Assembly: GCA_950295325.1 (NCBI GenBank)
Contig: OX485805.1
Coordinates: 3,720,501 to 3,784,500, forward strand
Length of the DNA: 64,000 nucleotides
DNA from: Polytrichum commune
Taxonomy: Eukaryota > Streptophyta > Polytrichopsida > Polytrichales > Polytrichaceae
Direction: 5' to 3'
Shown here piece by piece: positions 1 to 64,000 of this stretch. The notes below the pieces were generated by a model. It ran no database searches, had not been told where the DNA came from, and was given only the letters and a program-made list of their open reading frames with translations. The translations under genes were made by a program, and so were the position numbers. Every line of letters starts with the position of its first letter. Within the stretch, counting starts at the first letter, position 1.

Positions 1-1330
1 CTCTTTACCCATGCAAACTACCCTGGGTCAAAAATCATATCACAAAAATCTTAGAGATTTACTTTAAGAATAAATTCAAGAATCAAGGTCATGGATTGCC
101 AAACATTGTCAAGTGGCAAGCTCTCATTAGGTGACATGTCATTGTCACCTCTCCGAATTTGGACAAAGTCTTCTTCCCGTCTATCAATTGCAAGATTTAG
201 CTTAAATACCTTCCCAAAAAAGAATCTCACTAAGTACATACTTTCGAGATGTTTATCCAAGATGAACACCCACTACACCAATCAAGAATGCTATGAATAT
301 TGTCAATGTCCAAGTTTAGCATATGTTGGGGTTGGAATCGTATGCCCAACTAGGCAAGGTGGCCCATAATGTTAAACTCGTAATTTTTTTCAACCACAAA
401 CAAATTTATGTACACATTTATTAATTAAAAGTATGAAAAATATTAATTATTCTATTATGAATGTATTAATAATATACTCCAACATATACTACTGTAATAT
501 TGGTAGTCGGGTTTGTATTGCCGTAACAACATTGCTTGTAAATACACTAGCTTGGACTTGTGTCGTCTTGACCCATTGCACCCGTGCATACGAATGAGTA
601 TCTTGGATAAACCCAACCCATGCACCCATATGCCCATACCCGTGAGTACCCACCATATTCATGTATGTTCATGCTCATAAGCCCCCCATGACCCACCATC
701 ATTGCCCTATGGAGCAATTTAAGGAGGAGAGGGGTTTTTTTTTTTAATAAATCGTTCTACTTTGTCTTATTGCCCATGTGATGTCGCCACCTTAATGCCA
801 TGCACACCACCTCTCTCTAGATTCCCCCATCACGCCCACCTTTTGCACGTGTAGTCGCTACCTCTCGACATTTGATTCTTGTTTTTTGTCACATATTTGT
901 TATGAACTATAATTTTTGTGATGTGGCCCTTTTTCTTTAAAAAGCTACACCATTCATGGTATTTAGTGTCACGTACACTATTTGCAAAGGGCATAAACTA
1001 GATGCCCCAAGGTCTGAAGGCCCCGTACAACATAGATTGAAGGGCAACACATGGCATGGGCTTCCCAAGCCCAGACATCCCTTAAAGGTCCTGGGCGCAA
1101 CATCAAAAAGGTCAAAAATTGAATGTGACAATGAAAAAACTTTGATAAAAAAAAATTTACCATAGGGCAAAACACAAATAGTGTGATCATTGCGTTGGGG
1201 TAAAACGCAAGCTGCATTTTTACCGCACTATGCAATCTGCACGATAACTTGCCTTGACTGCCACCACTTTTTGTTGTTGTGATGTATAAACCACTCGCCC
1301 AGTTGCCCTGCCTCCCCAACGGCTAAAAAC
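1..1330. other. No gene seen
   Basis: AT-rich intergenic DNA with short overlapping chance open frames on both strands. No repeat shared with the rest of the window was noticed. Confidence 0.5.
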
Positions 1331-1389
1331 AGTTGCACGTCACCAAAGTTGGGCCATATGCCCATCCCTCAAATCCCCAATTCAACAAG

Positions 1390-1622
1390 AGCTTCCCAAA
1401 TTGCAAGCCTCGGTCTCGATCGGCGACAAATTCGTTGTGGAACACCTGCAATCAAAACATTCGCCTGAGTACAGTCACACAGTCGTGGGTACCATCAGCA
1501 CATCGATCTCTACTTCGATTTTCGCAGAGTACTTGCTTGAAGGCTCGAAAAAACATTGTGGCGGCCCTAGCCTGCTCTGCTTTGGTGTTGTTAAGTTAAT
1601 GAGCATCAAAGTCGATAGGTGA
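1390..1622 (+). pseudogene. Unrecognised ORF fragment of coding-like composition
   Basis: A stretch of higher GC than its surroundings keeps one frame open for over 70 codons to a TGA at 1620 (VSIGDKFVVEHLQSKHSPEY near its start). I recognise no family. There is no clear ATG context, intron signal or neighbour to support a gene, so it may be a captured or decayed gene fragment, or chance. Confidence 0.2.
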
Positions 1623-1739
1623 CTGGGACTTCCACATACCCACTGACGGATCCTTTGTACAAGAAGCATGCGGCATGAAAGGACTCCTGCCAACTGCCAA
1701 GGAGGATCCAAGTTGTCCCTGGTGAAGCATTCATTACTA

Positions 1740-4050
1740 ACTTAAGATATGTGGGCCTTTCGTGGTCACTCTTCTTAACCCCTAACTTAATTGTTGCGGC
1801 AAGGCGTATGTGTCCGCAAAAGTCACTTGGAGAGGCTCTCTAGTCCCTAGCTAGAGGTCGAAGCTAAATCACTCCAAAATCAATATACGGTCTCGAGCAT
1901 GTCACATCTCTCAACAATAGAATACATACCTCTTCGCATACAATCTTGCCTACCTATACCTCATGCACTTCGGCCCACCGACTCGTGTTGTGAGGTATAC
2001 ACTCACCCAAATTGCCCAACATCCTCATTCGATCCAACTTCATAAGGTGTGAGCACATGCGGGGATGCGAAAGTATGAGAAAGCATGCAAACTTGCATAC
2101 ACTTTGGCATGGGCCCCATACACAACCTTGATAGACACACACACCTAACCCTCTTTTGCAAACACCTCCCAAAACACAGCATCATTCCCAAACCTACACA
2201 AATGGACGGCCAACAAACACCTCGATCATCCACTATCCAACTCCTTCTTGCAACTCCCTCTATTCTCCCTAGCCCAAATCAACCAAACTTAACGTGGTCT
2301 TGGTACCCAACATGTGGACAAGTCGCCTCACTTACTAGGCTTGTGCTCTTACCCTATCATTTGGGGGCTCCACCTCAACAAACACAACAAAGCTCTCCAC
2401 TACATTCCAAGAAATGTTCTTCACCCACCACCGCACTAGATGGAAATGCCTCATCAACAACATCTTCGCCCCTCCGGCCCATTTGATCACACGTTTTGTG
2501 AATAGATTGTTCCCATAAATTGCACATGCCCCCCCCCCCCAATAAAAACAACAAAAACACACACACACACACTCCCCAACTCCAACCCTCTAGAGGCATC
2601 TCTCTCCAATCTATCGTGTTCACGTATTGCCATGACATATTCCCAAACACAACTATCCAATGGAAAATGGACAAATATACCCCTCTCATGACCACATACC
2701 ATGACCTTTACCTCCCTATTCACCTTAATCCTAAACAAAAGAAAAACTCAAAATTGTTAAACGCACCTCCCAATGCCACCACCTTGCCGAACACATGTAA
2801 CGAAACCCCATAAATACATCAACCGCATGCAAGTCTCTCACTCCTTTAGGTCATGATAAAAGATCACGGAGAGAAAGAATTATTGCATACAAGTGTACCT
2901 CTCATCCATCCAACATCAAAGCTTGACCCCCTGTAGGATTGTTGCCAATTCATCTCAAATGACTTGGACTATACTAACTCGGGGATTTAAAGGCCAATTC
3001 CAATGTCAACTCAACTTAAAATAACATTATATGAATACATGTTATTTATATGATTTTTTTTCGGATGAATGCGAAGTACACTTGTATTGCATTAATTTCC
3101 CCTCTTTAAAGATGGCACCTATTTCTTTCAAACAAGGTCTAAAGGAGTTGTTAGACCTTGTTCAAAGGAAGTAAACCCCCCCCCCCCAACATACACATAC
3201 AACTTGGTTATCATGCATAGAGTTCACCCCAAAAAGAAGAAACAATTTACAAACAAAGAGGCTCTTTGTTCATGTTTGCTTCCAAAGAACCCGATATTAA
3301 TACTATCATTTTTTATTTTAAGAATAAAACTACTAGAGTACCAAAACACAAAACACATCAATTTGGTTTAAAAGTTACCATACCTAGGCCATGACTACAC
3401 TCGTCGTCGCATATTTCAAACACTATAACAACAAAACTAACACACGAGTAATTGAAGTGTGAAATGTTGTCTTCACACATTTCTAATTGTTTCCATACCT
3501 TGTTGACGGACAAGTACATTGGAGAAAGGTTGAGGCTAGATGAGTGCTAGAGAGAATAAATCCTTACCTTAGTGGGATCAGTGTGATTGAAATGCATGTT
3601 CGACCCACCCTTGGTATCATTTTGTCCACATGACATAATATCAGTGATGCAAGGCTACTAACCCATTCTTGGGGTGGGCACTATAGTAATAAGGTAACCA
3701 AAGTGACCATGGGAACTGAGTGATCGGATGATCTTTGTAGTGGTGGTGCTAGTCTGGTTGTGGTGTTGTAGGGGTATATGATCATTTTCTTCACGAGGTG
3801 GCCGCCAAGTCATAGGATTTCTCAATGGTTCATTGTATGTGAGGGGTATCATCACATGTTTAGTGGTCCGGGTTCGATCCTTGATGGCCTTGTACAAGCA
3901 TTCTATTGTGATGTAAGTGACTTGGCATTTGCTATGTGAGTTACTTGGCATGAAAGTTGTATCCTATAGCCACCAACCCCATATCCACACCCACACTAAC
4001 TAACATAGGGTTGTGCTCCCCTTCCTCAACAACCACATGGAAGAAGAAAG
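1740..4050. other. No gene seen; C-rich microsatellites
   Basis: Contains poly-C near 2527 followed by (AC)n, another poly-C near 3176, and the hairpin at 3122. The open frame at 2085-2486 is Pro/Thr/Ser-rich and matches no family I know. Confidence 0.5.
3122..3171. repeat. Small hairpin
   Basis: CTTTCAAACAAGGTCTAA and TTAGACCTTGTTCAAAGG form an inverted repeat with a short loop, followed by a run of about 12 C. Confidence 0.7.
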
Positions 4051-4054
4051 GTGA

Positions 4055-4345
4055 GTGCACCTATTACAGTAGATGGGTCTTAAATGCTTACTTTTCCCAA
4101 CTTGCATATGTTTCCTATTATACGAAACAAACTCTTAGTACAAGATGGTTAGCAAGTCTAAAACGAGGCCGTACCAACTCTTCATGTGATTTTTGGAGCT
4201 CATATGAATATATCATTGATTGTCACAATGAAGATTATTGTGCTCATTAATGGTTATATAAGTCCCCCCCCCCCATTTTATGTTGATTATTGAAGCTAGA
4301 CTGATCATCATATTCTAAGCATATATTATCGAATTAAGATGAGTA
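4055..4345 (-). mobile_element. Family A element with poly-C run
   Basis: It shares CAAGATGGTTAGCAA, GAGCTCATATGAATAT, a run of about 10 C at 4265, and TGATTATTGAAGCTAGA with other minus-strand copies. The far TIR end is missing. Confidence 0.7.
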
Positions 4346-4418
4346 ATCAAACTAGGTGCATGCTTTATGGATATTTCAAACATTCAAACATGTGTAGAGT
4401 TTGAGAATAAATAAAACT

Positions 4419-4790
4419 TATGGTATGAGGGCCTTAATCAAACACTGGTCTTACCCATACACCTATATTTGAGTGGTATATGGCAAAACTTGTAGTTAAG
4501 AATGAACATCAAAAAGGTATGTGTTACGATAAAATTGGATTATGTGCTCAAAATATAGCCACCACTTCAAGTTCAATAAGTAAGACAACTAAAAGGACCT
4601 ATGTGATCACTTAAAGAGCAAGAAGAATCTTCACTTTGACCTTTTATGACTCTTGCATCTCATCTACAATTTTGATGCTTGAAACGATTTTCTTCATGAT
4701 TCATGATTGCTAATTGGATGAGACAAGTCGTGATCCCATCCAACAACCAATAGTGTGTGGAGTTGAAAGGCTACTTTATAGGCCGAAGCA
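4419..4790 (+). mobile_element. Family A element, near full length
   Basis: It begins GGTATGAGGGCC and contains ACACCTATATTTGAGTGG, TTGTAGTTAAGAATGAACA and TGCTCAAAATATAGCCACC. The 3' half, GATGAGACAAG...AATCCCATCCAACA, is shared with 39464-39849. It lies immediately beside an opposite-strand copy. Confidence 0.8.
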
Positions 4791-5061
4791 CCCTACACAA
4801 ACACATTTAGACCATCATGCAAACAAGGACCATGTTGGTACTGCATCTTGCTACTTTTTGGAGCCAATGCGAATATTTTCTACACTCTTTGAAGTGAATC
4901 ACATAGATAACCTATAAAGATTATCTTTGAATATTTGCCTATACATTTACAAACCATTATAGGTCATTGTTCACGTTATGTGTACCCATACAATTGTATT
5001 CATGTACAAGCATCTCTTCCAATGACCCTAACAATGGCATATAATTTTAAAGAGTCGTAGA

Positions 5062-5436
5062 GGGAGGTATAGTGCAAGGTCCCATCATGGGCACTTTTGC
5101 CTTGACCTATAATTTTTACTGTTGGATCAAATCAGGAACTATCACAACCGCTTAGCGACTATTGTGAATCATACATATTGTCATCCTAAATTCCATAATC
5201 AGAGGTTAGTTGCAAATATTAAAGGAGGTCAGATTGATTATTCTCTTCGGTTTAGGATCATGTAGGCCTTCCCAATTGTGTTAATAATTGAGTACATAAT
5301 GCTTCTAGTATATTTTAAGCATATAGTCCAATATCATCATGACACATGTGTCTTTGGTGTGCATTCTAAACTATAGAACCTACCACTCAAGTATAGGTGT
5401 CCAATAAAAGAAGGTGACCACACATGCCAACATATA
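5062..5436 (-). mobile_element. Family A element
   Basis: Minus-strand copy: CATGTAGGCCTTCCCAATTG, ATAATTGAGTACATAATG, AGCATATAGTCCAAT, then CCACTCAAGTATAGGTGTCC and GGTGACCACA near the end. Confidence 0.75.
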
Positions 5437-5439
5437 TCA

Positions 5440-7200
5440 CTTAAGTCCAAAAGGACCCCACCAATTTATGTGCATTTCTCGTATAATATGTGGTATGTTG
5501 TACGGGTGATCCATAGGAAACCTTTACAAGCGTTAAGTCGGCTGCAATTTTTTCCCATGACTATATGTGAACATTCGCGTATGATTGCCAATATGTTGGG
5601 GGTTTGAGAATTGTGCATGAAGTTATGTGTGTTGGGATTAGGGCACATCACCAGTTCTTGTCTAAAATATTTGCCTCCCAATTTCCGAGTATTTGTGAGC
5701 ATGTGTGAGTGTATTATTGTACTGAAAGATACATCCAACATACAATAATATTGGGGCATGTACAAGACCTTGATGGGTATTATGGGTCAAGCGGTCACAT
5801 TGTTATTGGACCAACACATTGAACAATATCACCATCCACCCTCCATCAATAAGAGCCAAGATCATTGGGACCCAAATCTCTCTCCACCTAGGATTCATCT
5901 TTGTGATTGATTGAGTTGGTAGCACCCATTTTCTTTAGTACATAGCAACGATTATGTAAATTTTGAGTATGATACATGCAAAATGCCCCCCTTCCGGTTG
6001 TGAACACATATTATTCACTCTTATAATAATATGTACACAAATTTCCTTGGTTGAGCTACTACAAATACGAAGGCCACCGCTCACACAATGCAAAACATGA
6101 AGCATTAGAGCCATTTTAAACATTTGTTGGTTCTTTTATGGTTAACCTATATGGAGCTTCAAGATGCCACAATGCAACACACACATGAACTAATATACCC
6201 TACGTTTGCCTAGATGATGATAACGGGGTATAATATTTCATGTACATGTATACACGCATACATACATCTACATTTCGATTAAAAAATGTATGGTCAAGGT
6301 TGCTTGTGTTGTTGTTGACGCCATCTAGGTTGCTACAAAATTGGTTGCGATCTTGTAGAATCCTACATGGAAATTATATTTTGGCACTAGAAATGATAAT
6401 TTGAATAGAATATCATCATTATCAAGTTACTTAGACAAACAACGCATGGTGGCCTACATACCCACCCACCCACCAACCACGGGTGTATATGTGTTAGTGT
6501 CCCTTGCCCATTCATCTACCACATGTGCACATGTGTGATGTGCATATGTCAAGCTAAAGGATCAATCTCTTATACATCTCTTATCCATGGAGAGTCAGTG
6601 TTTTTTCTCTCTGACCGGATGACAGTTCCGATCATGAAAAAAAGTCATGTCCCTCCTATGCACTACAAATTTAGTAAGACTTGCAATATAGTCACAAGTC
6701 ACCAAGATGTTGATTATAACGAAGCCAAGCCGTACCACCAGAGCCACACATGCAACAATGCTTGATTTGAGTTGCAACATCCCAATTCAACCACATGGTG
6801 TGCTTATTTGAGTAGGTATATTGCCCCTCTATGAACGTGGGTAACATTTTGTCATTTGGACATAATTTGACTGGAGGTTCGACCAAAAAACCAACACCAA
6901 TCTAATTTCTAAATCATTGCCATGCAAGACCACTATCAACATTCCTATTATAATCTTCCACGTAACAAAACTTCGACGTTTAAAATTTGGACTATGAGTA
7001 GTCACCTCTAGCATGCAAAACATCTATATGGTTGGATTTGTCAAAAGAACTTTAAGTCTTCAGCTTATGGTTGCTAAAATAGAGGTCACATTTTCAGGGC
7101 ATATTTAAGGGAAATTGGGTGTGGGAAGCAAGGGGTTAAACCGACCACACCAAATGGTTGGGCCCAACTTCTACTAATTTAACAATTTTGTTGAGTTTAA
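5440..7200. other. No gene seen
   Basis: AT-rich; no clear element boundary or coding exon identified. Confidence 0.45.
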
Positions 7201-7202
7201 CT

Positions 7203-7385
7203 TGATGGTATTCAATGTCACTTACAACATTGCTTTAAATTTTTGTTGAGAATGTAAGTTTTCACAAAGTAAAGTCCATACAACCTATTTAAGTTTGTAT
7301 GGTAAAACATTAAATCTATGGTAAGGAGTTACGACCTTGCATAATTCTAAATAGTAAGTGACATTATATATCATAAATGATGTAC
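7203..7385. mobile_element. Family G MITE
   Basis: GATGGTATTCAATGTCACTT and AAGTGACATTATATATCATA are inverted ends. The inner sequence ATAATTCTAAATAGTAAGTG matches the right end at 29153-29378. Confidence 0.65.
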
Positions 7386-7389
7386 CATT

Positions 7390-8890
7390 CGACTTATTAT
7401 GTGTAGGTTGCAAGTTGTACCTATGCCTTCTCTTAGGTACACAAAAATTTGTCATGAAGTTTATACCAACTGATAATAGTGAGATTGGAGTGCTTTTAGA
7501 ATTGTCTTCACAAGAGCTTAAGTTTATTCTCAAGAAGAGATCCAGATTATCATTAACAATTGTTAGTGTAGAATGCAATATTTGTTGTATTTTTATTTCA
7601 ATAAATTATTGTTGAATGATACAATCACCAAGCCTCGGTGTCTGGTGTGGGCCATCAATCACATGAGCCTCACTTGCCTTCATTCAAAAATAAAAAGCTA
7701 ATGTGGAGGCATGTCATGTCTTCATTTGCCCCCTTCTCCCCCCCCCCCCCCCCAACACACACACAATATGGCATGAGTTTCTTTGATGTTTTAACAATAA
7801 ATAAGTGCAAGCTTCATATGACTTTGTTTTAGTTTGAAGGAGAACGATGCTCCAAAGTTTTTTGGAGCTCGTACAAGGTCATTACCACTTCAACGAGAAA
7901 GCAAAATTTTAAGCTCAAGGTGTTGCACATTGTAAGGATCCAACATCTTTAGCAATGTGGGGCAACACCCAAACCAAATATTTTCAAAATCGGCATTCAA
8001 GCTCATAGTGAGTGACACTCATCATCTTGTCAATGAACTTTGACAACTTCAAGAATAGGCATATTGAATATAATTTCACATATTTGAACTCTAAGATATA
8101 GCTATTTCTAATTTTATTTAATTCCACATCCATCCCATCATCCACATTCAAAAGAAGAAGAAAAGCATTTTCAATCATAAACTTGGGAACTTCAAAGGTA
8201 AGTTGAAGTTCCTAAGTCTTCAACTTTGTGATCATTGGATCTTCTCAAATTTGGTTACAATGAGGAGATTTTTGCTCCCAACTGTTCTTAATGGAGTTGG
8301 TTTCCACATACAAATGGTTGATCATAAAATAGTAGTTGGTGATATTGGGTTGAATTGGCCTCAACACTAAAGATGATAAGAAAATTCTAGGTCCAACAAA
8401 AAGCACCATGGACAATAAAATAAAAGGTTTATATAATTGTATCCTTAATTGGCAAAACATTATTCTAGACCATCATCTTATGCAAATCATTTGCTCCCCT
8501 ACTTGATGGGAATATTCTTACAAGTTCCAAAATTTGGATTCATGCACAGTGCAAGTCCCGTAAAGATTCCACATCTTTGAAGGACAACAATGCTCCAAAG
8601 ACATGATTTGATACATCTAGGAATTGGTCTCTAAGAGCCATTTTATACTAGACCATGGAGGCCTAAGGGACCAATTCTTTTGAATAAATGAAGAGTTCAC
8701 ATGGTGTCTTACATGGCACCGAGTGGATAAGGTTTCATGGTCTACTAGATATTATGCTAGGCCCATCAAAAGAATTGGGTGTAATGCAAAATATGGGTTT
8801 TGGCAAAAAAAAAAAACTTGCCATTGGCTCGTACAAGTATATTATTGCCATGAAGGGGTCCTGGACTACCTACATTTTGGGGTTGTCCAT
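7390..8890. other. No gene seen
   Basis: Holds a poly-C run of about 14 at 7740. Otherwise unique-looking AT-rich sequence. Confidence 0.45.
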
Positions 8891-8894
8891 AAAA

Positions 8895-9010
8895 TATGTT
8901 GTGGTCCCTCGACTTGGTCCACTTTTACTTTACTAAGCTTGAGGGCCCATCATTTGCAAAATTGGACATCCATTTCCCATGGTGAGGCCTTTGGCTCATT
9001 TTCAAGGGAC
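8895..9010 (+). repeat. Diverged direct repeat, left copy
   Basis: GTCCCTCGACTTGGTCCA, GAGGGCCCATCA, CATTTCCCATGGTGAGGCC and TTTGGCTCA are shared in order with 9362-9475. A (CT)n tract at 9039-9064 lies between. Confidence 0.65.
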
Positions 9011-9038
9011 CTTAAATTATTTATTTATTTATTTTTAC

Positions 9039-9064
9039 TCTCTCTCTCTCTCTCTCTCTCTCTC
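9039..9064 (+). repeat. (CT)n microsatellite
   Basis: A pure CT dinucleotide tract of about 26 bp, which creates an artificial Leu/Ser open frame. Confidence 0.95.
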
Positions 9065-9361
9065 AGATGTCCACACACTACGAACGCTCATCTTCATACT
9101 CTCAAAGCAAATGCTAAAAATCAAGGCATCCTCCCATTCTCCATTGAGTGTCAATGCTTGAACATCAAGCACATGTTGCACAATCATGTGCAAACACCAA
9201 CACAAAGCCAATGCAACAAGAATCCTCCATCTTCTCTCAAGACGATCCATCATGCTCTTCTTTCCCTCCTCGCCGATGTAGAACTCACAAAAGAAAAAGT
9301 GAACACAAAGAAAGGGTCACAAGTGAGGCAAAGTTGCATTTTTTTTCCACCAATAAATTAT

Positions 9362-9475
9362 ACATCAGTCCCTCAACATGGTCCATTCTCACTTCGCACT
9401 GTGGTCGAGGGCCCGTGACTACACAAATGGATTTTCCCAACACCCATGGTATGGCCTTTGGATGAGATTCTAGGG
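9362..9475 (+). repeat. Diverged direct repeat, right copy
   Basis: GTCCCTCAACATGGTCCA, GAGGGCCCGTGA, CACCCATGGTATGGCC and TTTGGATGAG pair with 8895-9010. The 470-bp spacing could mean two short LTR-like ends or a local duplication; no PBS or coding domain is visible. Confidence 0.6.
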
Positions 9476-9651
9476 CCCCTACCATCACATGGTCACGGCC
9501 CTTGGCTCATGTGTAAACCTTGGCTGGTGAAGAACCCGTTTCATAACCAATCATATTGCTCCATGCCCTTAAAATTCTTGACCAATACACTTCTTGACCA
9601 TAGTCTAAACCAACCCTTAGAATTTCATGGTCAAGGTGCTTGGTTTATGTG

Positions 9652-9950
9652 TAAGGTAGATGGGTCCTACGTGGCTCGTTTTCTTAATTGGACCCCCCTT
9701 ATATTTGATAGGTATGTGATTCGGTGAGGATCAAAAAGCAAACATCATAAAGACACATGTTTAAAAAAGACTGGACTACGTATTCAAACATTAATAACTA
9801 CTCTACAATCAACAATGAACACAATTGGAAGGGCCTATGCATCGAGTTAAGAAATCAACAAACTTGCACTTCTGATAACCATAACTAAATCAAGGGAGGC
9901 CTAATTTCCAATATGATTTTTTTTGCAAACATTTCATCACAAAGTTGCTA
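9652..9950 (+). mobile_element. Family A element, subgroup of the VSR2 intron 2 copy
   Basis: It starts AAGGTAGATGGGTCC. GGTGAGGATCAAAAAGCAAA, GACTGGACTACG, AACACAATTGGAAGGGCC and AGGGAGGCCTAATTT match 40657-40950 in order. The right terminus is not clear. Confidence 0.75.
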
Positions 9951-10531
9951 ATGCATCACGAGTGTTGATGTGTAAACCTAATCGGTAGAGGTTGGAGAAC
10001 ATGAAAAACGAACCAAATCACACCCACGTACCTTAAAGCGGCCCTAAGAAGACCAATTACAATGAACATGGGGTTCAAAATGGTGATTTTCGGAGAAGGT
10101 CCATCCGCAATTACCGAAAGGCGAAATTATAAGGAAAGGTAAAGCAAACACTCGATTTGGACGCATAATGTAGACAAAAAGAACCAGAGGCACACCTGAA
10201 CGCATGATTCATGTGCCCAATGTTTATCATCATTGCAGGCCTTCAAAAAGCAAGCCAATCTCATTTGAGAAGCAAGATGTGGATGTTGTATGTCCTATTA
10301 TAAAACAACTGGCTCTTATTATAGTAGAATTTAGGACAGCTCTTCAATGCCCCTAGCTATGAACAAATTATGAGTCACAATGCGGGGAGGACTTAGAGGA
10401 ATTTCAGCATATGTAATTCGACTTGCCTATGTTTACATTGAAGAGTCGACGAAGGGTGTGAGGAATCTTTGCTAGAAATATATCTACGGGAGGAGAGTGG
10501 TTTAGGGTTTAGCCCGCATGGAAGAGTAGTA

Positions 10532-10878
10532 CACTACACTAAATAGGTAGATTAGTGTTAGATGAAGATTAGTGTTAGATGCAATAGTTACCTAAAACAC
10601 TAATTTTCAACTGATATTACAATTAGTGTTTGAATAGGGTTTGAACAATTATACCTTTTACGAGGTTCTCATATTCTTCTTCCTTCAATTCTTCATTCCA
10701 AGATTTACAAAATATCATCTAACACTAAATGCGCTCATGTAAATATTTAAAGTTACTACTTGGTACAAATAGTGTTAGAGTTGACATTTAGTGTTCTAAC
10801 ACTATAGAGACAATTTACATTTAGCGTTTTCGTCGACTATTAGTGTTTCCAACACTAATCTACCTATTTAGTGTAGTT
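10532..10878. mobile_element. CACTA-like non-autonomous element
   Basis: ACTACACTAAATAGGTAGAT at the left and ATCTACCTATTTAGTGTAGT at the right are near-perfect inverted repeats, extending inward through TAGTGTT. The motif TTAGTGTT or its complement occurs about ten times in the 345 bp, like subterminal repeats of CACTA elements. No transposase is encoded. Confidence 0.8.
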
Positions 10879-10879
10879 A

Positions 10880-11000
10880 TTGTATTTGGTATCATTTACT
10901 ATTTGGAGTTACACAATGTTATATATGTTTTTACTATCAAAGTAATTTTCTGTTGATTAAAGTTGTTAATGTTCTAGAATGTTCAAAGAACCAATCTGAT
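10880..11000 (+). repeat. Family G half element
   Basis: GGTATCATTTACTATTTGGA, TTACACAATGTTAT, TTTTTACTATC and GTTCAAAGAACCAAT align with the left half of 29153-29378. It directly abuts the CACTA-like element. Confidence 0.6.
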
Positions 11001-11486
11001 CTTCGTTGAAAAAGAAAATTATACCTTAATGGGCTTTTGAGGCTCAAAAGTTGGGATCTTGCCTCCATGTTAGGACTTGTTGACACGAGTGGGACTTGGG
11101 ACATCATGTGAATCGACCTTACCCTATTACAACACATCATGTGTCAGAAGAGAATTGTCCAAAGTATATTGAAGGAGTAGGAATCTCAAATCGATCACTA
11201 TCAACAACTTCCACAATAATAGGATGTAGACGTAATTGCAAAGCTATGCACAAAAATAATAGGATGTGTCAAGCAGTATGACAAGTCTCCAAATAACAAA
11301 GAGAACATGCAACCCCCCCCCCCTCCCCCCCTTCTCCTCATGGTAATCACATGTGGAAATGTGCCTCTTGCTATGGAATTGTTCACCATTTCCGAGTAGT
11401 CTCACTCAATCACACTCCCAATAAGGGTTGGGTTTGTACTATGGTCCATGTTCCAAACACCCCTTCAATGAACCTTGCTTTGAGAT

Positions 11487-12120
11487 TTGGATTCAAGATT
11501 GGATCCAAGTTTGAATATCGGTTTCTCAAATTAGGAGGAGTGGTTTATTAGATCATGGCTAGTAGATTTGACATGAAAGTGAAGCTACATCAACACCTCA
11601 TTAGCATTATTTCAATCTTTTCATACATTGGACCCCATACTAGGTTAAGGGGTGTTTTGAATCCTTGTTTGTTTTGTTTTCTCCTGGTAGGATCGTTCAA
11701 TTTTGGAATTGCTTTGGTATTGGGCCCCAATGTAAACTCACTTTAGGTCTTGAAATTCTTGGTTGTCAACATGTCCGGATTGGAAGGCTCGTTCTAAAAC
11801 AATCTCCAACGGTTCCTTTACCTTTGGATCCATGTGCAAGAAACATGGGGTCCAAAACACCTTTAATTATCCTTGCTTTTGGATGCATCAATGAACCCAA
11901 ACTAGAAGATATGTCTCACATACTTAGATTTTTTTTTCTGTGGACTAGAACCAACAAAATTTGGCAAGAAAATGGTGTTACGTTTGCATCACATTTGTCA
12001 CTCATACCATGGATTTGGACCCAAATGTCAACTACTCGGGTCAAAGTATTTATTATCGACCAATAAAATCCCTCGATTTTTGGAGTTTCTTTGGTCCTAG
12101 ACCAAGCTTGGACCCTAAAG
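11487..12120 (+). repeat. Fragments related to the repeat in VSR1 intron 7
   Basis: GATTCAAGATTGGATCCAAG with GGTTTCTCAAATTAGGAGG near 11487-11545, and GATTTTTGGAGTTTCTTTGG near 12075, match parts of 20281-20545 in the same order with different spacing. Confidence 0.5.
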
Positions 12121-12352
12121 CCAACCCCGTAAGTAGGTGCTCCTTAAACCTTTTTGAGTTGCAGTGGAAGACTGATAGGAACTTGATCCAAGATTCAACA
12201 AGTGCCTATCTTTTTGATACAACATATTGTTAGTTGGGAGTCCGGATCAACCGTGATTCTTCGGTCCTTCTCCATTCTCTCTTCAAAGGTACTTGGTCTA
12301 TGAGTCCTTGGCTCTTTTGACTGGTATTGGAATGTTATGATAGAGGGGATCT

Positions 12353-12615
12353 AAGGTATGTGTATGTAGGCCTTGTTTGGCTACTTGTTCTTAATTGGAA
12401 GCATTCTTTAGTTGAACAAAACATGAGAAGGTTTGTAGTCAAGAATGGACACCAAAATGACATGTGCTCATAATACAAACACCATTTTATATTCAATAGG
12501 TTGGTAACACGATTGGGAAGGTTTGTGTAATCATTGAAGGTAACTATAATATGTGCTTCGACCATCTTACAATCTTGTAACTTGAAATGAGTTTTGGACA
12601 ATGTGCTCAAACGGG
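12353..12615 (+). mobile_element. Family A element, diverged
   Basis: It starts AAGGTATGTGTATG and contains GTAGTCAAGAATGGACACCA, CATGTGCTCATAATAC, ATTCAATAGG and GATTGGGAAGG in family order. Confidence 0.6.
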
Positions 12616-12619
12616 GCTC

Positions 12620-14285
12620 AAATTATAGATATCATTAGGTATAAAATAAGGTCCTAGAGGAGGTTTTTGTTTTTTTTTTGTTTGGAAACGAATAGACATC
12701 ACATGAGGGCTAGACTCTTTGTTTTCGGAAAGCTCGACCCATAGTCTCTTACTTTACTTAAAACCCAACATTGGGTTTTGATCCGGGTGGATTACACACT
12801 CTTGCAATGCCTAGAAAAAAGATAAGAATTTTGGAAAATAAAGCCTGCCGAATACCAAAGTGAAATCTAGCAGAGTGTTTGAAGATGTTGAATTCAAATG
12901 TTGTACCATTTAGATCAACCATGACAATCTTAAGAGTTCTCATGATCACATTTTGTAAACCACCCCTAGGATAGATAAGTCTTCAATGGTTGCATTTCAT
13001 GTTTGCTATTAACTCCAACTCCAATTCGAAAGTTTTGAATTTTGGTTGATTTGCAAACGGGCATGGAGAAAGCAAGTTCAATCACAACAAAATGTGGAAC
13101 CCTCCTTGAATTGTTACGGGAAGCCATAATTGGGTCAGACCCCCCCCCCCCCGATCTTCTATCCAATCTAGAGTGGTTAACTTGTTTTGAATGTTTGGAC
13201 CAATCTCTTTTGACCACATATCCAATATCTTCCTAATCACACATCAATCAAACGTAAGTGTTCATTCAAGAACACATCTATGCGCTTATAACCAAAGAGC
13301 ATAACAAAGCCGTCTAGAAAATATGTAAACTTCTTATATCAAACAAGATGTCAAGACATCACATGTTTATGAGTGCAAGAACTTATAATGGACTACCTCA
13401 AGAAAACACAATACCGACATGGTTACTGCCATGTATTTGTGATGCACAAAGGTGCCATTATAATGCCGAGTTCAAAATCTAACATGCTCTACATCATAGG
13501 CCACCCATGCAACCTAGAAAACCCCAACCCCAACCCCAACCCAAAACTCATAATGCAATTCATAGAGTTCATATACTGCAATGATAGATTTGTGGTAGAA
13601 ACCCTTGAAAGAAAAAAATAGAAAGTACCAATTGCTTATCAGCAACATCACAACAAGAGGATGGAACATAGCCCCACTCATGTTCTTAGTTGCAGGAACA
13701 AGAGCCACCACAAAAATCCCCTTAATGAAAAACTTAGCAACTAATCTTAAACTCCCCATCACTAAAATCAAAAGTATATTTAAGCAAATCAATGCAATCA
13801 CCACACAATATACACACTCCATACTAGTCCATAAATGAAGACTCAAAAACTGACAATCTATCGCAAACCTCCAAGACAAATAATAAATAAAACAATTTAA
13901 GAATACCCATAAACAAAAAATAATAACACGATCCAAAAAATTGTCAAAATCATACGGCACTACTTAAAACTAAAACTACATACCCCCTTTAGACCCATCA
14001 TAAAACATCAACTTGATTTAACAGTGGCTCAAACCACTACCTTAGTTCGATTTAGAATCGTTTAGGGGTAGGTTGCTGCCTAAATACTACATTTCTTGCA
14101 TACACTCACATGGCAATCCCAAGTTACATTCATCCACATATACTCAAACAAGTTCAACATGAATTGAACCCATGCCAAATAATATGGAACAAACATTAGA
14201 GTTATCCTTTAATTCAAAGGAGTTTGGTAGGGAGTTTCTTACAAAACCTTCCATGTTTGGCAAGCTTGAGGTGCATGCGTTGGAG
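12620..14285. other. No gene seen apart from a weak hydrophobic frame
   Basis: Contains poly-C at 13141-13152 and a short CCCCAA repeat at 13518-13540. The weak minus-strand frame is listed separately. Confidence 0.45.
13514..13960 (-). CDS. Hydrophobic 148-codon open frame, unrecognised
   Basis: This is one of the longer intergenic open frames that is not low complexity throughout. It would encode several hydrophobic segments (FLNCFIYYLSW, VVIALICLNILLILVMGSL, PLVVMLLISNWYFLFF) and end in a GV repeat caused by a CCCCAA tract on the + strand. AT-rich DNA read in this frame naturally gives hydrophobic residues. No promoter or splice support was found. Confidence 0.15.
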   Translation of the reverse strand: MPYDFDNFLDRVIIFCLWVFLNCFIYYLSWRFAIDCQFLSLHLWTSMECVYCVVIALICLNILLILVMGSLRLVAKFFIKGIFVVALVPATKNMSGAMFHPLVVMLLISNWYFLFFSFKGFYHKSIIAVYELYELHYEFWVGVGVGVF

Positions 14286-14288
14286 GTC

Positions 14289-14355
14289 GTGTGGAGGTTT
14301 GAACCAATAACATTCTATATCAAGGAATTGAGGGTCAAACTCATTTTAGCACCGC
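14289..14355 (+). repeat. Family J fragment
   Basis: TGTGGAGGTTTGAACCAATA, ACATTCTATATCAAGG and CAAACTCATTTTAGCA are shared with 38412-38475. Confidence 0.6.
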
Positions 14356-14744
14356 ATTAACTCCCAACCAACTAGGAGCTAATTGACCTAGTGATCATGC
14401 ACCCCACAATTCACCCTTATATCCTACCTTGCAAGCAATACAACTTCCAAGTGACACTTTTAAGCAAACAAACACCCAACAACTCATGATTATGGGTTAA
14501 TGGCTATTCATGTAGTGTTTCCTCCCCTGCAAAGGATATAGTTTTACATCCAAAGTCAACGTCCCTTAAGATGTGACCGTATGTGTTCTACAAACAGACA
14601 ACTCTATTCACTCTGACCTTCCTTAGGATGTAATCATGGATGTTTTATGAACAAACACTCTATTCACTCCAGCTTCCCTTATGAGACAGAGTTCTCCTCT
14701 TCTTGTTCATTCAAGATAGGTAACCGAATTAGGCCCTCTTGCCT

Positions 14745-15576
14745 TAATGCAGGGGCGCCCTTGGGAAATTGCACCCAAAAATCTCTCGAACAACCTAACG
14801 CCACCGTGGCGCCTAGCAATTGGTAGAGCTGGCGCCGAGTGACGCTCACTGGTCGGCCGACCCAAGCCGCTGACGTTACTGCTACCGATACCTCTACCGC
14901 TAACGCTACCGGCCGGCACTACGCGGCAGACCACCGCACGCTCACGGCGTTGACTGCGTATACGTTCTGTCCACACAGCGTTCGTTCGTTCTTTCGTTCC
15001 TCCGGAGGCAGATCTCTCGTGCCCGCATGTCACTCGCGCAACACTCACATCTTCAGGCTCGCCGAACTCAAAGGCTTGCTGTCGTACACCGGTTAAGTTT
15101 CACCCCAATCGAAGCCCCGTCCTTTTCCACTCCCTGGGTCGAATTTAGATACAGCTTCGGAGCTGCGAGCGCTCCACGCGAGGCTGATACCCGGCCCGAT
15201 ACTCGGTCGATACCCTGGGGCCCGAGCCGAGGGTTACCGTGCTCAGATCCACTTCCTCGGGACCGAACCCAAGCTTCTTCTGCTCATCAATCTCCGTCGA
15301 GGGTTTCGTCGAGGTAGCAGGGGGAGCTGTAGGGATTCTCGACCCCTCCTCCCCAAACACTCATCTCCAGAATTCTTAGTGGTTGGAGAGTTTCGGCCGA
15401 TTTGGGAGGAGTGGAGCTTGAAGAAGATCCGCGATTGCAGGAGAGGATTACAGGGTTTCGAGGTTTTGGCGGGTCCGAGGTTGCTGCTGGGGTTTTGGTT
15501 GGAGAAATTTTAGGAAGGAAGGAAGGAAGGATTGGTAGTTAACAGAGTGGGCGGATTTGTTGTGGAAGATTTGAGG
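14745..15576 (+). promoter_or_regulatory. GC-rich promoter/5' leader of VSR1
   Basis: The base composition rises sharply from AT-rich flanks into a CpG-rich stretch, then becomes a G/T-rich leader with a short GGAA repeat just before the start codon. Open frames here (for example 14707-15048 minus and 15027-15317 plus) follow from the composition and match nothing I recognise. Transcription start is not determinable. Confidence 0.5.
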
Positions 15577-18500
15577 ATGAGGGAGAGTGTTGATGTTGGC
15601 AGAATGGCCACATTAGGTTTGATGTCGATGTTTGTGTTCGTGCATTTGGTGGCTCCGGTTTTGGGAGGGTTCGTGGTGGAGCAGAACAGCTTGACGGTCA
15701 CATCCCCGGATAGCTTGAAAGGCGTCCACGAGAGTGCCATTGGCAATTTCGGAGTGCCGCAATATGGCGGCACCATGTCTGGCTATCTCATTTACCCCCC
15801 AGTCAACATGAAGGCCTGTGAGGCCTTCAGCACTCCCTTCTTCAAGCCGAAAAATGCCGGCCAGCGGCCCTACTTCGCCCTCGTCGATCGCGGCGGTAAG
15901 ATCATGTCACCAGCAGTTGCGTCAAATTTGCTAAAACTTGTTAAATCTCGGTGCTTTACGGGCTCTTTGTCGCAATTTCAGCCAGCTGCGGATCTTAGCC
16001 TAACCTCTTTAGCGGAAGGTTAGGCTGTTCGCATGCTCCTGAAGAGCACTCTTTAGCATTTTGCCGCTCATAGATCTGGACATGTGGCGGAGACACCATT
16101 GTTTACAGAAAGACTTTGCTTCGGGATATGCTGTGAGGTTTTGGTCACATTGGTGTCTGCTGCGATTCCCATGTGAATTTTCTGGCTGGCGGGAGCTTCC
16201 AAACCTTTCTTTGCGGAATCGGCGTCTCTCTTATCTTTGAGCTTTGAGCAAAAAGAGAACCGTAGTGTACAGTCTTACATCTTCCACCCATGGCGGTATC
16301 ACTTACGAAGTCAATCTCCAGTAGAAATTCTAGCTTGATCCTGGAAAATCTGGGATACTGAAACCTTTGTCGACGTTATGTCCGGATGCTGACTAATCTC
16401 GTGACTTGCTTCGGGATATGTTGTGAGGTTTTGGTCGCATCGGTGTCTGGTGTGATTCCCATGTGAATTTGTTGCCTGGCGAGAGCTTCCAAAATACATT
16501 TGTGTTTCTCTCTTCTCTGAGCAAAGAGAGAACCCTAGTGTGTAATCTTTATCTTCCACCCGTGACGGTATGACTTATGAAGATTATCTTTATTGGAATT
16601 TCAAGCTTGATCCTGGCACACTGGAATTCTGTAACCTCAGTAGACCTTATGTCTGAATACTGACTTATCTCACCCTTTGCTTTGGGATATGTCGTGAGCT
16701 TTTGGTCATATTAGTGTCTGTCACATTGGTGTTTTTGATTAACAGGTGAATCTGGTAGAAATTTTCAGTCTCGGAGCAATAAGAGAACCCTACTGTGTAA
16801 TCTTCTACACATGACAGTATGACCTATGAGGTCAATCTCGATTAGAATTCCCAGCTCCAATGCTGGCACAATCGAAATCTGTAACTCAGTAGACAATATT
16901 CTGAACACTGACTAATCTTGTGTGAGAAACTTCACGCTAATTGTGCAATGTTTTGAATGTCAGTATATTCTGTGTAGAGGTTTATTACTGTGGGTCTAGG
17001 CAGGTTCACTTTACCACTGAATTTTGTAACTTGAGTGGCAATGTGCGAGAGCAAAGCTTGAGGTACTTTAGAAATGGCCGTTTTCCTATTGAATATGTGT
17101 TTTGTGGCTTGCAAACTGACTGAATATTCATGTGGTATCTGCAATGCAAGATCATTTGAAGAAGCTGCTGTGCAATTTGATGAGATAGAAATTGATTAGC
17201 CTAAATTTAGCATAGGGGGGGTTCTGCAGACTGTTACTTCGCAAACAAGGTATGGTATGCGCAATTGGCGGGAGCTGCTGGGGTGCTGGTGGCTGACAAC
17301 AAGCAGGAGAATCTCATCACCATGGATTCGCCGGAGGAGGATCCTGCCACTACAGTCTTTCTGCAAAATATCACGATCCCATCAGCTCTTATAGCAAAGG
17401 ACTTTGGTGACAAATTGAAAGCGGCTTTGCTAGCTAACGAGATGGTGAGCATCAACCTTGACTGGCGAGAGTCACTTCCCCACCCAGATGAGCGTGTGGA
17501 GTACGAGTTCTGGACCAACAGCAACGACGAGTGTGGCCCCAAATGCACAGCTCAAGTCAACTTTGTCCGCGACTTTAAGGGTGTTGCTCAAATATTGGAG
17601 CAAGGTGGATACACTCAGTTTACCCCACATTACATCACATGGTATTGCCCACAGGTATGTAAAAGACCTCAGTATAGTGGAGCCAACACTTAACTGTGTA
17701 TACATGCTCATTGTGTCTTGATTCTCCTTCGATTTTGTTTCTGTTGGATGGGTTCCATAAATTTGGGCATTGGTATATGCAAAACAGGATAATGAGGTCT
17801 AGATATGCATCTGTTAAGAACTCAGGCACCCAACATACAATAAGGTAAGCAGGCTGTAAATAAAACCTTTAGCTCTGCACTCACTTCTTGCAGGATATGA
17901 AACATGCAATTAGTGCAAGCTGATTGCCAATTCCAGATCGTAGCTGTAACCATTTCCCTTGTGATTTCTGAGCTCATATGAATATCTTATTCATTTTCAG
18001 ATGGTCATGTAGCCCCCCCCTCCCCCACTTATGCTGACTTATTGAGCCTAGAATGGTACATATATTCTGAGCATGTAGTTTAATCTCTTCTATACACATG
18101 TTGGTGTTACACATCTTAACCTCCACACCTGACCACACACCACTCAAATATAACTGTCTGATTAGGGAAAGTGACCATGAAAGGCCTGCTTACATTACTG
18201 CCATTGGGGATTGAACACATGAAGATAGTTCGAGCAAATGTAGGCATGTAGGGTTAACTATCTGATTTCAAGTAGGGGGGCCCTAAGATTTGTGTCGGTA
18301 TCAGAGGAGATACACAAGAAGTTTATTGACGATGAGGTAAAATTGTTGCTTTTGGGAGCACCCTTGTAATCTTTTCTTTGAACTCTTCGCAGGCTTTCAT
18401 TGACAGCAAGCAGTGCAAGGCACAGTGCATCAACAAGGGGCGTTATTGTGCGCCAGACCCAGAACAGGATTTCACCGTAGGCTATGACGGCAAACAAGTT

Positions 18501-21500
18501 GTGATTGAGAATCTAAGACAGCTATGTGTTTACAAAGTGACAAATGACAGTAAAATGTCATGGAGGTGGTGGGACTATGTGACAGACTTTCAGATTCGAT
18601 GCCCAATGAAGGAGAAGAAATATGGGCCAGAATGTGCTGAAGAAGTACTGAAATCCCTTTGTAATGCTCTCTGTACCATGACCTTAATTCTTACTTGGAG
18701 TGGAAAAGAGGGTTGCTGTTTGTGATTTTTGTGAGTGTGGTTTTCTCTTGACTTGAGGGGTTTGCAGTCATTTAGTTTTTCTGACGCTTCAGCTATTTTT
18801 GGTTGCAGCCATCAGTGTGGATGATGTTCGCAAGTGTATGGGTGATCCAGAGGCTGACCAAGATAACCCGATTTTGAAGAACGAGCAAGATGCACAGGTT
18901 AGGCTTCGCAGATCATTGAATGGGTTCAAATTTTGTCCACCATTAGAGTTATTCCTAAACTCAATAGGATGAATTTTTGTCAGGTGTTGGTCCCCTTTCA
19001 ATTTTCCACTGGTTGTTTTGCTATTAAAATCAATAATGTCTTTCCACTTGTAGTGCATGCTTGGAGGTAGTCTTTGAATTTGAATGAAGAGCAACCTAGT
19101 TGGGTTCATTTGGAGCCAAATTCATTTTGGCACCTCTTGGTATACCAAAATAAGTCTAACCCTCAATGAACCGATATAGAATGTTCTGACCAGAAGTCCC
19201 ATTAAATCAAAAGATAACTTGATTAGGCCTGCAAAGTCATTGCTCAATGGTGTCTACTTGTTTTTCTTGTTTATGTCAATGTTTAAATGTGGGAAACTTG
19301 TTATTTGATAGTCTGCTAGATTCTTGCTTATTGACCTTAAGGACTATGGCAGGTTGGTTCAGGCACACGGGGTGATGTTACCATTCTGCCAACTCTTATG
19401 GTCAACCAGCATCAATATCGAGGTTTGTGGCATATTCCCTGTAAAAGTTTTGTCAATCCTTAAATGGGAATTGATCTTATTGCTGGAACTAAGGATGGTC
19501 TGACCAGCTACTCTATCTTGTCACTAAAAGGTCGTGTTTGCCTTTTGGCTTTCATTTTTGCTGCAGGGAAGCTTGACAAAGCTGCTGTTTTGAGGGCCAT
19601 TTGCTCTGGCTACCAGGAAACTACAGATCCCCCTGTTTGTTTGAGTGACTCTGTGGAAACAAATGAGTGCTTGACAAACAACGGAGGTTGTTGGAGTAGT
19701 GGCAACATCACTGCTTGCAAGGCATGTTACAAGTATCTAATGTCACCAAGTTAGAGCAATTTTTACAATTGTTTTACACATGTCTCTCTTTGATGGCCAT
19801 GAGTTTAAACCAGTTTCTAGGATATGACCGAAACTGATTTCAATCAGGTTAAACACACTGAAGACTTGAAGAATCCCTTGTTGTTAAGGATTGCAGGCTA
19901 ATGCATTTTGAAGCAGTTATAGTGTTAAGATCCAACTTATTAATTGTTCTAAAGTTTCATATTGTGACTTCCTGTATAGTATACCTTGCAAACACTATCA
20001 ATACTGCAAGTATATCTTAGACCTATGTTGCCTTTCATGTGCGCAGGATACATTCAGGGGCCGGGTTTGCGAATGCCCACTTGTTTCTGGTGTGCAGTTT
20101 CAGGGTGATGGCTACACAAAATGTGAAGGTGTGGCTCTTCATTGTATATTATACCAAACATTTTGATTAGCATTCCTTGCATCAGCAATCTCACACTATC
20201 AAATCTTTGTTGCATGCAATATCTCATAGAGTAGTTCATATAGTATTGTCACCACAAGCAACCCTTGTCCAACCTAGGGAATTCATAGTATCAGAGTGTC
20301 AGGGAGAATGGTAAAGTCCTTGGATGGTAATGGGTTCAATAAGGGCGGGTTTATATTAGAGTCTGCGTCTGAGAAACTTGGGGTACAAATCACCCCTGAA
20401 ATGGACTCAAGATTGGACCCAAGTGTGATGTTCGATTTCTCAATTTGGTGGGAAAGTGGTTCCACATTAACACTAACAGAATTGTCCGATTTTGGGGTAT
20501 TTTTGGCCCTGGACCTTAGTCTATATTCACCTAAGTGAATGGATGTGCTAATGGTTCCATTGTGGAAACAGCTATGGGTCCTGGGCGCTGCAAGATCAAC
20601 AATGGTGGATGCTGGGCGGAAACACGAAATGGTGTCACATACTCTGCCTGTCAGGTATATTAGTTGAATATACACACCAGATTATGTCTGCATACATTAT
20701 GATTCGTGCATTCAAACTAATTAGAACTTGATTTCAATTTCGACCTTGTAATTGATAGATAGATGACTCAAATGCCTTGCTGAGGTATGCCATGTGCTTA
20801 AAGTGATGATAGCTTAGTGCTTTTTAAAATAATTTGTTGATCAATGATTGTACTCAACAAATTGAGGCCTTTTTTCATGTTCTTGGCTTGTGTATGTTCA
20901 GGATAATGACAACCAAGGATGCAAGTGTCCTGATGGTTTTGAAGGCACCGGTACTAACACCTCCGGTTGTGTAGGTACGTTCATTCGTACTATTGGAACT
21001 TGAACTCAGGACTACCAAGCCTATGCAAATGTCAACTGGTTGATAATGTCTAGCATGAAAAGAGAGTGTTGTCTTAGGTACATGGGCTTTATGTGGTCAC
21101 TCCTTTTAATCAGACACCTATATTTGAGTGGTATATGGGAAGGGTTTTACCAAAGAACAGAAACCAGAAAGACACCTGCTACAATGAGATTGGACTATAT
21201 GCTCAAAATATAGTCCAATCTCACTGTTCTGGGCTAAATAGTTAACTATGGAAATGCCTATGTGTTCGCTTACAGAGAGACTTCCTATAACTTTTGCAAC
21301 TAAAATTCTGAAAGTTGAACTAATAATCTGTGGGATTCACAATTGCTATTTGGATGATGGAATTCTTGGTCTGATTTAATGGTCAATATTGGCTTTAAAG
21401 TTGGCTGTGCCCACAATAGGGCCACATTCCCTAGATTTCATGGCTTTTAAAGTTATTCTTGATGCTGAGGCTGTTTTTGCTTGTTGCAGATATAAATGTA

Positions 21501-22095
21501 TGTGCTAGGAAGTTGAGATGCCAGTGTCCAGACTGCAAGTGCACTGACACATGGGGCAGCTACGAGTGCCAATGCTCCAGTGGCTTGCTGTATATACATG
21601 AACATGACACCTGCATAAGTGAGTGTATTTCTGCTGCCAAACCTATTCCTGTTGGATGTTGATAGGTCACAGCGTATGTGTCAAAATTGATATACCACAA
21701 CGATGGATCTTGTAAAATTCCTGTGATATCTGAACTTATAAAATTGGTTGCATGTTTGTCATGAGCAGGCAAGAAGAGTACCCCATCCAAACTTGGGTGG
21801 ACAGTTGTGTTGATTGTGTTGGCTGGTTTGTCTGTTCTTGGAATCGGCGGTTACATTGTTTATAAATACCGACTACGGGTATGTGACAAATGTCCTTTCT
21901 CTCAAAATATGTTTTTTAGTCCTGGTGTTGAATATGCAGCTCAGGTGAATGAAGAAAATTGAGTTTTCTCACGATCTGTTATTTGTTGGATTTGTGCAGT
22001 CATACATGGACTCAGAGATTCGGGCAATTATGGCACAATACATGCCTTTGGACAGTCAAAATGAAGTGAACAACCACATGCAGGAAGATATCTGA
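15577..22095 (+). CDS. VSR: Vacuolar sorting receptor, copy 1 (12 exons, 632 aa)
   Basis: Type I membrane receptor of the plant BP-80/VSR family, which carries soluble vacuolar proteins from Golgi/TGN to the prevacuolar compartment. Exons: 15577-15895, 17230-17654, 18393-18660, 18809-18897, 19353-19422, 19567-19721, 20047-20128, 20572-20654, 20902-20974, 21490-21618, 21769-21878, 22000-22095. The total is 1899 nt, normal for the family. The first in-frame ATG is 15577; 15604 is an alternative that still leaves a hydrophobic signal peptide. Visible parts: signal peptide (about 1-31), PA-type region beginning GGFVVEQN, cysteine-rich central region, EGF-like repeats (about 422-468, 470-521, 522-564), membrane span (about 575-596), and a cytosolic tail with the tyrosine sorting motif YMPL at 615-618. 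The reading frame is intact. Two oddities: intron 6 uses a GC donor, and the third EGF begins DINVC where copy 2 has DIDEC. Family assignment and exon frame are very secure; the exact start is less so. Confidence 0.95.
16112..16920 (+). repeat. Three diverged tandem repeats in VSR1 intron 1
   Basis: Units start near 16112, 16403 and 16673 (about 290, 270 and 250 bp). Each begins with a TTGCTTCGGGATATG-like block, then GTGAG-TTTTGGTC, GTGTCTG, AGAGAACCCTA-GTGTAATCTT, a GAC/GCGGTATGAC block, and ends with TGACTAATCT-like sequence. Units 1 and 2 are the most alike. VSR2 intron 1 lacks this array. Confidence 0.85.
17840..18200 (-). mobile_element. Family A TIR element in VSR1 intron 2
   Basis: The left end AAGGTAAGCAGGC and the right end GCCTGCTTAC are inverted copies. 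The interior has the family order: GATATGAAACA, GAGCTCATATGAATATCTTAT, a poly-C/T run, TTATTGAGCCTAGAATGG, and the ACTCAAATATA block near the far end. It is on the opposite strand from the MITE in VSR2 intron 2, so the two insertions are independent. Confidence 0.85.
18960..19105 (+). repeat. Dispersed repeat in VSR1 intron 4
   Basis: It shares ATCAATAATGT, TTTCCACTTG, GTGCATG and TGGAGGTAGT in the same order with 55655-55790 in intron 6 of the LpxB-like gene. Both copies are in the same orientation. Confidence 0.65.
19121..19215 (-). repeat. Family J foldback fragment in VSR1 intron 4
   Basis: Inverted match to 38425-38480 and 14289-14355, sharing ACATTCTATATC, GAGGGTTA and CATTTTGG. Confidence 0.6.
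19722..20046 (+). other. GC-AG intron (VSR1 intron 6)
   Basis: The exon ends ACTGCTTGCAAG and is followed by GCATGT instead of GT. The acceptor is GCGCAG before GATACATTC. The paralogue has an ordinary GT donor (AAG then GTCTGC) at the same codon boundary. The nearest GT would break the frame, so a GC donor is the only splice that keeps the EGF-like domain. Confidence 0.85.
20281..20545 (+). repeat. Dispersed repeat in VSR1 intron 7
   Basis: Parts recur in the 11.4-12.1 kb region: GATTGGACCCAAGT and TTCTCAA-TT-GG match 11490-11545, and GATTTTGGGGTATTT-TTGG matches 12075-12115. An open frame through it (20296-20538) is the repeat, not an exon, because the VSR frame is complete without it. GGTTCAA near its start resembles a pol III B box, so a SINE origin is possible. 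Confidence 0.5.
21075..21390 (+). mobile_element. Family A element in VSR1 intron 9
   Basis: It begins TAGGTACATGGGC and contains ACACCTATATTTGAGTGG, GATTGGACTATATGCTC and CTATGTGTTCGCTTA. A short perfect palindrome occurs at 21189-21223 (ATTGGACTATATGCTCAAAA with its complement). The right end is unclear. Confidence 0.7.
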
Positions 22096-22335
22096 TAAAT
22101 GGGAAGGAAAGAAGAACGAGTTGTAAGTTGAACCGTTGTAGAAGTTTCTAAGTTTGACACTGTTAAGGACATCTAGAATCAACAAGTGAGTTAATTCTTT
22201 CCCCCCCTTTTGGGGCTCTTTCAAGCAAGGCGTTGTTGCCCCTCCTTTCTCAGAGCCATCTTCTGGGCAGGTTGAAGAGTTGTTTAGAACATTTTTCTGT
22301 ACTTCCAAATTTAATGAAATGACAAGGTAACATGT
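22096..22335 (+). other. VSR1 3' UTR
   Basis: Sequence after the stop ends in a block (about 22255-22333) that is recognisably shared with 45949-46025 downstream of VSR2, including ACATTTTTCTGTA and AAGGTAACATGT. This marks the downstream limit of the tandem duplication. TTTAATGAAATG near 22309 could serve as a poly(A) signal region. Confidence 0.55.
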
Positions 22336-22339
22336 GCCC

Positions 22340-23265
22340 CCTTTTTTTTTTGGTCAGCACTTATATATCACATATGTGATCCCCCATAACAATAAACCTC
22401 TTCCCCGTTTGAGGTTACAGTTCTTCCAGTATGTGGATAAGTCTTCCAGTACGTGCATAAGACATGTGTCAAGATTTGGTGAAGCAACCCTCAAACCAAT
22501 TTTGTCCTTTGAATATGTAGCGATAAGGTGGTTTCTTAGTTGATGGACCAGTGAACTTCTATTTTTTGTTATCATGACATCATTCAACTCTGTTGATTTT
22601 TCCAGTTCAATGAACTGGGATTAAAGCATGTAGTTTCTGTTTGTGTTTGATGTATATGTCCCAGCTAACAATTAATTCTGCAAATTGCAAAGTCCACCTG
22701 ACTCTTCCCCGGGCGTTGGCTTCCTACATGGTTCACATGTACTCGGCTGCACTATGGCCGCTTGGATTTGCATATTTCTCACTTCACAAATTCTCCTGAA
22801 TTTCTGTAATAAATGCTCTTTTGTTTGCAATTTCCGACAACCCTATGTACATGACATTGAATACAGCAAAGTTTCGCAGTTTTTGCAAATTTTTCAAGTG
22901 GAGAGGGGAGCTAGTATGTGGAGCTCAAATTTCTTAGTTGAAGTTGCTGTGTAATTTGGAGTGTTGTTGGCCATAACGAGGAATGAGGCGAGGAAAAGCA
23001 CGAGAAACCATGGAAGTTGTTCAGTACTGACAGGCGCTTTTGATGCCAAAAAATTTATTGAAAAAGAGAATGGATGGGTGCAAATTTTTTAGGCAAATTT
23101 TTGTACCCTACTACACCCTCCCTTTAAATGATTGGATTTACATCTATAGCCATCAATCTCCCTGAAGGAAAATTTTAAAAATGAACACATGATGCAGGGA
23201 TGCTTCCTCGAGGAATATCCTATGTCACTTTGGGGTTAATGCAGTTGAGGCATTAACTGCAGTTG
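22340..23265. other. No gene seen
   Basis: Intergenic sequence just past the VSR1 3' UTR. No conserved block shared with the region downstream of VSR2 beyond 22335. Confidence 0.45.
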
Positions 23266-23269
23266 TATA

Positions 23270-23392
23270 GAGTGTCCCCTATACAACCTCATTCCAGGTA
23301 AATTTCCTTCACTATTTGAGAACCTCAAGTCTTTCTTTCAATTAGACCAACAAGTTAACATCAGCCTCTATCTCACGAAGACTATCACACTC
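23270..23392 (-). repeat. Family I repeat, inverted copy
   Basis: Its reverse complement shares GTGAGATAGAGGCT, AATTGAAAGAAAGACT and TATAGGGGACACTC, in order, with 48248-48372. Confidence 0.75.
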
Positions 23393-23504
23393 TGTCACTC
23401 TAGAGAAACAACTAATTTGAAACCATCTTGATATACCTTCAGTCTCATTAGCCTTTTTAGCTTCCCCGACTTTAAAATCAATATCATGTCATTGCGACAA
23501 ATAC

Positions 23505-23852
23505 ATTTACATGGTGTGTGATCTGGTGTGGCTCCACAAACCCATCCTAGAAAAAGAAGTGACACATGTTAAAAAAAAACAAGATTGGACTACGTGCTCA
23601 AAACACGATAACCATTCTGGACTCAACAGAAAACATCATTGTGGGCATCCTATACGACCATTTAACGAGCATAAAAATCTTCACTTTGGTAGTGCGTAAG
23701 ATATTCATACGAGCTTCTAAAATCATGAGGGAAGTGGCTATGGCTTCGACTTGGATGTGGTAAGCATCTCATGCAAATTACGTGTTCCATATCCTAGACG
23801 AAGTGAGGTAGTTGGATAAAGTAGCCATTCAAGTGAAGACCCATCATCCACC
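23505..23852 (+). mobile_element. Family A element
   Basis: GATTGGACTACGTGCTCAAAA, ATTCTGGACTCAACAG, ATATTCATACGAGCTTC and ATATCCTAGACGAAGTG are in family order, ending with the AGTAGCCATTCAAG...GACCCATC terminus. The left terminus is eroded. Confidence 0.7.
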
Positions 23853-24179
23853 CTTAGACTCTAGAGTGTACGGGCGGGTGCTACCTTCAAGAAGGGACAT
23901 GTTGGACTCACATTTCCCAGCAGTGAACATATTATACAGTAACTTGGGAGATATTTGGCCTAACTTACAGCAACAGATGACACATTTTGAGGTTTGTACG
24001 GCGGGGGAGATATTCAAAAAGACGTATGGGGCCCCTTCTAAATCCAAAAACAATTTGGCTGTGGGATCAGCTTGGGAACTGTCTCGTCCATTGAGCAGAT
24101 TGGCATTTCAAGCTACATAATCACTTCCTAGCATTGGTTTCTTGACCTTTTGTATAAGTAAAGAAAAAGAAAAAGGGTT

Positions 24180-24775
24180 ACATGATCATAACTAGAAAAT
24201 GTCTGAAAGTTATAGGAGTGCAAAGTGAACATGTTGTTGTTAAGTGTCATGCAGGCCCTCCCAATTGTGTTCATTGTTAAACCCCATACTAGTGTTTCAA
24301 CTCCAAGCTTGTAAAGTATGTGGTCTTACTGTGAGCACATCCAACTCCATAAACAAATCTAGTCGTTGGATTGGATCGTGAATCATCTCATTCAATTAGC
24401 AATTGCAAATTTTGTCGATTGTCACTTCGAGTTTCGAATCCAAAGGCGAGATGCAAAGGTCGATGTGAAGTTTATGTTTCTCTTTGGTAATCTGATAGGG
24501 CCCTCCTACTTGTGTATTGATCTACTTTGAGTCCATAACCCAATTTCATTGTAATACATGTGTTTATGGTGTCCGTTCTATAATACACCATGCCATATAC
24601 CACTGAGATATAGGTGTTTGATTAAGAAGAGTCACCACATAAGACACACAATCTCAATTTAGTCCAAATTCATCGTACCACAAAGTCTTGTGGTGTCGGT
24701 TCTTCACCATAGACCACTCAAATGTAGGTGACCCATTAGGTAGGGCGGCCACATATAAGAATTGGGTTTACATTA
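24180..24775 (-). mobile_element. Cluster of two or three family A fragments
   Basis: Family blocks recur: CATGCAGGCCCTCCCAATTG at 24250, a second GGGCCCTCCTACTTG near 24498, and the ATATAGGTGTTTGATTAAG end at 24617. Another CCACTCAAATGTAGGTGACC lies at 24715. This suggests nested or serial insertions. Confidence 0.65.
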
Positions 24776-25310
24776 GGGTCCAAACACTACTTCATGGATC
24801 TTACTTTACACTAAAGATTGATCTCTCAAACTAAAACGAATATTTTTTTCGAGTTGAGACCGCCGAGACTTGCCACGAAAGTGACGCCACGCCACGTTTT
24901 CATACTTTGGACTTGGAATCCTTCGTCCAAAGGTCCTCGAGTCCCAAAAGTTTGCTCTCGACTGTGATACAATCGCTCGATGTTGGGAGTTTATTTTGGT
25001 CCTCGACTCTAGCCCACATCATAATACCTTGTCACAAAGAGTTTTGTTTATGGGAAGTGTGCATTATTATACATTGAAGCGTAGGCATCTCCACAAGGTT
25101 TGAAGCTTTCTTCAGCATGCCAGCTAATAGGTTAATCATCAACTACGAAGGAGGCTTCCTGATAAGCAAGGTTTGGAATTCTTTATTGTCACGGCTTCAT
25201 AGTACCAACAATCATTCATCTCCCCTTTTGGATCCCTTTTTTATACTACTTTTTTTTCTTGATTGACCGCGGTTGGTTCTTCCAACCTATGATGTTCTCT
25301 CTCTCTCTCT

Positions 25311-25711
25311 CAATCATGCAATTTCCTCCACTCACAAAATCAAAACAAAAAGAAGAGTTGTCACCGTTGATGTTGATATTGATATCGGTTTTGTGTCGTA
25401 AACAATCGCTCGACGGTGTACTGATTTTCATTGACTTCATCTTTGTTTGCACGAAATAAAATCCTCTGACACGATACATTTATTTTTTTATAATTTCTTT
25501 GAGATTTCTCAATCAATCATGCAATTTCCCCCGCTCACAAAATCAAAACACAGAGAAGAGTTGTTGCCGTTGATATTGATATCGATATCGGTTTTGTGGC
25601 GTAAACAATCGCTCGACAGTATACTGATTTTCGTCGACTTGATCTTATTGTTTGCACAAAATAAAATCCTCTGACACGAGACATTTATTTTATACTTTCT
25701 TTGAGATCGAT
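25311..25711 (+). repeat. Two diverged tandem copies of a 203-bp unit
   Basis: CAATCATGCAATTTCC starts units at 25311 and 25514. Both carry CTCACAAAATCAAAACA, GAAGAGTTGT, GGTTTTGTG-CGTAAACAATC and AAAATCCTCTGACACGA. The sequence is unrelated to the array at 47418 despite the same period. Confidence 0.88.
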
Positions 25712-26068
25712 GAGCCCGGTTCCATCTGGAGGTTGGAAGACGTCTCGATCCAGTGTAAAGTTCCGCCCATCTCCATCACTTCCTATTGACAAAAAAAAGG
25801 AAAGCAAAAAGACAAGCTCTTGACTGGACTCACACTAATAGGTGCGTGAAGAATGTCGCAAAAGTAGACAGAATTGCTTGCATAAAAATGGAGGCGGGCG
25901 ACCCCACGTGCATGGCATGGGGCCTACTGCATGGGACACCTTTTAAAAGTGGGTGCCTCAATAGTGAACTTATCATACTAGGCTGAAATTCCGAAGCAAA
26001 GTCGGGGAGAATTTTATTTGATCTGCAAAGAATTGTTGTTGGAATCACAGTTGCCGAGTATATTATAA

Positions 26069-26150
26069 GGTATGTGGGTGTTGTTCAATCCGTTTCTCAC
26101 ATTCTTCAACTTCTACCGATCAAAATTTACACAATGAAAGTTGCGTCGCA
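26069..26150 (-). repeat. Solo family A end fragment
   Basis: AAGGTATGTGGGTGTTGTTC with CACATTCTTCAAC matches the start of 51619-51992. Family interior sequence does not follow. Confidence 0.45.
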
Positions 26151-26250
26151 TTAGCAAAATCTACGGTGATGCATTTGCAAAAAATCGGATTCACAAGTGG
26201 ATCTCACTCTTACAGTGGCGCGTCACTGAGGTGATGTGAACATTTCCCTT

Positions 26251-26540
26251 GTGGTCGTGGGTTAGGAAGAACTCGGCCGTCGATTGCAATCTGACAGATC
26301 TAAAGGCTCCTATGTTGCCCCAATTTCTAGCCTCTCTAGCCAAGCCGTGTGGTCGTGGGTTAGGAAGATCTCGGCCGTCGATTGCGATTTGATAGATCTA
26401 AAGGTTCTTATGTTGCCCCGAATTTTGGCTTCTCTACCCAAGCCGTGTGGTTGTGGGTTAGGAAGATCTCGGCTATCGATTGCGATCTGACAGATCTAAA
26501 GGTTCTTATGTTGCCCCGAATTCTGGCTTCTCTTCCCCTG
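26251..26540 (+). repeat. Three tandem copies of a 98-bp unit
   Basis: GTGGTCGTGGGTTAGGAAGA starts at 26251, 26349 and 26447 (GTGGTTGTGG in the last). Each unit contains GATTGCGAT-TGA-AGATCTAAAGG and TATGTTGCCCC. Units 2 and 3 are the most alike. Confidence 0.92.
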
Positions 26541-26544
26541 GGGT

Positions 26545-27540
26545 AGAGCTTTTAAAACTTCATGTTGGATGAAATCTCCACCTCCATCCACTCACGAATA
26601 CCGGACGAAAAATTTCAAACTAAGTCCTTCATTAAAAATGAAACTCCATCGGGAACTTAGAGAACCCTTTAGGAACCTTTAAAATCCCACACAAATGTTC
26701 TCATACGATGGGATGAACAATCAACCCCTTCATCTTGCAAACATTGCTTTTCCATCCGCTAAAAATTCATCTGTCGGAAGAAAAAAAATTCCGGATTGCC
26801 CGAACAGTTTCGTAGACTGTAAGATGAAGCACTGTGATTGGATGACTTAGATGTGGTTTGCCCACAACCACACTCCCTCCATTCATAGCGCCTCAGTGGC
26901 ATGGCCTACAATGCCACGTGCGAAGTAAAAGTATATGTATTTGGGGGCATTCCATATCTTGTATAAGTGCACTTTTGCAAACAATCGTCATTGGAATCAT
27001 GTCATTACAATATGTGTCTTTCCAAATACATAACACACGAGTCTGGATGTACTCTAAATCTTCTATAAGTGCATTTTGAACTCCATGGCATTTAATATCA
27101 AATTTCTAGTATTATGTGACCAATATTATACTTAAAGATCATTGTTTAACACTACACTAATTCAGTATAGCTTTTTTCAAAATAATTTTATCACTCTATC
27201 AATGATATAATTAAGTTTGATTTTTTAAATAATATTATCAATTTTATACATGTACTCAAACATATTCTAAATACATCAAATGTACACTACTAAATATACA
27301 CTTGTCCGAGTGGTTCCATCCAAGCCTCCACGTGTCAAGGATTCCAAGTGTGCTAAGATATTTTTTGCTCTTCAATTCTGAAGAGAAAAGATGAAGTTTC
27401 TCTGCCTTTTGGATATCATTGGTTGCGGAATTGAATGTCACAAACACGAGTCTCGCCCCGGTGGAGATTCTTCAAGTGGAGCGGCGAAGAAATAATAATA
27501 TACTTGAAATCTCCTCAAAAGGTGTTGGTCCACAATTATG
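26545..27540. other. No gene seen
   Basis: Mixed composition, very AT-rich from 27070 to 27290. No repeat with clear termini was found. Confidence 0.45.
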
Positions 27541-27605
27541 GCCCGGCTAGATACCCGCATCTTTGAGTTCATCCCCCACCAACATCACCAAGGTAAAGGG
27601 CGTCT
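27541..27605 (+). repeat. Family F SINE-like fragment
   Basis: GGCTAGATACCCGCATCTTT, GAGTTCATCCCCCACC and ATCACCAAGGTAAAGGG. The block GAGTTCGACCCC seen in a related copy resembles a pol III B box. Confidence 0.45.
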
Positions 27606-28184
27606 AATACAACCCAACCCTCGTATACTCGTCATTTTTAAGAACAATCTTATTAAGTGGGTCTTGCCTGACTAACTAAGGGTTTCGTATGCTACATAAC
27701 GTTACTAAGCAACTAGATGACGGTCTCTTTCCACAGAAAACGGCTGTAACTTTTTAAAATGATGATTTGTAACTATTGGTCAAAAGTTCACATTGCATAA
27801 CCTAAGTGCTCCCTATAAATGGGGAATCCCATTATTGAAGGAGATTATTTCTCATCCGACACCTAGTCCCATGGATTCAGTGATCGGGGAGATTTTTTGG
27901 GCATAATTGGTTGAGATCCTAGTGTTCGCAAGTCCAACCGGTTACATGTTGACATCCTTCGGTTTTTCTATATTAATTTGAGGTATATTCCATGAATTTC
28001 TCTGAAGTGATTGGTAATTCTCCTGAAGTCTTGAACTTCAACTAGTTATTTCTCAAACTCAACCGGTTCATCTGCAACTAAATGCCGATTCTCCTGGATC
28101 ATAGCATGGAATGCAACCAAGGATTATTATAATGTTGTGTAACTTCAAGGTCAAGTATTTTTCTAACAAAGAAAAGAAATTACA

Positions 28185-28256
28185 TATCATAATACAATTG
28201 ATTGCATTTTCACTTTGGGTAACATTGGTGGGAGGGGGGGGGGGCATATAAAGAGA
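28185..28256 (-). repeat. Family F fragment with poly-G run
   Basis: ACTTTGGGTAACATTGGTGG, then a run of G at 28230-28243, then CATATAAAGAGATGGG. It aligns in reverse with 28981-29045; the homopolymer lies where others read GACCCCTA. Confidence 0.45.
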
Positions 28257-28265
28257 TGGGTTGTT

Positions 28266-28526
28266 TACACTGTTGTGTCTAATTAGTGTGGGCCACACTA
28301 ATTCCCAATAGCCCACACTATGTAATTAAATTAATTTGAAGTGGCCCAGTATACTTTCCAATATGAGAAACTAGTGTGGGCTTTTCCTTTGCATATTTGG
28401 ACGAAAATCCAAGGCAAAGCAAGGACTGTAAACATACCGATGCTAATCAAGGCAAATATTGTAAGACCACACTAAATTCCAACCCACATGAATGTCACAA
28501 CCACACTAATTAGACAAAACAATGTA
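28266..28526. mobile_element. TIR element with TA flanks
   Basis: CACTGTTGTGTCTAATTAGT at 28268 and ACTAATTAGACAAAACAATG ending at 28524 are inverted repeats (26 bp with two mismatches). TA sits at both outer ends, as expected for Tc1/mariner-type insertion. CACACTA motifs repeat inside. Confidence 0.82.
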
Positions 28527-28977
28527 GTCATGGCCCAAAATTATACATCTACTCGATCTTTTATCATCCATGTGACGATCGGAGGAAAATATCTTCACAA
28601 TGGAATGTTATAGTGCGCAAGGAGGAGGTAAGCCTCAAGAAGTGTCCTATGTATTGAAACCTAATTTTTTAATACACTAGGTGAACAAGGGGCTAAGTTG
28701 GGAAGGGTCAACCGGTGGGGAATTTCCTTGTACTCCGGGCAAGTTGATGGAACTTATGGCTCCTCGGTTCGCTACTAAATTAAGTAAACACTAAGATATT
28801 CGCCCCCCGCGTCTTGCACGAGAGCCCCCAAAGCCGTGCCAAGACTTGATTCGTTGGCTTGTTGACTCCCAAACCGCCCTCGAAAGGGCCCATCCATTGG
28901 GCTCCAACGGAAGAGTGAGTCCCAAGGTGAGCGAAATCATGGCTTATCTTTTTGTTTGTCTTTGTGTTTGAGGGTTA

Positions 28978-29048
28978 GGGCTAGACATCCACCTCTTTGA
29001 GCTGGGCCCCTACCACTGTTACCAAGGTGAGGGGGTTTGTTAAGAACA
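28978..29048 (+). repeat. Family F SINE-like fragment
   Basis: GGGCTAGACATCCACCTCTT, TGAGCTGGGCCCCTACCACT, GTTACCAAGGTGAGGG. It is an inverted counterpart of 29643-29706. Confidence 0.5.
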
Positions 29049-29152
29049 TGATCACCATGTGTTTGTGGTTTTATCGACTTCTATCATGTGGGTGGTCTTT
29101 GGGTTGAAGTCTCGCAAGCAACCGAAACCAGCCATTTATGGTGTTGGTAACA

Positions 29153-29378
29153 ACACTATATGTGATACTGAGTGTTACTTACTATTTGGATTTACACAAT
29201 ATTTTATCTTTTTACCATAGATGTAATCTTTTTACCAAGTAAAGTTGTTGACCTTCTGTAGTGCTCAAACAACCAATTTAACATTTGTTGGTTAATATAT
29301 GAGATATACAATGAATAGATATATTATTGCGTAATTCCAAATAGTAAGTGACATTAAATATCATATTTAGTGTAGCTC
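29153..29378. mobile_element. Family G MITE, best copy
   Basis: Inverted ends of about 47 bp: the left begins CACTATATGTGATACTGAG and the right ends ATATCATATTTAGTG. Both contain ACTTACTATTTGGA-TTAC or its complement. Confidence 0.8.
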
Positions 29379-29596
29379 TTCAAGTGGAGTTGAATTGCAA
29401 GAGACTACCTATTGTAAAAATGATTTAGAATGAGTCAAAGTTTGGTCTTGGTTGGATAGCCAACCATAATTGGCCAAGTGTGCAAGATATTCTAGGGTAG
29501 AACACCCTTGTGACTAGCTGCTTGTTCATCTTAGTTGGGTCCCTCTAAACTATTTTGGGGTTTATGATGCTAATTATGGGGTAATGATATTTATGT

Positions 29597-29706
29597 AGAT
29601 AGATAGATAGATAGATAGATAGATGTGCGTGCACTATAATCAAATTGACTACGTTTCCACCTTGGATAATAGTGGTAGGGGTCGAACTCAAAGAGGTAGG
29701 GTCTAG
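29597..29706 (-). repeat. Family F copy with (TCTA)n tail
   Basis: In reverse: CTAGACCCTACCTCTTTGAG, TTCGACCCCTACCACTATTA, CCAAGGTGG, then a short linker and (TCTA)n, seen on the + strand as GATA repeats at 29597-29624. A B-box-like core plus a simple-repeat tail is SINE-like. Confidence 0.5.
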
Positions 29707-29823
29707 CTTTTGCCATGTTTGAACTAAATTATATTTTAGTTTCATAAAAAGGCACATCTATGACCACCTAAATCTATGACTAAGCAACTTTTGGGTTGAT
29801 TCCCGTTGTCTTTGAGCACTTTG

Positions 29824-30332
29824 GTAAGGTAGGCGTGCCCATTTTGGTTGCTTGTCTTTATCATACACCTATATTAGAGTGGTATATGATAAGCATTCTA
29901 GGCTCAATAGTCAACATGAATGGGGGAACCTATATGATCACTTAATGGGCACGAAAATTGTCATTTGTGATGATAAATTAGATAATCACATTAGTTCCAA
30001 AATTTATGATGAAAGTGGCCACAACCTCAATTTAGATTTGCTAATCATTTTTTTCTTCTTTTTTTTGGGAGATAGAAGGTCGACAGGCTAGCGCCAATGC
30101 ACAGGAGGCAGTTGACCACCTGACAAGTTTTCCTTCGGGTAAAGAGGAGATTTCAAAGCCGGGAATCGAACTGCCAACCTCTTCCTTGAGATTTGGGTAT
30201 CTCTCCACCATCATCCGGTAGTTTAGGGTCGTCTCGGACCTTTGCTAACCATCTTGTACTCGTCACTTCTTTCATATCCTAGCATAAGTGGGTTAGTTGG
30301 GAAAAGTAGCCATTGAAGACCATCTACCTTAC
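29824..30332 (+). mobile_element. Family A element interrupted by a SINE
   Basis: The termini AAGGTAGGCGTGCCCATTTT and TTGAAGACCATCTACCTT are inverted repeats. ACACCTATATTAGAGTGG, ATTCTAGGCTCAATAGTCAA, CTTAATGGGCACGAAAATTG and CAACCTCAATTTAGATTTGC precede the insertion; ATATCCTAGCATAAGTGGG and AAGTAGCCATTGAAGACC follow it. Removing 30048-30251 restores a contiguous family sequence. Confidence 0.88.
30048..30240 (-). mobile_element. tRNA-derived SINE with target-site duplication
   Basis: A 193-bp insertion is flanked by direct repeats TTTGCTAATCA (30037-30047) and TTTGCTAACCA (30241-30251). On the minus strand a tRNA-like head contains GATGGTGGAGAG (A-box-like) and GCAGTTCGATTCCC (B-box-like). 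The element ends in an A-rich tail, seen here as the T-run at 30048-30068. Direct duplications of this length fit LINE-type reverse transcription. Confidence 0.85.
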
Positions 30333-30339
30333 CATATGA

Positions 30340-31555
30340 AAGAGAGAGAGAGATCATCAACCCATGATAATTAACATCAAATTGAGTATTGTGGGTCACG
30401 TTGTTCTTAGAGTAAGACCTTCTCTATGTGATATTCATTGGTGTGGGCCACATAATTACTATGAACAAATATTAATGTGGGTCAATATTTCATAACATGA
30501 AATTGACTTTATGCTATGACGATAAGTCTCAATAATACATCCAAAGACAATTCATCAATTTTGAAGAGTTTGAATCGTATCGAAAAAGGTCATCTATCTT
30601 GGTCAAGCATGCTATTTCGATGCTAGAAAGTTCTCGTGTCACACCACTCCATGCTTTATTCCTATTGACCTTTACATGGTTACTTTATTGACACCTCCAC
30701 AAACCATGTTATTGTCTTACATAGATTGGGATCATAAAACTCCGCATGGAGTAGCAATTGGTGTTACATTGGTGGCACCTTTGCGACCACACTTTAAAGG
30801 AATCCTCCACCTAATACGTCATAAGCTTCTCCATTGCCGCTTTAAAATAGGAATTGAAAAGAGATAATTATCCCTAACACTTTTTTTTCCTTTTTTTTCC
30901 TTTTTATATCAAATCAAACGTATAATGTTTGTTGCAAGCTCTAACAAATGTGAGTGTGGCACATAACGAGAAGCTTGTTGTTCCATCTAATATAACAATT
31001 TCAACGGATTCTCATTAACTTTGTGCCTATTCATTGTCAATGATATGGGTAAGTGCTTTGCGAGGGTAAAAATGATTTTGTTCCTTGGTCTTAACTTAAG
31101 GGCACATCACATAAGGCTTCTATAAGTTAAAAGCATTGACTATGATATATGAGTCCTTGGCCATTCTCGAAGGCCCCATACTTAGACTAGACACGTGTGA
31201 GAAGTATTGTTGTTCGAAAAAGACAACTTCAACAACAACCACGATTTTTGATGCAAGGAATAGAGCAAGTTATTGAAAAGAACTCCCGAGTCGCGAGTGA
31301 GTATGCTTAGTACGATAGGATCATCATCAATTTGATGTGTTGAATCCAATCAAAAGGCTAAATTGAGCCGATTCCATATCTTTGGGAGCAAAGAGGATCC
31401 GTAAGGGACACAATCAACCTTCTCATTAATTAACTTAATTCGAGTGGTGCATCCCCGTCCATAAGTCGTCACATCACCACATATCTTTCTTGACACGATC
31501 ATAGGGATGACTTGGGAGCTAGAAAAGAGATCTCCATTGCCAATGACAACAAGCG
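30340..31555. other. No gene seen
   Basis: Unique-looking intergenic DNA. The open frame at 30676-30867 is short and unsupported. Confidence 0.45.
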
Positions 31556-31559
31556 ATCA

Positions 31560-31990
31560 CTTCTCATCTCGTTCCATTTCGTATTGCCATCTTGGCATTC
31601 AATGTGGGCAAGTACCACTTAGTAGTACATGTTAGTATATCGATTCAAAAGGGTCGACAATAAGGTACATGGCACCCAAAGTTTGAGTGGTACATACCAA
31701 TGTGGGATTGGTATATAGGTGAATGCATGGGTAACAATAATAACACCAATAACGGTATCAAAGAACTTACCTTTGGATGTTGAAATCGTTCTAGTAGTCA
31801 AACATTGATACTTGGTAGGTATCCAAGATAAGAGTTCGATCTTCGTAAGCCTGAGTCATCATTTGGTTCAATGTCATTCTAAGTCATGTTGATACTAGGA
31901 TGACGTTACCCAGGTATGGAGGTTCTTGCATAGTATATAGATTCAAATGGTATAAAAAAAGTGTTTCATTGAGTATCCGTCCTTTGCTGA
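31560..31990 (+). repeat. Family E repeat, copy 1
   Basis: TATTGCCATCTTGGCATTCA, AGTACCACTTAGTAGTACAT and GATACTAGGATGACGTTACC, ending near GGTTCTTGCATAGTATATAG and AATGGTATAAAA. The order is shared with 32305-32720. Confidence 0.7.
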
Positions 31991-32039
31991 TATAAACAAG
32001 AGTAAAATATTCATTAAATATACCTGAAGGTTACCAAAC

Positions 32040-32300
32040 AAAATATGATACCAATCCAACACTTGTAGTTAAGAACAAACACCCATGAACACTTGCCATG
32101 ATAAGTTTGAATAATGTGTTCGAAATGTAGACATGATTCTAGGTTAAATAGTCACCACTTAAGTATAAACGGAATATTCACTTTGATTAGGCTCCTATAA
32201 CTTTTACATATTCTCTCCGTTTGTGAAATTTGAAATGCCAAAATTCATGATCCGCAATTGGTGATCCGATCCAACGGTTAACATTGTTAGAGGAGTCCGA
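32040..32300 (+). mobile_element. Family A element, partial
   Basis: CTTGTAGTTAAGAACAAACA, ATAATGTGTTCGAAATGTAG, GATTCTAGGTTAAATAGTCA and ATTCACTTTGATTAGGCTCC follow the family order of the 39464-39849 subgroup. Neither terminus is preserved. Confidence 0.6.
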
Positions 32301-32304
32301 AGTG

Positions 32305-32720
32305 CCCACCAAACATCTTGTTTCATATTGCCATCTATCACTCAATATGGCCAAAGTACCAAATTGTAAGTAGTATAGTACATAGTAGTATACCAATTCA
32401 AATGGGCCGACAATAGGTAAAACATAAGCGAGAGGCAATAGGGTTCAATCCTAACCTATTAAAAACACGCCGTGATGTGGAACTTTGATTTTCAAAATTT
32501 GTACATAGGTCAATGAGATCTGATGAGACATGATAAAAAAAAAAGTTGGAAATGAAGCCCTCTTTCATTGACACTTGTTGGGAATAGGTCGACACATGCA
32601 TTGAAGTCTTTGACTACTACAATAGAGGGACAATATAGGAAGTCATAGAATCCATTTCAAAAGCATCGTGTTGGTACTAGGTAGGTTTACCCTATTCCCG
32701 ATGTGGAGGTTTCTCCCCCT
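32305..32720 (+). repeat. Family E repeat, copy 2 (direct)
   Basis: TATTGCCATCTATCACTCAA, AGTACCAAATT, AGTATACCAATTCAAATGGG and GGTACTAGGTAGGTTTACCC align with copy 1, about 745 bp upstream. The two may be a local duplication. Confidence 0.65.
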
Positions 32721-32724
32721 CCAT

Positions 32725-33635
32725 AGAGAAAGTGCAAGACTTTATGGTGCGGAGATGAAGGCCCCAATGGTGTGGAAATGAGTGAGCCTACTTATAGATG
32801 TTTCCTTGTTTTATGTATTCACTTTCGAATTGGAGGACATGATTATGTGACATCACAACGTGGCTTGCAATTAGGGTAGATGGGTCCTAAATGGTTGTTT
32901 GTTTTCTCTATAGTGCCCACCCCGAGAGGGGTTAGTAGTCCTGCACCACTGGTATTATCCCCTGAGGGTTTAATGCCAAGGGTGGGTCGAACGGGCATTC
33001 CAATTACGCTGATCACATGGTCAGCGTTTCTTCTTCCTTTGTTTTCTCAATATCTCACTTCTCCTAGGATACAAAACACACGATTAAGGTAATATCGCCT
33101 TCATCTAACATTTTTTCTTTGGCTATACCTATTTTTTTTTTAATCTTTCAGTGAGTGCAACGGTGCTATAGAGTAAGTAATTGGTAAAAGCATTTAATCA
33201 TATGCGGCATTAAGTACAAAATAACATCATTGAGACCATTCATAGTAACGATGCAAGAATGTATTAAGAAGAACACCAATTTTGGCCGATCAAAATGGCT
33301 AATCGGGGATTTATCCACTCAAAGAGGCAATGTAAGGAGTGATTCACAAAAAGGGGACAACACCTTCATCTAATAGAAGACTCCCACTTGCAATAAGGTT
33401 GATTTCGTGGTGATTCTCACCTAGCAATCCAACATCAATGGGTCCCTCTAGTGGATGTAAAAGGCTCGTTTCTTAAACAACTTTGCAATTTTTTGTAGGT
33501 TGCATATGAGTTCCTGAAAACCATTATGTGGCTTTTTATAGTTTTTATTTTTTTATTTTGAATCAAGCTATTAACATGCTTGAAATAGAAAAATGTTAGA
33601 AAGTGTCACTTTTAGGCTCAACCACCTTAGTACTT
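32725..33635. other. No gene seen
   Basis: GGGTAGATGGGTCCTAAATGG near 32875 resembles a family A terminus, but no family interior follows. No coding sequence identified. Confidence 0.4.
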
Positions 33636-33639
33636 ATGA

Positions 33640-33945
33640 GATGGCTTCCGAATCCAAACAGAGGTTGTAGCTACTTTCCTCACAATTTTCATAGCTCAAA
33701 TGAATATTTTATTCATGATAAAAGTGAATATTCTTGTGCTCATTAAATATTATGGTCATATAGGTCCTCCCAATTATGTTGATTACTGGACCTAGAACAA
33801 TTATCGTAATTTAAGCAAGCAATCCAATCTCTTTTAAATTTGTGTATTATTCTTGGGGTATTTGTGTTTGGAGCCACATCTAACTACATACCACTCAAAT
33901 ATAGGTGTCCAATTAAGTGACCGAATTATGCATGTCTATCTAATG
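33640..33945 (-). mobile_element. Family A element
   Basis: Minus-strand blocks: CTCAAATGAATATTTTATTC, GGTCATATAGGTCCTCCC, TTGATTACTGGACCTAGAAC, AAGCAATCCAATCTCTTTT, CCACTCAAATATAGGTGTCC. At the hot spot that is poly-C elsewhere, this copy reads GGTCCTCCCAAT. Confidence 0.78.
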
Positions 33946-34138
33946 CAAGTTATGGACTTTGACAACTCTTGGGAATTGCATGGTTACCAATAGTGACCAC
34001 CTCCAATAGGAGACAATAACACATGTCCCATAACCATGTTTTATAAACTTATCTCATGTTTACATTTGAACTGAAAGTTATGATGAAAGTGAAGCACCCC
34101 TCATTCACACCTACCCTCGAGGTTGGTGTCATCACTCT

Positions 34139-34425
34139 CTCTTCAACTCTTGGGTGCCAAATGGGCCCACTACTACATTATGGCAACTCTTCAAAGGATT
34201 TTGCTTTAAAAGACTATAGATCTATCCAAAGCTTTCCTACTTGAGCAAAGTTTTTGAACCCCATCTTTTGGTCCAAGTCTATTTTGAGATTGTTACCCAA
34301 ATTTTGACTTCCAAAATGCTTGGTTTCGAGTACAATGCTCATAAACCATGTTTTTGTAACGAGTTCCTTTGAATAGTTGCCATAACGTAGTAGTAGGCCC
34401 GTTAGATACCCAAGAGTTTTCAAAG
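34139..34425. mobile_element. Foldback MITE with about 60-bp arms
   Basis: The left arm 34141-34198 (with CTACTACATTATGGCAACTC) and the right arm 34365-34425 (with GTTGCCATAACGTAGTAG) are inverted copies with few mismatches. Both contain an ACTCTTGGGT or ACCCAAGAGT core. Confidence 0.85.
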
Positions 34426-34429
34426 TTTA

Positions 34430-36285
34430 TAAGTTATGGTTTCCAAACCGTGTTTCGATTGTCACGTAATTGTGTTTTCTAGTCCGAAAAGAAACAATAA
34501 CCCCTACATGTGGGTTCATCACAAGTGTATCACTTCCGAACCTTGGGAGGATTTCCAACAATCACCGTAAATTGACTATCTAAATATCGCCTTTCAAAGG
34601 CTTTGGACCAATGAAGTTGCATGCTCACATCATGCTCATCCCACCCTTAGAGTCCGTATACATTCATATGTCATTAATCTTCATTGTCCACTAATTGTTT
34701 AGAGAGAGAGAGAGAGATCTAAAATAGTCATACTTGTCTCTTAAGAGTGGGAGGGGAAACTATGAAGTTTAGCAATCCAACTTCTCTCTCAACGGTTCAC
34801 TCTTAAACAACAAGGTTTTGAAAACATATGGACTTTGTGGAGGCAGGATGAAGGATTTTGTTTCATAACACCTGCCAAGGGGGGTAGTAGTAAAACATGC
34901 CCCCTATAGGTTGGTTGTTAATTCATCCCAATTTAAGTTCATTGACCTTGATTTAGAGGTTGTTTTGGCTATATATAATAAATATTATTCAATGCAATAG
35001 TGATTGGAATTTTCACCCTCCCCTTCTCTTAGTTCATCCTGGCCCTTGGTAAGTGTTGTGAGCATTGACCCACAGGATGAGCCTGCGACTTTGCTACCAA
35101 TAAATAAAAGAAACCTAAGAAGCTGATGTTTTTGGAGGGATTGGATTTTCCAATATGCGAGTTTACGTAAACTCTTTGAGTTCGCTAGGTGTTTCTTCAA
35201 AGTGAGATGACTTAAGATGAACAAATTTCAATGCCCAAATGTTGTTCACACAATGAAAGGAAGTTGTTCCAAGGCACAAAAAGATTACATTTATACGGTT
35301 GAAGTCCATATTTAATATTGTGACATGGCATAAATCCATGTATAAGAATTAATATTACAATAATTCATAAGGGATTTCATATCAAGGGGGTACCAAGGTA
35401 GCATGTGATGAAATTATGTCCCAAGACTAAGTAACCTATGTACAACACACTTTGAGAATAAAAAATAAATGCATTCATGGTATAGATGGTTGTCAAAATC
35501 ACTACATAAGGATCATGCATTAGAAATGTACGTCGTATTCTTCACATATATTTTGTATTTTCACCATATGTTCATACTCATTTAATTAGTCAAAGAATAT
35601 CATTAGAAAGATAGAAGTGTTTCAAGAAGAGTTCATTTGCCAAAAGAAATGACTAGAAATGAAGAGAACAACAACAAAATTTAATTTTCTTATCTCAAAG
35701 GGCCCCATCGGGGTTTGGTGACCTTTTAAGGTTAACTCAAAAGATATTGCTAAGGTAGGAGCACCTTAAACCAAGACAACACCCAAAACCAACACCCTTA
35801 AAATCTTCCATGATAAGTACATGTTGATTTGAGAATGTCCACCATGCGAACATCAAGGCCCCCGAACAGTTTTGGGTGCCACCACAATTTTCACTCTAAA
35901 ATTTGTATCTATTATTTCAATATCGAGGGTAAACTAAAAATTGCAATACTTTTTTTTCCTTCTAATTTTAAAGTTTTAATGATCTACATGGAAATTTTTT
36001 CGTTTGGGTTCATACGGCTGTGATGTGTATACCTAATACTTTAACTTCTCGGTTTAAGGTGCTCCTACCCAGTGTTGACATTTGCACCCATCAAATACCC
36101 ATCGAATGCATGTCGCACCCGTCAAATGTGCATCATGTATACATTCGAGGTTGTAATTCGGACATTTGGGGTTTATGACGGGTGCAAACCTCAACCTTGC
36201 TCCTACCTTACATTAGAAAGATTCAAACATTGAAAACACTCAACTTGGTGTTAAAAAACCACTATATAGTATAGAAGAATACCAT
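34430..36285. other. No gene seen
   Basis: Intergenic DNA with a (GA)n tract at 34701-34716. It precedes the GC-rich VSR2 leader. Confidence 0.45.
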
Positions 36286-36289
36286 ATAG

Positions 36290-37362
36290 CCAATGACGTC
36301 ACACCACGACAAATGCAAGAACAATTTCTTATGCAGCCTCGGCGAAACGTGGTCCGCGACACCCGGTCCGCGCAAGCACTCGGTCCTCGCCCCATCGTCG
36401 CAACAGTCGCTCACTCAGGCTAGTCGCAGCAGCTGCCTGGTAGCCATTTCTCCAAGTAGCCCGGGCCCCCCAGAACCATCCTGGCCGTCCACAACAAGAT
36501 CCAACGGTCCAGATTCTCCACTGGCTTCCTACGGGGCTGCCCTGCGCTGGGATCTCCTCCGACATTGGAGCTTTCGAGCTTCAAGCTCCTACCTCCGGCA
36601 CGGATCGATCGATCGATCGGTTGCTCACGCACTCCGTTCTTACTCCGATCACGCCCCGTTCGTCCAAATCCAACATCGGAGAGGTTTCTGCGACGAATTT
36701 TCACTCGAAACCGATCTTTCATCGAGACTGTGGCGTGCAAATTGCAAGGAGATCGAGTTATCGTCGAGCTTTCGTTGCAGGAAAAGCGGATTTGTTCGTG
36801 GAGGGTTAGGGGGAGCTGGATTTGAAGCTCGTCTCGAATCCCCGTCCTCCTCCTCGTCGCTTTTTTCCGGGTCGCCATAGATGCGAAATTCGCTTGGGAT
36901 TTGGATTGTGTCGGTAAAGGGTGGGTTAACTTAGGAGGACGTTCCAGAGTATGGTGGAATTTTGTGGAATTTGAGGGCCTGCAATTGGTTTGAGGGTGAG
37001 GTGAATCATACGGAAGGTTAGGAGGTCGCAGAGTATTTAAGAGTTTTTTTTTGAGAGATCGGTGGACTTTTGAAGGATTTTGTGGAATTTGCGGTGAATT
37101 ATTTCCACGGAGGACCTGCTGCGATTGAGTTTAGGTGGTGGCGAGGTTAGAGGTCGGAGAGTTTCTTGAGGATTTGGTGGAAGTTTGTGGAATTTGCGGT
37201 GATTTCCACGGGAAGGAGGGTCTGCGAGTGGGTTAAGGGTGGGGGTGAATCATTGAAGGTTAGGAGGTCGCAGAGTTTTTCGAGACCTTGGTAGAATTTG
37301 CGGTGTTCTCCACTTTAGGGCCTGCGATTGGCTTGAGGTTGAGGTGGGTTTGGTGAATTTTG
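36290..37362 (+). promoter_or_regulatory. GC-rich promoter/5' leader of VSR2
   Basis: CpG-rich sequence from about 36320 to 36890 corresponds in position to the GC-rich leader of VSR1. It is followed by G/T-rich direct repeats up to the start codon. It includes a short ATCGATCG run near 36605. A long open frame at 36293-36880 shows low-complexity Ser/Arg composition and is probably not a gene. Confidence 0.5.
36925..37345 (+). repeat. Degenerate tandem repeats (about 115-125 bp, 3-4 units) in VSR2 leader
   Basis: The block GGTTAGGAGGTCGCAGAG recurs near 37016, 37145 (GGTTAGAGGTCGGAGAG) and 37258, with a weaker unit from about 36925. Each is followed by GTGGAATTTGCGGTG-like sequence and a TTTCCAC segment. 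VSR1 has no such array before its start codon. Confidence 0.75.
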
Positions 37363-40300
37363 ATGTTGTGGGGGATGATGAAGAGGGGAGGAGGAGCAGG
37401 AGGAGGAGGGAGGATGGGGTCGGGGTTGTTGTTGTTGATGTTCTTGTTTGTGCGGCCGGCATGGGGAGGGTTTGTGGTGGAGCAGAACGCGCTGACGGTG
37501 ACATCGCCAGAAAAGTTGAAAGGGACCTACGAGAGCGCCATAGGCAATTTCGGAGTGCCGCAATACGGAGGCACCTTGTCCGGCACACTCAAATACCCAC
37601 CCGTCAACACGAACGCGTGCGACAAGTTCAGCACGCCGACCTTCCATGCGGAACCGGGAGCGCGCCCTTTCTTCGCCCTCGTCGATCGTGGCAGTACGCG
37701 CCCCCCCCCGCCGCCCAAATTTTGCCTAATTTCAAATGATCTGTTCAAATTGTTGTTTGTGTGTTTCTTTTCGCCTTCAAAATTTATTTCTTGAACACCC
37801 TGTGAAAAGATCTCCTAACTCACCTACGACAGAATTTTGCAAAGGTGATGTTGTGGTGTTGGGTTATACTTACACCGCGGAACAATTTTAGCTGTCGGTA
37901 TGTATGTGAGGTAGACGTGCCTTAGATGGATACTTTCTCTCTGCACCCACTTCTCGAAGGATATGAAATACATCGCAATTATTGCGAGATGATGAGCATG
38001 TCCAAATCGCGTCCGTAGCCATTTGCCTCAGAATTTTCGGAGCTCATATGAATATCTTATTAACTATCAATATGAAGATGTTCGTGTTCATTAAGTGGTC
38101 TTATAGGTCCCCTTAATCATGCTGATTATTGAGCCTAGAATGGTTAGCAGATTTTTAGCACGTAGTCCAATTTCTTTTCAACACATGATGCCTTTTTAGT
38201 GTTGGTTCTTAGATCCGCGCCCAACCACGTACCACTCAAATATAGGTGTCCGGATTATTGTTGTGTTAGATTTAAGGCACGTTTACCTTATGCATATATG
38301 TGCCGGGATGAAGTATCTATCCACGATAACTCTTTAGTTCTATTTGAGTTATCCTCTAGGTCAACATGATATTTGGTTGGGAGTTGGTGTTTTTGGGTAT
38401 GTTTGGTAAGTTTCGATGGAGGTTTGAAAGTAGAACATTCTATATCAGTTGGAGGGTTAACTCATTTTGGCATGCCAAGAGGTGCTATGCTGAACTAATG
38501 CTATGCTGATATGATGCTGTACTGAGTTTGGCCCTCAATGAACTGAATTAGGTTGCCTTTTATTCAAATTCAAACACTAACTCCAAGCATGTATGCACCA
38601 GAAGTGGAAGAAATTAGTGATGTTGTATGCAAAACAACCAATGAAATAGAAAATCGTAGGGATCAAACTCTTGACAAAAGTTTCATTGAGTTAAAGGGTG
38701 ACTTTAGTAGGTACCTGGCGTAATTACTCATTCTTTGAGGAAAAGAAGCTCAAGTTGGTAGCTCTCAGCAGATGCAAGGAGGGATGGCGGTAAGGATAAG
38801 TGGTCCATGCTTCCACTTGAACACTCTCTTCTGTCTGAGGAGGTTGTTCTAAGTGGGGCAATTTTAGCTTCAGTTGATTTGTTATTTTCCAAATGACTGT
38901 CAACCAGGCTGAGAAATTCCTGAGATTCGAACTCTTCATTAAAGTCGATGTGTATTAAATTAAGCTCCAATAGATTCTGCAGTCCGGTCACAGGAAATTC
39001 AAATGACCTCAGAAGTGAGGTCTGTGGCTTATGAAGAGGCTAGTACAAGAGAAACAGGAAATCCTATCTTAGTTAGATATTTGGTAGGTTTGAGAAATAA
39101 CTTAATCACCCCAAGTCCAGAGCTCCAATGTTCTGTCAGTTTTGACATGACAATTCCTTGATACTCAATGTCCAGAGTCGTGTGCAATTCCGCATTAGAT
39201 TCTTCATACATCACCGACTTGGATTGCTTTTATGTGGGTGAACTTTCTGGAAGTTGTATTGCTGGGATTGCGTAAATTTTCTCTGTGGGGGCAATTAGGT
39301 CACCTTTTTTGACTGCACGATGCATTATACTTAATTTTGAACCGTTCAAACATCTGCTAACAGTGAGGACTAATTCTGGTAATGAGGAGGCACAACTTAG
39401 TGGATATGCATGAATAATACCTATGTGGTTGCACAACATGGTGTAATACTTAATGAGTGAGTAAGGTATGCAGGCTTTAATCAAATATTAGTCTTATGCA
39501 GACGCCTATATTTGAGTGGTATATGGCATGTAGTTCTTAATTGTAGTTAAGAATGGGCACCAAAAAGACCTGTGTTTTTGATGAAAGATTGGACTATGTG
39601 CTCAAAATAAAGACACCATTCTAGGTTCAGTAATTAACATGATTGGGAAAGCCTATGTGATTTCTTGAAGAGAAAGAAGAGTCTTATCTATGACCTCCTA
39701 TAAATTTTGCATCTCGACCCCGATTTGACACTTGAAATGGCAATCTCTATGATTCACAATTTCTAACTGGATGAGACAAGCCGCAATCCCATCCAACAGC
39801 CAAAAGTGTTTGTAGAGTTGGAGTGTCAGTAATTGGCCTGCATAACTTATGTGTGTATGTGGGGTTTTGCAGGCTGCTACTTTGCAAAGAAGGTGTATAA
39901 TGCACAACTGGCTGGTGCCGCAGCAGTGCTTGTGGCAGACAACAAGCAGGAGAATCTCATCACCATGGACTCGCCGGAGGAGGATCCTGCAACAGCAGAC
40001 TTTCTCCAAAGCATCACGATTCCATCAGCTCTTATTAAAAAGGACCTGGCCGACCAATTGAAGACGGCTTTGGCTGCTGATGAGATGGTGAATATCAACC
40101 TGGACTGGCGAGAGTCGCTTCCCCACCCAGATGAGCGTGTGGAGTACGAGTTTTGGACCAACAGCAATGACGAGTGTGGCCCAAAATGCACAGCTCAAGT
40201 GAACTTTGTCCGTGACTTCAAGGGCGTGGCTCAGTTGTTGGAGAAAGGCGGATACACCCAATTCACTCCCCATTACATCACATGGTATTGTCCAAAGGTA

Positions 40301-43300
40301 TGTTGATCAATATCTTCTTCACGAAACTCCAACTTCAGGCAATTTGTAGCTTTTCTTCTCTTCCTAAGCTAAAGCCTTCTGGACACACAGCTTAAATCAC
40401 TGCTGTAGTGGTCAAGCCATGAGATTTTTGCCGACGCGTCTTTTCCTAATTGGATATGAGGTGTATTTATTACACTTAATCAATGACCATGCCATGGCTT
40501 GACCACTATGTCTGGCAATGTACATGTGTCACCCTGCCATTGGCTGTAGTAGGCACCCAATACCCACCTTACTGCTATTGTGGTTTATTAGGATGAGCGC
40601 TTAATACGGGCTTACTATAGGGCTCCTCACATCCATTACCTACTTCATAGAGGACTAAGGTATACGGGTGTTATTCAGTAACTCTTCTTAATAGGACACC
40701 TATATTTGATTGGTGTGCGGTTTGGTGAGGATCAAAGAACAAACACCGTAAAGACACAAGTTTAAAAGAGATTGGACTATGTCTTCAGATTTAATCAAAT
40801 ACTCCACACGCAAAAGTGAACACAATTGAGAGGACCTATGTATTCAGTTAATAAATCAACAGACATGCAGTTCCAATAACTACAACTAAACCAGGGGAGG
40901 TCTAATTTTCTATCTGATTTTGAACATGAAAGCCGTACTGAATAACACCCAGCAACTGGAGAGAGAGAGAGAGAGAGGCATGTTGATGATGGAATTAGGG
41001 TCCTGTGTAACACCTGTCTGATATGGGAACGCTTTGATGTCTGTCAGTGGTTGAGGAGATGCATGAGGCAACTACTAATTTCTAGAAGGGAAGGCCGTAG
41101 TGTAAATGTGTGATGAGATGCACTGTTTGTAATCTGTTTGATGAACTGTGCGCAGGCATTTATAACGAGCAAGCAGTGTAAGGCACAGTGCATCAACAAC
41201 GGTCGCTATTGTGCACCAGACCCAGAACAGGATTTCACCATAGGCTATGACGGAAAACAAGTTGTGACTGAGAATCTCAGACAGCTCTGTGTTTACAAAG
41301 TGACCAACGACAGCCATACGCCCTGGAAGTGGTGGGACTATGTGACAGATTTCCAAATTCGGTGCCCAATGAAGGAGAAGAAGTACGGGCCAGTGTGTGC
41401 TGAAGAAGTACTGAAATCCCTTTGTAATGCTCTCTGTACCATGACCTGATTTCCTACCTGAAATGGAAAGAGATATGATGTGGGGTGGGTGTGTGGCAAT
41501 GTTGAAATAAACTGATTTTGTGATTCCTATAATTTGGAGTTCTGACACAAGTTGAGGTATTATGCTAATGTTACAATTACCTTGGTTGCAGCCATCAGTG
41601 TGGATGATGTTAAGAAGTGTATGGGAAATCCAGAGGCTGATGAAGATAATGCAATTTTGATTAATGAGCAAAACGCACAGGTATGTGTTCAGCTTTGTCA
41701 GAGTCTATGTTTGTAAATTTTAAGAGTGCTGGTTGTCTAAATTGTCTTGGGCTTGCATGTCTTACCTATGCAAGCTGACAATACATTTATTCTTGAGCAT
41801 ATTTTGACTTGTCATTCCATAAACTTTGGCAGGTTGGTTCTGGTACACGGGGCGATGTTACCATTTTGCCAACCCTCATCATCAATCAGCATCAATATCG
41901 AGGTATGTCACCTAATTCTTCAAGTTCTGTATATTGCATGTCAAATGCCTACGAAACCGCCCATCAGCTGGTTTTGCATAGAAGAATCACATGTCTGTTG
42001 GATCAAAAATATGCAGACTCTGGTTATGATATTGGCCTTAACTTCTGGTTTTGTCTCCATCTTGCTCTCCACAGGGAAGCTGGATAAGGGTGCAGTGTTG
42101 AAGGCCATCTGCTCTGGCTACCAGGAAACTACAGACCCCCCTGTTTGTTTGAGCGACCAAGTCGAGACAAATGAGTGTTTGAATAAAAATGGTGGCTGTT
42201 GGATGAGTGGCAACATAACTGCGTGCAAGGTCTGCTCTGCAAACCTTTTTTTGGGTGGTTTATAGTCCTCTACACCAGAGCCATTGAGAGCTCAAAAAAA
42301 GGAGCCTTCTCATTGGCAGGGAGCCTCTTATGCTTGTTTGAGCTTTCAACTTGTAGGTGGTGCCTTGATGAACCCATGTGGAATGATTGCGACAAGGGCT
42401 CGGTCAAAATCTTAAGCTACCTCCATGAGGTAGTTTAGGAATGTCGAGAGTTTGAGCTCTAATTTTGTGGGCCCAAAGCCAATGAACTTTTAAGCATTCT
42501 TGGGCTTGTCATAAATGCCTCTTTGTTTAGTAACATCCCCCTCGATATCTCACTTTGAGCATGGCCACTTTTTATACTTGCTCGAACTGTTGAGCGCTTG
42601 AAGATTGGTCAAGCTCTCAATAGTTTGAGTTTTGATGAAAGCTTGTCAACTCAAACTCCCAAAACTACAAGTTTGAGCTCTCAACTCGAGCTCTCAACTT
42701 TCTAGTGTAAATGGGGCCTTAGTTTATGGGTTGTGTTTTTAGCTGAATTTTGCAACCAATCTGCTAGAACTTGGAAGCTGTATTTTGATATGAAATAGCT
42801 GGATTTCTGTTTATTGTAATCTTAACATTTGGATGGAGAATGGAACGTTGACATTGCTCCACCAATCTCACTGTTGGAAAGGACCTTGGAGCTGAGTTAC
42901 TGCAGTTTTTGTTGACAGGATACCTTCAGGGGCCGCGTCTGTGAATGCCCTCTTGTATCTGGTGTACAGTTTGAGGGCGATGGCTACACTAAATGTGAAG
43001 GTACATTCTATTAAACTTCTGTGCTCAATGATTTCGTTATTTGCACACATATCACAATCTTGAACCCTTCTTTTTGTTGATTGGTTTGAATATGATATTT
43101 CATGGAGATTGTTTCTGTGCTGGTTTCTACTGAAAGGGTCTAGAAGTTGAAGTTATTGTTTACTAAGTCATAGGGTCACAGCATCCCAATTGGGTCAACT
43201 GCATGTGTGTGCAATGAGACATTGTTACCTGTGATAACATGAGGTTGTATGGAAACAGCAAGAGGTCCTGGGCGCTGCAAAATAGACAATGGTGGATGTT

Positions 43301-44956
43301 GGCAAGAATCACAGGGTTCTGTTACATATTCTGCCTGCCAGGTTAGTTTACTGTGTGGTTTGACATTCTATTCGACATCCTTTTGTAAAGATTTTGTTTC
43401 TTCCCCAGGCGGTAGTTTAGTTGCACGTTGTTTCTATAGGTTACCTTCTACATATTGCTGCATCTGTACCAATTACATGTGACAGCTGTTGAATGAAGAC
43501 TGATCTTGATTTTATGGACTGCTGATTAGGCCTATCAAAACTCAGGGTGCACATGTCCTGAAGGTTTCGAAGGCAGCGGTGCAAACATCACGGGAGGTTG
43601 CTTAGGTATGTTAATTTCCAATCATTGATTAAAACCAATGGATTCTCTTAAAAGTCAATAGAATTATCTGTAAGTCTCTGGGTCAAACTCTATGGGACTT
43701 GGCTACAAGGTGAGTTTGAGAGCTTCTGCATAAAGTCGCCCAAGTTTTCTTAAGAATTGATTAACATGCTAAATCAGGGTCGACTAAAACATACAAAACT
43801 GGCTTTCTAGCTTGTCGCTCTAGGATCAGTGGGCCAAGCTAGTCTTTTATAGGCCGAGCTGAGATTTAGGGTGTCAGGTGCCATTGGGTCATACCCTACT
43901 TTACATCCTAAAGTTCTCTCAAAAGCTTTTTTTTGAGTTGGAAGAGGAGGTCCAAGGAGTTTCACCCAACTTTCAATATCATGCTCCAACACAAGATGCT
44001 CTAACAAGCTCTTTCTAGAAAAGTGCTTCAAAGAGGCACCAAACTCTTAAGTTCGACCCTCTTTGAGGAACTTTGTGGATAACTCTGTTGTATCTTTAGA
44101 GCTGAGTCTTGAATAATGTTCGTTCCTGTTTATTGCAGATATTGATGAGTGCGCAAAGAAAATGAAGTGCCAATGTCCAGAATGTCAGTGCAGAAACACT
44201 TGGGGCAGCTACGACTGCAAGTGCTCAGGCGACCTCCTGTACATCCACGAGCATGATACCTGCATTAGTGAGTTCTTGCTGCTTCTTCCTTTTTCCTTCT
44301 GTGGGGTCTGATGGATGGAACATAATTTGATGCTGTTGAATATTAAAGAGACATATAAATTATGGTCTCCAAATGAAGAGTTTTCGTATGGTAATCTTTG
44401 TGATAAACTAGGACATATATATATATTTGTGTAAACTCTAGGGTCAGGAGTGAAATAATTTACATATTGTTGTCTGTGATGAGTCATTAGGTGATGGGTG
44501 CAGTTTTTAATGAACATGTCGAACATTAAAAGTTTGGATTAGATTGATGATTCATGGAAAGTTGAGTTAGAAGGTTGGGAAGCATAATTAAGACAATTTA
44601 TTGTTGTGTAATTTTTCTGCGCAGGCAAGAAGAGCACACAAACAACACTTGGGTGGACAGTTTCGATGATTGTGTTTGCAGCCCTTGTTGCCCTTTCGGT
44701 TGGTGGTTATGTTGTCTACAAATATAGACTTCGGGTATGTGTGAACAATAATCTTACTGATATTATTTGCCTATTTTAGAACTCTTGCTATGATAATTGC
44801 AGTTTACTTAATACAGCATGCGATACATTTTGATGTGGATTGTGTGGAAATCATGTGCAGTCTTATATGGATTCTGAGATTCGAGCGATTATGGCACAAT
44901 ACATGCCACTGGATAGTCAAACTGAAGTGAACAACCACATGCAGGAAGAGATATGA
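37363..44956 (+). CDS. VSR: Vacuolar sorting receptor, copy 2 (12 exons, 637 aa)
   Basis: Tandem paralogue of the VSR gene 15 kb upstream, with the same role in vacuolar cargo sorting. Exons: 37363-37693, 39873-40297, 41156-41423, 41592-41680, 41833-41902, 42075-42229, 42919-43000, 43259-43341, 43530-43605, 44139-44267, 44625-44734, 44861-44956. The total is 1914 nt. Every intron position and phase matches copy 1; only exon 1 (+12 nt) and exon 9 (+3 nt) differ in length. ATGs at 37363, 37375 and 37378 are in frame; all precede a glycine-rich stretch and the hydrophobic run [10 protein letters not shown], with likely cleavage near AWG before GFVVEQN. Three EGF-like repeats follow, the third with the calcium-binding signature DIDEC. 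Then come one membrane span and a tail with YMPL at about 620-623. Where copy 1 has RGDCYF at the exon 1/2 junction this protein has RGSCYF. Introns are longer than in copy 1 and intron 1 (2.2 kb) holds two MITEs. No disabling change is seen. Confidence 0.95.
37911..38292 (-). mobile_element. Family A element in VSR2 intron 1 (upstream copy)
   Basis: The termini AGGTAGACGTGCCTTA and TAAGGCACGTTTACCT are inverted repeats. The interior has GGATATGAAA, GGAGCTCATATGAATATCTTA, TTATTGAGCCTAGAATGG, CACGTAGTCCAATTTC and CCACTCAAATATAGGTGTCC. This is one of the clearest full-length copies (about 380 bp). Confidence 0.88.
38412..38575 (+). repeat. Family J foldback element in VSR2 intron 1
   Basis: TATATCAGTTGGAGGG near 38442 and CCCTCAATGAACTGAA near 38552 are imperfect inverted copies, with GCATGCCAAGAGGTGC between. 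Related pieces occur at 14289-14355 and, inverted, at 19121-19215. Confidence 0.6.
39464..39849 (+). mobile_element. Family A element ending 23 bp before VSR2 exon 2
   Basis: The termini AAGGTATGCAGGC and GCCTGCATAACTT are inverted repeats. The interior has CGCCTATATTTGAGTGG, GATTGGACTATGTGCTC, ATTCTAGGTTCAGTA and GATGAGACAAGCCGCAATCC. It is closely similar throughout to the element at 4419-4790. The VSR2 intron 1 acceptor lies at 39871-39872, so the branch point probably sits in or at the edge of this element. Confidence 0.88.
40657..40950 (+). mobile_element. Family A element in VSR2 intron 2, perfect 15-bp inner TIR
   Basis: GGGTGTTATTCAGTA at 40666 and TACTGAATAACACCC at 40936 are perfect inverted repeats, preceded on the left by AAGGTATAC. 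The interior matches 9652-9950 closely (GGTGAGGATCAAA, GAACACAATTG-AGG). It has no open frame longer than expected by chance. Confidence 0.9.
40959..40976 (+). repeat. (GA)n microsatellite
   Basis: A short GA dinucleotide tract in VSR2 intron 2 next to the right end of a family A element. Confidence 0.9.
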
Positions 44957-46030
44957 TTCTGGTATGTCCATTTCCATGTTGATGAATTTGTTAGGTAACC
45001 TTCTGAAGCTAGGATTCAAGTAAATATGGACAAAAAATTCGTCCAAAAATAAGAATGCATATGAAAGTATTGATTCTGCCATCAATACATGCACATTGCA
45101 AAACAAATCAATTGAGGGAAAGAAGACTATAATCATATGATGGAAACTCTAGTCATACATACATCACTACCATTCTAGATATATATATTTTCACAGCTAC
45201 AAAAAAATGCACATGCAAAATTTTTGTGTTTAGAACAAGAGATTTAATGTACATGTAAGCCTAATTTCTGCCATTTCGATTGATAGAACTACATGTAAAT
45301 AATTTTATTATGTCAAAAATCCATGCATTAGTCTAGATATACTTCATACCTAGTGAATCACTTTGTAGAAGGTTTTTTGACATTTCTTCTGTATTTTGTG
45401 TAGGGTTGGATCTACTAGGTAAACTTATTGTCAGCAATGAGCCGATTCACGAGTTGTGGTGTTGGAAATACACGAGGTGGATCATACATTTTCTGGTCAG
45501 TGTCGGGAAGAAATTGCTATTTTACTAGCCAAGCCATATGGAAGTTAGGAGGCTTTTTGCATTGGTGAAAGGCTGATGTCACCTATTTCGTAGCATAGTT
45601 TGTCAAACAGCATACTGTTTGTAGAGAGCTAGTTTTATAGAGGTTTCTATGTATATATTGGAAGGGGTGGTAGGATAAAGAGATGTAGGGGAGTGCAAAA
45701 TTGGTTGAATCACACTTGGTTCCAGAGAGGTGACAACTTAGTGGGGTACTAAAGGTGAGAAATCCGCAATTTCATACGGGGATTTCATTTGGAATTACTC
45801 ACCTCCCCATTTATCCTCTTTTAGTGATCTGATGACGATGAAGTTGAGTTCCCGCCCATTGTCCATAGCTCCATCTTCTTCACCCCTACTACTCAGGGCT
45901 CCCTCCAAATCGAGGTGAGTCCTTTTTCTTCACACCCAACACCTGGGCGGGCTGAACAGTCACGAGAAACATTTTTCTGTAATTCAAAAATGAGTGAAAA
46001 TGATGATGATGATAAGGTAACATGTTCTTT
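44957..46030 (+). other. VSR2 3' UTR region, possibly with an intron or insertion
   Basis: The 3' UTR block that lies 160-240 bp after the VSR1 stop is about 1 kb after the VSR2 stop. A GTATGT donor-like site occurs 6 bp after the stop (44963) and TGTGTAG acceptor-like sequence near 45404, so a 3' UTR intron is possible. The alternative is an insertion. No coding sequence is seen here. Confidence 0.45.
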
Positions 46031-46248
46031 TAATATTTTTGTTCCAACTTCTACTTCAATTGGACTCTTGATGTGGTCAGGTTTTCTGTCTCTTTGAGCA
46101 GGAGATACTGTTGTTTGACCTGGCACAAGTAGTAATTCAATCTCCCTTTAGACCTGCACTGCCAATGTATCCCTTGAATATTTTGTGGGTTTTATTCCAT
46201 TAGGGGTCATTACCTTGGGGAGCCCCATAATAGCTTAGAAGTTAAGTA

Positions 46249-46872
46249 CAGTAATCTCCCGCTTAAGTACACACCCGTTTAAGTACGCAAATTCTTTGAC
46301 AAAAATTAGGGATCATACTTCAATGTTTGAACATGTCATGCAGAGTTATTTGTTGCGAATGCATGAATTACTTATGCTTGATATTAAATGCCAATTTGAT
46401 AACGTTTCGCCGAAACGTCTCAAAACAATCGTCGCAATTCATCATACATTTGTCCAGTTTCCGTTTGAACATCAGAGCAAAGCAATTGGTTGTCAATGTC
46501 GAGGACAGTGTTGTGTAGAGCTTCAAAGCCTTTGAAGTCGGTAGCACTTTCATATTCAATAAATGTCTTGATAAGTTAAATTCATTGCAGTATGTTCTTC
46601 CGATTGTCCCAGACTTTCCAGATGGCACCTTCACTGACTTCATACTCCCACCCCAATGCTTGCTTGCTCGGCGCGTTTGGCTTGCTCAACTTTGTAACGA
46701 TTTCACATCGTTGGGCTTCGGTCAAGCGGGTTTCCTCAAGTTTCATCTGTCTCTCATTGCGAATCATCAAATCAAAAGGTCTAGAAAGTAATATGAGTAA
46801 AATATGCACCTACCAACTAAGTGCGCACCAATGGCTCCGGTTCAAAGTGCATACTTAAGCGTGAGATTAGTG
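46249..46872 (-). pseudogene. Deleted pogo-like (Tc1/mariner) transposon, left copy
   Basis: The left end CAGTAATCTCCCGCTTAAGT (46249) and right end ACTTAAGCGTGAGATTAGTG are inverted repeats bounded by TA on both sides. On the minus strand a fragment resembles the N-terminal helix-turn-helix of pogo/Tigger transposases (LTEAQRCEIVTKL, then SEGAIWKVWDN). A second fragment in another frame corresponds to the open frame of the right copy. The catalytic domain is missing, so it is a non-autonomous relic. Confidence 0.8.
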
Positions 46873-47417
46873 TAGCAGCACATATGGCAAGTTGCCACAT
46901 AAGGCACAAATTCCTCAAAGATTGTTTACATTGTGGATTCATCAATGGCAAGCAATCCCCACCTACCAAGCCTGCAACTGCCACATTTGCTTTACTGGGC
47001 CATCCCTCCTCACGTGAATAAGAGCAGCTTGTATAACATATGCCCACACCCTTGTTTTCTCTAATGTTTTCTCACTCGCTCACACCTCAATTGTGATGGT
47101 GGACTTCCAAGCATTAACTATGACCAAGCCAGTATTGTCATGGTTTTTTGAGGTGACCTTCGCCTTCTAGATCTCTGCATATGAATCTAGCCCATAGACC
47201 AAGAAAGATTCACTCTTGGAGTTTATCTGTTATGGAAACATGTCAAATATGGGTTGCTTTGAATACTTATTCCATAAACAACACATCTCTCAAGTACTCA
47301 AATCCAAGTAGATAAGAACTTGCATATATTTAGAAACATTTTTTTTTTAATATTTTCAAAAAATTGCTTTCATTTCAATTTTTATTGTGGACATACTCAC
47401 GTTCACCTGTCTTTATG

Positions 47418-48229
47418 CCAATACGCATCCAAATGTCCAAAAACATGTTTAAAATACCCAAATATCGTCATGTTATTGATAGGTCAAACTATAACAAATT
47501 ATCATCAAATGCTTTCATTTTTGGCCATTTGAAATAAAATGAATTTGGTTTAAAATCCAGGAAGCCAAAAGGTTTATGGGGCTAAAAGTACATTAGGATC
47601 TTTCAAACCAACTAATTATTCCAATACGCATCCAAATGTCCAAAAACATGTTTAAAATACCCAAATATCGTCATGTTATTGATAGGTCAAACTATAACAA
47701 ATTATCATCAAATGCTTTCATTTTTGGCCATTTGAAATAAAATGAATTTGGTTTAAAATCCAGGAAGCCAAAAGGTTTATGGGGCTAAAAGTACATTAGG
47801 ATCTTTCAAACCAACTAATTATTCCAATACGCATCCAAATGTCCAAAAACATGTTTAAAATACCCAAATATCGTCATGTTATTGATAGGTCAAACTATAA
47901 CAAATTATCATCAAATGCTTTCATTTTTGGCCATTTGAAATAAAATGAATTTGGTTTAAAATCCAGGAAGCCAAAAGGTTTATGGGGCTAAAAGTACATT
48001 AGGATCTTTCAAACCAACTAATTATTCCAATACGCATCCAAATGTCCAAAAACATGTTTAAAATACCCAAATATCGTCATGTTATTGATAGGTCAAACTA
48101 TAACAAATTATCATCAAATGCTTTCATTTTTGGCCATTTGAAATAAAATGAATTTGGTTTAAAATCCAGGAAGCCAAAAGGTTTATGGGGCTAAAAGTAC
48201 ATTAGGATCTTTCAAACCAACTAATTCCT
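47418..48229 (+). repeat. Four perfect tandem copies of a 203-bp unit
   Basis: CCAATACGCATCCAAATGTC recurs at 47418, 47621, 47824 and 48027, exactly 203 bp apart. By eye the copies are base-identical, the last ending in CCAACTAATT. The unit is AT-rich, has no open frame of note, and does not resemble the other repeats. It lies between the two pogo-like remnants. Confidence 0.95.
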
Positions 48230-48247
48230 TAGCTTAATGGTGGAGTG

Positions 48248-48372
48248 CAACTGTAGCTTCTGTGAGATAGAGGCTAATGTCAACATGATGGTCCAATTGA
48301 AAGAAAGACTCGAGACTCCCTAGTACCATATTCTCTGGTTGAAACTTAGCTATATAGGGGACACTCCAACAC
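48248..48372 (+). repeat. Family I repeat, direct copy
   Basis: Counterpart of 23270-23392. It begins directly after the 203-bp tandem array. Function and termini are unknown. Confidence 0.7.
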
Positions 48373-48454
48373 AAAATGTGCCTCATTTTCAATTAGAGTA
48401 TACTTAGAGCAAAATTGGCATGTCTTATAATCTCTAGACATAGGGATAGTCAAC

Positions 48455-48566
48455 TATATTTCCCCCTCTTTGGTATGACACATTTGGGAAACACAAATAA
48501 GTCGTATTATTGAGGTGTTGTCTTCTCATGAATATGAAAAATGGCGTAAAGTTGTTGTATTATTGG
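48455..48566 (+). repeat. Dispersed repeat H, copy 1
   Basis: It shares CCCTCTTTGGTATGACAC, GTGTTGTCTTCTCATGAATA and AATGGCGTAAAGTTGTTG with 50040-50150, and ends in a run of G. Confidence 0.7.
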
Positions 48567-48588
48567 GTGGGGGGGGGAGGTGGACTTA

Positions 48589-49076
48589 CAGTAGTCTCCT
48601 GCTTAAGTACGCACTTTGAACTAGAGCCGTTGGTGCGCACTTAGTTGGTAGGTGCGTACTTTATTCATATCACCAATGTTCCAAATAGAAGTCTTCAATG
48701 AAGAAGAACCACCTATCAATGACAAAATCCAACCTATCGAGACATTTGCTGAATTTGAAAGTGCTACCGACTTCAAAGGTTTTGAAGCTCTATACAACAC
48801 TATCCTCGACATTGAAGACCAATTGCTCTGCTCCGATGTTCAAACAGAAGTTGGACAAATGTATGATGAATTGCAAGGACCGTTTGAGACGTTTCAACAA
48901 AACGTTAACAAACATACATTGAATGTCAAGCGTAAAAAATTCATGCATTTGTGGCAAATCACTTTGCATGACATGTTCAAACAATAAAGTATGAACCCTG
49001 ATTTTTGTCAAAAAAATTGCGCACTTAACCGGGATGCATACTTAAATGGGTGCCTACTTAAGCGGGAGATTACTTG
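48589..49076 (+). pseudogene. Deleted pogo-like transposon, right copy
   Basis: CAGTAGTCTCCTGCTTAAGT at the left and ACTTAAGCGGGAGATTACTT at the right are the same TIRs as in the left copy, in opposite orientation. An open frame from about 48652 to 48987 encodes an acidic, probably C-terminal transposase segment (FKGFEALYNTILDIEDQLLC). The same sequence, frame-broken, lies in the left copy. The HTH and catalytic parts are absent. Confidence 0.8.
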
Positions 49077-49268
49077 GTTACTTAATGAACATAAGATTTT
49101 ATTTAAAATAATGAATAAGTTATTCATATGAACCCTAAAAATTAATGAAAAATGTGGTTACGGCCTCAATTTAGATTTACTAACCATCTCATACAAATTG
49201 TGTGTTTTATATCCTAGGAGAAGTGGGCTAGTTGGAAACAATAACCATTTAAGATGCACTTACCTAAG
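49077..49268 (+). mobile_element. Family A 3' half beside the pogo-like remnant
   Basis: CTTAATGAACATAAGATTTT, GTTACGGCCTCAATTTAG, CCATCTCATACAAATTGTG, ATATCCTAGGAGAAGTGGG and the ACCATTTAAGATGCACTTAC terminus. It begins directly at the right end of the pogo-like element, so the break is probably that element's insertion. Confidence 0.7.
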
Positions 49269-49288
49269 CTAACGGTTTACATTCTAAG

Positions 49289-49670
49289 GAAGATAGGGTC
49301 TTAAAAAGGTCACTTTTTCTTACTAGCGTACTTCTCTTATGATATGAACCACACAATTAGTACAAAGATGGTTAGCATATCCAAATCAAGGTCATAGCCA
49401 ATATCTTCATAATTTGCAGAACTCATATGAATATTTTATACATTATCAAAGTGAAAATTATTGTGTTCATTAAGAAAATCATAGAACCCCCCTCCCCCTC
49501 CCCCAATCATATTGATTATTGAACTCAAATTAGTTATCATAATTTGAGCACACAGTCCAATCTCTTTTAAGTACATGTTTTTGTGATCTCCGTTCTTGAA
49601 GCCATGCCAAAGCACAAACCACTCGATATAGGTGTCCTAATTAGAAAAGTAACCAAATAAGAGTTGCATA
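49289..49670 (-). mobile_element. Family A element with poly-C hot spot
   Basis: It starts GATAGGGTCTTAAAAAGGTC. GATATGAACCACACAATTAG, AACTCATATGAATATTTTAT, a C/T-interrupted poly-C run at 49486-49503, TTGATTATTGAACTC, CACAGTCCAATCTCTTTTAA and GATATAGGTGTCCTAATTAG follow. It is inverted relative to the fragment just to its left. Confidence 0.82.
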
Positions 49671-49674
49671 AATT

Positions 49675-51615
49675 ATTCAATTCCATAATAGTGTTATGTG
49701 GGATTGACAATATTCTATAAAATATTCTTGGATATTTCCACATTCAGTGTGAATGAGGGAAATATCCACGAATATTATGTGGAATATTGTCATCCCACAT
49801 ACCATTCTTATGGATCTGAATAATGTTATATGTCTACCTTATGGTCTACATTGTATTTTATATGAACCCCTGACAAGAAGTATTTTATTCAAAGTTTCAA
49901 ACTTGGTCTTTAATATCCAAAGTATATTCAACATATGTAGCGACTGTACAATAATATTTGTGGTATGTACATGCTTCCAAATCAATTATATAAATCTACA
50001 TCTTTCAGGTGTTTCTTTTCTTTTCTCTTTTGTATATATGTATCTCCCTCTTTAGTATGACACGTTTGCGAAACACAAAAAGTCTTATTTTGGAGGTGTC
50101 GTCTTCTCATTAATATGACAAATGGCGTAAAGTTGTTGTATTATTGAGGGAATAAGAAAACATAAGTAATATGAGCTTTATCTGTGTGGGTGTATATATA
50201 TGCACACACACAACAAGTTTAAGCAATATAGATGGTATGAAATATTAATTTATAACTCCAAACAAATACAAATACTCTTAAGAACGCTTGAAATAGGAGT
50301 CCAACGATCTTTGGTGTTGCCTACCCAAGTTATCAATTGTCATCTTATCTAAATTCCCCGTTAACTTTTGAGAACTAATAATTTCATTAACACCAAAATA
50401 TAAAGAGTCTCTAATAAGGAACTAGACAATAATGATGCATGAAATTTAGCATCACTAAGCTTTATTTTAGGTGGAGCAACATCATCCATATCTATTTAAT
50501 CTAGATCAACACTAAGATCAAAGTCTTGTGTAGAATTGGTTCCCAAAGTAGCATCCACCAACTCATCAATACTCAATCCTAGCTCAACAATCTCTTCCCG
50601 TTGGAGACTATAAGAATGCAAGAGAGTGCACAAGATAATGGTGATACTATATCACCCGTGTACAAGGCAACATACTAGGTAGGAGGCCACTCTAACCCTA
50701 ACCATTCATTCTACACTAGTAACCCTAATTATCATTAAGTTCCCAATGATAAGTGATGTTCCCAAGTACGTCCCAAGTGAAAATGGATGTATTTTAGATG
50801 TACATAACATAGATAAAAAGAATTTTAACATCTACCTCTTTAATATGACAAAATGGAGATTCTAAATGTCCCATTATGGAGTGTCGTAGTTGTATAAAAG
50901 AGGGAGTTTTGAACTAAAAACTTTGGTCTCACAAAAAAACGAAAGTCGTATTAACGAGGTGAGACTGTACATAGTTTTCAGTGGGACATTCTCACCTTAG
51001 AGTAAGGCTCAAAAGTAGGTTAAATTTTCCAAAATATATTTTGGTGGGGCTCTTGAGACCTTCTGAGAAGAAGACCACAACCAACAACTTTAAATCTCCC
51101 ATGGTTTAAATACGAGCAAACACTTCAATTTATAGAGAATGTGATATGATTCCTTCACATGGAATCTAATGGCATATGACACTCTTGGTGCAATTAAGGT
51201 CATTTCTCAACTAACATGCACATGGAGCTAAATCTTTTGTCAACTAAGTTACCGTAAACGAATGCTCAAAATTCTAGAGAAATTCAAAATCTCTTTGAGT
51301 CTTTCAATGTATAGGTAGTGTGATCATTGGATTGGTGTTCCCAAGAATTAGTGTGTTTTACTATGTGTCACACTAAACGCCAAAACCTAATTAAACTAAT
51401 ATGACTTAAATTATGATACCAAGAATCAAGTCAAATTACTATAAAACAAAACAATACATCAAGGTCACACTCATTTTCATATGAAAAGTTTAATTGTGCA
51501 ACTCATTAACTACACAAAGAGATATGTATTATGGTCTAAGATTAGTGTGAGGCACACAAGTTCGCACAATCAAGAAGTATAACTGTGACCTTTTGTAATT
51601 GGTGTATTTCACACT
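49675..51615. other. No gene seen
   Basis: Apart from repeat H copy 2, AT-rich intergenic sequence. A palindrome-like pair ATATTCTATAAAATATTC and GAATATTATGTGGAATATT flanks 49710-49790. Confidence 0.4.
50040..50150 (+). repeat. Dispersed repeat H, copy 2
   Basis: Direct copy of 48455-48566 with CCCTCTTTAGTATGACAC and GGCGTAAAGTTGTTGTATTA. A weaker relative may lie at 50830-50970. Confidence 0.7.
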
Positions 51616-51618
51616 GTA

Positions 51619-51992
51619 AGGTATGTGGGTGTTATTCCGTTCATTTTTCATGTTCTCCAACGGATTAAATATATACGACAAAACTTGTGTTGTATTTGCA
51701 AATTTGTCATGAAACATCAACACAAATTGGATTGAAAATCTAACTTTTCATGATTTAGTTATGATAATTGAAAGTTCATTTTTGTTGATTCCTTAACTGA
51801 ATACATAGGTCTTCCCAAGTGTTTTTACTATTGAGTGTGGGGTAGGTAATTTTTTTCTAAGATGTTGTCCAATCTCTTCTAAAGGTGTGTCCTGATGGTG
51901 TTTGTTCTTTGATCTCACCAAACCACACGGCAATGAAATATGGGTGTCCGATTAAGTAAGTTAAAGTAACCGAATAGCACCCGATGCCTTCA
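51619..51992 (-). mobile_element. Family A element with clear TIRs
   Basis: AAGGTATGTGGGTGTTATTC at the left and GAATAGCACCCGATGCCTT at the right are imperfect inverted repeats. The interior has GTCCAATCTCTTCTAAAGG, TTCTTTGATCTCACCAAACC and ATATGGGTGTCCGATTAAG. It is closest to the subgroup at 40657 and 9652. Confidence 0.85.
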
Positions 51993-52346
51993 AATTTGTC
52001 AAGAGATAAGGAGACTCCGAAAACATGTTATGAATTGCCAAGGCCCATGGAATGGATTTTTTTTCCGAATCGTGAACTGGGCTCGTTTGAAAAGGCACAA
52101 ACAAGCGAAGTATGATGATGATGGTGGATGGGTGCGGTGATTGTAGTCACAGATTTGCAGTTATATTTTGACAAAAGTGATTCAGATTCAGATTCCAGGA
52201 ACTCCAAAATTTCCTGCTCTAAATTGCAACATCAGTTGTTGCCCTACTTAGGCTTCGTTTTCTGAAAATGGCACTCACAAGGTTAGAATGGCACAGGAAT
52301 TGTGAGTTCTGGTGATACATGAGTTAAGAGAAGCATTTCAAGAAGA

Positions 52347-55300
52347 ATGGCAGCAGCACTAGGGCATGTGAAAGCGCTCGGAGGTGCAAAATGGCATAGT
52401 GGGCGGGAGAGTGTTGAAATCCGCTCTTGGAGGTTGCAATCATCTCATAGCTCATTGTGTGGAGTGCCGAGCGTTTTGCAGCAAGGAGCTCCTCTGAAGA
52501 TTTCCAGGAGCCTTCGGTGTACCCATCGAAGGAGGGCAGGTAATTCCTTCCTTCTTTTGATTTGGTCAAGTTTTTGGCCCTTCTTCTGAATGCCTAAACC
52601 CTCCCATTAGTTTAACATCTAGAAGTTGAAACTATTGACTTCTAAATGACAAGTGTTCACTTAGACTACTCGCAGAAGGAAAGCTTAAATTCGGGATTTC
52701 ATTGGGGCAGAGGTAAGCGAGAAGTGCCAAGCGAGACAAGATCAATAAACACTAAACCCTGAACCCTCTCATTAGATGTCAATCGTTAACTCCTTTGCCG
52801 AGCCAGTGCAAACTTGTAGCTACACACCAACACTTCTTGCAGAGAGATCTTTGAACAATTGTAGAAGAAAAGCGTAAATTGTGGATTTCATTCAGGCAGA
52901 GGTAAGCGAGAAAATGCCATAGAGCACAAGATCAATAAACCCTAAACCCTACAGCCTAAAACCCTGGACCCTGGACCCTCCCGATAGATTTCAATCTTAA
53001 CTTCTTTGCAGTGCAGTGACTTCAATGGACTAAATAGCAAGCTGGTGCAAACTTGTAGCTACACCCAGTCACTTCTTGCAGAGAATTTTTTGAGCGATTC
53101 TACAAGGTAAGCTTTTTTGAGGATTTGGGAATTCATTTGGGGCAGAGGTAAGCGAGAAATGCACAAGCACAAGCACAAGCTCAAGTGTCGCACGAGTGGA
53201 GGCTCAAGATGAGCCTGTGGACATAGTGATACTTACAAATGGGCCAGGTGAAGTGGCCACCTGGGTGAAGCCGGTAGTGGCAACCTTGCGGCAGAGCAGC
53301 AAGGAGCAGGGCATCGACATGCGAATTTCGGTATAACACTCTACAAATCTCCACCCCTTACAATGTGAAAGGTTATTTGGCCACTGTAGATTTTGGTTTG
53401 CGGAAAGCCTTAATTAAGAATGGAATCTACATCACAAACTTCGGAAGGCCAAATTATCATGTTAACATACTAAAACATTGAAATAACATCATAAATGTTC
53501 AATAAATGTCCTCATAATTACATTATTTTACTATTCTCGTTTATTATGTGCCACATTATACTACTTGGAACCAAGTTGTTACATTAAATTAACACATAAA
53601 ATATTGGATAATTACTATTCACCACTAGGTGTAGTAAGTACATTATACACCACCCTTTGGAAGTTTGTGATGTATATCACTGTCAAATCATCCATGATGT
53701 GATGATACATTTGGCTGTTGAGAGTATGAGAGCAAGTTTGCATTACATGTCTTTGATCTTAGGAATGCCAAACGTTGGTGACAACCAGAGATTTGGTAGT
53801 CAATACCCTTGGTGGTGTACAAGTAGTGAGCATCTGAGATCTTTTGATAGAGAATTGGCATAGACTCTGTCTTGTTTTGCTACATGATTTCACTCTCTAC
53901 GTTTCAAGCCTAAGCAGTTTGGTAATTCTTTATTGTGCACATGATTTAATGACTGAAGTTTTCAGACGTTTACAAAGCTGTTTTTGACGATTTTTAGGTG
54001 TTCACATGTGATTGATGAGCAGGTGATATTGGCACCTTGTCCACATGCCTCTGGCGGAGAGCTCCAACTTCTGCAATCATTTGTTGATATTGATCGTTCT
54101 CAGGTATTCTTGTCGATGGCAATCTTGTCACTGTCTCTTACTCTGCAGAAATATAACTCTCAATTTTGGCATGCTATAAATGGAGGAAATATGCGTCTTG
54201 TGTCAGGTGGTTCCTGGTTGTGTGCAACTACCTCTTGTTTATCAGACTCACCTCTCCTTTGTGATTGAACTTTCAGGGACCGGAGGGATTTTACTCGCTG
54301 CTGCTATTTGGTCAATCTCAGGACAATTGGGAGTGGCGAAAGCGAGGAGTTTGTATATTTCTTGGTGGCGACCAATTCAATGCAGTATGTTCCTAGCCCT
54401 CTCAAGGACGAAGTTTGCATGTATTATTATCATGACCAGTAGGAAAACCCTAGGGAATTATGTGCAGCAGCCAACTTTCTGATGTTTTGCAGGGATAAGT
54501 AGGTCAATATCTAGTGACCATCTTCTGCAAAGTTCTCAGCAGAAAGTACATGCCACACGTTTAGGTCTGACTGGGCAAGTCTCTGCTACATTTTAATTTC
54601 CATGTCATCTTTAAAAATGGTCCACTCAAATGATGACATGTGGCACTTTTTGGCCAAAAATGATCAATCTATGTCTAATCTGACCTGAAAATAGGCTACT
54701 CTGCTTTGCAAAGCTTCAACCTTACAATTTTAAACATCTTTCAGTTTTTTACCAAGCAATTTTTATCCTCTCTGTGCTGCTGATATAAAACCTTGAGTTC
54801 CATGTCATCACACAAATGTAGTCACACTGCATGTTATTCCTTCTGCACTATTTCAACTCGAGGTGCTACATAGTTTGGATGGTATGTGAATGTCTGGCTG
54901 TCATGAGTAGAATGAGTGCAAACCTTGCCGTGTAACTTTCAAGTCACTTGATGCTGTATGACACCCTGCAGCAATATCTGAAATATTAGAGCAGGTGTTG
55001 CTTGGATGGAGGCTAGGATACAGGACGGTGGTCTATGCTGAAGATGCAGTAAGATGGCCTGGGTATGTTTCTTTTCTCGTAGTATAGCGTCTCAACATTT
55101 CCATTTTCATTTTGTCAGGCTGGGCAAGGAATACGGTATGCAGTTTCATGTGTGGAAACATTCTCACCCAAAAAGAAATTCTTATCTGTAATACATATTT
55201 CTGTGCAGTTGAAGGTGCCCATAATTGTTATCATGATACCCATTCTTACACAAAAGGGCCATTTTCACTCACATTTTGAACATAGAGGCCTATTAGAGCT

Positions 55301-58300
55301 GTAGTAACTTTCCTTTGTGCGCATGCTTGGAGCAGACTTGTGGATGCCTACTTATTGCGTTCTCAAGAGACGTTGTTGAGTGTGCCACAATGGGCACATC
55401 AGCGTTGCTACGTTGTTGGGGACCTGTTTTCAGATGCAGTTGAGTCCTCATCTTTGCGGGATTCCTGGACATTGTCGTACACTGCACCAGCTCATGGTCA
55501 GGTTGAGGAGATTATGCCAGTCGTTGGGCTCCTACCGGGTTCCAAGGTGCTTCTTCTGAGCTTGGATATTAGCACATTGCTTTAAAATCTCTAGTACCAT
55601 ATCTGCCTTTGTCAGGTCACAATAGAGTTTATTCTTTAATCTAATGGGACTTTTTGTTGGGAGTTGGTTCCCTACGATTCTCTATTGGTTGCTTTGCATA
55701 CAATATCAATAATGTTTTTCCACTTGTGGTGCATGTCTGGAGGTAGTTTTTGAATTTGACCGAAGAGCATAACCTGGTTCCCTTATGTGTGTACTTGTAG
55801 CTGTAAGATTAGGCTACTTGTGACCTACCTGTTCCTCTTGTGAGCGCAGTTTGTATATTTATAGAGTTGTCTGCAATTATCAGATCTCCAGTCCCTCACG
55901 TAACAGAATTACTGACCCTGGAGAAATTTCATTTTCAGGGTGCAAAGTTGGCTATTGGTGTGCCCTATTTCATGGCAGTCGCAGATCATCTACATCAGCG
56001 GTAAATTCATCTCTCCCACTTTTGTCTTCTGTCCCATTTCATTCTTTCTTGTTATGTCAATGTTTGTTGTGCAGATGACTTTGCCTGGCTTTCTGCATAT
56101 TAGTGTAAAAGTATAAGCTATGAAGTGGTTGGCAATTTCTAAGTGGCGTGGACATTTGAATTAACCAGAACGTAAAATCAAACTACCAGAATCTACTATC
56201 ATTTTGGAACTTTGGAAAGGCGATGGTGCATGGGTGTTGATGCAGTTGCCTTTCCAAAGTTCCAAAGCATCCAACCTTTGATGGTGGCATGTTGAGTGGG
56301 TAGTGCGGGGGTGGCCCGGGACATTATTTCTTATGCACGGGTGTAACAGGGCTGGGATAGCAGAGGCCCGAACTAGTTCTACTATACATTTTGGAATTTT
56401 AGAATAGCGAGGGTGCATGGGCCATTGACACAGTTGTCATTTCAAAAGTTCCAAAAATGTTTGGCTGTCAATGACAGCATGTTGTGTGCATGGTGTGGGG
56501 ATGGCCTAGGATATTAATTTCATATACATGGGTGCAACGGGCTGGGACAACATGGACCCAAAATTGTCTACTATACATTTAAGAATGGAAATTTAGAATG
56601 GAGAGGTCACATGGGCGTTACATAGTTGCGTTTCCAAGGGTCCAAAACAATTGGCCATCCATGATAACATGTTGAGTGGACGATGTGGGGATGGCGTGGG
56701 CCATTAATTCACATGCATGGGTGCAATGGGCCGGGATGGCACGGGCCCAAACTGGCTTGTTTCTATTAAGTCGCCGCCAAATGAGAAGGCAATATCTGAT
56801 ATAGGTCAGGGGTGGCTGGCAGGATAGCTTGAAAGGCAAGGTGCGTTTTGTGCTACCATTAGCACCTACTGTCACTGTTAGCGAACTAGAAAACCATGCA
56901 AGTGCCACTTCCAACTCTCTCATCTCCCGTTTTCATTGGGCTGATGGTAAATTCATTGGAAATCAAGAAGTCAAAATGGCTATGGAGTCCGGAGGGGCTA
57001 GATCAGAGCATTTTAGAGGCAAGGCACTTGGGCAACTATTGACACAGGGCCAGGTGCCTATAGAGATATGGCAACAATTTCCTCCCCACTCACTCTACCA
57101 AGGCTGTGCCCTCTGCCTCACAACTGTACGGCAATTCTTCCTTCATTCTTACAGTTGCACATCCTTAAGCTTTAAAGGACCTGGGGGTGTTTTAATAAGG
57201 GATATGTGATGGTTTACCTAATGGCACTGTTGCACTCACATGTTGATGATTTAAGGATGAAAATAGGTGTGGCCAAAAAGATGGTGTTACTTTTAGGCAC
57301 TGCTACCTTATAGATACTCTGATTGGAATAATGCATATGTTAAATGGACTAAAATGAGATTGGGTAGCTAAAATAATCAAGAAATAATCTTAAACCCCTC
57401 TATTTGATACCTTGAGGCCCAGAATGGGCCTCTCGGACCTTTGAGGGTTGATAGGAAGCTCATCTATTGTATACAGACTAAAATACTTCATTGCTGGAAC
57501 TAGGTATGCGAAACACATGAATTTCCAGGATTGCATTTTCTTTTGCAGCCTTGAAAACGTCTACTGGCTTTGAAGGGAGCAGTCCAAAGGGATCAAAATA
57601 TATCTTGACCACTGTAATTTTATCTTAGATTTTGAGATTCAACATTTTTAGGTATTACTACTGTTTCTTGGCTTGGCTCCCTAGTTTGCACCTCACAAGT
57701 GCAGGTTATATTAGCAACATATTTGGTGGAGTGACATGTTTGAGTGACATCAGTCGTATTGGTGAAATGAAGGGAAGCCTGATTTTTCTTGGCATGTTTT
57801 TTCAGGTGGGGACAAATACAGCAGAGCTTGGGATTTTAGGTGTTCCTATGCTTGTGGTTCTCCCAACTAATATTCTTGAGGTGGGCAACTTCCATTACAT
57901 TTAGAGTTGCGACCTGTATTATTCTCTTTAGAAGGCTCCCTTGGATCTATGATGTAGTCCACCATTTAGTCTAAATGGTTAGGATGCTCAGTGCTCCCCC
58001 AAGCAACCTGGGTTTGGGTTCTTGACTACACTTTTCTTTTTCAGCCCTGGTTTTGGGCACACTTTGTGAATTTGAAGGTACTCTACTGTGAAAATTGAGC
58101 AACACTGTCACTACATAAAGTGTTGGGTTTTTGCTTGAGAACGTGTTTTGCTATGCAGCGATGGTGCAATTATGACAAGTCATGAAATTTCAAGAACCAA
58201 TGTCAATTAGTATAGGATTGTTCTGAATGAAACGAAAACACTTCCACACCTATGTTGACTAGGCTGACTGAAAATTTGGTTGATTTATTGTTCTGCAGAC

Positions 58301-59070
58301 ATTTCGAGGTGCAACTGGGGGGCTACTGGGTCTTCTAGCAGCAATCCCTGGCCGGGCTGGGGCATCAATGGCTCACTATATCAACCTTGGTATTTTAAGA
58401 ACAGCAGGCTACATCTCTTGGCCCAATAGGTGAACATTCATGTCTTCATCACATCATGAGTAACAAGTGTTCTTCGAAAGTATTCTTTACTTCAACCACT
58501 TATTTATTTCACCATTTATGATTTTTAATAAGAATGCTGTGTCAGCAAAATATGCAAATCAACAAAAACCACACTACTTATTCACCATACTCTCTTGAAT
58601 GGAGCCCAGCTGTAGAAGCACTAAATAAGTGTCCTGAAATTGATATTGTCCAACAGTCTTGCTTTCAGAAGATTCCACTTGAATGTAGTAGTGTCTTCTT
58701 TTCATCATTCTCGTTAGAAAGGATAAGATGAAGCACATAAGGATCAATTGTGGATATGTAGCTTGTCAATGGCAACATTGTTGTTGGTGTCTCGGCAAAA
58801 ATGCCAACATGGGGATATCTCATAGGCATTGAATTTGTGGCCATTGTGGGTGCGCATTGCAGGTGGGCAGGTGAGAGAATTGTCCCTGAGCTGATTGGTG
58901 AAATTGAACCAGTTGAAGTGGCAGCTGTAGCAGCTGAATATCTTGAATCTCCTGATTTACTCCAAGCCATGCACCAGCGCCTCTTGGACCTTCGAAGCCC
59001 ATTGGCAGATGATCATAAAGGAGCAGCACATTCAGTTGCACTGGCGGTGAAGCGATTGTTGCAGGCATAA
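52347..59070 (+). CDS. LpxB-related glycosyltransferase-like protein, probably plastid (11 exons, 539 aa)
   Basis: Exons: 52347-52539, 53146-53330, 54023-54103, 54277-54384, 54995-55062, 55336-55546, 55939-56000, 56828-57125, 57806-57880, 58299-58429, 58863-59070. The total is 1620 nt and all phases join. The product resembles the cyanobacterial proteins annotated as lipid-A-disaccharide synthase-related. Recognisable blocks are ILTNGPGEVATWVKPVV (93-109), LAPCPHASGGE, FLGGDQFNA, LGYRTVVYAE, VVGDLFSDAV, LLPGSK, CALCLTTVGTNTAELG and GVPMLVVLPTN. The first 85 or so residues are rich in Ser, Arg and Thr with few acidic residues, as in a chloroplast transit peptide, so plastid location is inferred. 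The real substrate is unknown; canonical plant LpxB is a different branch, so lipid A synthesis should not be assumed. Exon 8 (99 codons) contains a less conserved linker. Introns 1 and 7 hold tandem repeats. Gene structure is well supported, function only by family resemblance. Confidence 0.8.
52592..53180 (+). repeat. Three tandem repeats carrying the exon 2 splice site (LpxB-like intron 1)
   Basis: The acceptor sequence GGCAGAGGTAAGCGAGAA occurs three times, with AG ending at 52710, 52899 and 53145. Upstream of each are ACCCTC-C-ATTAGAT-like, TTGTAGCTACAC and TTCTTGCAGAGA blocks. Only the third continues into the open frame of exon 2; the first two run into stop codons. Confidence 0.85.
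55655..55790 (+). repeat. Dispersed repeat in LpxB-like intron 6
   Basis: Same-orientation counterpart of 18960-19105 in VSR1 intron 4: ATCAATAATGTTTTTCCACT, TGTGGTGCATGTCTGGAGGT. Confidence 0.65.
56193..56755 (+). repeat. Three tandem repeats of about 190 bp in LpxB-like intron 7
   Basis: Units start at 56193, 56379 and 56578 with CTACTAT-CATTT. Each contains GGTGCATGGG-like, GTTGC-TTTCCAAAG-TCCAAA, GCATGTTGAGTGG, GGGATGGC, CATGGGTGCAA and GGGCTGGGA blocks. Confidence 0.88.
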
Positions 59071-59222
59071 ATTGGTAATAATTGAATCGCCTCAACTTTA
59101 AATTGTGCTTTTAGTTATGGAATCAGAGGGTATAGAAAGTCTTTTGGGGGAAACTAGAATTTCATCTCACAGCCCAGAAAGGGGTGCTCTGGGCTGTCTG
59201 GACCAATGTTGAACTGGTTTAT

Positions 59223-59460
59223 GGGTGAATGCATGGTATCATTACACTATATCAATAAATGGTATCAAAGAACCAACCCGACCGGCATCAAATTTGTCAC
59301 ACTAGTGAGATTCTGATACTTGGTGGTCTCCACACGATGAGCAATCCTCTGTATGCAAAAGTCATTATTTGGTCAGTCATACCTGATATTAGGGTAATTT
59401 TACCTAGGTGTGACGGTTCTTGGATGGTATATTGACCTGAATGTTAGCAAAAACTAAAAT
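59223..59460 (+). repeat. Family E repeat, copy 3
   Basis: TGAATGCATGGTATCATTAC, GATACTTGGTGGTCTCCACA, GATATTAGGGTAATTTTACC and GGTTCTTGGATGGTATATTG align with 31708-31952. Confidence 0.65.
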
Positions 59461-59464
59461 ATCC

Positions 59465-60525
59465 TCAAAAGACCTGTGCCCTCCTCATACCTCTATCTTC
59501 AAAGAACCTGTTCACGGCCAGGGCTAGGCACCCACCTCTTAATGATAGCCCCTGAATTTGCAATTTGGGTGGACATCATGATGTTAGCAAATAAGCTCTA
59601 GGAACCACAAGTCCCTCTGGAAAACTGCCAGGACTAGAACACCAGTCAGTCTTTTAATGAGATTCTTGGACATAAATTGGGTTGGAGGGATGCAAGGTGG
59701 GAGATGGGGCGAGAGGGTGTTGTTGCATATGAGCGTACCTCTCATCCATCTGACAAATACACGCTCCCTATAGGTTTGTGGTTAATTTATCTCCAGTTGT
59801 GTTCCAACATCCACTAGGTCTTTCAGCTACTTCTAATGTCAAACCAACTAAAATAAGTAACCCCCAGGCTCCATACTACTTCATGACATTCTTGGTTTTT
59901 TTTTGTTATTATTATTATTATGGGAATGAGAGGTATGCTTGTATGCAACAATTCCCTCTTGCCAAAGATGGGGGAGTGTGTTGCCCATTTAACCCTAAAG
60001 GCCAAGACGAACGTTTTTGTCTAGGTAGTCACCTCTGCCTGACAATATTAGCAAGCTCATGTATGTAGAATCTTTTGGATTTGGATATTTGGATGGTTGA
60101 AAAATTTGTGTGAACTATCCTAATTATACAAAGCTTCTATCCATATGGTCATACGTACCATAAGAGGTGCTGATTTCCTTCAATAAGCTTATGAGTTGGA
60201 ATGACTTCTTTTCAGAGATTTTGGGATGATTCTGCTTCGGCCTTTAGGAGTTAATTGGTCATTCATCCAAGTAGAACACACTTTTAGCAACTCCCTTTTC
60301 TTTTTCTTTTGATTTCTATCCACACATAGAGCATTTCATCCACAGCCTCCGGTTTTTTGTTCTCGAGAAGATTGGTCATGAACCATAAACAACTTGAGTT
60401 AAGTGGATGTCTCATTGCAATTGCAACTCTTCATCCACTCTCTTGTTGGTTACGAAGTCTGAAGCAATATCGCAACCCATGAATAGGGTGTTGTGTAGCA
60501 AATCCTAAAGGGAGATAAGTATCTA
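59465..60525. other. No gene seen
   Basis: Intergenic DNA downstream of the LpxB-like gene; short chance frames only. A weak family F match lies near 59515-59570. Confidence 0.45.
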
Positions 60526-60527
60526 AG

Positions 60528-60913
60528 GGCCGGTTCACGTGGGGTCCCAAGTCCCACGTCCCGCTCATGTTAGCAAGTCCCAACATGGAGGCCAAATCCC
60601 AACTTTTGAGCGTCGAGAAACCATTAAAATATGGGTGATTATCAAAGTCGGATGTTGCTTATTTCATGCAAAAATATCTGCACGACTCATGTTGAGAGTT
60701 GGGTCTTGCTTTTTGCTTGACCCAACTCTCGAAATAAATCCCAAGCCTCACCTCCAAAAAGTGCAAAAAGTATTGCCATGTACATCCATGTCATACTTGG
60801 GACCCATGTGAAGTGGTAAGTCCTCATCTTCCATGCTCTCGAAGGCTGAGATTGCATGGATTGACCTGAAGTGACTTGGGACTTTGGACTTGGGACCCAT
60901 GTGAACGGACTGG
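60528..60913. mobile_element. hAT-like MITE between the LpxB-like gene and CFAP299
   Basis: GGTTCACGTGGGGTCCCAAG at the left and GGACTTGGGACCCATGTGAA at the right are inverted repeats. Flanks TATCTAAG and ACTCTAAG could be a decayed 8-bp duplication, which would fit hAT. An internal hairpin is formed by GAGAGTTGGGTC and GACCCAACTCTC. Confidence 0.75.
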
Positions 60914-61170
60914 ACTCTAAGCAATACTCTCATAGGCCAACTGCCTCCTGCATCCAAGGCTAACCTACCGATGATGGTAAAATTCTTTCAAGATTGATTA
61001 CTTGCGTCCGTCAGCAGATGGAAACCACCAATGGATTCCTAAAACCCGTTCACCAGCTTTTTGTCACGTTGCTGTTTAAAAACTTCTCCCTCACCAGAAT
61101 TGAGGACTTGAATTTGGAGTACATACGTCAAAAAGAAAAATTCTGCTGAAAGAGGAGGAGACGGCTCAAA

Positions 61171-64000
61171 ATGACTAAGTCGTCCAAAACTCAAGAGTTT
61201 CCAGCTTTCACAGCATCACAGGGGGCTGCTGTGGTGAATGAGTTTGAGACGTAAATGACCTCACCTTGATTCAATGCCTTCCAAACATAGGAATGCAATT
61301 TTAACCTCTTGTTTCTATATTTCAAAGTTGCTAGATCTAAAAGGATGAAATGTGAGGTGAATCAACGCTGAGTGAATCATTACACTGAGACTTCTATCTT
61401 ATTTGACATGGCATGTTTATTAGAGTGGCCTCCATGACTTGTATTGTAGCAACAACTGTACCCTGCCACCTTCTGTGGTTGCCACGCCATGATTCCAAAA
61501 TGATGATGAGTAAGAGCCACACAAATTAGATGTATACCGATGCTAAATGTTGAAATAGCACCAGGAAGATAATAAACCCTAAAGGGCATGTATTTAACAA
61601 CATTGATTCAACTCACTATACATGGTGTCCCTTTGTGGTACGGTTTCAATTGGATGAAAGCCATGCACTGACTGATGTTTGTGAACTGGATCTCATGAAT
61701 TTGAAATTAAGGAAGACCAATTTGTCAAAAGTGTTGTAATGGCGTTTAGATCCAAGATGAACATCAATTTTGATCGTTACTAATAATGGCAGCAGTGTCA
61801 GTGGGGGCTGAAATTTAAGAATGTGAAATGCAATGATGACAGTAGCGCATGCTAAGCATAATTTGATGGGGGATAGCTCGTTGGAAAGCTTTTGGGGAAG
61901 TGAGCAGAATAGCCTCCTCGTTTGCTTCATTTGAGCAAGAGTCGAGTGAGATATGAGCAACATTCATAACAGTGCACATCTCAAATTCGGGGGCTCCCTT
62001 TGTTCAAATGGTTGGGCAGAATTTGATGCGTGATATATTTGTTGGAAAGATCTTGAGAAATATCTTTGAGAAAGTGAGCAGCATAGACTCCTCATTTCCT
62101 TAATTTGAACAAGTTTTGAATATGATACAAACGTCACAAAGAATCTGCTTTGATAAACTCATTGTGTGCAAAAGACTCTGTAGAATGTGATGGCTTATAA
62201 CTCATTGATAAGATTATGAAAAGCTCTACAAGATAGAGCTATTAATTTCTTGATTTGGGCTAAAATTGAGTTCAAAATCTCGTTTCAAAGTTCTGCCGAG
62301 CCTTGGATGCCTTCTTGGGATTATAAGCAAGAGGCTTGGTTTTGAACCCAAAGTATTTACACCAACATTGACAATAGTATTTGGTCCAAAATTTGGGTCC
62401 GATAAGGACTATGTTTTGTAAACCCTAATGTTAACCCCTAAATTTGGATCATTGAAATGAAGCCCTACTCAATTGCATTCCTGAGGGATACAATTTTGGA
62501 GTTGATTCTCAACGATTACTCCTTTGGATTGACAATTGTAGGTATGAAGACTACTTGGACAGCCAAATCACTCCCACCGATCTCTTCTACTTGGAGGATC
62601 TGGAGCTTGCGCGCCAGCTTGTTGAAATGGGGTTCACCTCCTTCCGCTTCTTTATTCTAACCTCATTCTGCAAATTCTTGCCATTTTCTAAGGTTTTAAG
62701 GAAAAACTGAATAAGTCACAGCAGCTCTTCCAGCAAAATCCTGGAAACGAAGTAGTTGAGCTTAATTAGGTTTAACCATTAATTTTGTGCTTATGAAAAT
62801 GATGCCATTTGACCCCATTCATGAGACCAAGTTAACAAATTATTTGAAGTCGGGAGTGATTTAAGGCCGCATGTGCAATTAGTCATAGGCAGACTTTTAT
62901 GTGTGTAGTTTCATACTTATTAGACTCTAAATGCTTTCTTCATGAGAAGTTGGCAAAACATACTTCGATCATCAAGCGTAGGAGTTTACTTGGACATTTC
63001 CAGATACAAGAACTTCTATTTGTGACCCAATTTTGCAAATTCTTGGCATTTTCTGAGGTTGTATGAAAGAACTAGATTAGTCACAGCTCGTGCAGAAAAT
63101 CTTGGGAAATTACACTGACCTTGAATAGGTTTCACTTCTATTGTTGTGCTTATGGAAATGATGCCACTTGACCACATTCATCAGACCAACTAGGTTTACA
63201 TATTACTGATTTAGGGTTGCATGTGTGAGTAGTCTTGGGCAGACTTTTATGCATGCAGTTTCACACTTATTAGACCCTTAATGCTTGCTTGATAAGAAGC
63301 TGGGAAACCTAATTTGATTATCAATTATGGGGGGTTTGTTTGGACATTTCAGATACAGGAGCAATGCAGAGATTATGTCAAGAGCAGAGTTTGCGGAATT
63401 CAAAGAAGTTGCAGAGGCAGCTCGCCTTGCAGTGCGTAATTTTGGCCCTCACACTATTCTGTTTTAACTTGCACCACACCACTCACTACGATCCTCAGCA
63501 GGTGTGAAACATTGACATCAAGAATGTGCCAGAGCAAACCCTAAGTTTTATAAATTGTGTGTTTTTGACAGTGTTGATCTGGTATCGTCTTTTTCTTTAT
63601 ACCATTTGGGTCTCTATAACAAGGATTTCACATTTTTTTGATACCAGTAGAGTATGGGTATTTGACGGTATTTGTATTTTTGATACCATTGGGATCTATA
63701 TACCATGCAAGATCCTTCATATGTAGGTAAAGTCGCCCTAGTATCAATATGGTTTAGGATGGTATTGACCCAAATTATAACTCAGGTTTACAAAAAAATT
63801 CTCACCTTGACATACCCACCAAATATCAATGTTTGATTGGTATTACAATTTTGATACCCACAGGTAGGTTTTTGATACTATTATTGATACCATTGATTCA
63901 TCTATATATCAGACCAAGATTGGTTTCTACTCCCTTGCAGGCAATGGCAAAGATGCCAAAGAAGCAGTTCAGCACGGGAAAGGATGTCTCCGGCCACCCT
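61171..64000 (+). CDS. CFAP299: CFAP299 homologue, 5' part (exons 1-4, cut by window edge)
   Basis: Cilia- and flagella-associated protein 299, a conserved protein of motile cilia; in a plant it would act in sperm flagella. Exons: 61171-61250, 62542-62631, 63353-63431, 63941-64000 and beyond. Phases join, giving at least 103 residues. The diagnostic stretch is [20 protein letters not shown] (28-47), then [11 protein letters not shown] (50-60), then a helix with [14 protein letters not shown] ending exon 3, and a basic segment with GKDVSGHP at the edge. The family has the same order: YED-LDSQI, YYLED, ARQLVELGYRG, then an Ala/Glu-rich helix and a GKD segment. The ATG at 61171 is the only one giving this frame in exon 1. 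Intron 2 holds a tandem duplication reaching into exon 3, and intron 3 holds an inverted family E repeat. The C-terminal half lies outside the window. Confidence 0.82.
61868..62290 (+). repeat. Diverged direct repeats in CFAP299 intron 1
   Basis: CGTTGGAAAGCTTTTG...GTGAGCAGAATAG-CTCCTC at 61879 recurs as TGTTGGAAAGATCTTG...GTGAGCAGCATAGACTCCTC at 62040. A weaker third unit begins near 62190. Confidence 0.65.
62645..63370 (+). repeat. Tandem duplication (365 bp) spanning the exon 3 acceptor of CFAP299
   Basis: GCAAATTCTTG at 62670 recurs at 63035. Blocks ATGATGCCA-TTGACC, CAGACTTTTATG, TTATTAGAC and TTGGACATTTC-AGATACA are shared in order. The second unit ends at the true exon 3 acceptor and coding start; the first ends in a decayed copy near 63003. 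Confidence 0.88.
63590..63800 (-). repeat. Family E repeat, copy 4, in CFAP299 intron 3
   Basis: In reverse complement it reads GATACTAGGGCGACTTTACC, GGATCTTGCATGGTATATAG and CAAATGGTAT, as in copy 1. The ATACCATTTGGG/ATACCATTGGGA doublet is internal to it. Confidence 0.65.

What the first reader, a model, noticed from the sequence alone, without database searches (positions are those of the whole stretch)
4055..51992. One TIR family (family A) occurs about 19 times in 64 kb
Copies near 4.06, 4.42, 5.06, 9.65, 12.35, 17.84, 21.08, 23.5, 24.2-24.8 (two or three), 26.07, 29.8, 32.0, 33.6, 37.9, 39.5, 40.7, 49.1, 49.3 and 51.6 kb share the same internal order and AAGGTA-N-GGG/C type inverted ends. 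They are 300-400 bp, on both strands, and carry no transposase. That is about one per 3.4 kb, so the family must be very abundant if the window is typical. I do not recognise it as a named family.
Basis: partly seen in the sequence, partly recalled or inferred. Interest (0 to 1): 0.75.

Follow-up and report, generated by a model that had tools for sequence, protein, structure and literature searches.

The report
Abundant plant MITE family, TA-flanked
The window holds about twenty old copies of a short non-coding mobile DNA element that occurs tens of thousands of times in this plant genome, an ordinary kind of element but apparently an undescribed family whose moving enzyme was not identified.

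Summary
Profile models hit the window in 22 blocks covering 8.5% of it; ten shuffled windows and the reversed window give none. The host is a plant with seven large contigs, 408 Mb in all. Copies are mostly 350-390 bp, too short for a transposase. Subfamily A1 ends in TAAGGTAGACGTGCC, A2 in TAAGGTATGYGGGTGTTATT, a third type in TAAGGTA(A/T)GCAGGC. Flanks show TA and no longer duplication; in L034 an A2 copy nested in an A1 end has TA doubled. This is a MITE group of the TA-target (Tc1/mariner) type without Stowaway's ends. Unselected DNA carries about one copy per 9 kb, so the window is about threefold enriched; extrapolated, about 46,000 copies and fragments (21,000-87,000). Copies are old. 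In 26 transposase loci examined I found no clear autonomous partner; one, L094, has facing A fragments around a mariner-like copy and stays ambiguous. Ordinary in kind, apparently unnamed.

The parts
4066..4325 (+). A1 copy, 3' part lost
   Evidence: A1 profile positions 2-256, E 4e-40
4420..4641 (-). divergent copy (similarity to the 39.5-kb copy extends to 4765)
   Evidence: A1 157-375, E 2e-34; 75% identical to 39462-39820
5256..5424 (+). partial copy, core region
   Evidence: A1 189-342, E 5e-20
9652..10035 (+). full-length A2 copy, both ends TAAGGTA type
   Evidence: A2 1-377, E 5e-104; training copy
12352..12544 (+). weak decayed copy with a TAAGGTATGTGTATG end
   Evidence: A2 5-202, E 0.004; A1 E 7e-4; end
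   Evidence: A1 219-342, E 6e-8
17841..18197 (+). full-length copy of a third type, ends TAAGGTAAGCAGGC / GCCTGCTTACATTA, between two exons of a vacuolar sorting receptor gene
   Evidence: A1 1-341, E 3e-58; ends read; exons
21076..21275 (-). partial copy, one end plus core
   Evidence: A1 181-376, E 5e-24
23490..23832 (-). near full-length A1 copy
   Evidence: A1 16-345, E 2e-59
24208..24283 (+). short weak fragment
   Evidence: A2 E 5e-4, A1 E 0.002
24395..24755 (+). one or two adjoining partial copies
   Evidence: A1 84-339 E 1e-14 and 253-342 E 2e-8
26066..26207 (-). A2 3' fragment with a TAAGGTATGTGGGTGTT end
   Evidence: A2 240-377, E 4e-22; end
29825..30331 (-). A1 copy split by a ~190-bp insert (30051-30240), both ends TAAGGTA; two of the 22 blocks
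   Evidence: A1 312-377, 79-244 and 1-92; ends
32070..32265 (-). weak decayed copy
   Evidence: A1 84-300, E 5e-5
33638..33941 (+). A1 copy, 5' end lost
   Evidence: A1 78-376, E 2e-56
37907..38290 (+). full-length A1 copy, ends TGAGGTAGACGTGCC / GGCACGTTTACCTTA; its inner part was the first query; training copy
   Evidence: A1 2-377, E 9e-117
39462..39849 (-). full-length copy, ends TAAGGTATGCAGGC / GCCTGCATAACTTA
   Evidence: A1 159-377, E 5e-31; ends read
40656..40950 (+). A2 copy inside the second vacuolar sorting receptor gene, 3' end damaged; query and training copy
   Evidence: A2 1-266, E 4e-90; flanking exons
49064..49265 (-). A1 5' half, head to head with the next copy
   Evidence: A1 3-204, E 6e-25
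49299..49669 (+). near full-length A1 copy
   Evidence: A1 13-346, E 2e-58
51617..51990 (-). full-length A2 copy; training copy
   Evidence: A2 5-377, E 6e-96

Best explanation
The repeats are a large, old MITE group: non-coding DNA transposons of about 350-390 bp with ~15-25 bp terminal inverted repeats inside a TA target duplication (TA|AGGTA...TACCT|TA). They were cut and pasted by a transposase supplied in trans by an element of the Tc1/mariner (TA-target) type. They amplified in several subfamilies, each with its own distal terminal sequence behind a fixed AGGTA, and stopped long ago. Shown: inverted ends, TA flanks, a doubled TA in a nested case, length too short for a transposase, abundance, and even decay along A1. 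Inferred: movement in trans, the superfamily of the transposase, and its extinction or rarity.
For: Ends and lengths: alignments of 22 A1 copies and 25 A2-type sequences; of 28 full-length A1-type elements 23 are 370-386 bp, range 343-395. Flanks: the two flanking bases agree on both sides in 14 of 22 A1 elements (13 TA, 1 CA) and 13 of 21 A2 elements (all TA), the next best boundary giving 7 in each; nine-base identity is at best 0.39 and 0.32. Nested site: in L034 the A1 end GTGCCTTAGATGG reads GTGCCT-TA-[AGGTA...TACCT]-TA-GATGG; L047 has the same insertion with its right flank mutated; L042 shows, read by eye, an A2 3' end joined at the same TA. Abundance: 883 and 378 terminal matches against 2 and 0; 5,082 and 4,544 first-look candidates for one A1 and one A2 copy, 40 of each scored; 9 blocks in 80 kb of unselected DNA. 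Subfamily ends: own ends differ at 4.3 of 11 distal positions, ends of different subfamilies at 6.4 (46 elements). Decay: in A1 a hand-chosen core and the rest are equally conserved (0.892 each); in A2 0.905 against 0.841, but that set is biased towards the core by its query.
Against: No autonomous element with these ends was established, so the superfamily rests on the TA duplication alone. The TA statistic is biased: the end templates contained TA, and 20 loci were chosen by a pattern starting with TA. Of those 20, 18 carry A1 sequence, but only 4 show an opposite end within 4 mismatches of a 15-base template inside 550 bp. No empty site other than the nested ones was found: flanks of 28 elements against the DNA then held and two joined-flank genome searches gave no match across the junction. 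The nested site could be read as a TTA duplication if the terminal repeats differed by one base; the base before TA varies at other copies. L034 and L047 may descend from one composite copy.
Confidence: 0.85

Rival explanations
1. MITEs of the Mutator (9-bp) or hAT (8-bp) type whose longer target duplications have eroded.
For: Mutator MITEs are the commonest kind in plants (41.5%; abstract passage of PMC12550479). Mutator-type transposases are present: PF10551 gave 142 matches from 150 scored of 271 candidates.
Against: At 12-25% divergence per copy an old 9-bp duplication should still match at about 0.6-0.8 per base (arithmetic). The best of 25 boundary shifts gave 0.39 (22 A1 elements) and 0.32 (21 A2 elements). 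The nested insertion doubles two bases. No PF10551 locus was fetched and hAT was not searched, so their termini were not compared.
Confidence: 0.05
2. Tourist-type MITEs of PIF/Harbinger (TWA target).
For: Flanks are T/A-rich; three-base identity reaches 0.62-0.65 at some shifts, mostly carried by the TA.
Against: The base before the left TA varies (a, t, c, g) while the right side reads CCT-TA, so no third base is consistently duplicated. PIF transposases were not searched.
Confidence: 0.05
3. MITEs moved by, or derived from, the mariner-like (PlantMar-type) elements present in this genome, as Stowaway MITEs are.
For: TA target. Mariner-like copies with TACTCCTTTGGTAAGATGA-type ends occur in L051, L094-L097 and L099-L101; A sequence lies next to or around three of these eight (L051, L094, L097). 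In L094 two A 3' halves face outwards on both sides of a mariner-like copy, 78.5% identical over 121 bp as inverted repeats about 2.7 kb apart, which a decayed element with A ends would also show.
Against: Where seen, the mariner-like copies have their own ends, unlike AGGTAGACGTG or AGGTATGYGGG. In L051 and L097 they interrupt one A copy at different points (about profile positions 72 and 340), as nested insertions do. In L094 neither outer end keeps TAAGGTA and a third A fragment lies on one side, as in a cluster of fragments.
Confidence: 0.1
4. Moved by the pogo-like or Tc1-like elements of this genome.
For: Both kinds target TA and are present in many copies (PF03184: 150 matches from 150 scored of 984 candidates; PF13358: 149 from 150 scored of 457).
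Against: Their ends, where found, begin CAGT (CAGTCTAACCTTGATAAT, CAGTGACTGCCAAAACTGAG, CAGTAGGGGGACAAAAAG and others), unlike A. Many pogo copies look young while A copies are old.
Confidence: 0.05

Closest known systems
Stowaway MITEs (Tc1/mariner, plants)
   Same: Short, non-coding, TA target, high copy number, often near genes (passages of PMC12595863).
   Different: Ends begin AGGTA, not Stowaway's CTCCCTCC (that motif is recalled); no mariner partner with these ends was established.
Emigrant / Lemi1 pogo-type MITEs
   Same: TA target, MITE paired with a pogo transposase (recalled).
   Different: The pogo elements whose ends were found here begin CAGT; A copies do not.
Tc1-like elements of plants (PMC4054914, abstract and outline)
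   Same: TA target (recalled); Tc1-like transposons seem present in this genome.
   Different: Their ends here begin CAGT.
Tourist MITEs (PIF/Harbinger)
   Same: Similar size and abundance.
   Different: TWA target; here TA only.

Membership tests
MITE (general) | 50-800 bp, no room for a transposase | tested here: met
   Full-length elements 343-395 bp (28) and 366-396 bp (21)
MITE (general) | terminal inverted repeats | tested here: met
MITE (general) | target site duplication | tested here: met
   Two flanking bases agree in 14 of 22 and 13 of 21; doubled TA in nested L034. No orthologous empty site available
MITE (general) | high copy number | tested here: met
MITE (general) | related autonomous element | tested here: inconclusive
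   No clear one in 26 loci (16 DDE_3, 10 DDE_1) of 299 matches listed; L094 ambiguous
Stowaway | TA target duplication | tested here: met
Stowaway | CTCCCTCC-type terminal repeat (recalled) | tested here: not met
   Ends are AGGTAGACGTG or AGGTATGYGGG
Tc1/mariner superfamily | moved by a transposase of that superfamily | not testable with these tools
   No partner established
Mutator MITE | 8-11 bp target duplication | tested here: not met
   Lengths up to 10 bp tested
Tourist | TWA target duplication | tested here: not met

The most novel reading that the evidence does not exclude
Family A marks an undescribed lineage of plant TA-target transposons, neither Stowaway/PlantMar nor pogo nor Tc1. 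Its transposase recognised a fixed AGGTA tip plus a subfamily-specific distal repeat; both ends of each subfamily changed together as the partner changed. The lineage left tens of thousands of MITEs while its autonomous elements died out or were overlooked.
Probability: 0.25. Interest if true: 0.5.

Novelty: new member of a known kind. Interest (0 to 1): 0.3.

Why it matters
The group fills about 3% of unselected DNA in this genome and 8.5% of the window, including stretches between exons of both vacuolar sorting receptor genes, so it shapes gene structure here and should be masked in annotation. A TA-target MITE group with non-Stowaway ends and no clear partner is a small puzzle about which transposase drove it. 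For MITEs in general the result is ordinary.

Tried and rejected
Whole-element pattern: 0 matches; its gap (255-284) was set too short for ~378-bp elements, so this says nothing.

Autonomous element of ~10 kb: two facing pairs of A ends 10.3-10.6 kb apart (C4, C3) were read. They are separate A copies, one with a ~400-450-bp insert, and not one element. A facing pair 1.86 kb apart (L069) is an A1 copy split by a ~1.4-kb insert that I did not identify.

Insertion hot spot in the A1 terminal repeat: 3 of 20 exact-end loci had an A2 end at the same TA. A genome-wide exact pattern for that junction found only those 3, so no hot spot is claimed.

Terminal-repeat homogenisation within copies: own 5'/3' ends are no more alike than permuted ones within A1 (26 elements, p 0.95) or A2 (20 elements, p 0.34); 13 of 59 full-length elements were dropped for damaged ends.

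Selection on the core: not supported in A1; A2 is biased by its query.

Empty sites: flanks of 28 elements against the DNA then held gave no match across the junction. Joined flanks of L037 and L018 gave none in the genome either; the L037 left flank is shared by four other places together with the first bases of the A copy.

RNA genes: no Rfam match at gathering score and no tRNA in the window. Papers: five terminal 12-14-mers occur in 7 held papers; their titles (human, mouse and cell work, Mycobacterium, chickpea markers) suggest primers, which I did not check (listing only). Host name: not resolved (listings only).
Full report
Observation. Self-comparison of the window shows many divergent repeats at the named places on both strands. 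One copy, 37946-38251, was searched in the whole genome: 41 matches were listed from 40 scored of 5,082 first-look candidates; apart from itself and one 64-bp piece they are 79-83% identical. The genome has 407.8 Mb in 64 contigs, seven of them 42-78 Mb. Three window frames match the vacuolar sorting receptor domain, in two related genes, so the host is a plant; its name was not resolved.

Anatomy. Aligning 22 copies gives subfamily A1: about 378 bp, 5' end TAAGGTAGACGTG(T/C)CTTA, 3' end TTAGGCACGTCTACCTTA. A second query, 40655-40962, gave A2 (40 matches from 40 scored of 4,544 candidates, most covering the first ~267 of 308 bases). Twenty fetched copies, three window copies and two nested copies align to about 378 bp with ends TAAGGTATGYGGGTGTTATTCGGTT and its inverse. 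A third type with TAAGGTA(A/T)GCAGGC at both ends is seen at 17841-18197 and 39462-39849. The consensus of A1 and that of reversed A2 align along their whole length, best in a ~150-bp core. Within A1 that core is no better conserved than the rest (0.892 each); within A2 it is (0.905 against 0.841), but the A2 copies were found with a query over that part. I see no good evidence of function.

Counts. The A1 model gives 23 window hits; both models give 22 merged blocks (5,447 bp); shuffles and the reversed window give none. Ten unselected 8-kb pieces give 9 blocks in 80 kb, in 6 of the 10 pieces. The window is denser: 22 in 64 kb against 9 in 80 kb, one-sided p 0.003; merging hits up to 200 bp apart gives 18 against 9, p 0.017. 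Extrapolation gives about 46,000 blocks per genome (95% range 21,000-87,000), fragments included, and about 2.9% of the DNA. Ten pieces are a small sample. Terminal patterns give 883 and 378 matches against 2 and 0 in controls.

Target duplication. Of 28 full-length A1-type elements, 22 had both ends within 4 mismatches of the template; the two flanking bases agreed in 14 of 22 (13 TA, 1 CA), the next best boundary in 7. For A2, 21 of 23 full-length elements were usable: 13 of 21, all TA. No longer repeat stood out. The templates contain TA, so this is partly built in. Independent support is the nested case: L034 carries an A2 copy inside the terminal repeat of an A1 copy with TA doubled; L047 has the same with its right flank mutated. 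Against a picture of clean elements: of 20 loci picked by an exact terminal match, 18 carry A1 sequence, yet only 4 show an opposite end within 4 mismatches of 15 bases inside 550 bp.

Age. Copies closest to the queries differ from their consensus by a median K2P of 0.109 (A1, 22 sequences) and 0.125 (A2, 23 sequences), CpG-type sites left out. Seven alignments of unselected copies are 64-87% identical to the A1 consensus. At a recalled grass rate of 1.3e-8 per site and year the closest set means roughly 8-10 million years; the host's rate is unknown and the unselected copies look older.

Partner. PF13358 (DDE_3) gave 149 matches from 150 scored of 457 candidates, PF03184 (DDE_1) 150 from 150 scored of 984, PF10551 (MULE) 142 from 150 scored of 271. 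I read 16 DDE_3 and 10 DDE_1 loci. In 12 of the 26 (L051, L052, L054, L055, L057-L059, L061, L062, L067, L068, L094) I accepted an inverted terminal pair around the domain; these begin CAGT, or in L051 and L094 CTCC/TCCC. L094 also has a better-scoring pair that belongs to A fragments (see below), and L099 has a weak four-mismatch pair that I set aside as chance. In the other 14 no pair was accepted, though six (L095-L097, L099-L101) showed mariner-like ends. A sequence lies on both sides of the domain in 2 of 26 by the models (L051, L094) and in L097 by its A-type end. L051 and L097 are A copies broken by a mariner-like element at about positions 72 and 340, as nested insertions do. L094 has two A 3' halves facing outwards around a mariner-like copy, 78.5% identical over 121 bp, with no intact TAAGGTA end and a third A fragment on one side. 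I read it as a cluster of fragments, but a decayed autonomous A element is not excluded. No MULE, PIF or hAT locus was fetched, so the search for a partner is incomplete.

Comparison with print. A MITE review gives TA for Stowaway and TWA for Tourist (passages of PMC12595863); a survey of 207 plants reports Mutator as 41.5% of MITEs (abstract passage of PMC12550479). PlantMar is the plant mariner family (section 7 of PMC7325037; further passages). Tc1-like elements are known from plants, scarcer in angiosperms than in moss (abstract and outline of PMC4054914). Carrot work mentions a Stowaway-like MITE with terminal repeats that differ from its families (passages of PMC6881990), so deviating ends are not unheard of. 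A search for five terminal oligomers found 7 papers whose titles do not concern transposons (listing only). This supports 'not found in the held library', not 'not in print'.

Verdict. The family is a genuine, very abundant, old MITE group, most likely of the TA-target type. It is a new member of a known kind. The open point is which transposase used AGGTA ends.

Noticed in passing
window 15.6-22.1 kb and 37.4-45.0 kb: Tandemly duplicated vacuolar sorting receptor genes with different A copies between their exons.
   Followed up: partly
L059, L061 (genome C3): Pogo-like DDE_1 elements with the same 20-bp ends (CAGTCTAACCTTGATAAT; 2.03 and 1.59 kb). In one search, 23 of 150 listed matches have a 397-aa open frame (by my count), many with equal scores, which suggests a recent burst in a plant.
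   Followed up: partly
L052, L054, L055, L057, L058: DDE_3 elements of about 1.6 kb with CAGTGACT ends, and a 2.15-kb one with perfect CAGTAGGGGGACAAAAAG ends, perhaps Tc1-like; such elements were reported as scarce in angiosperms (PMC4054914 abstract).
   Followed up: no
L094:63-207 and 2579-2741: Two A 3' halves facing outwards around a mariner-like copy: chance cluster or decayed larger element.
   Followed up: partly
L051, L097: Two of eight mariner-like copies sit inside A copies although A fills only about 3% of sampled DNA; small numbers.
   Followed up: no
L041, L047, L048: A repeat starting TTA|GGGCCACTTCACACACGAGCC, possibly a Tourist-type MITE; in L041 it sits at the TTA of an A1 terminal repeat (read by eye).
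   Followed up: no
window 47413-48226: Four nearly identical (99.5-99.8%) tandem copies of a ~204-bp unit.
   Followed up: no
L037, L038; genome C5:41694283, C6:33603526, C3:9014252: The left flank of an A1 copy is shared by five places together with the first bases of the A copy, so this A1 copy was carried along in a larger low-copy repeat.
   Followed up: partly
L058:1275-1791: GTAAGGTAGCCACC(A/C)CCG recurs every 86 bp (7 times) next to the 2.15-kb element.
   Followed up: no
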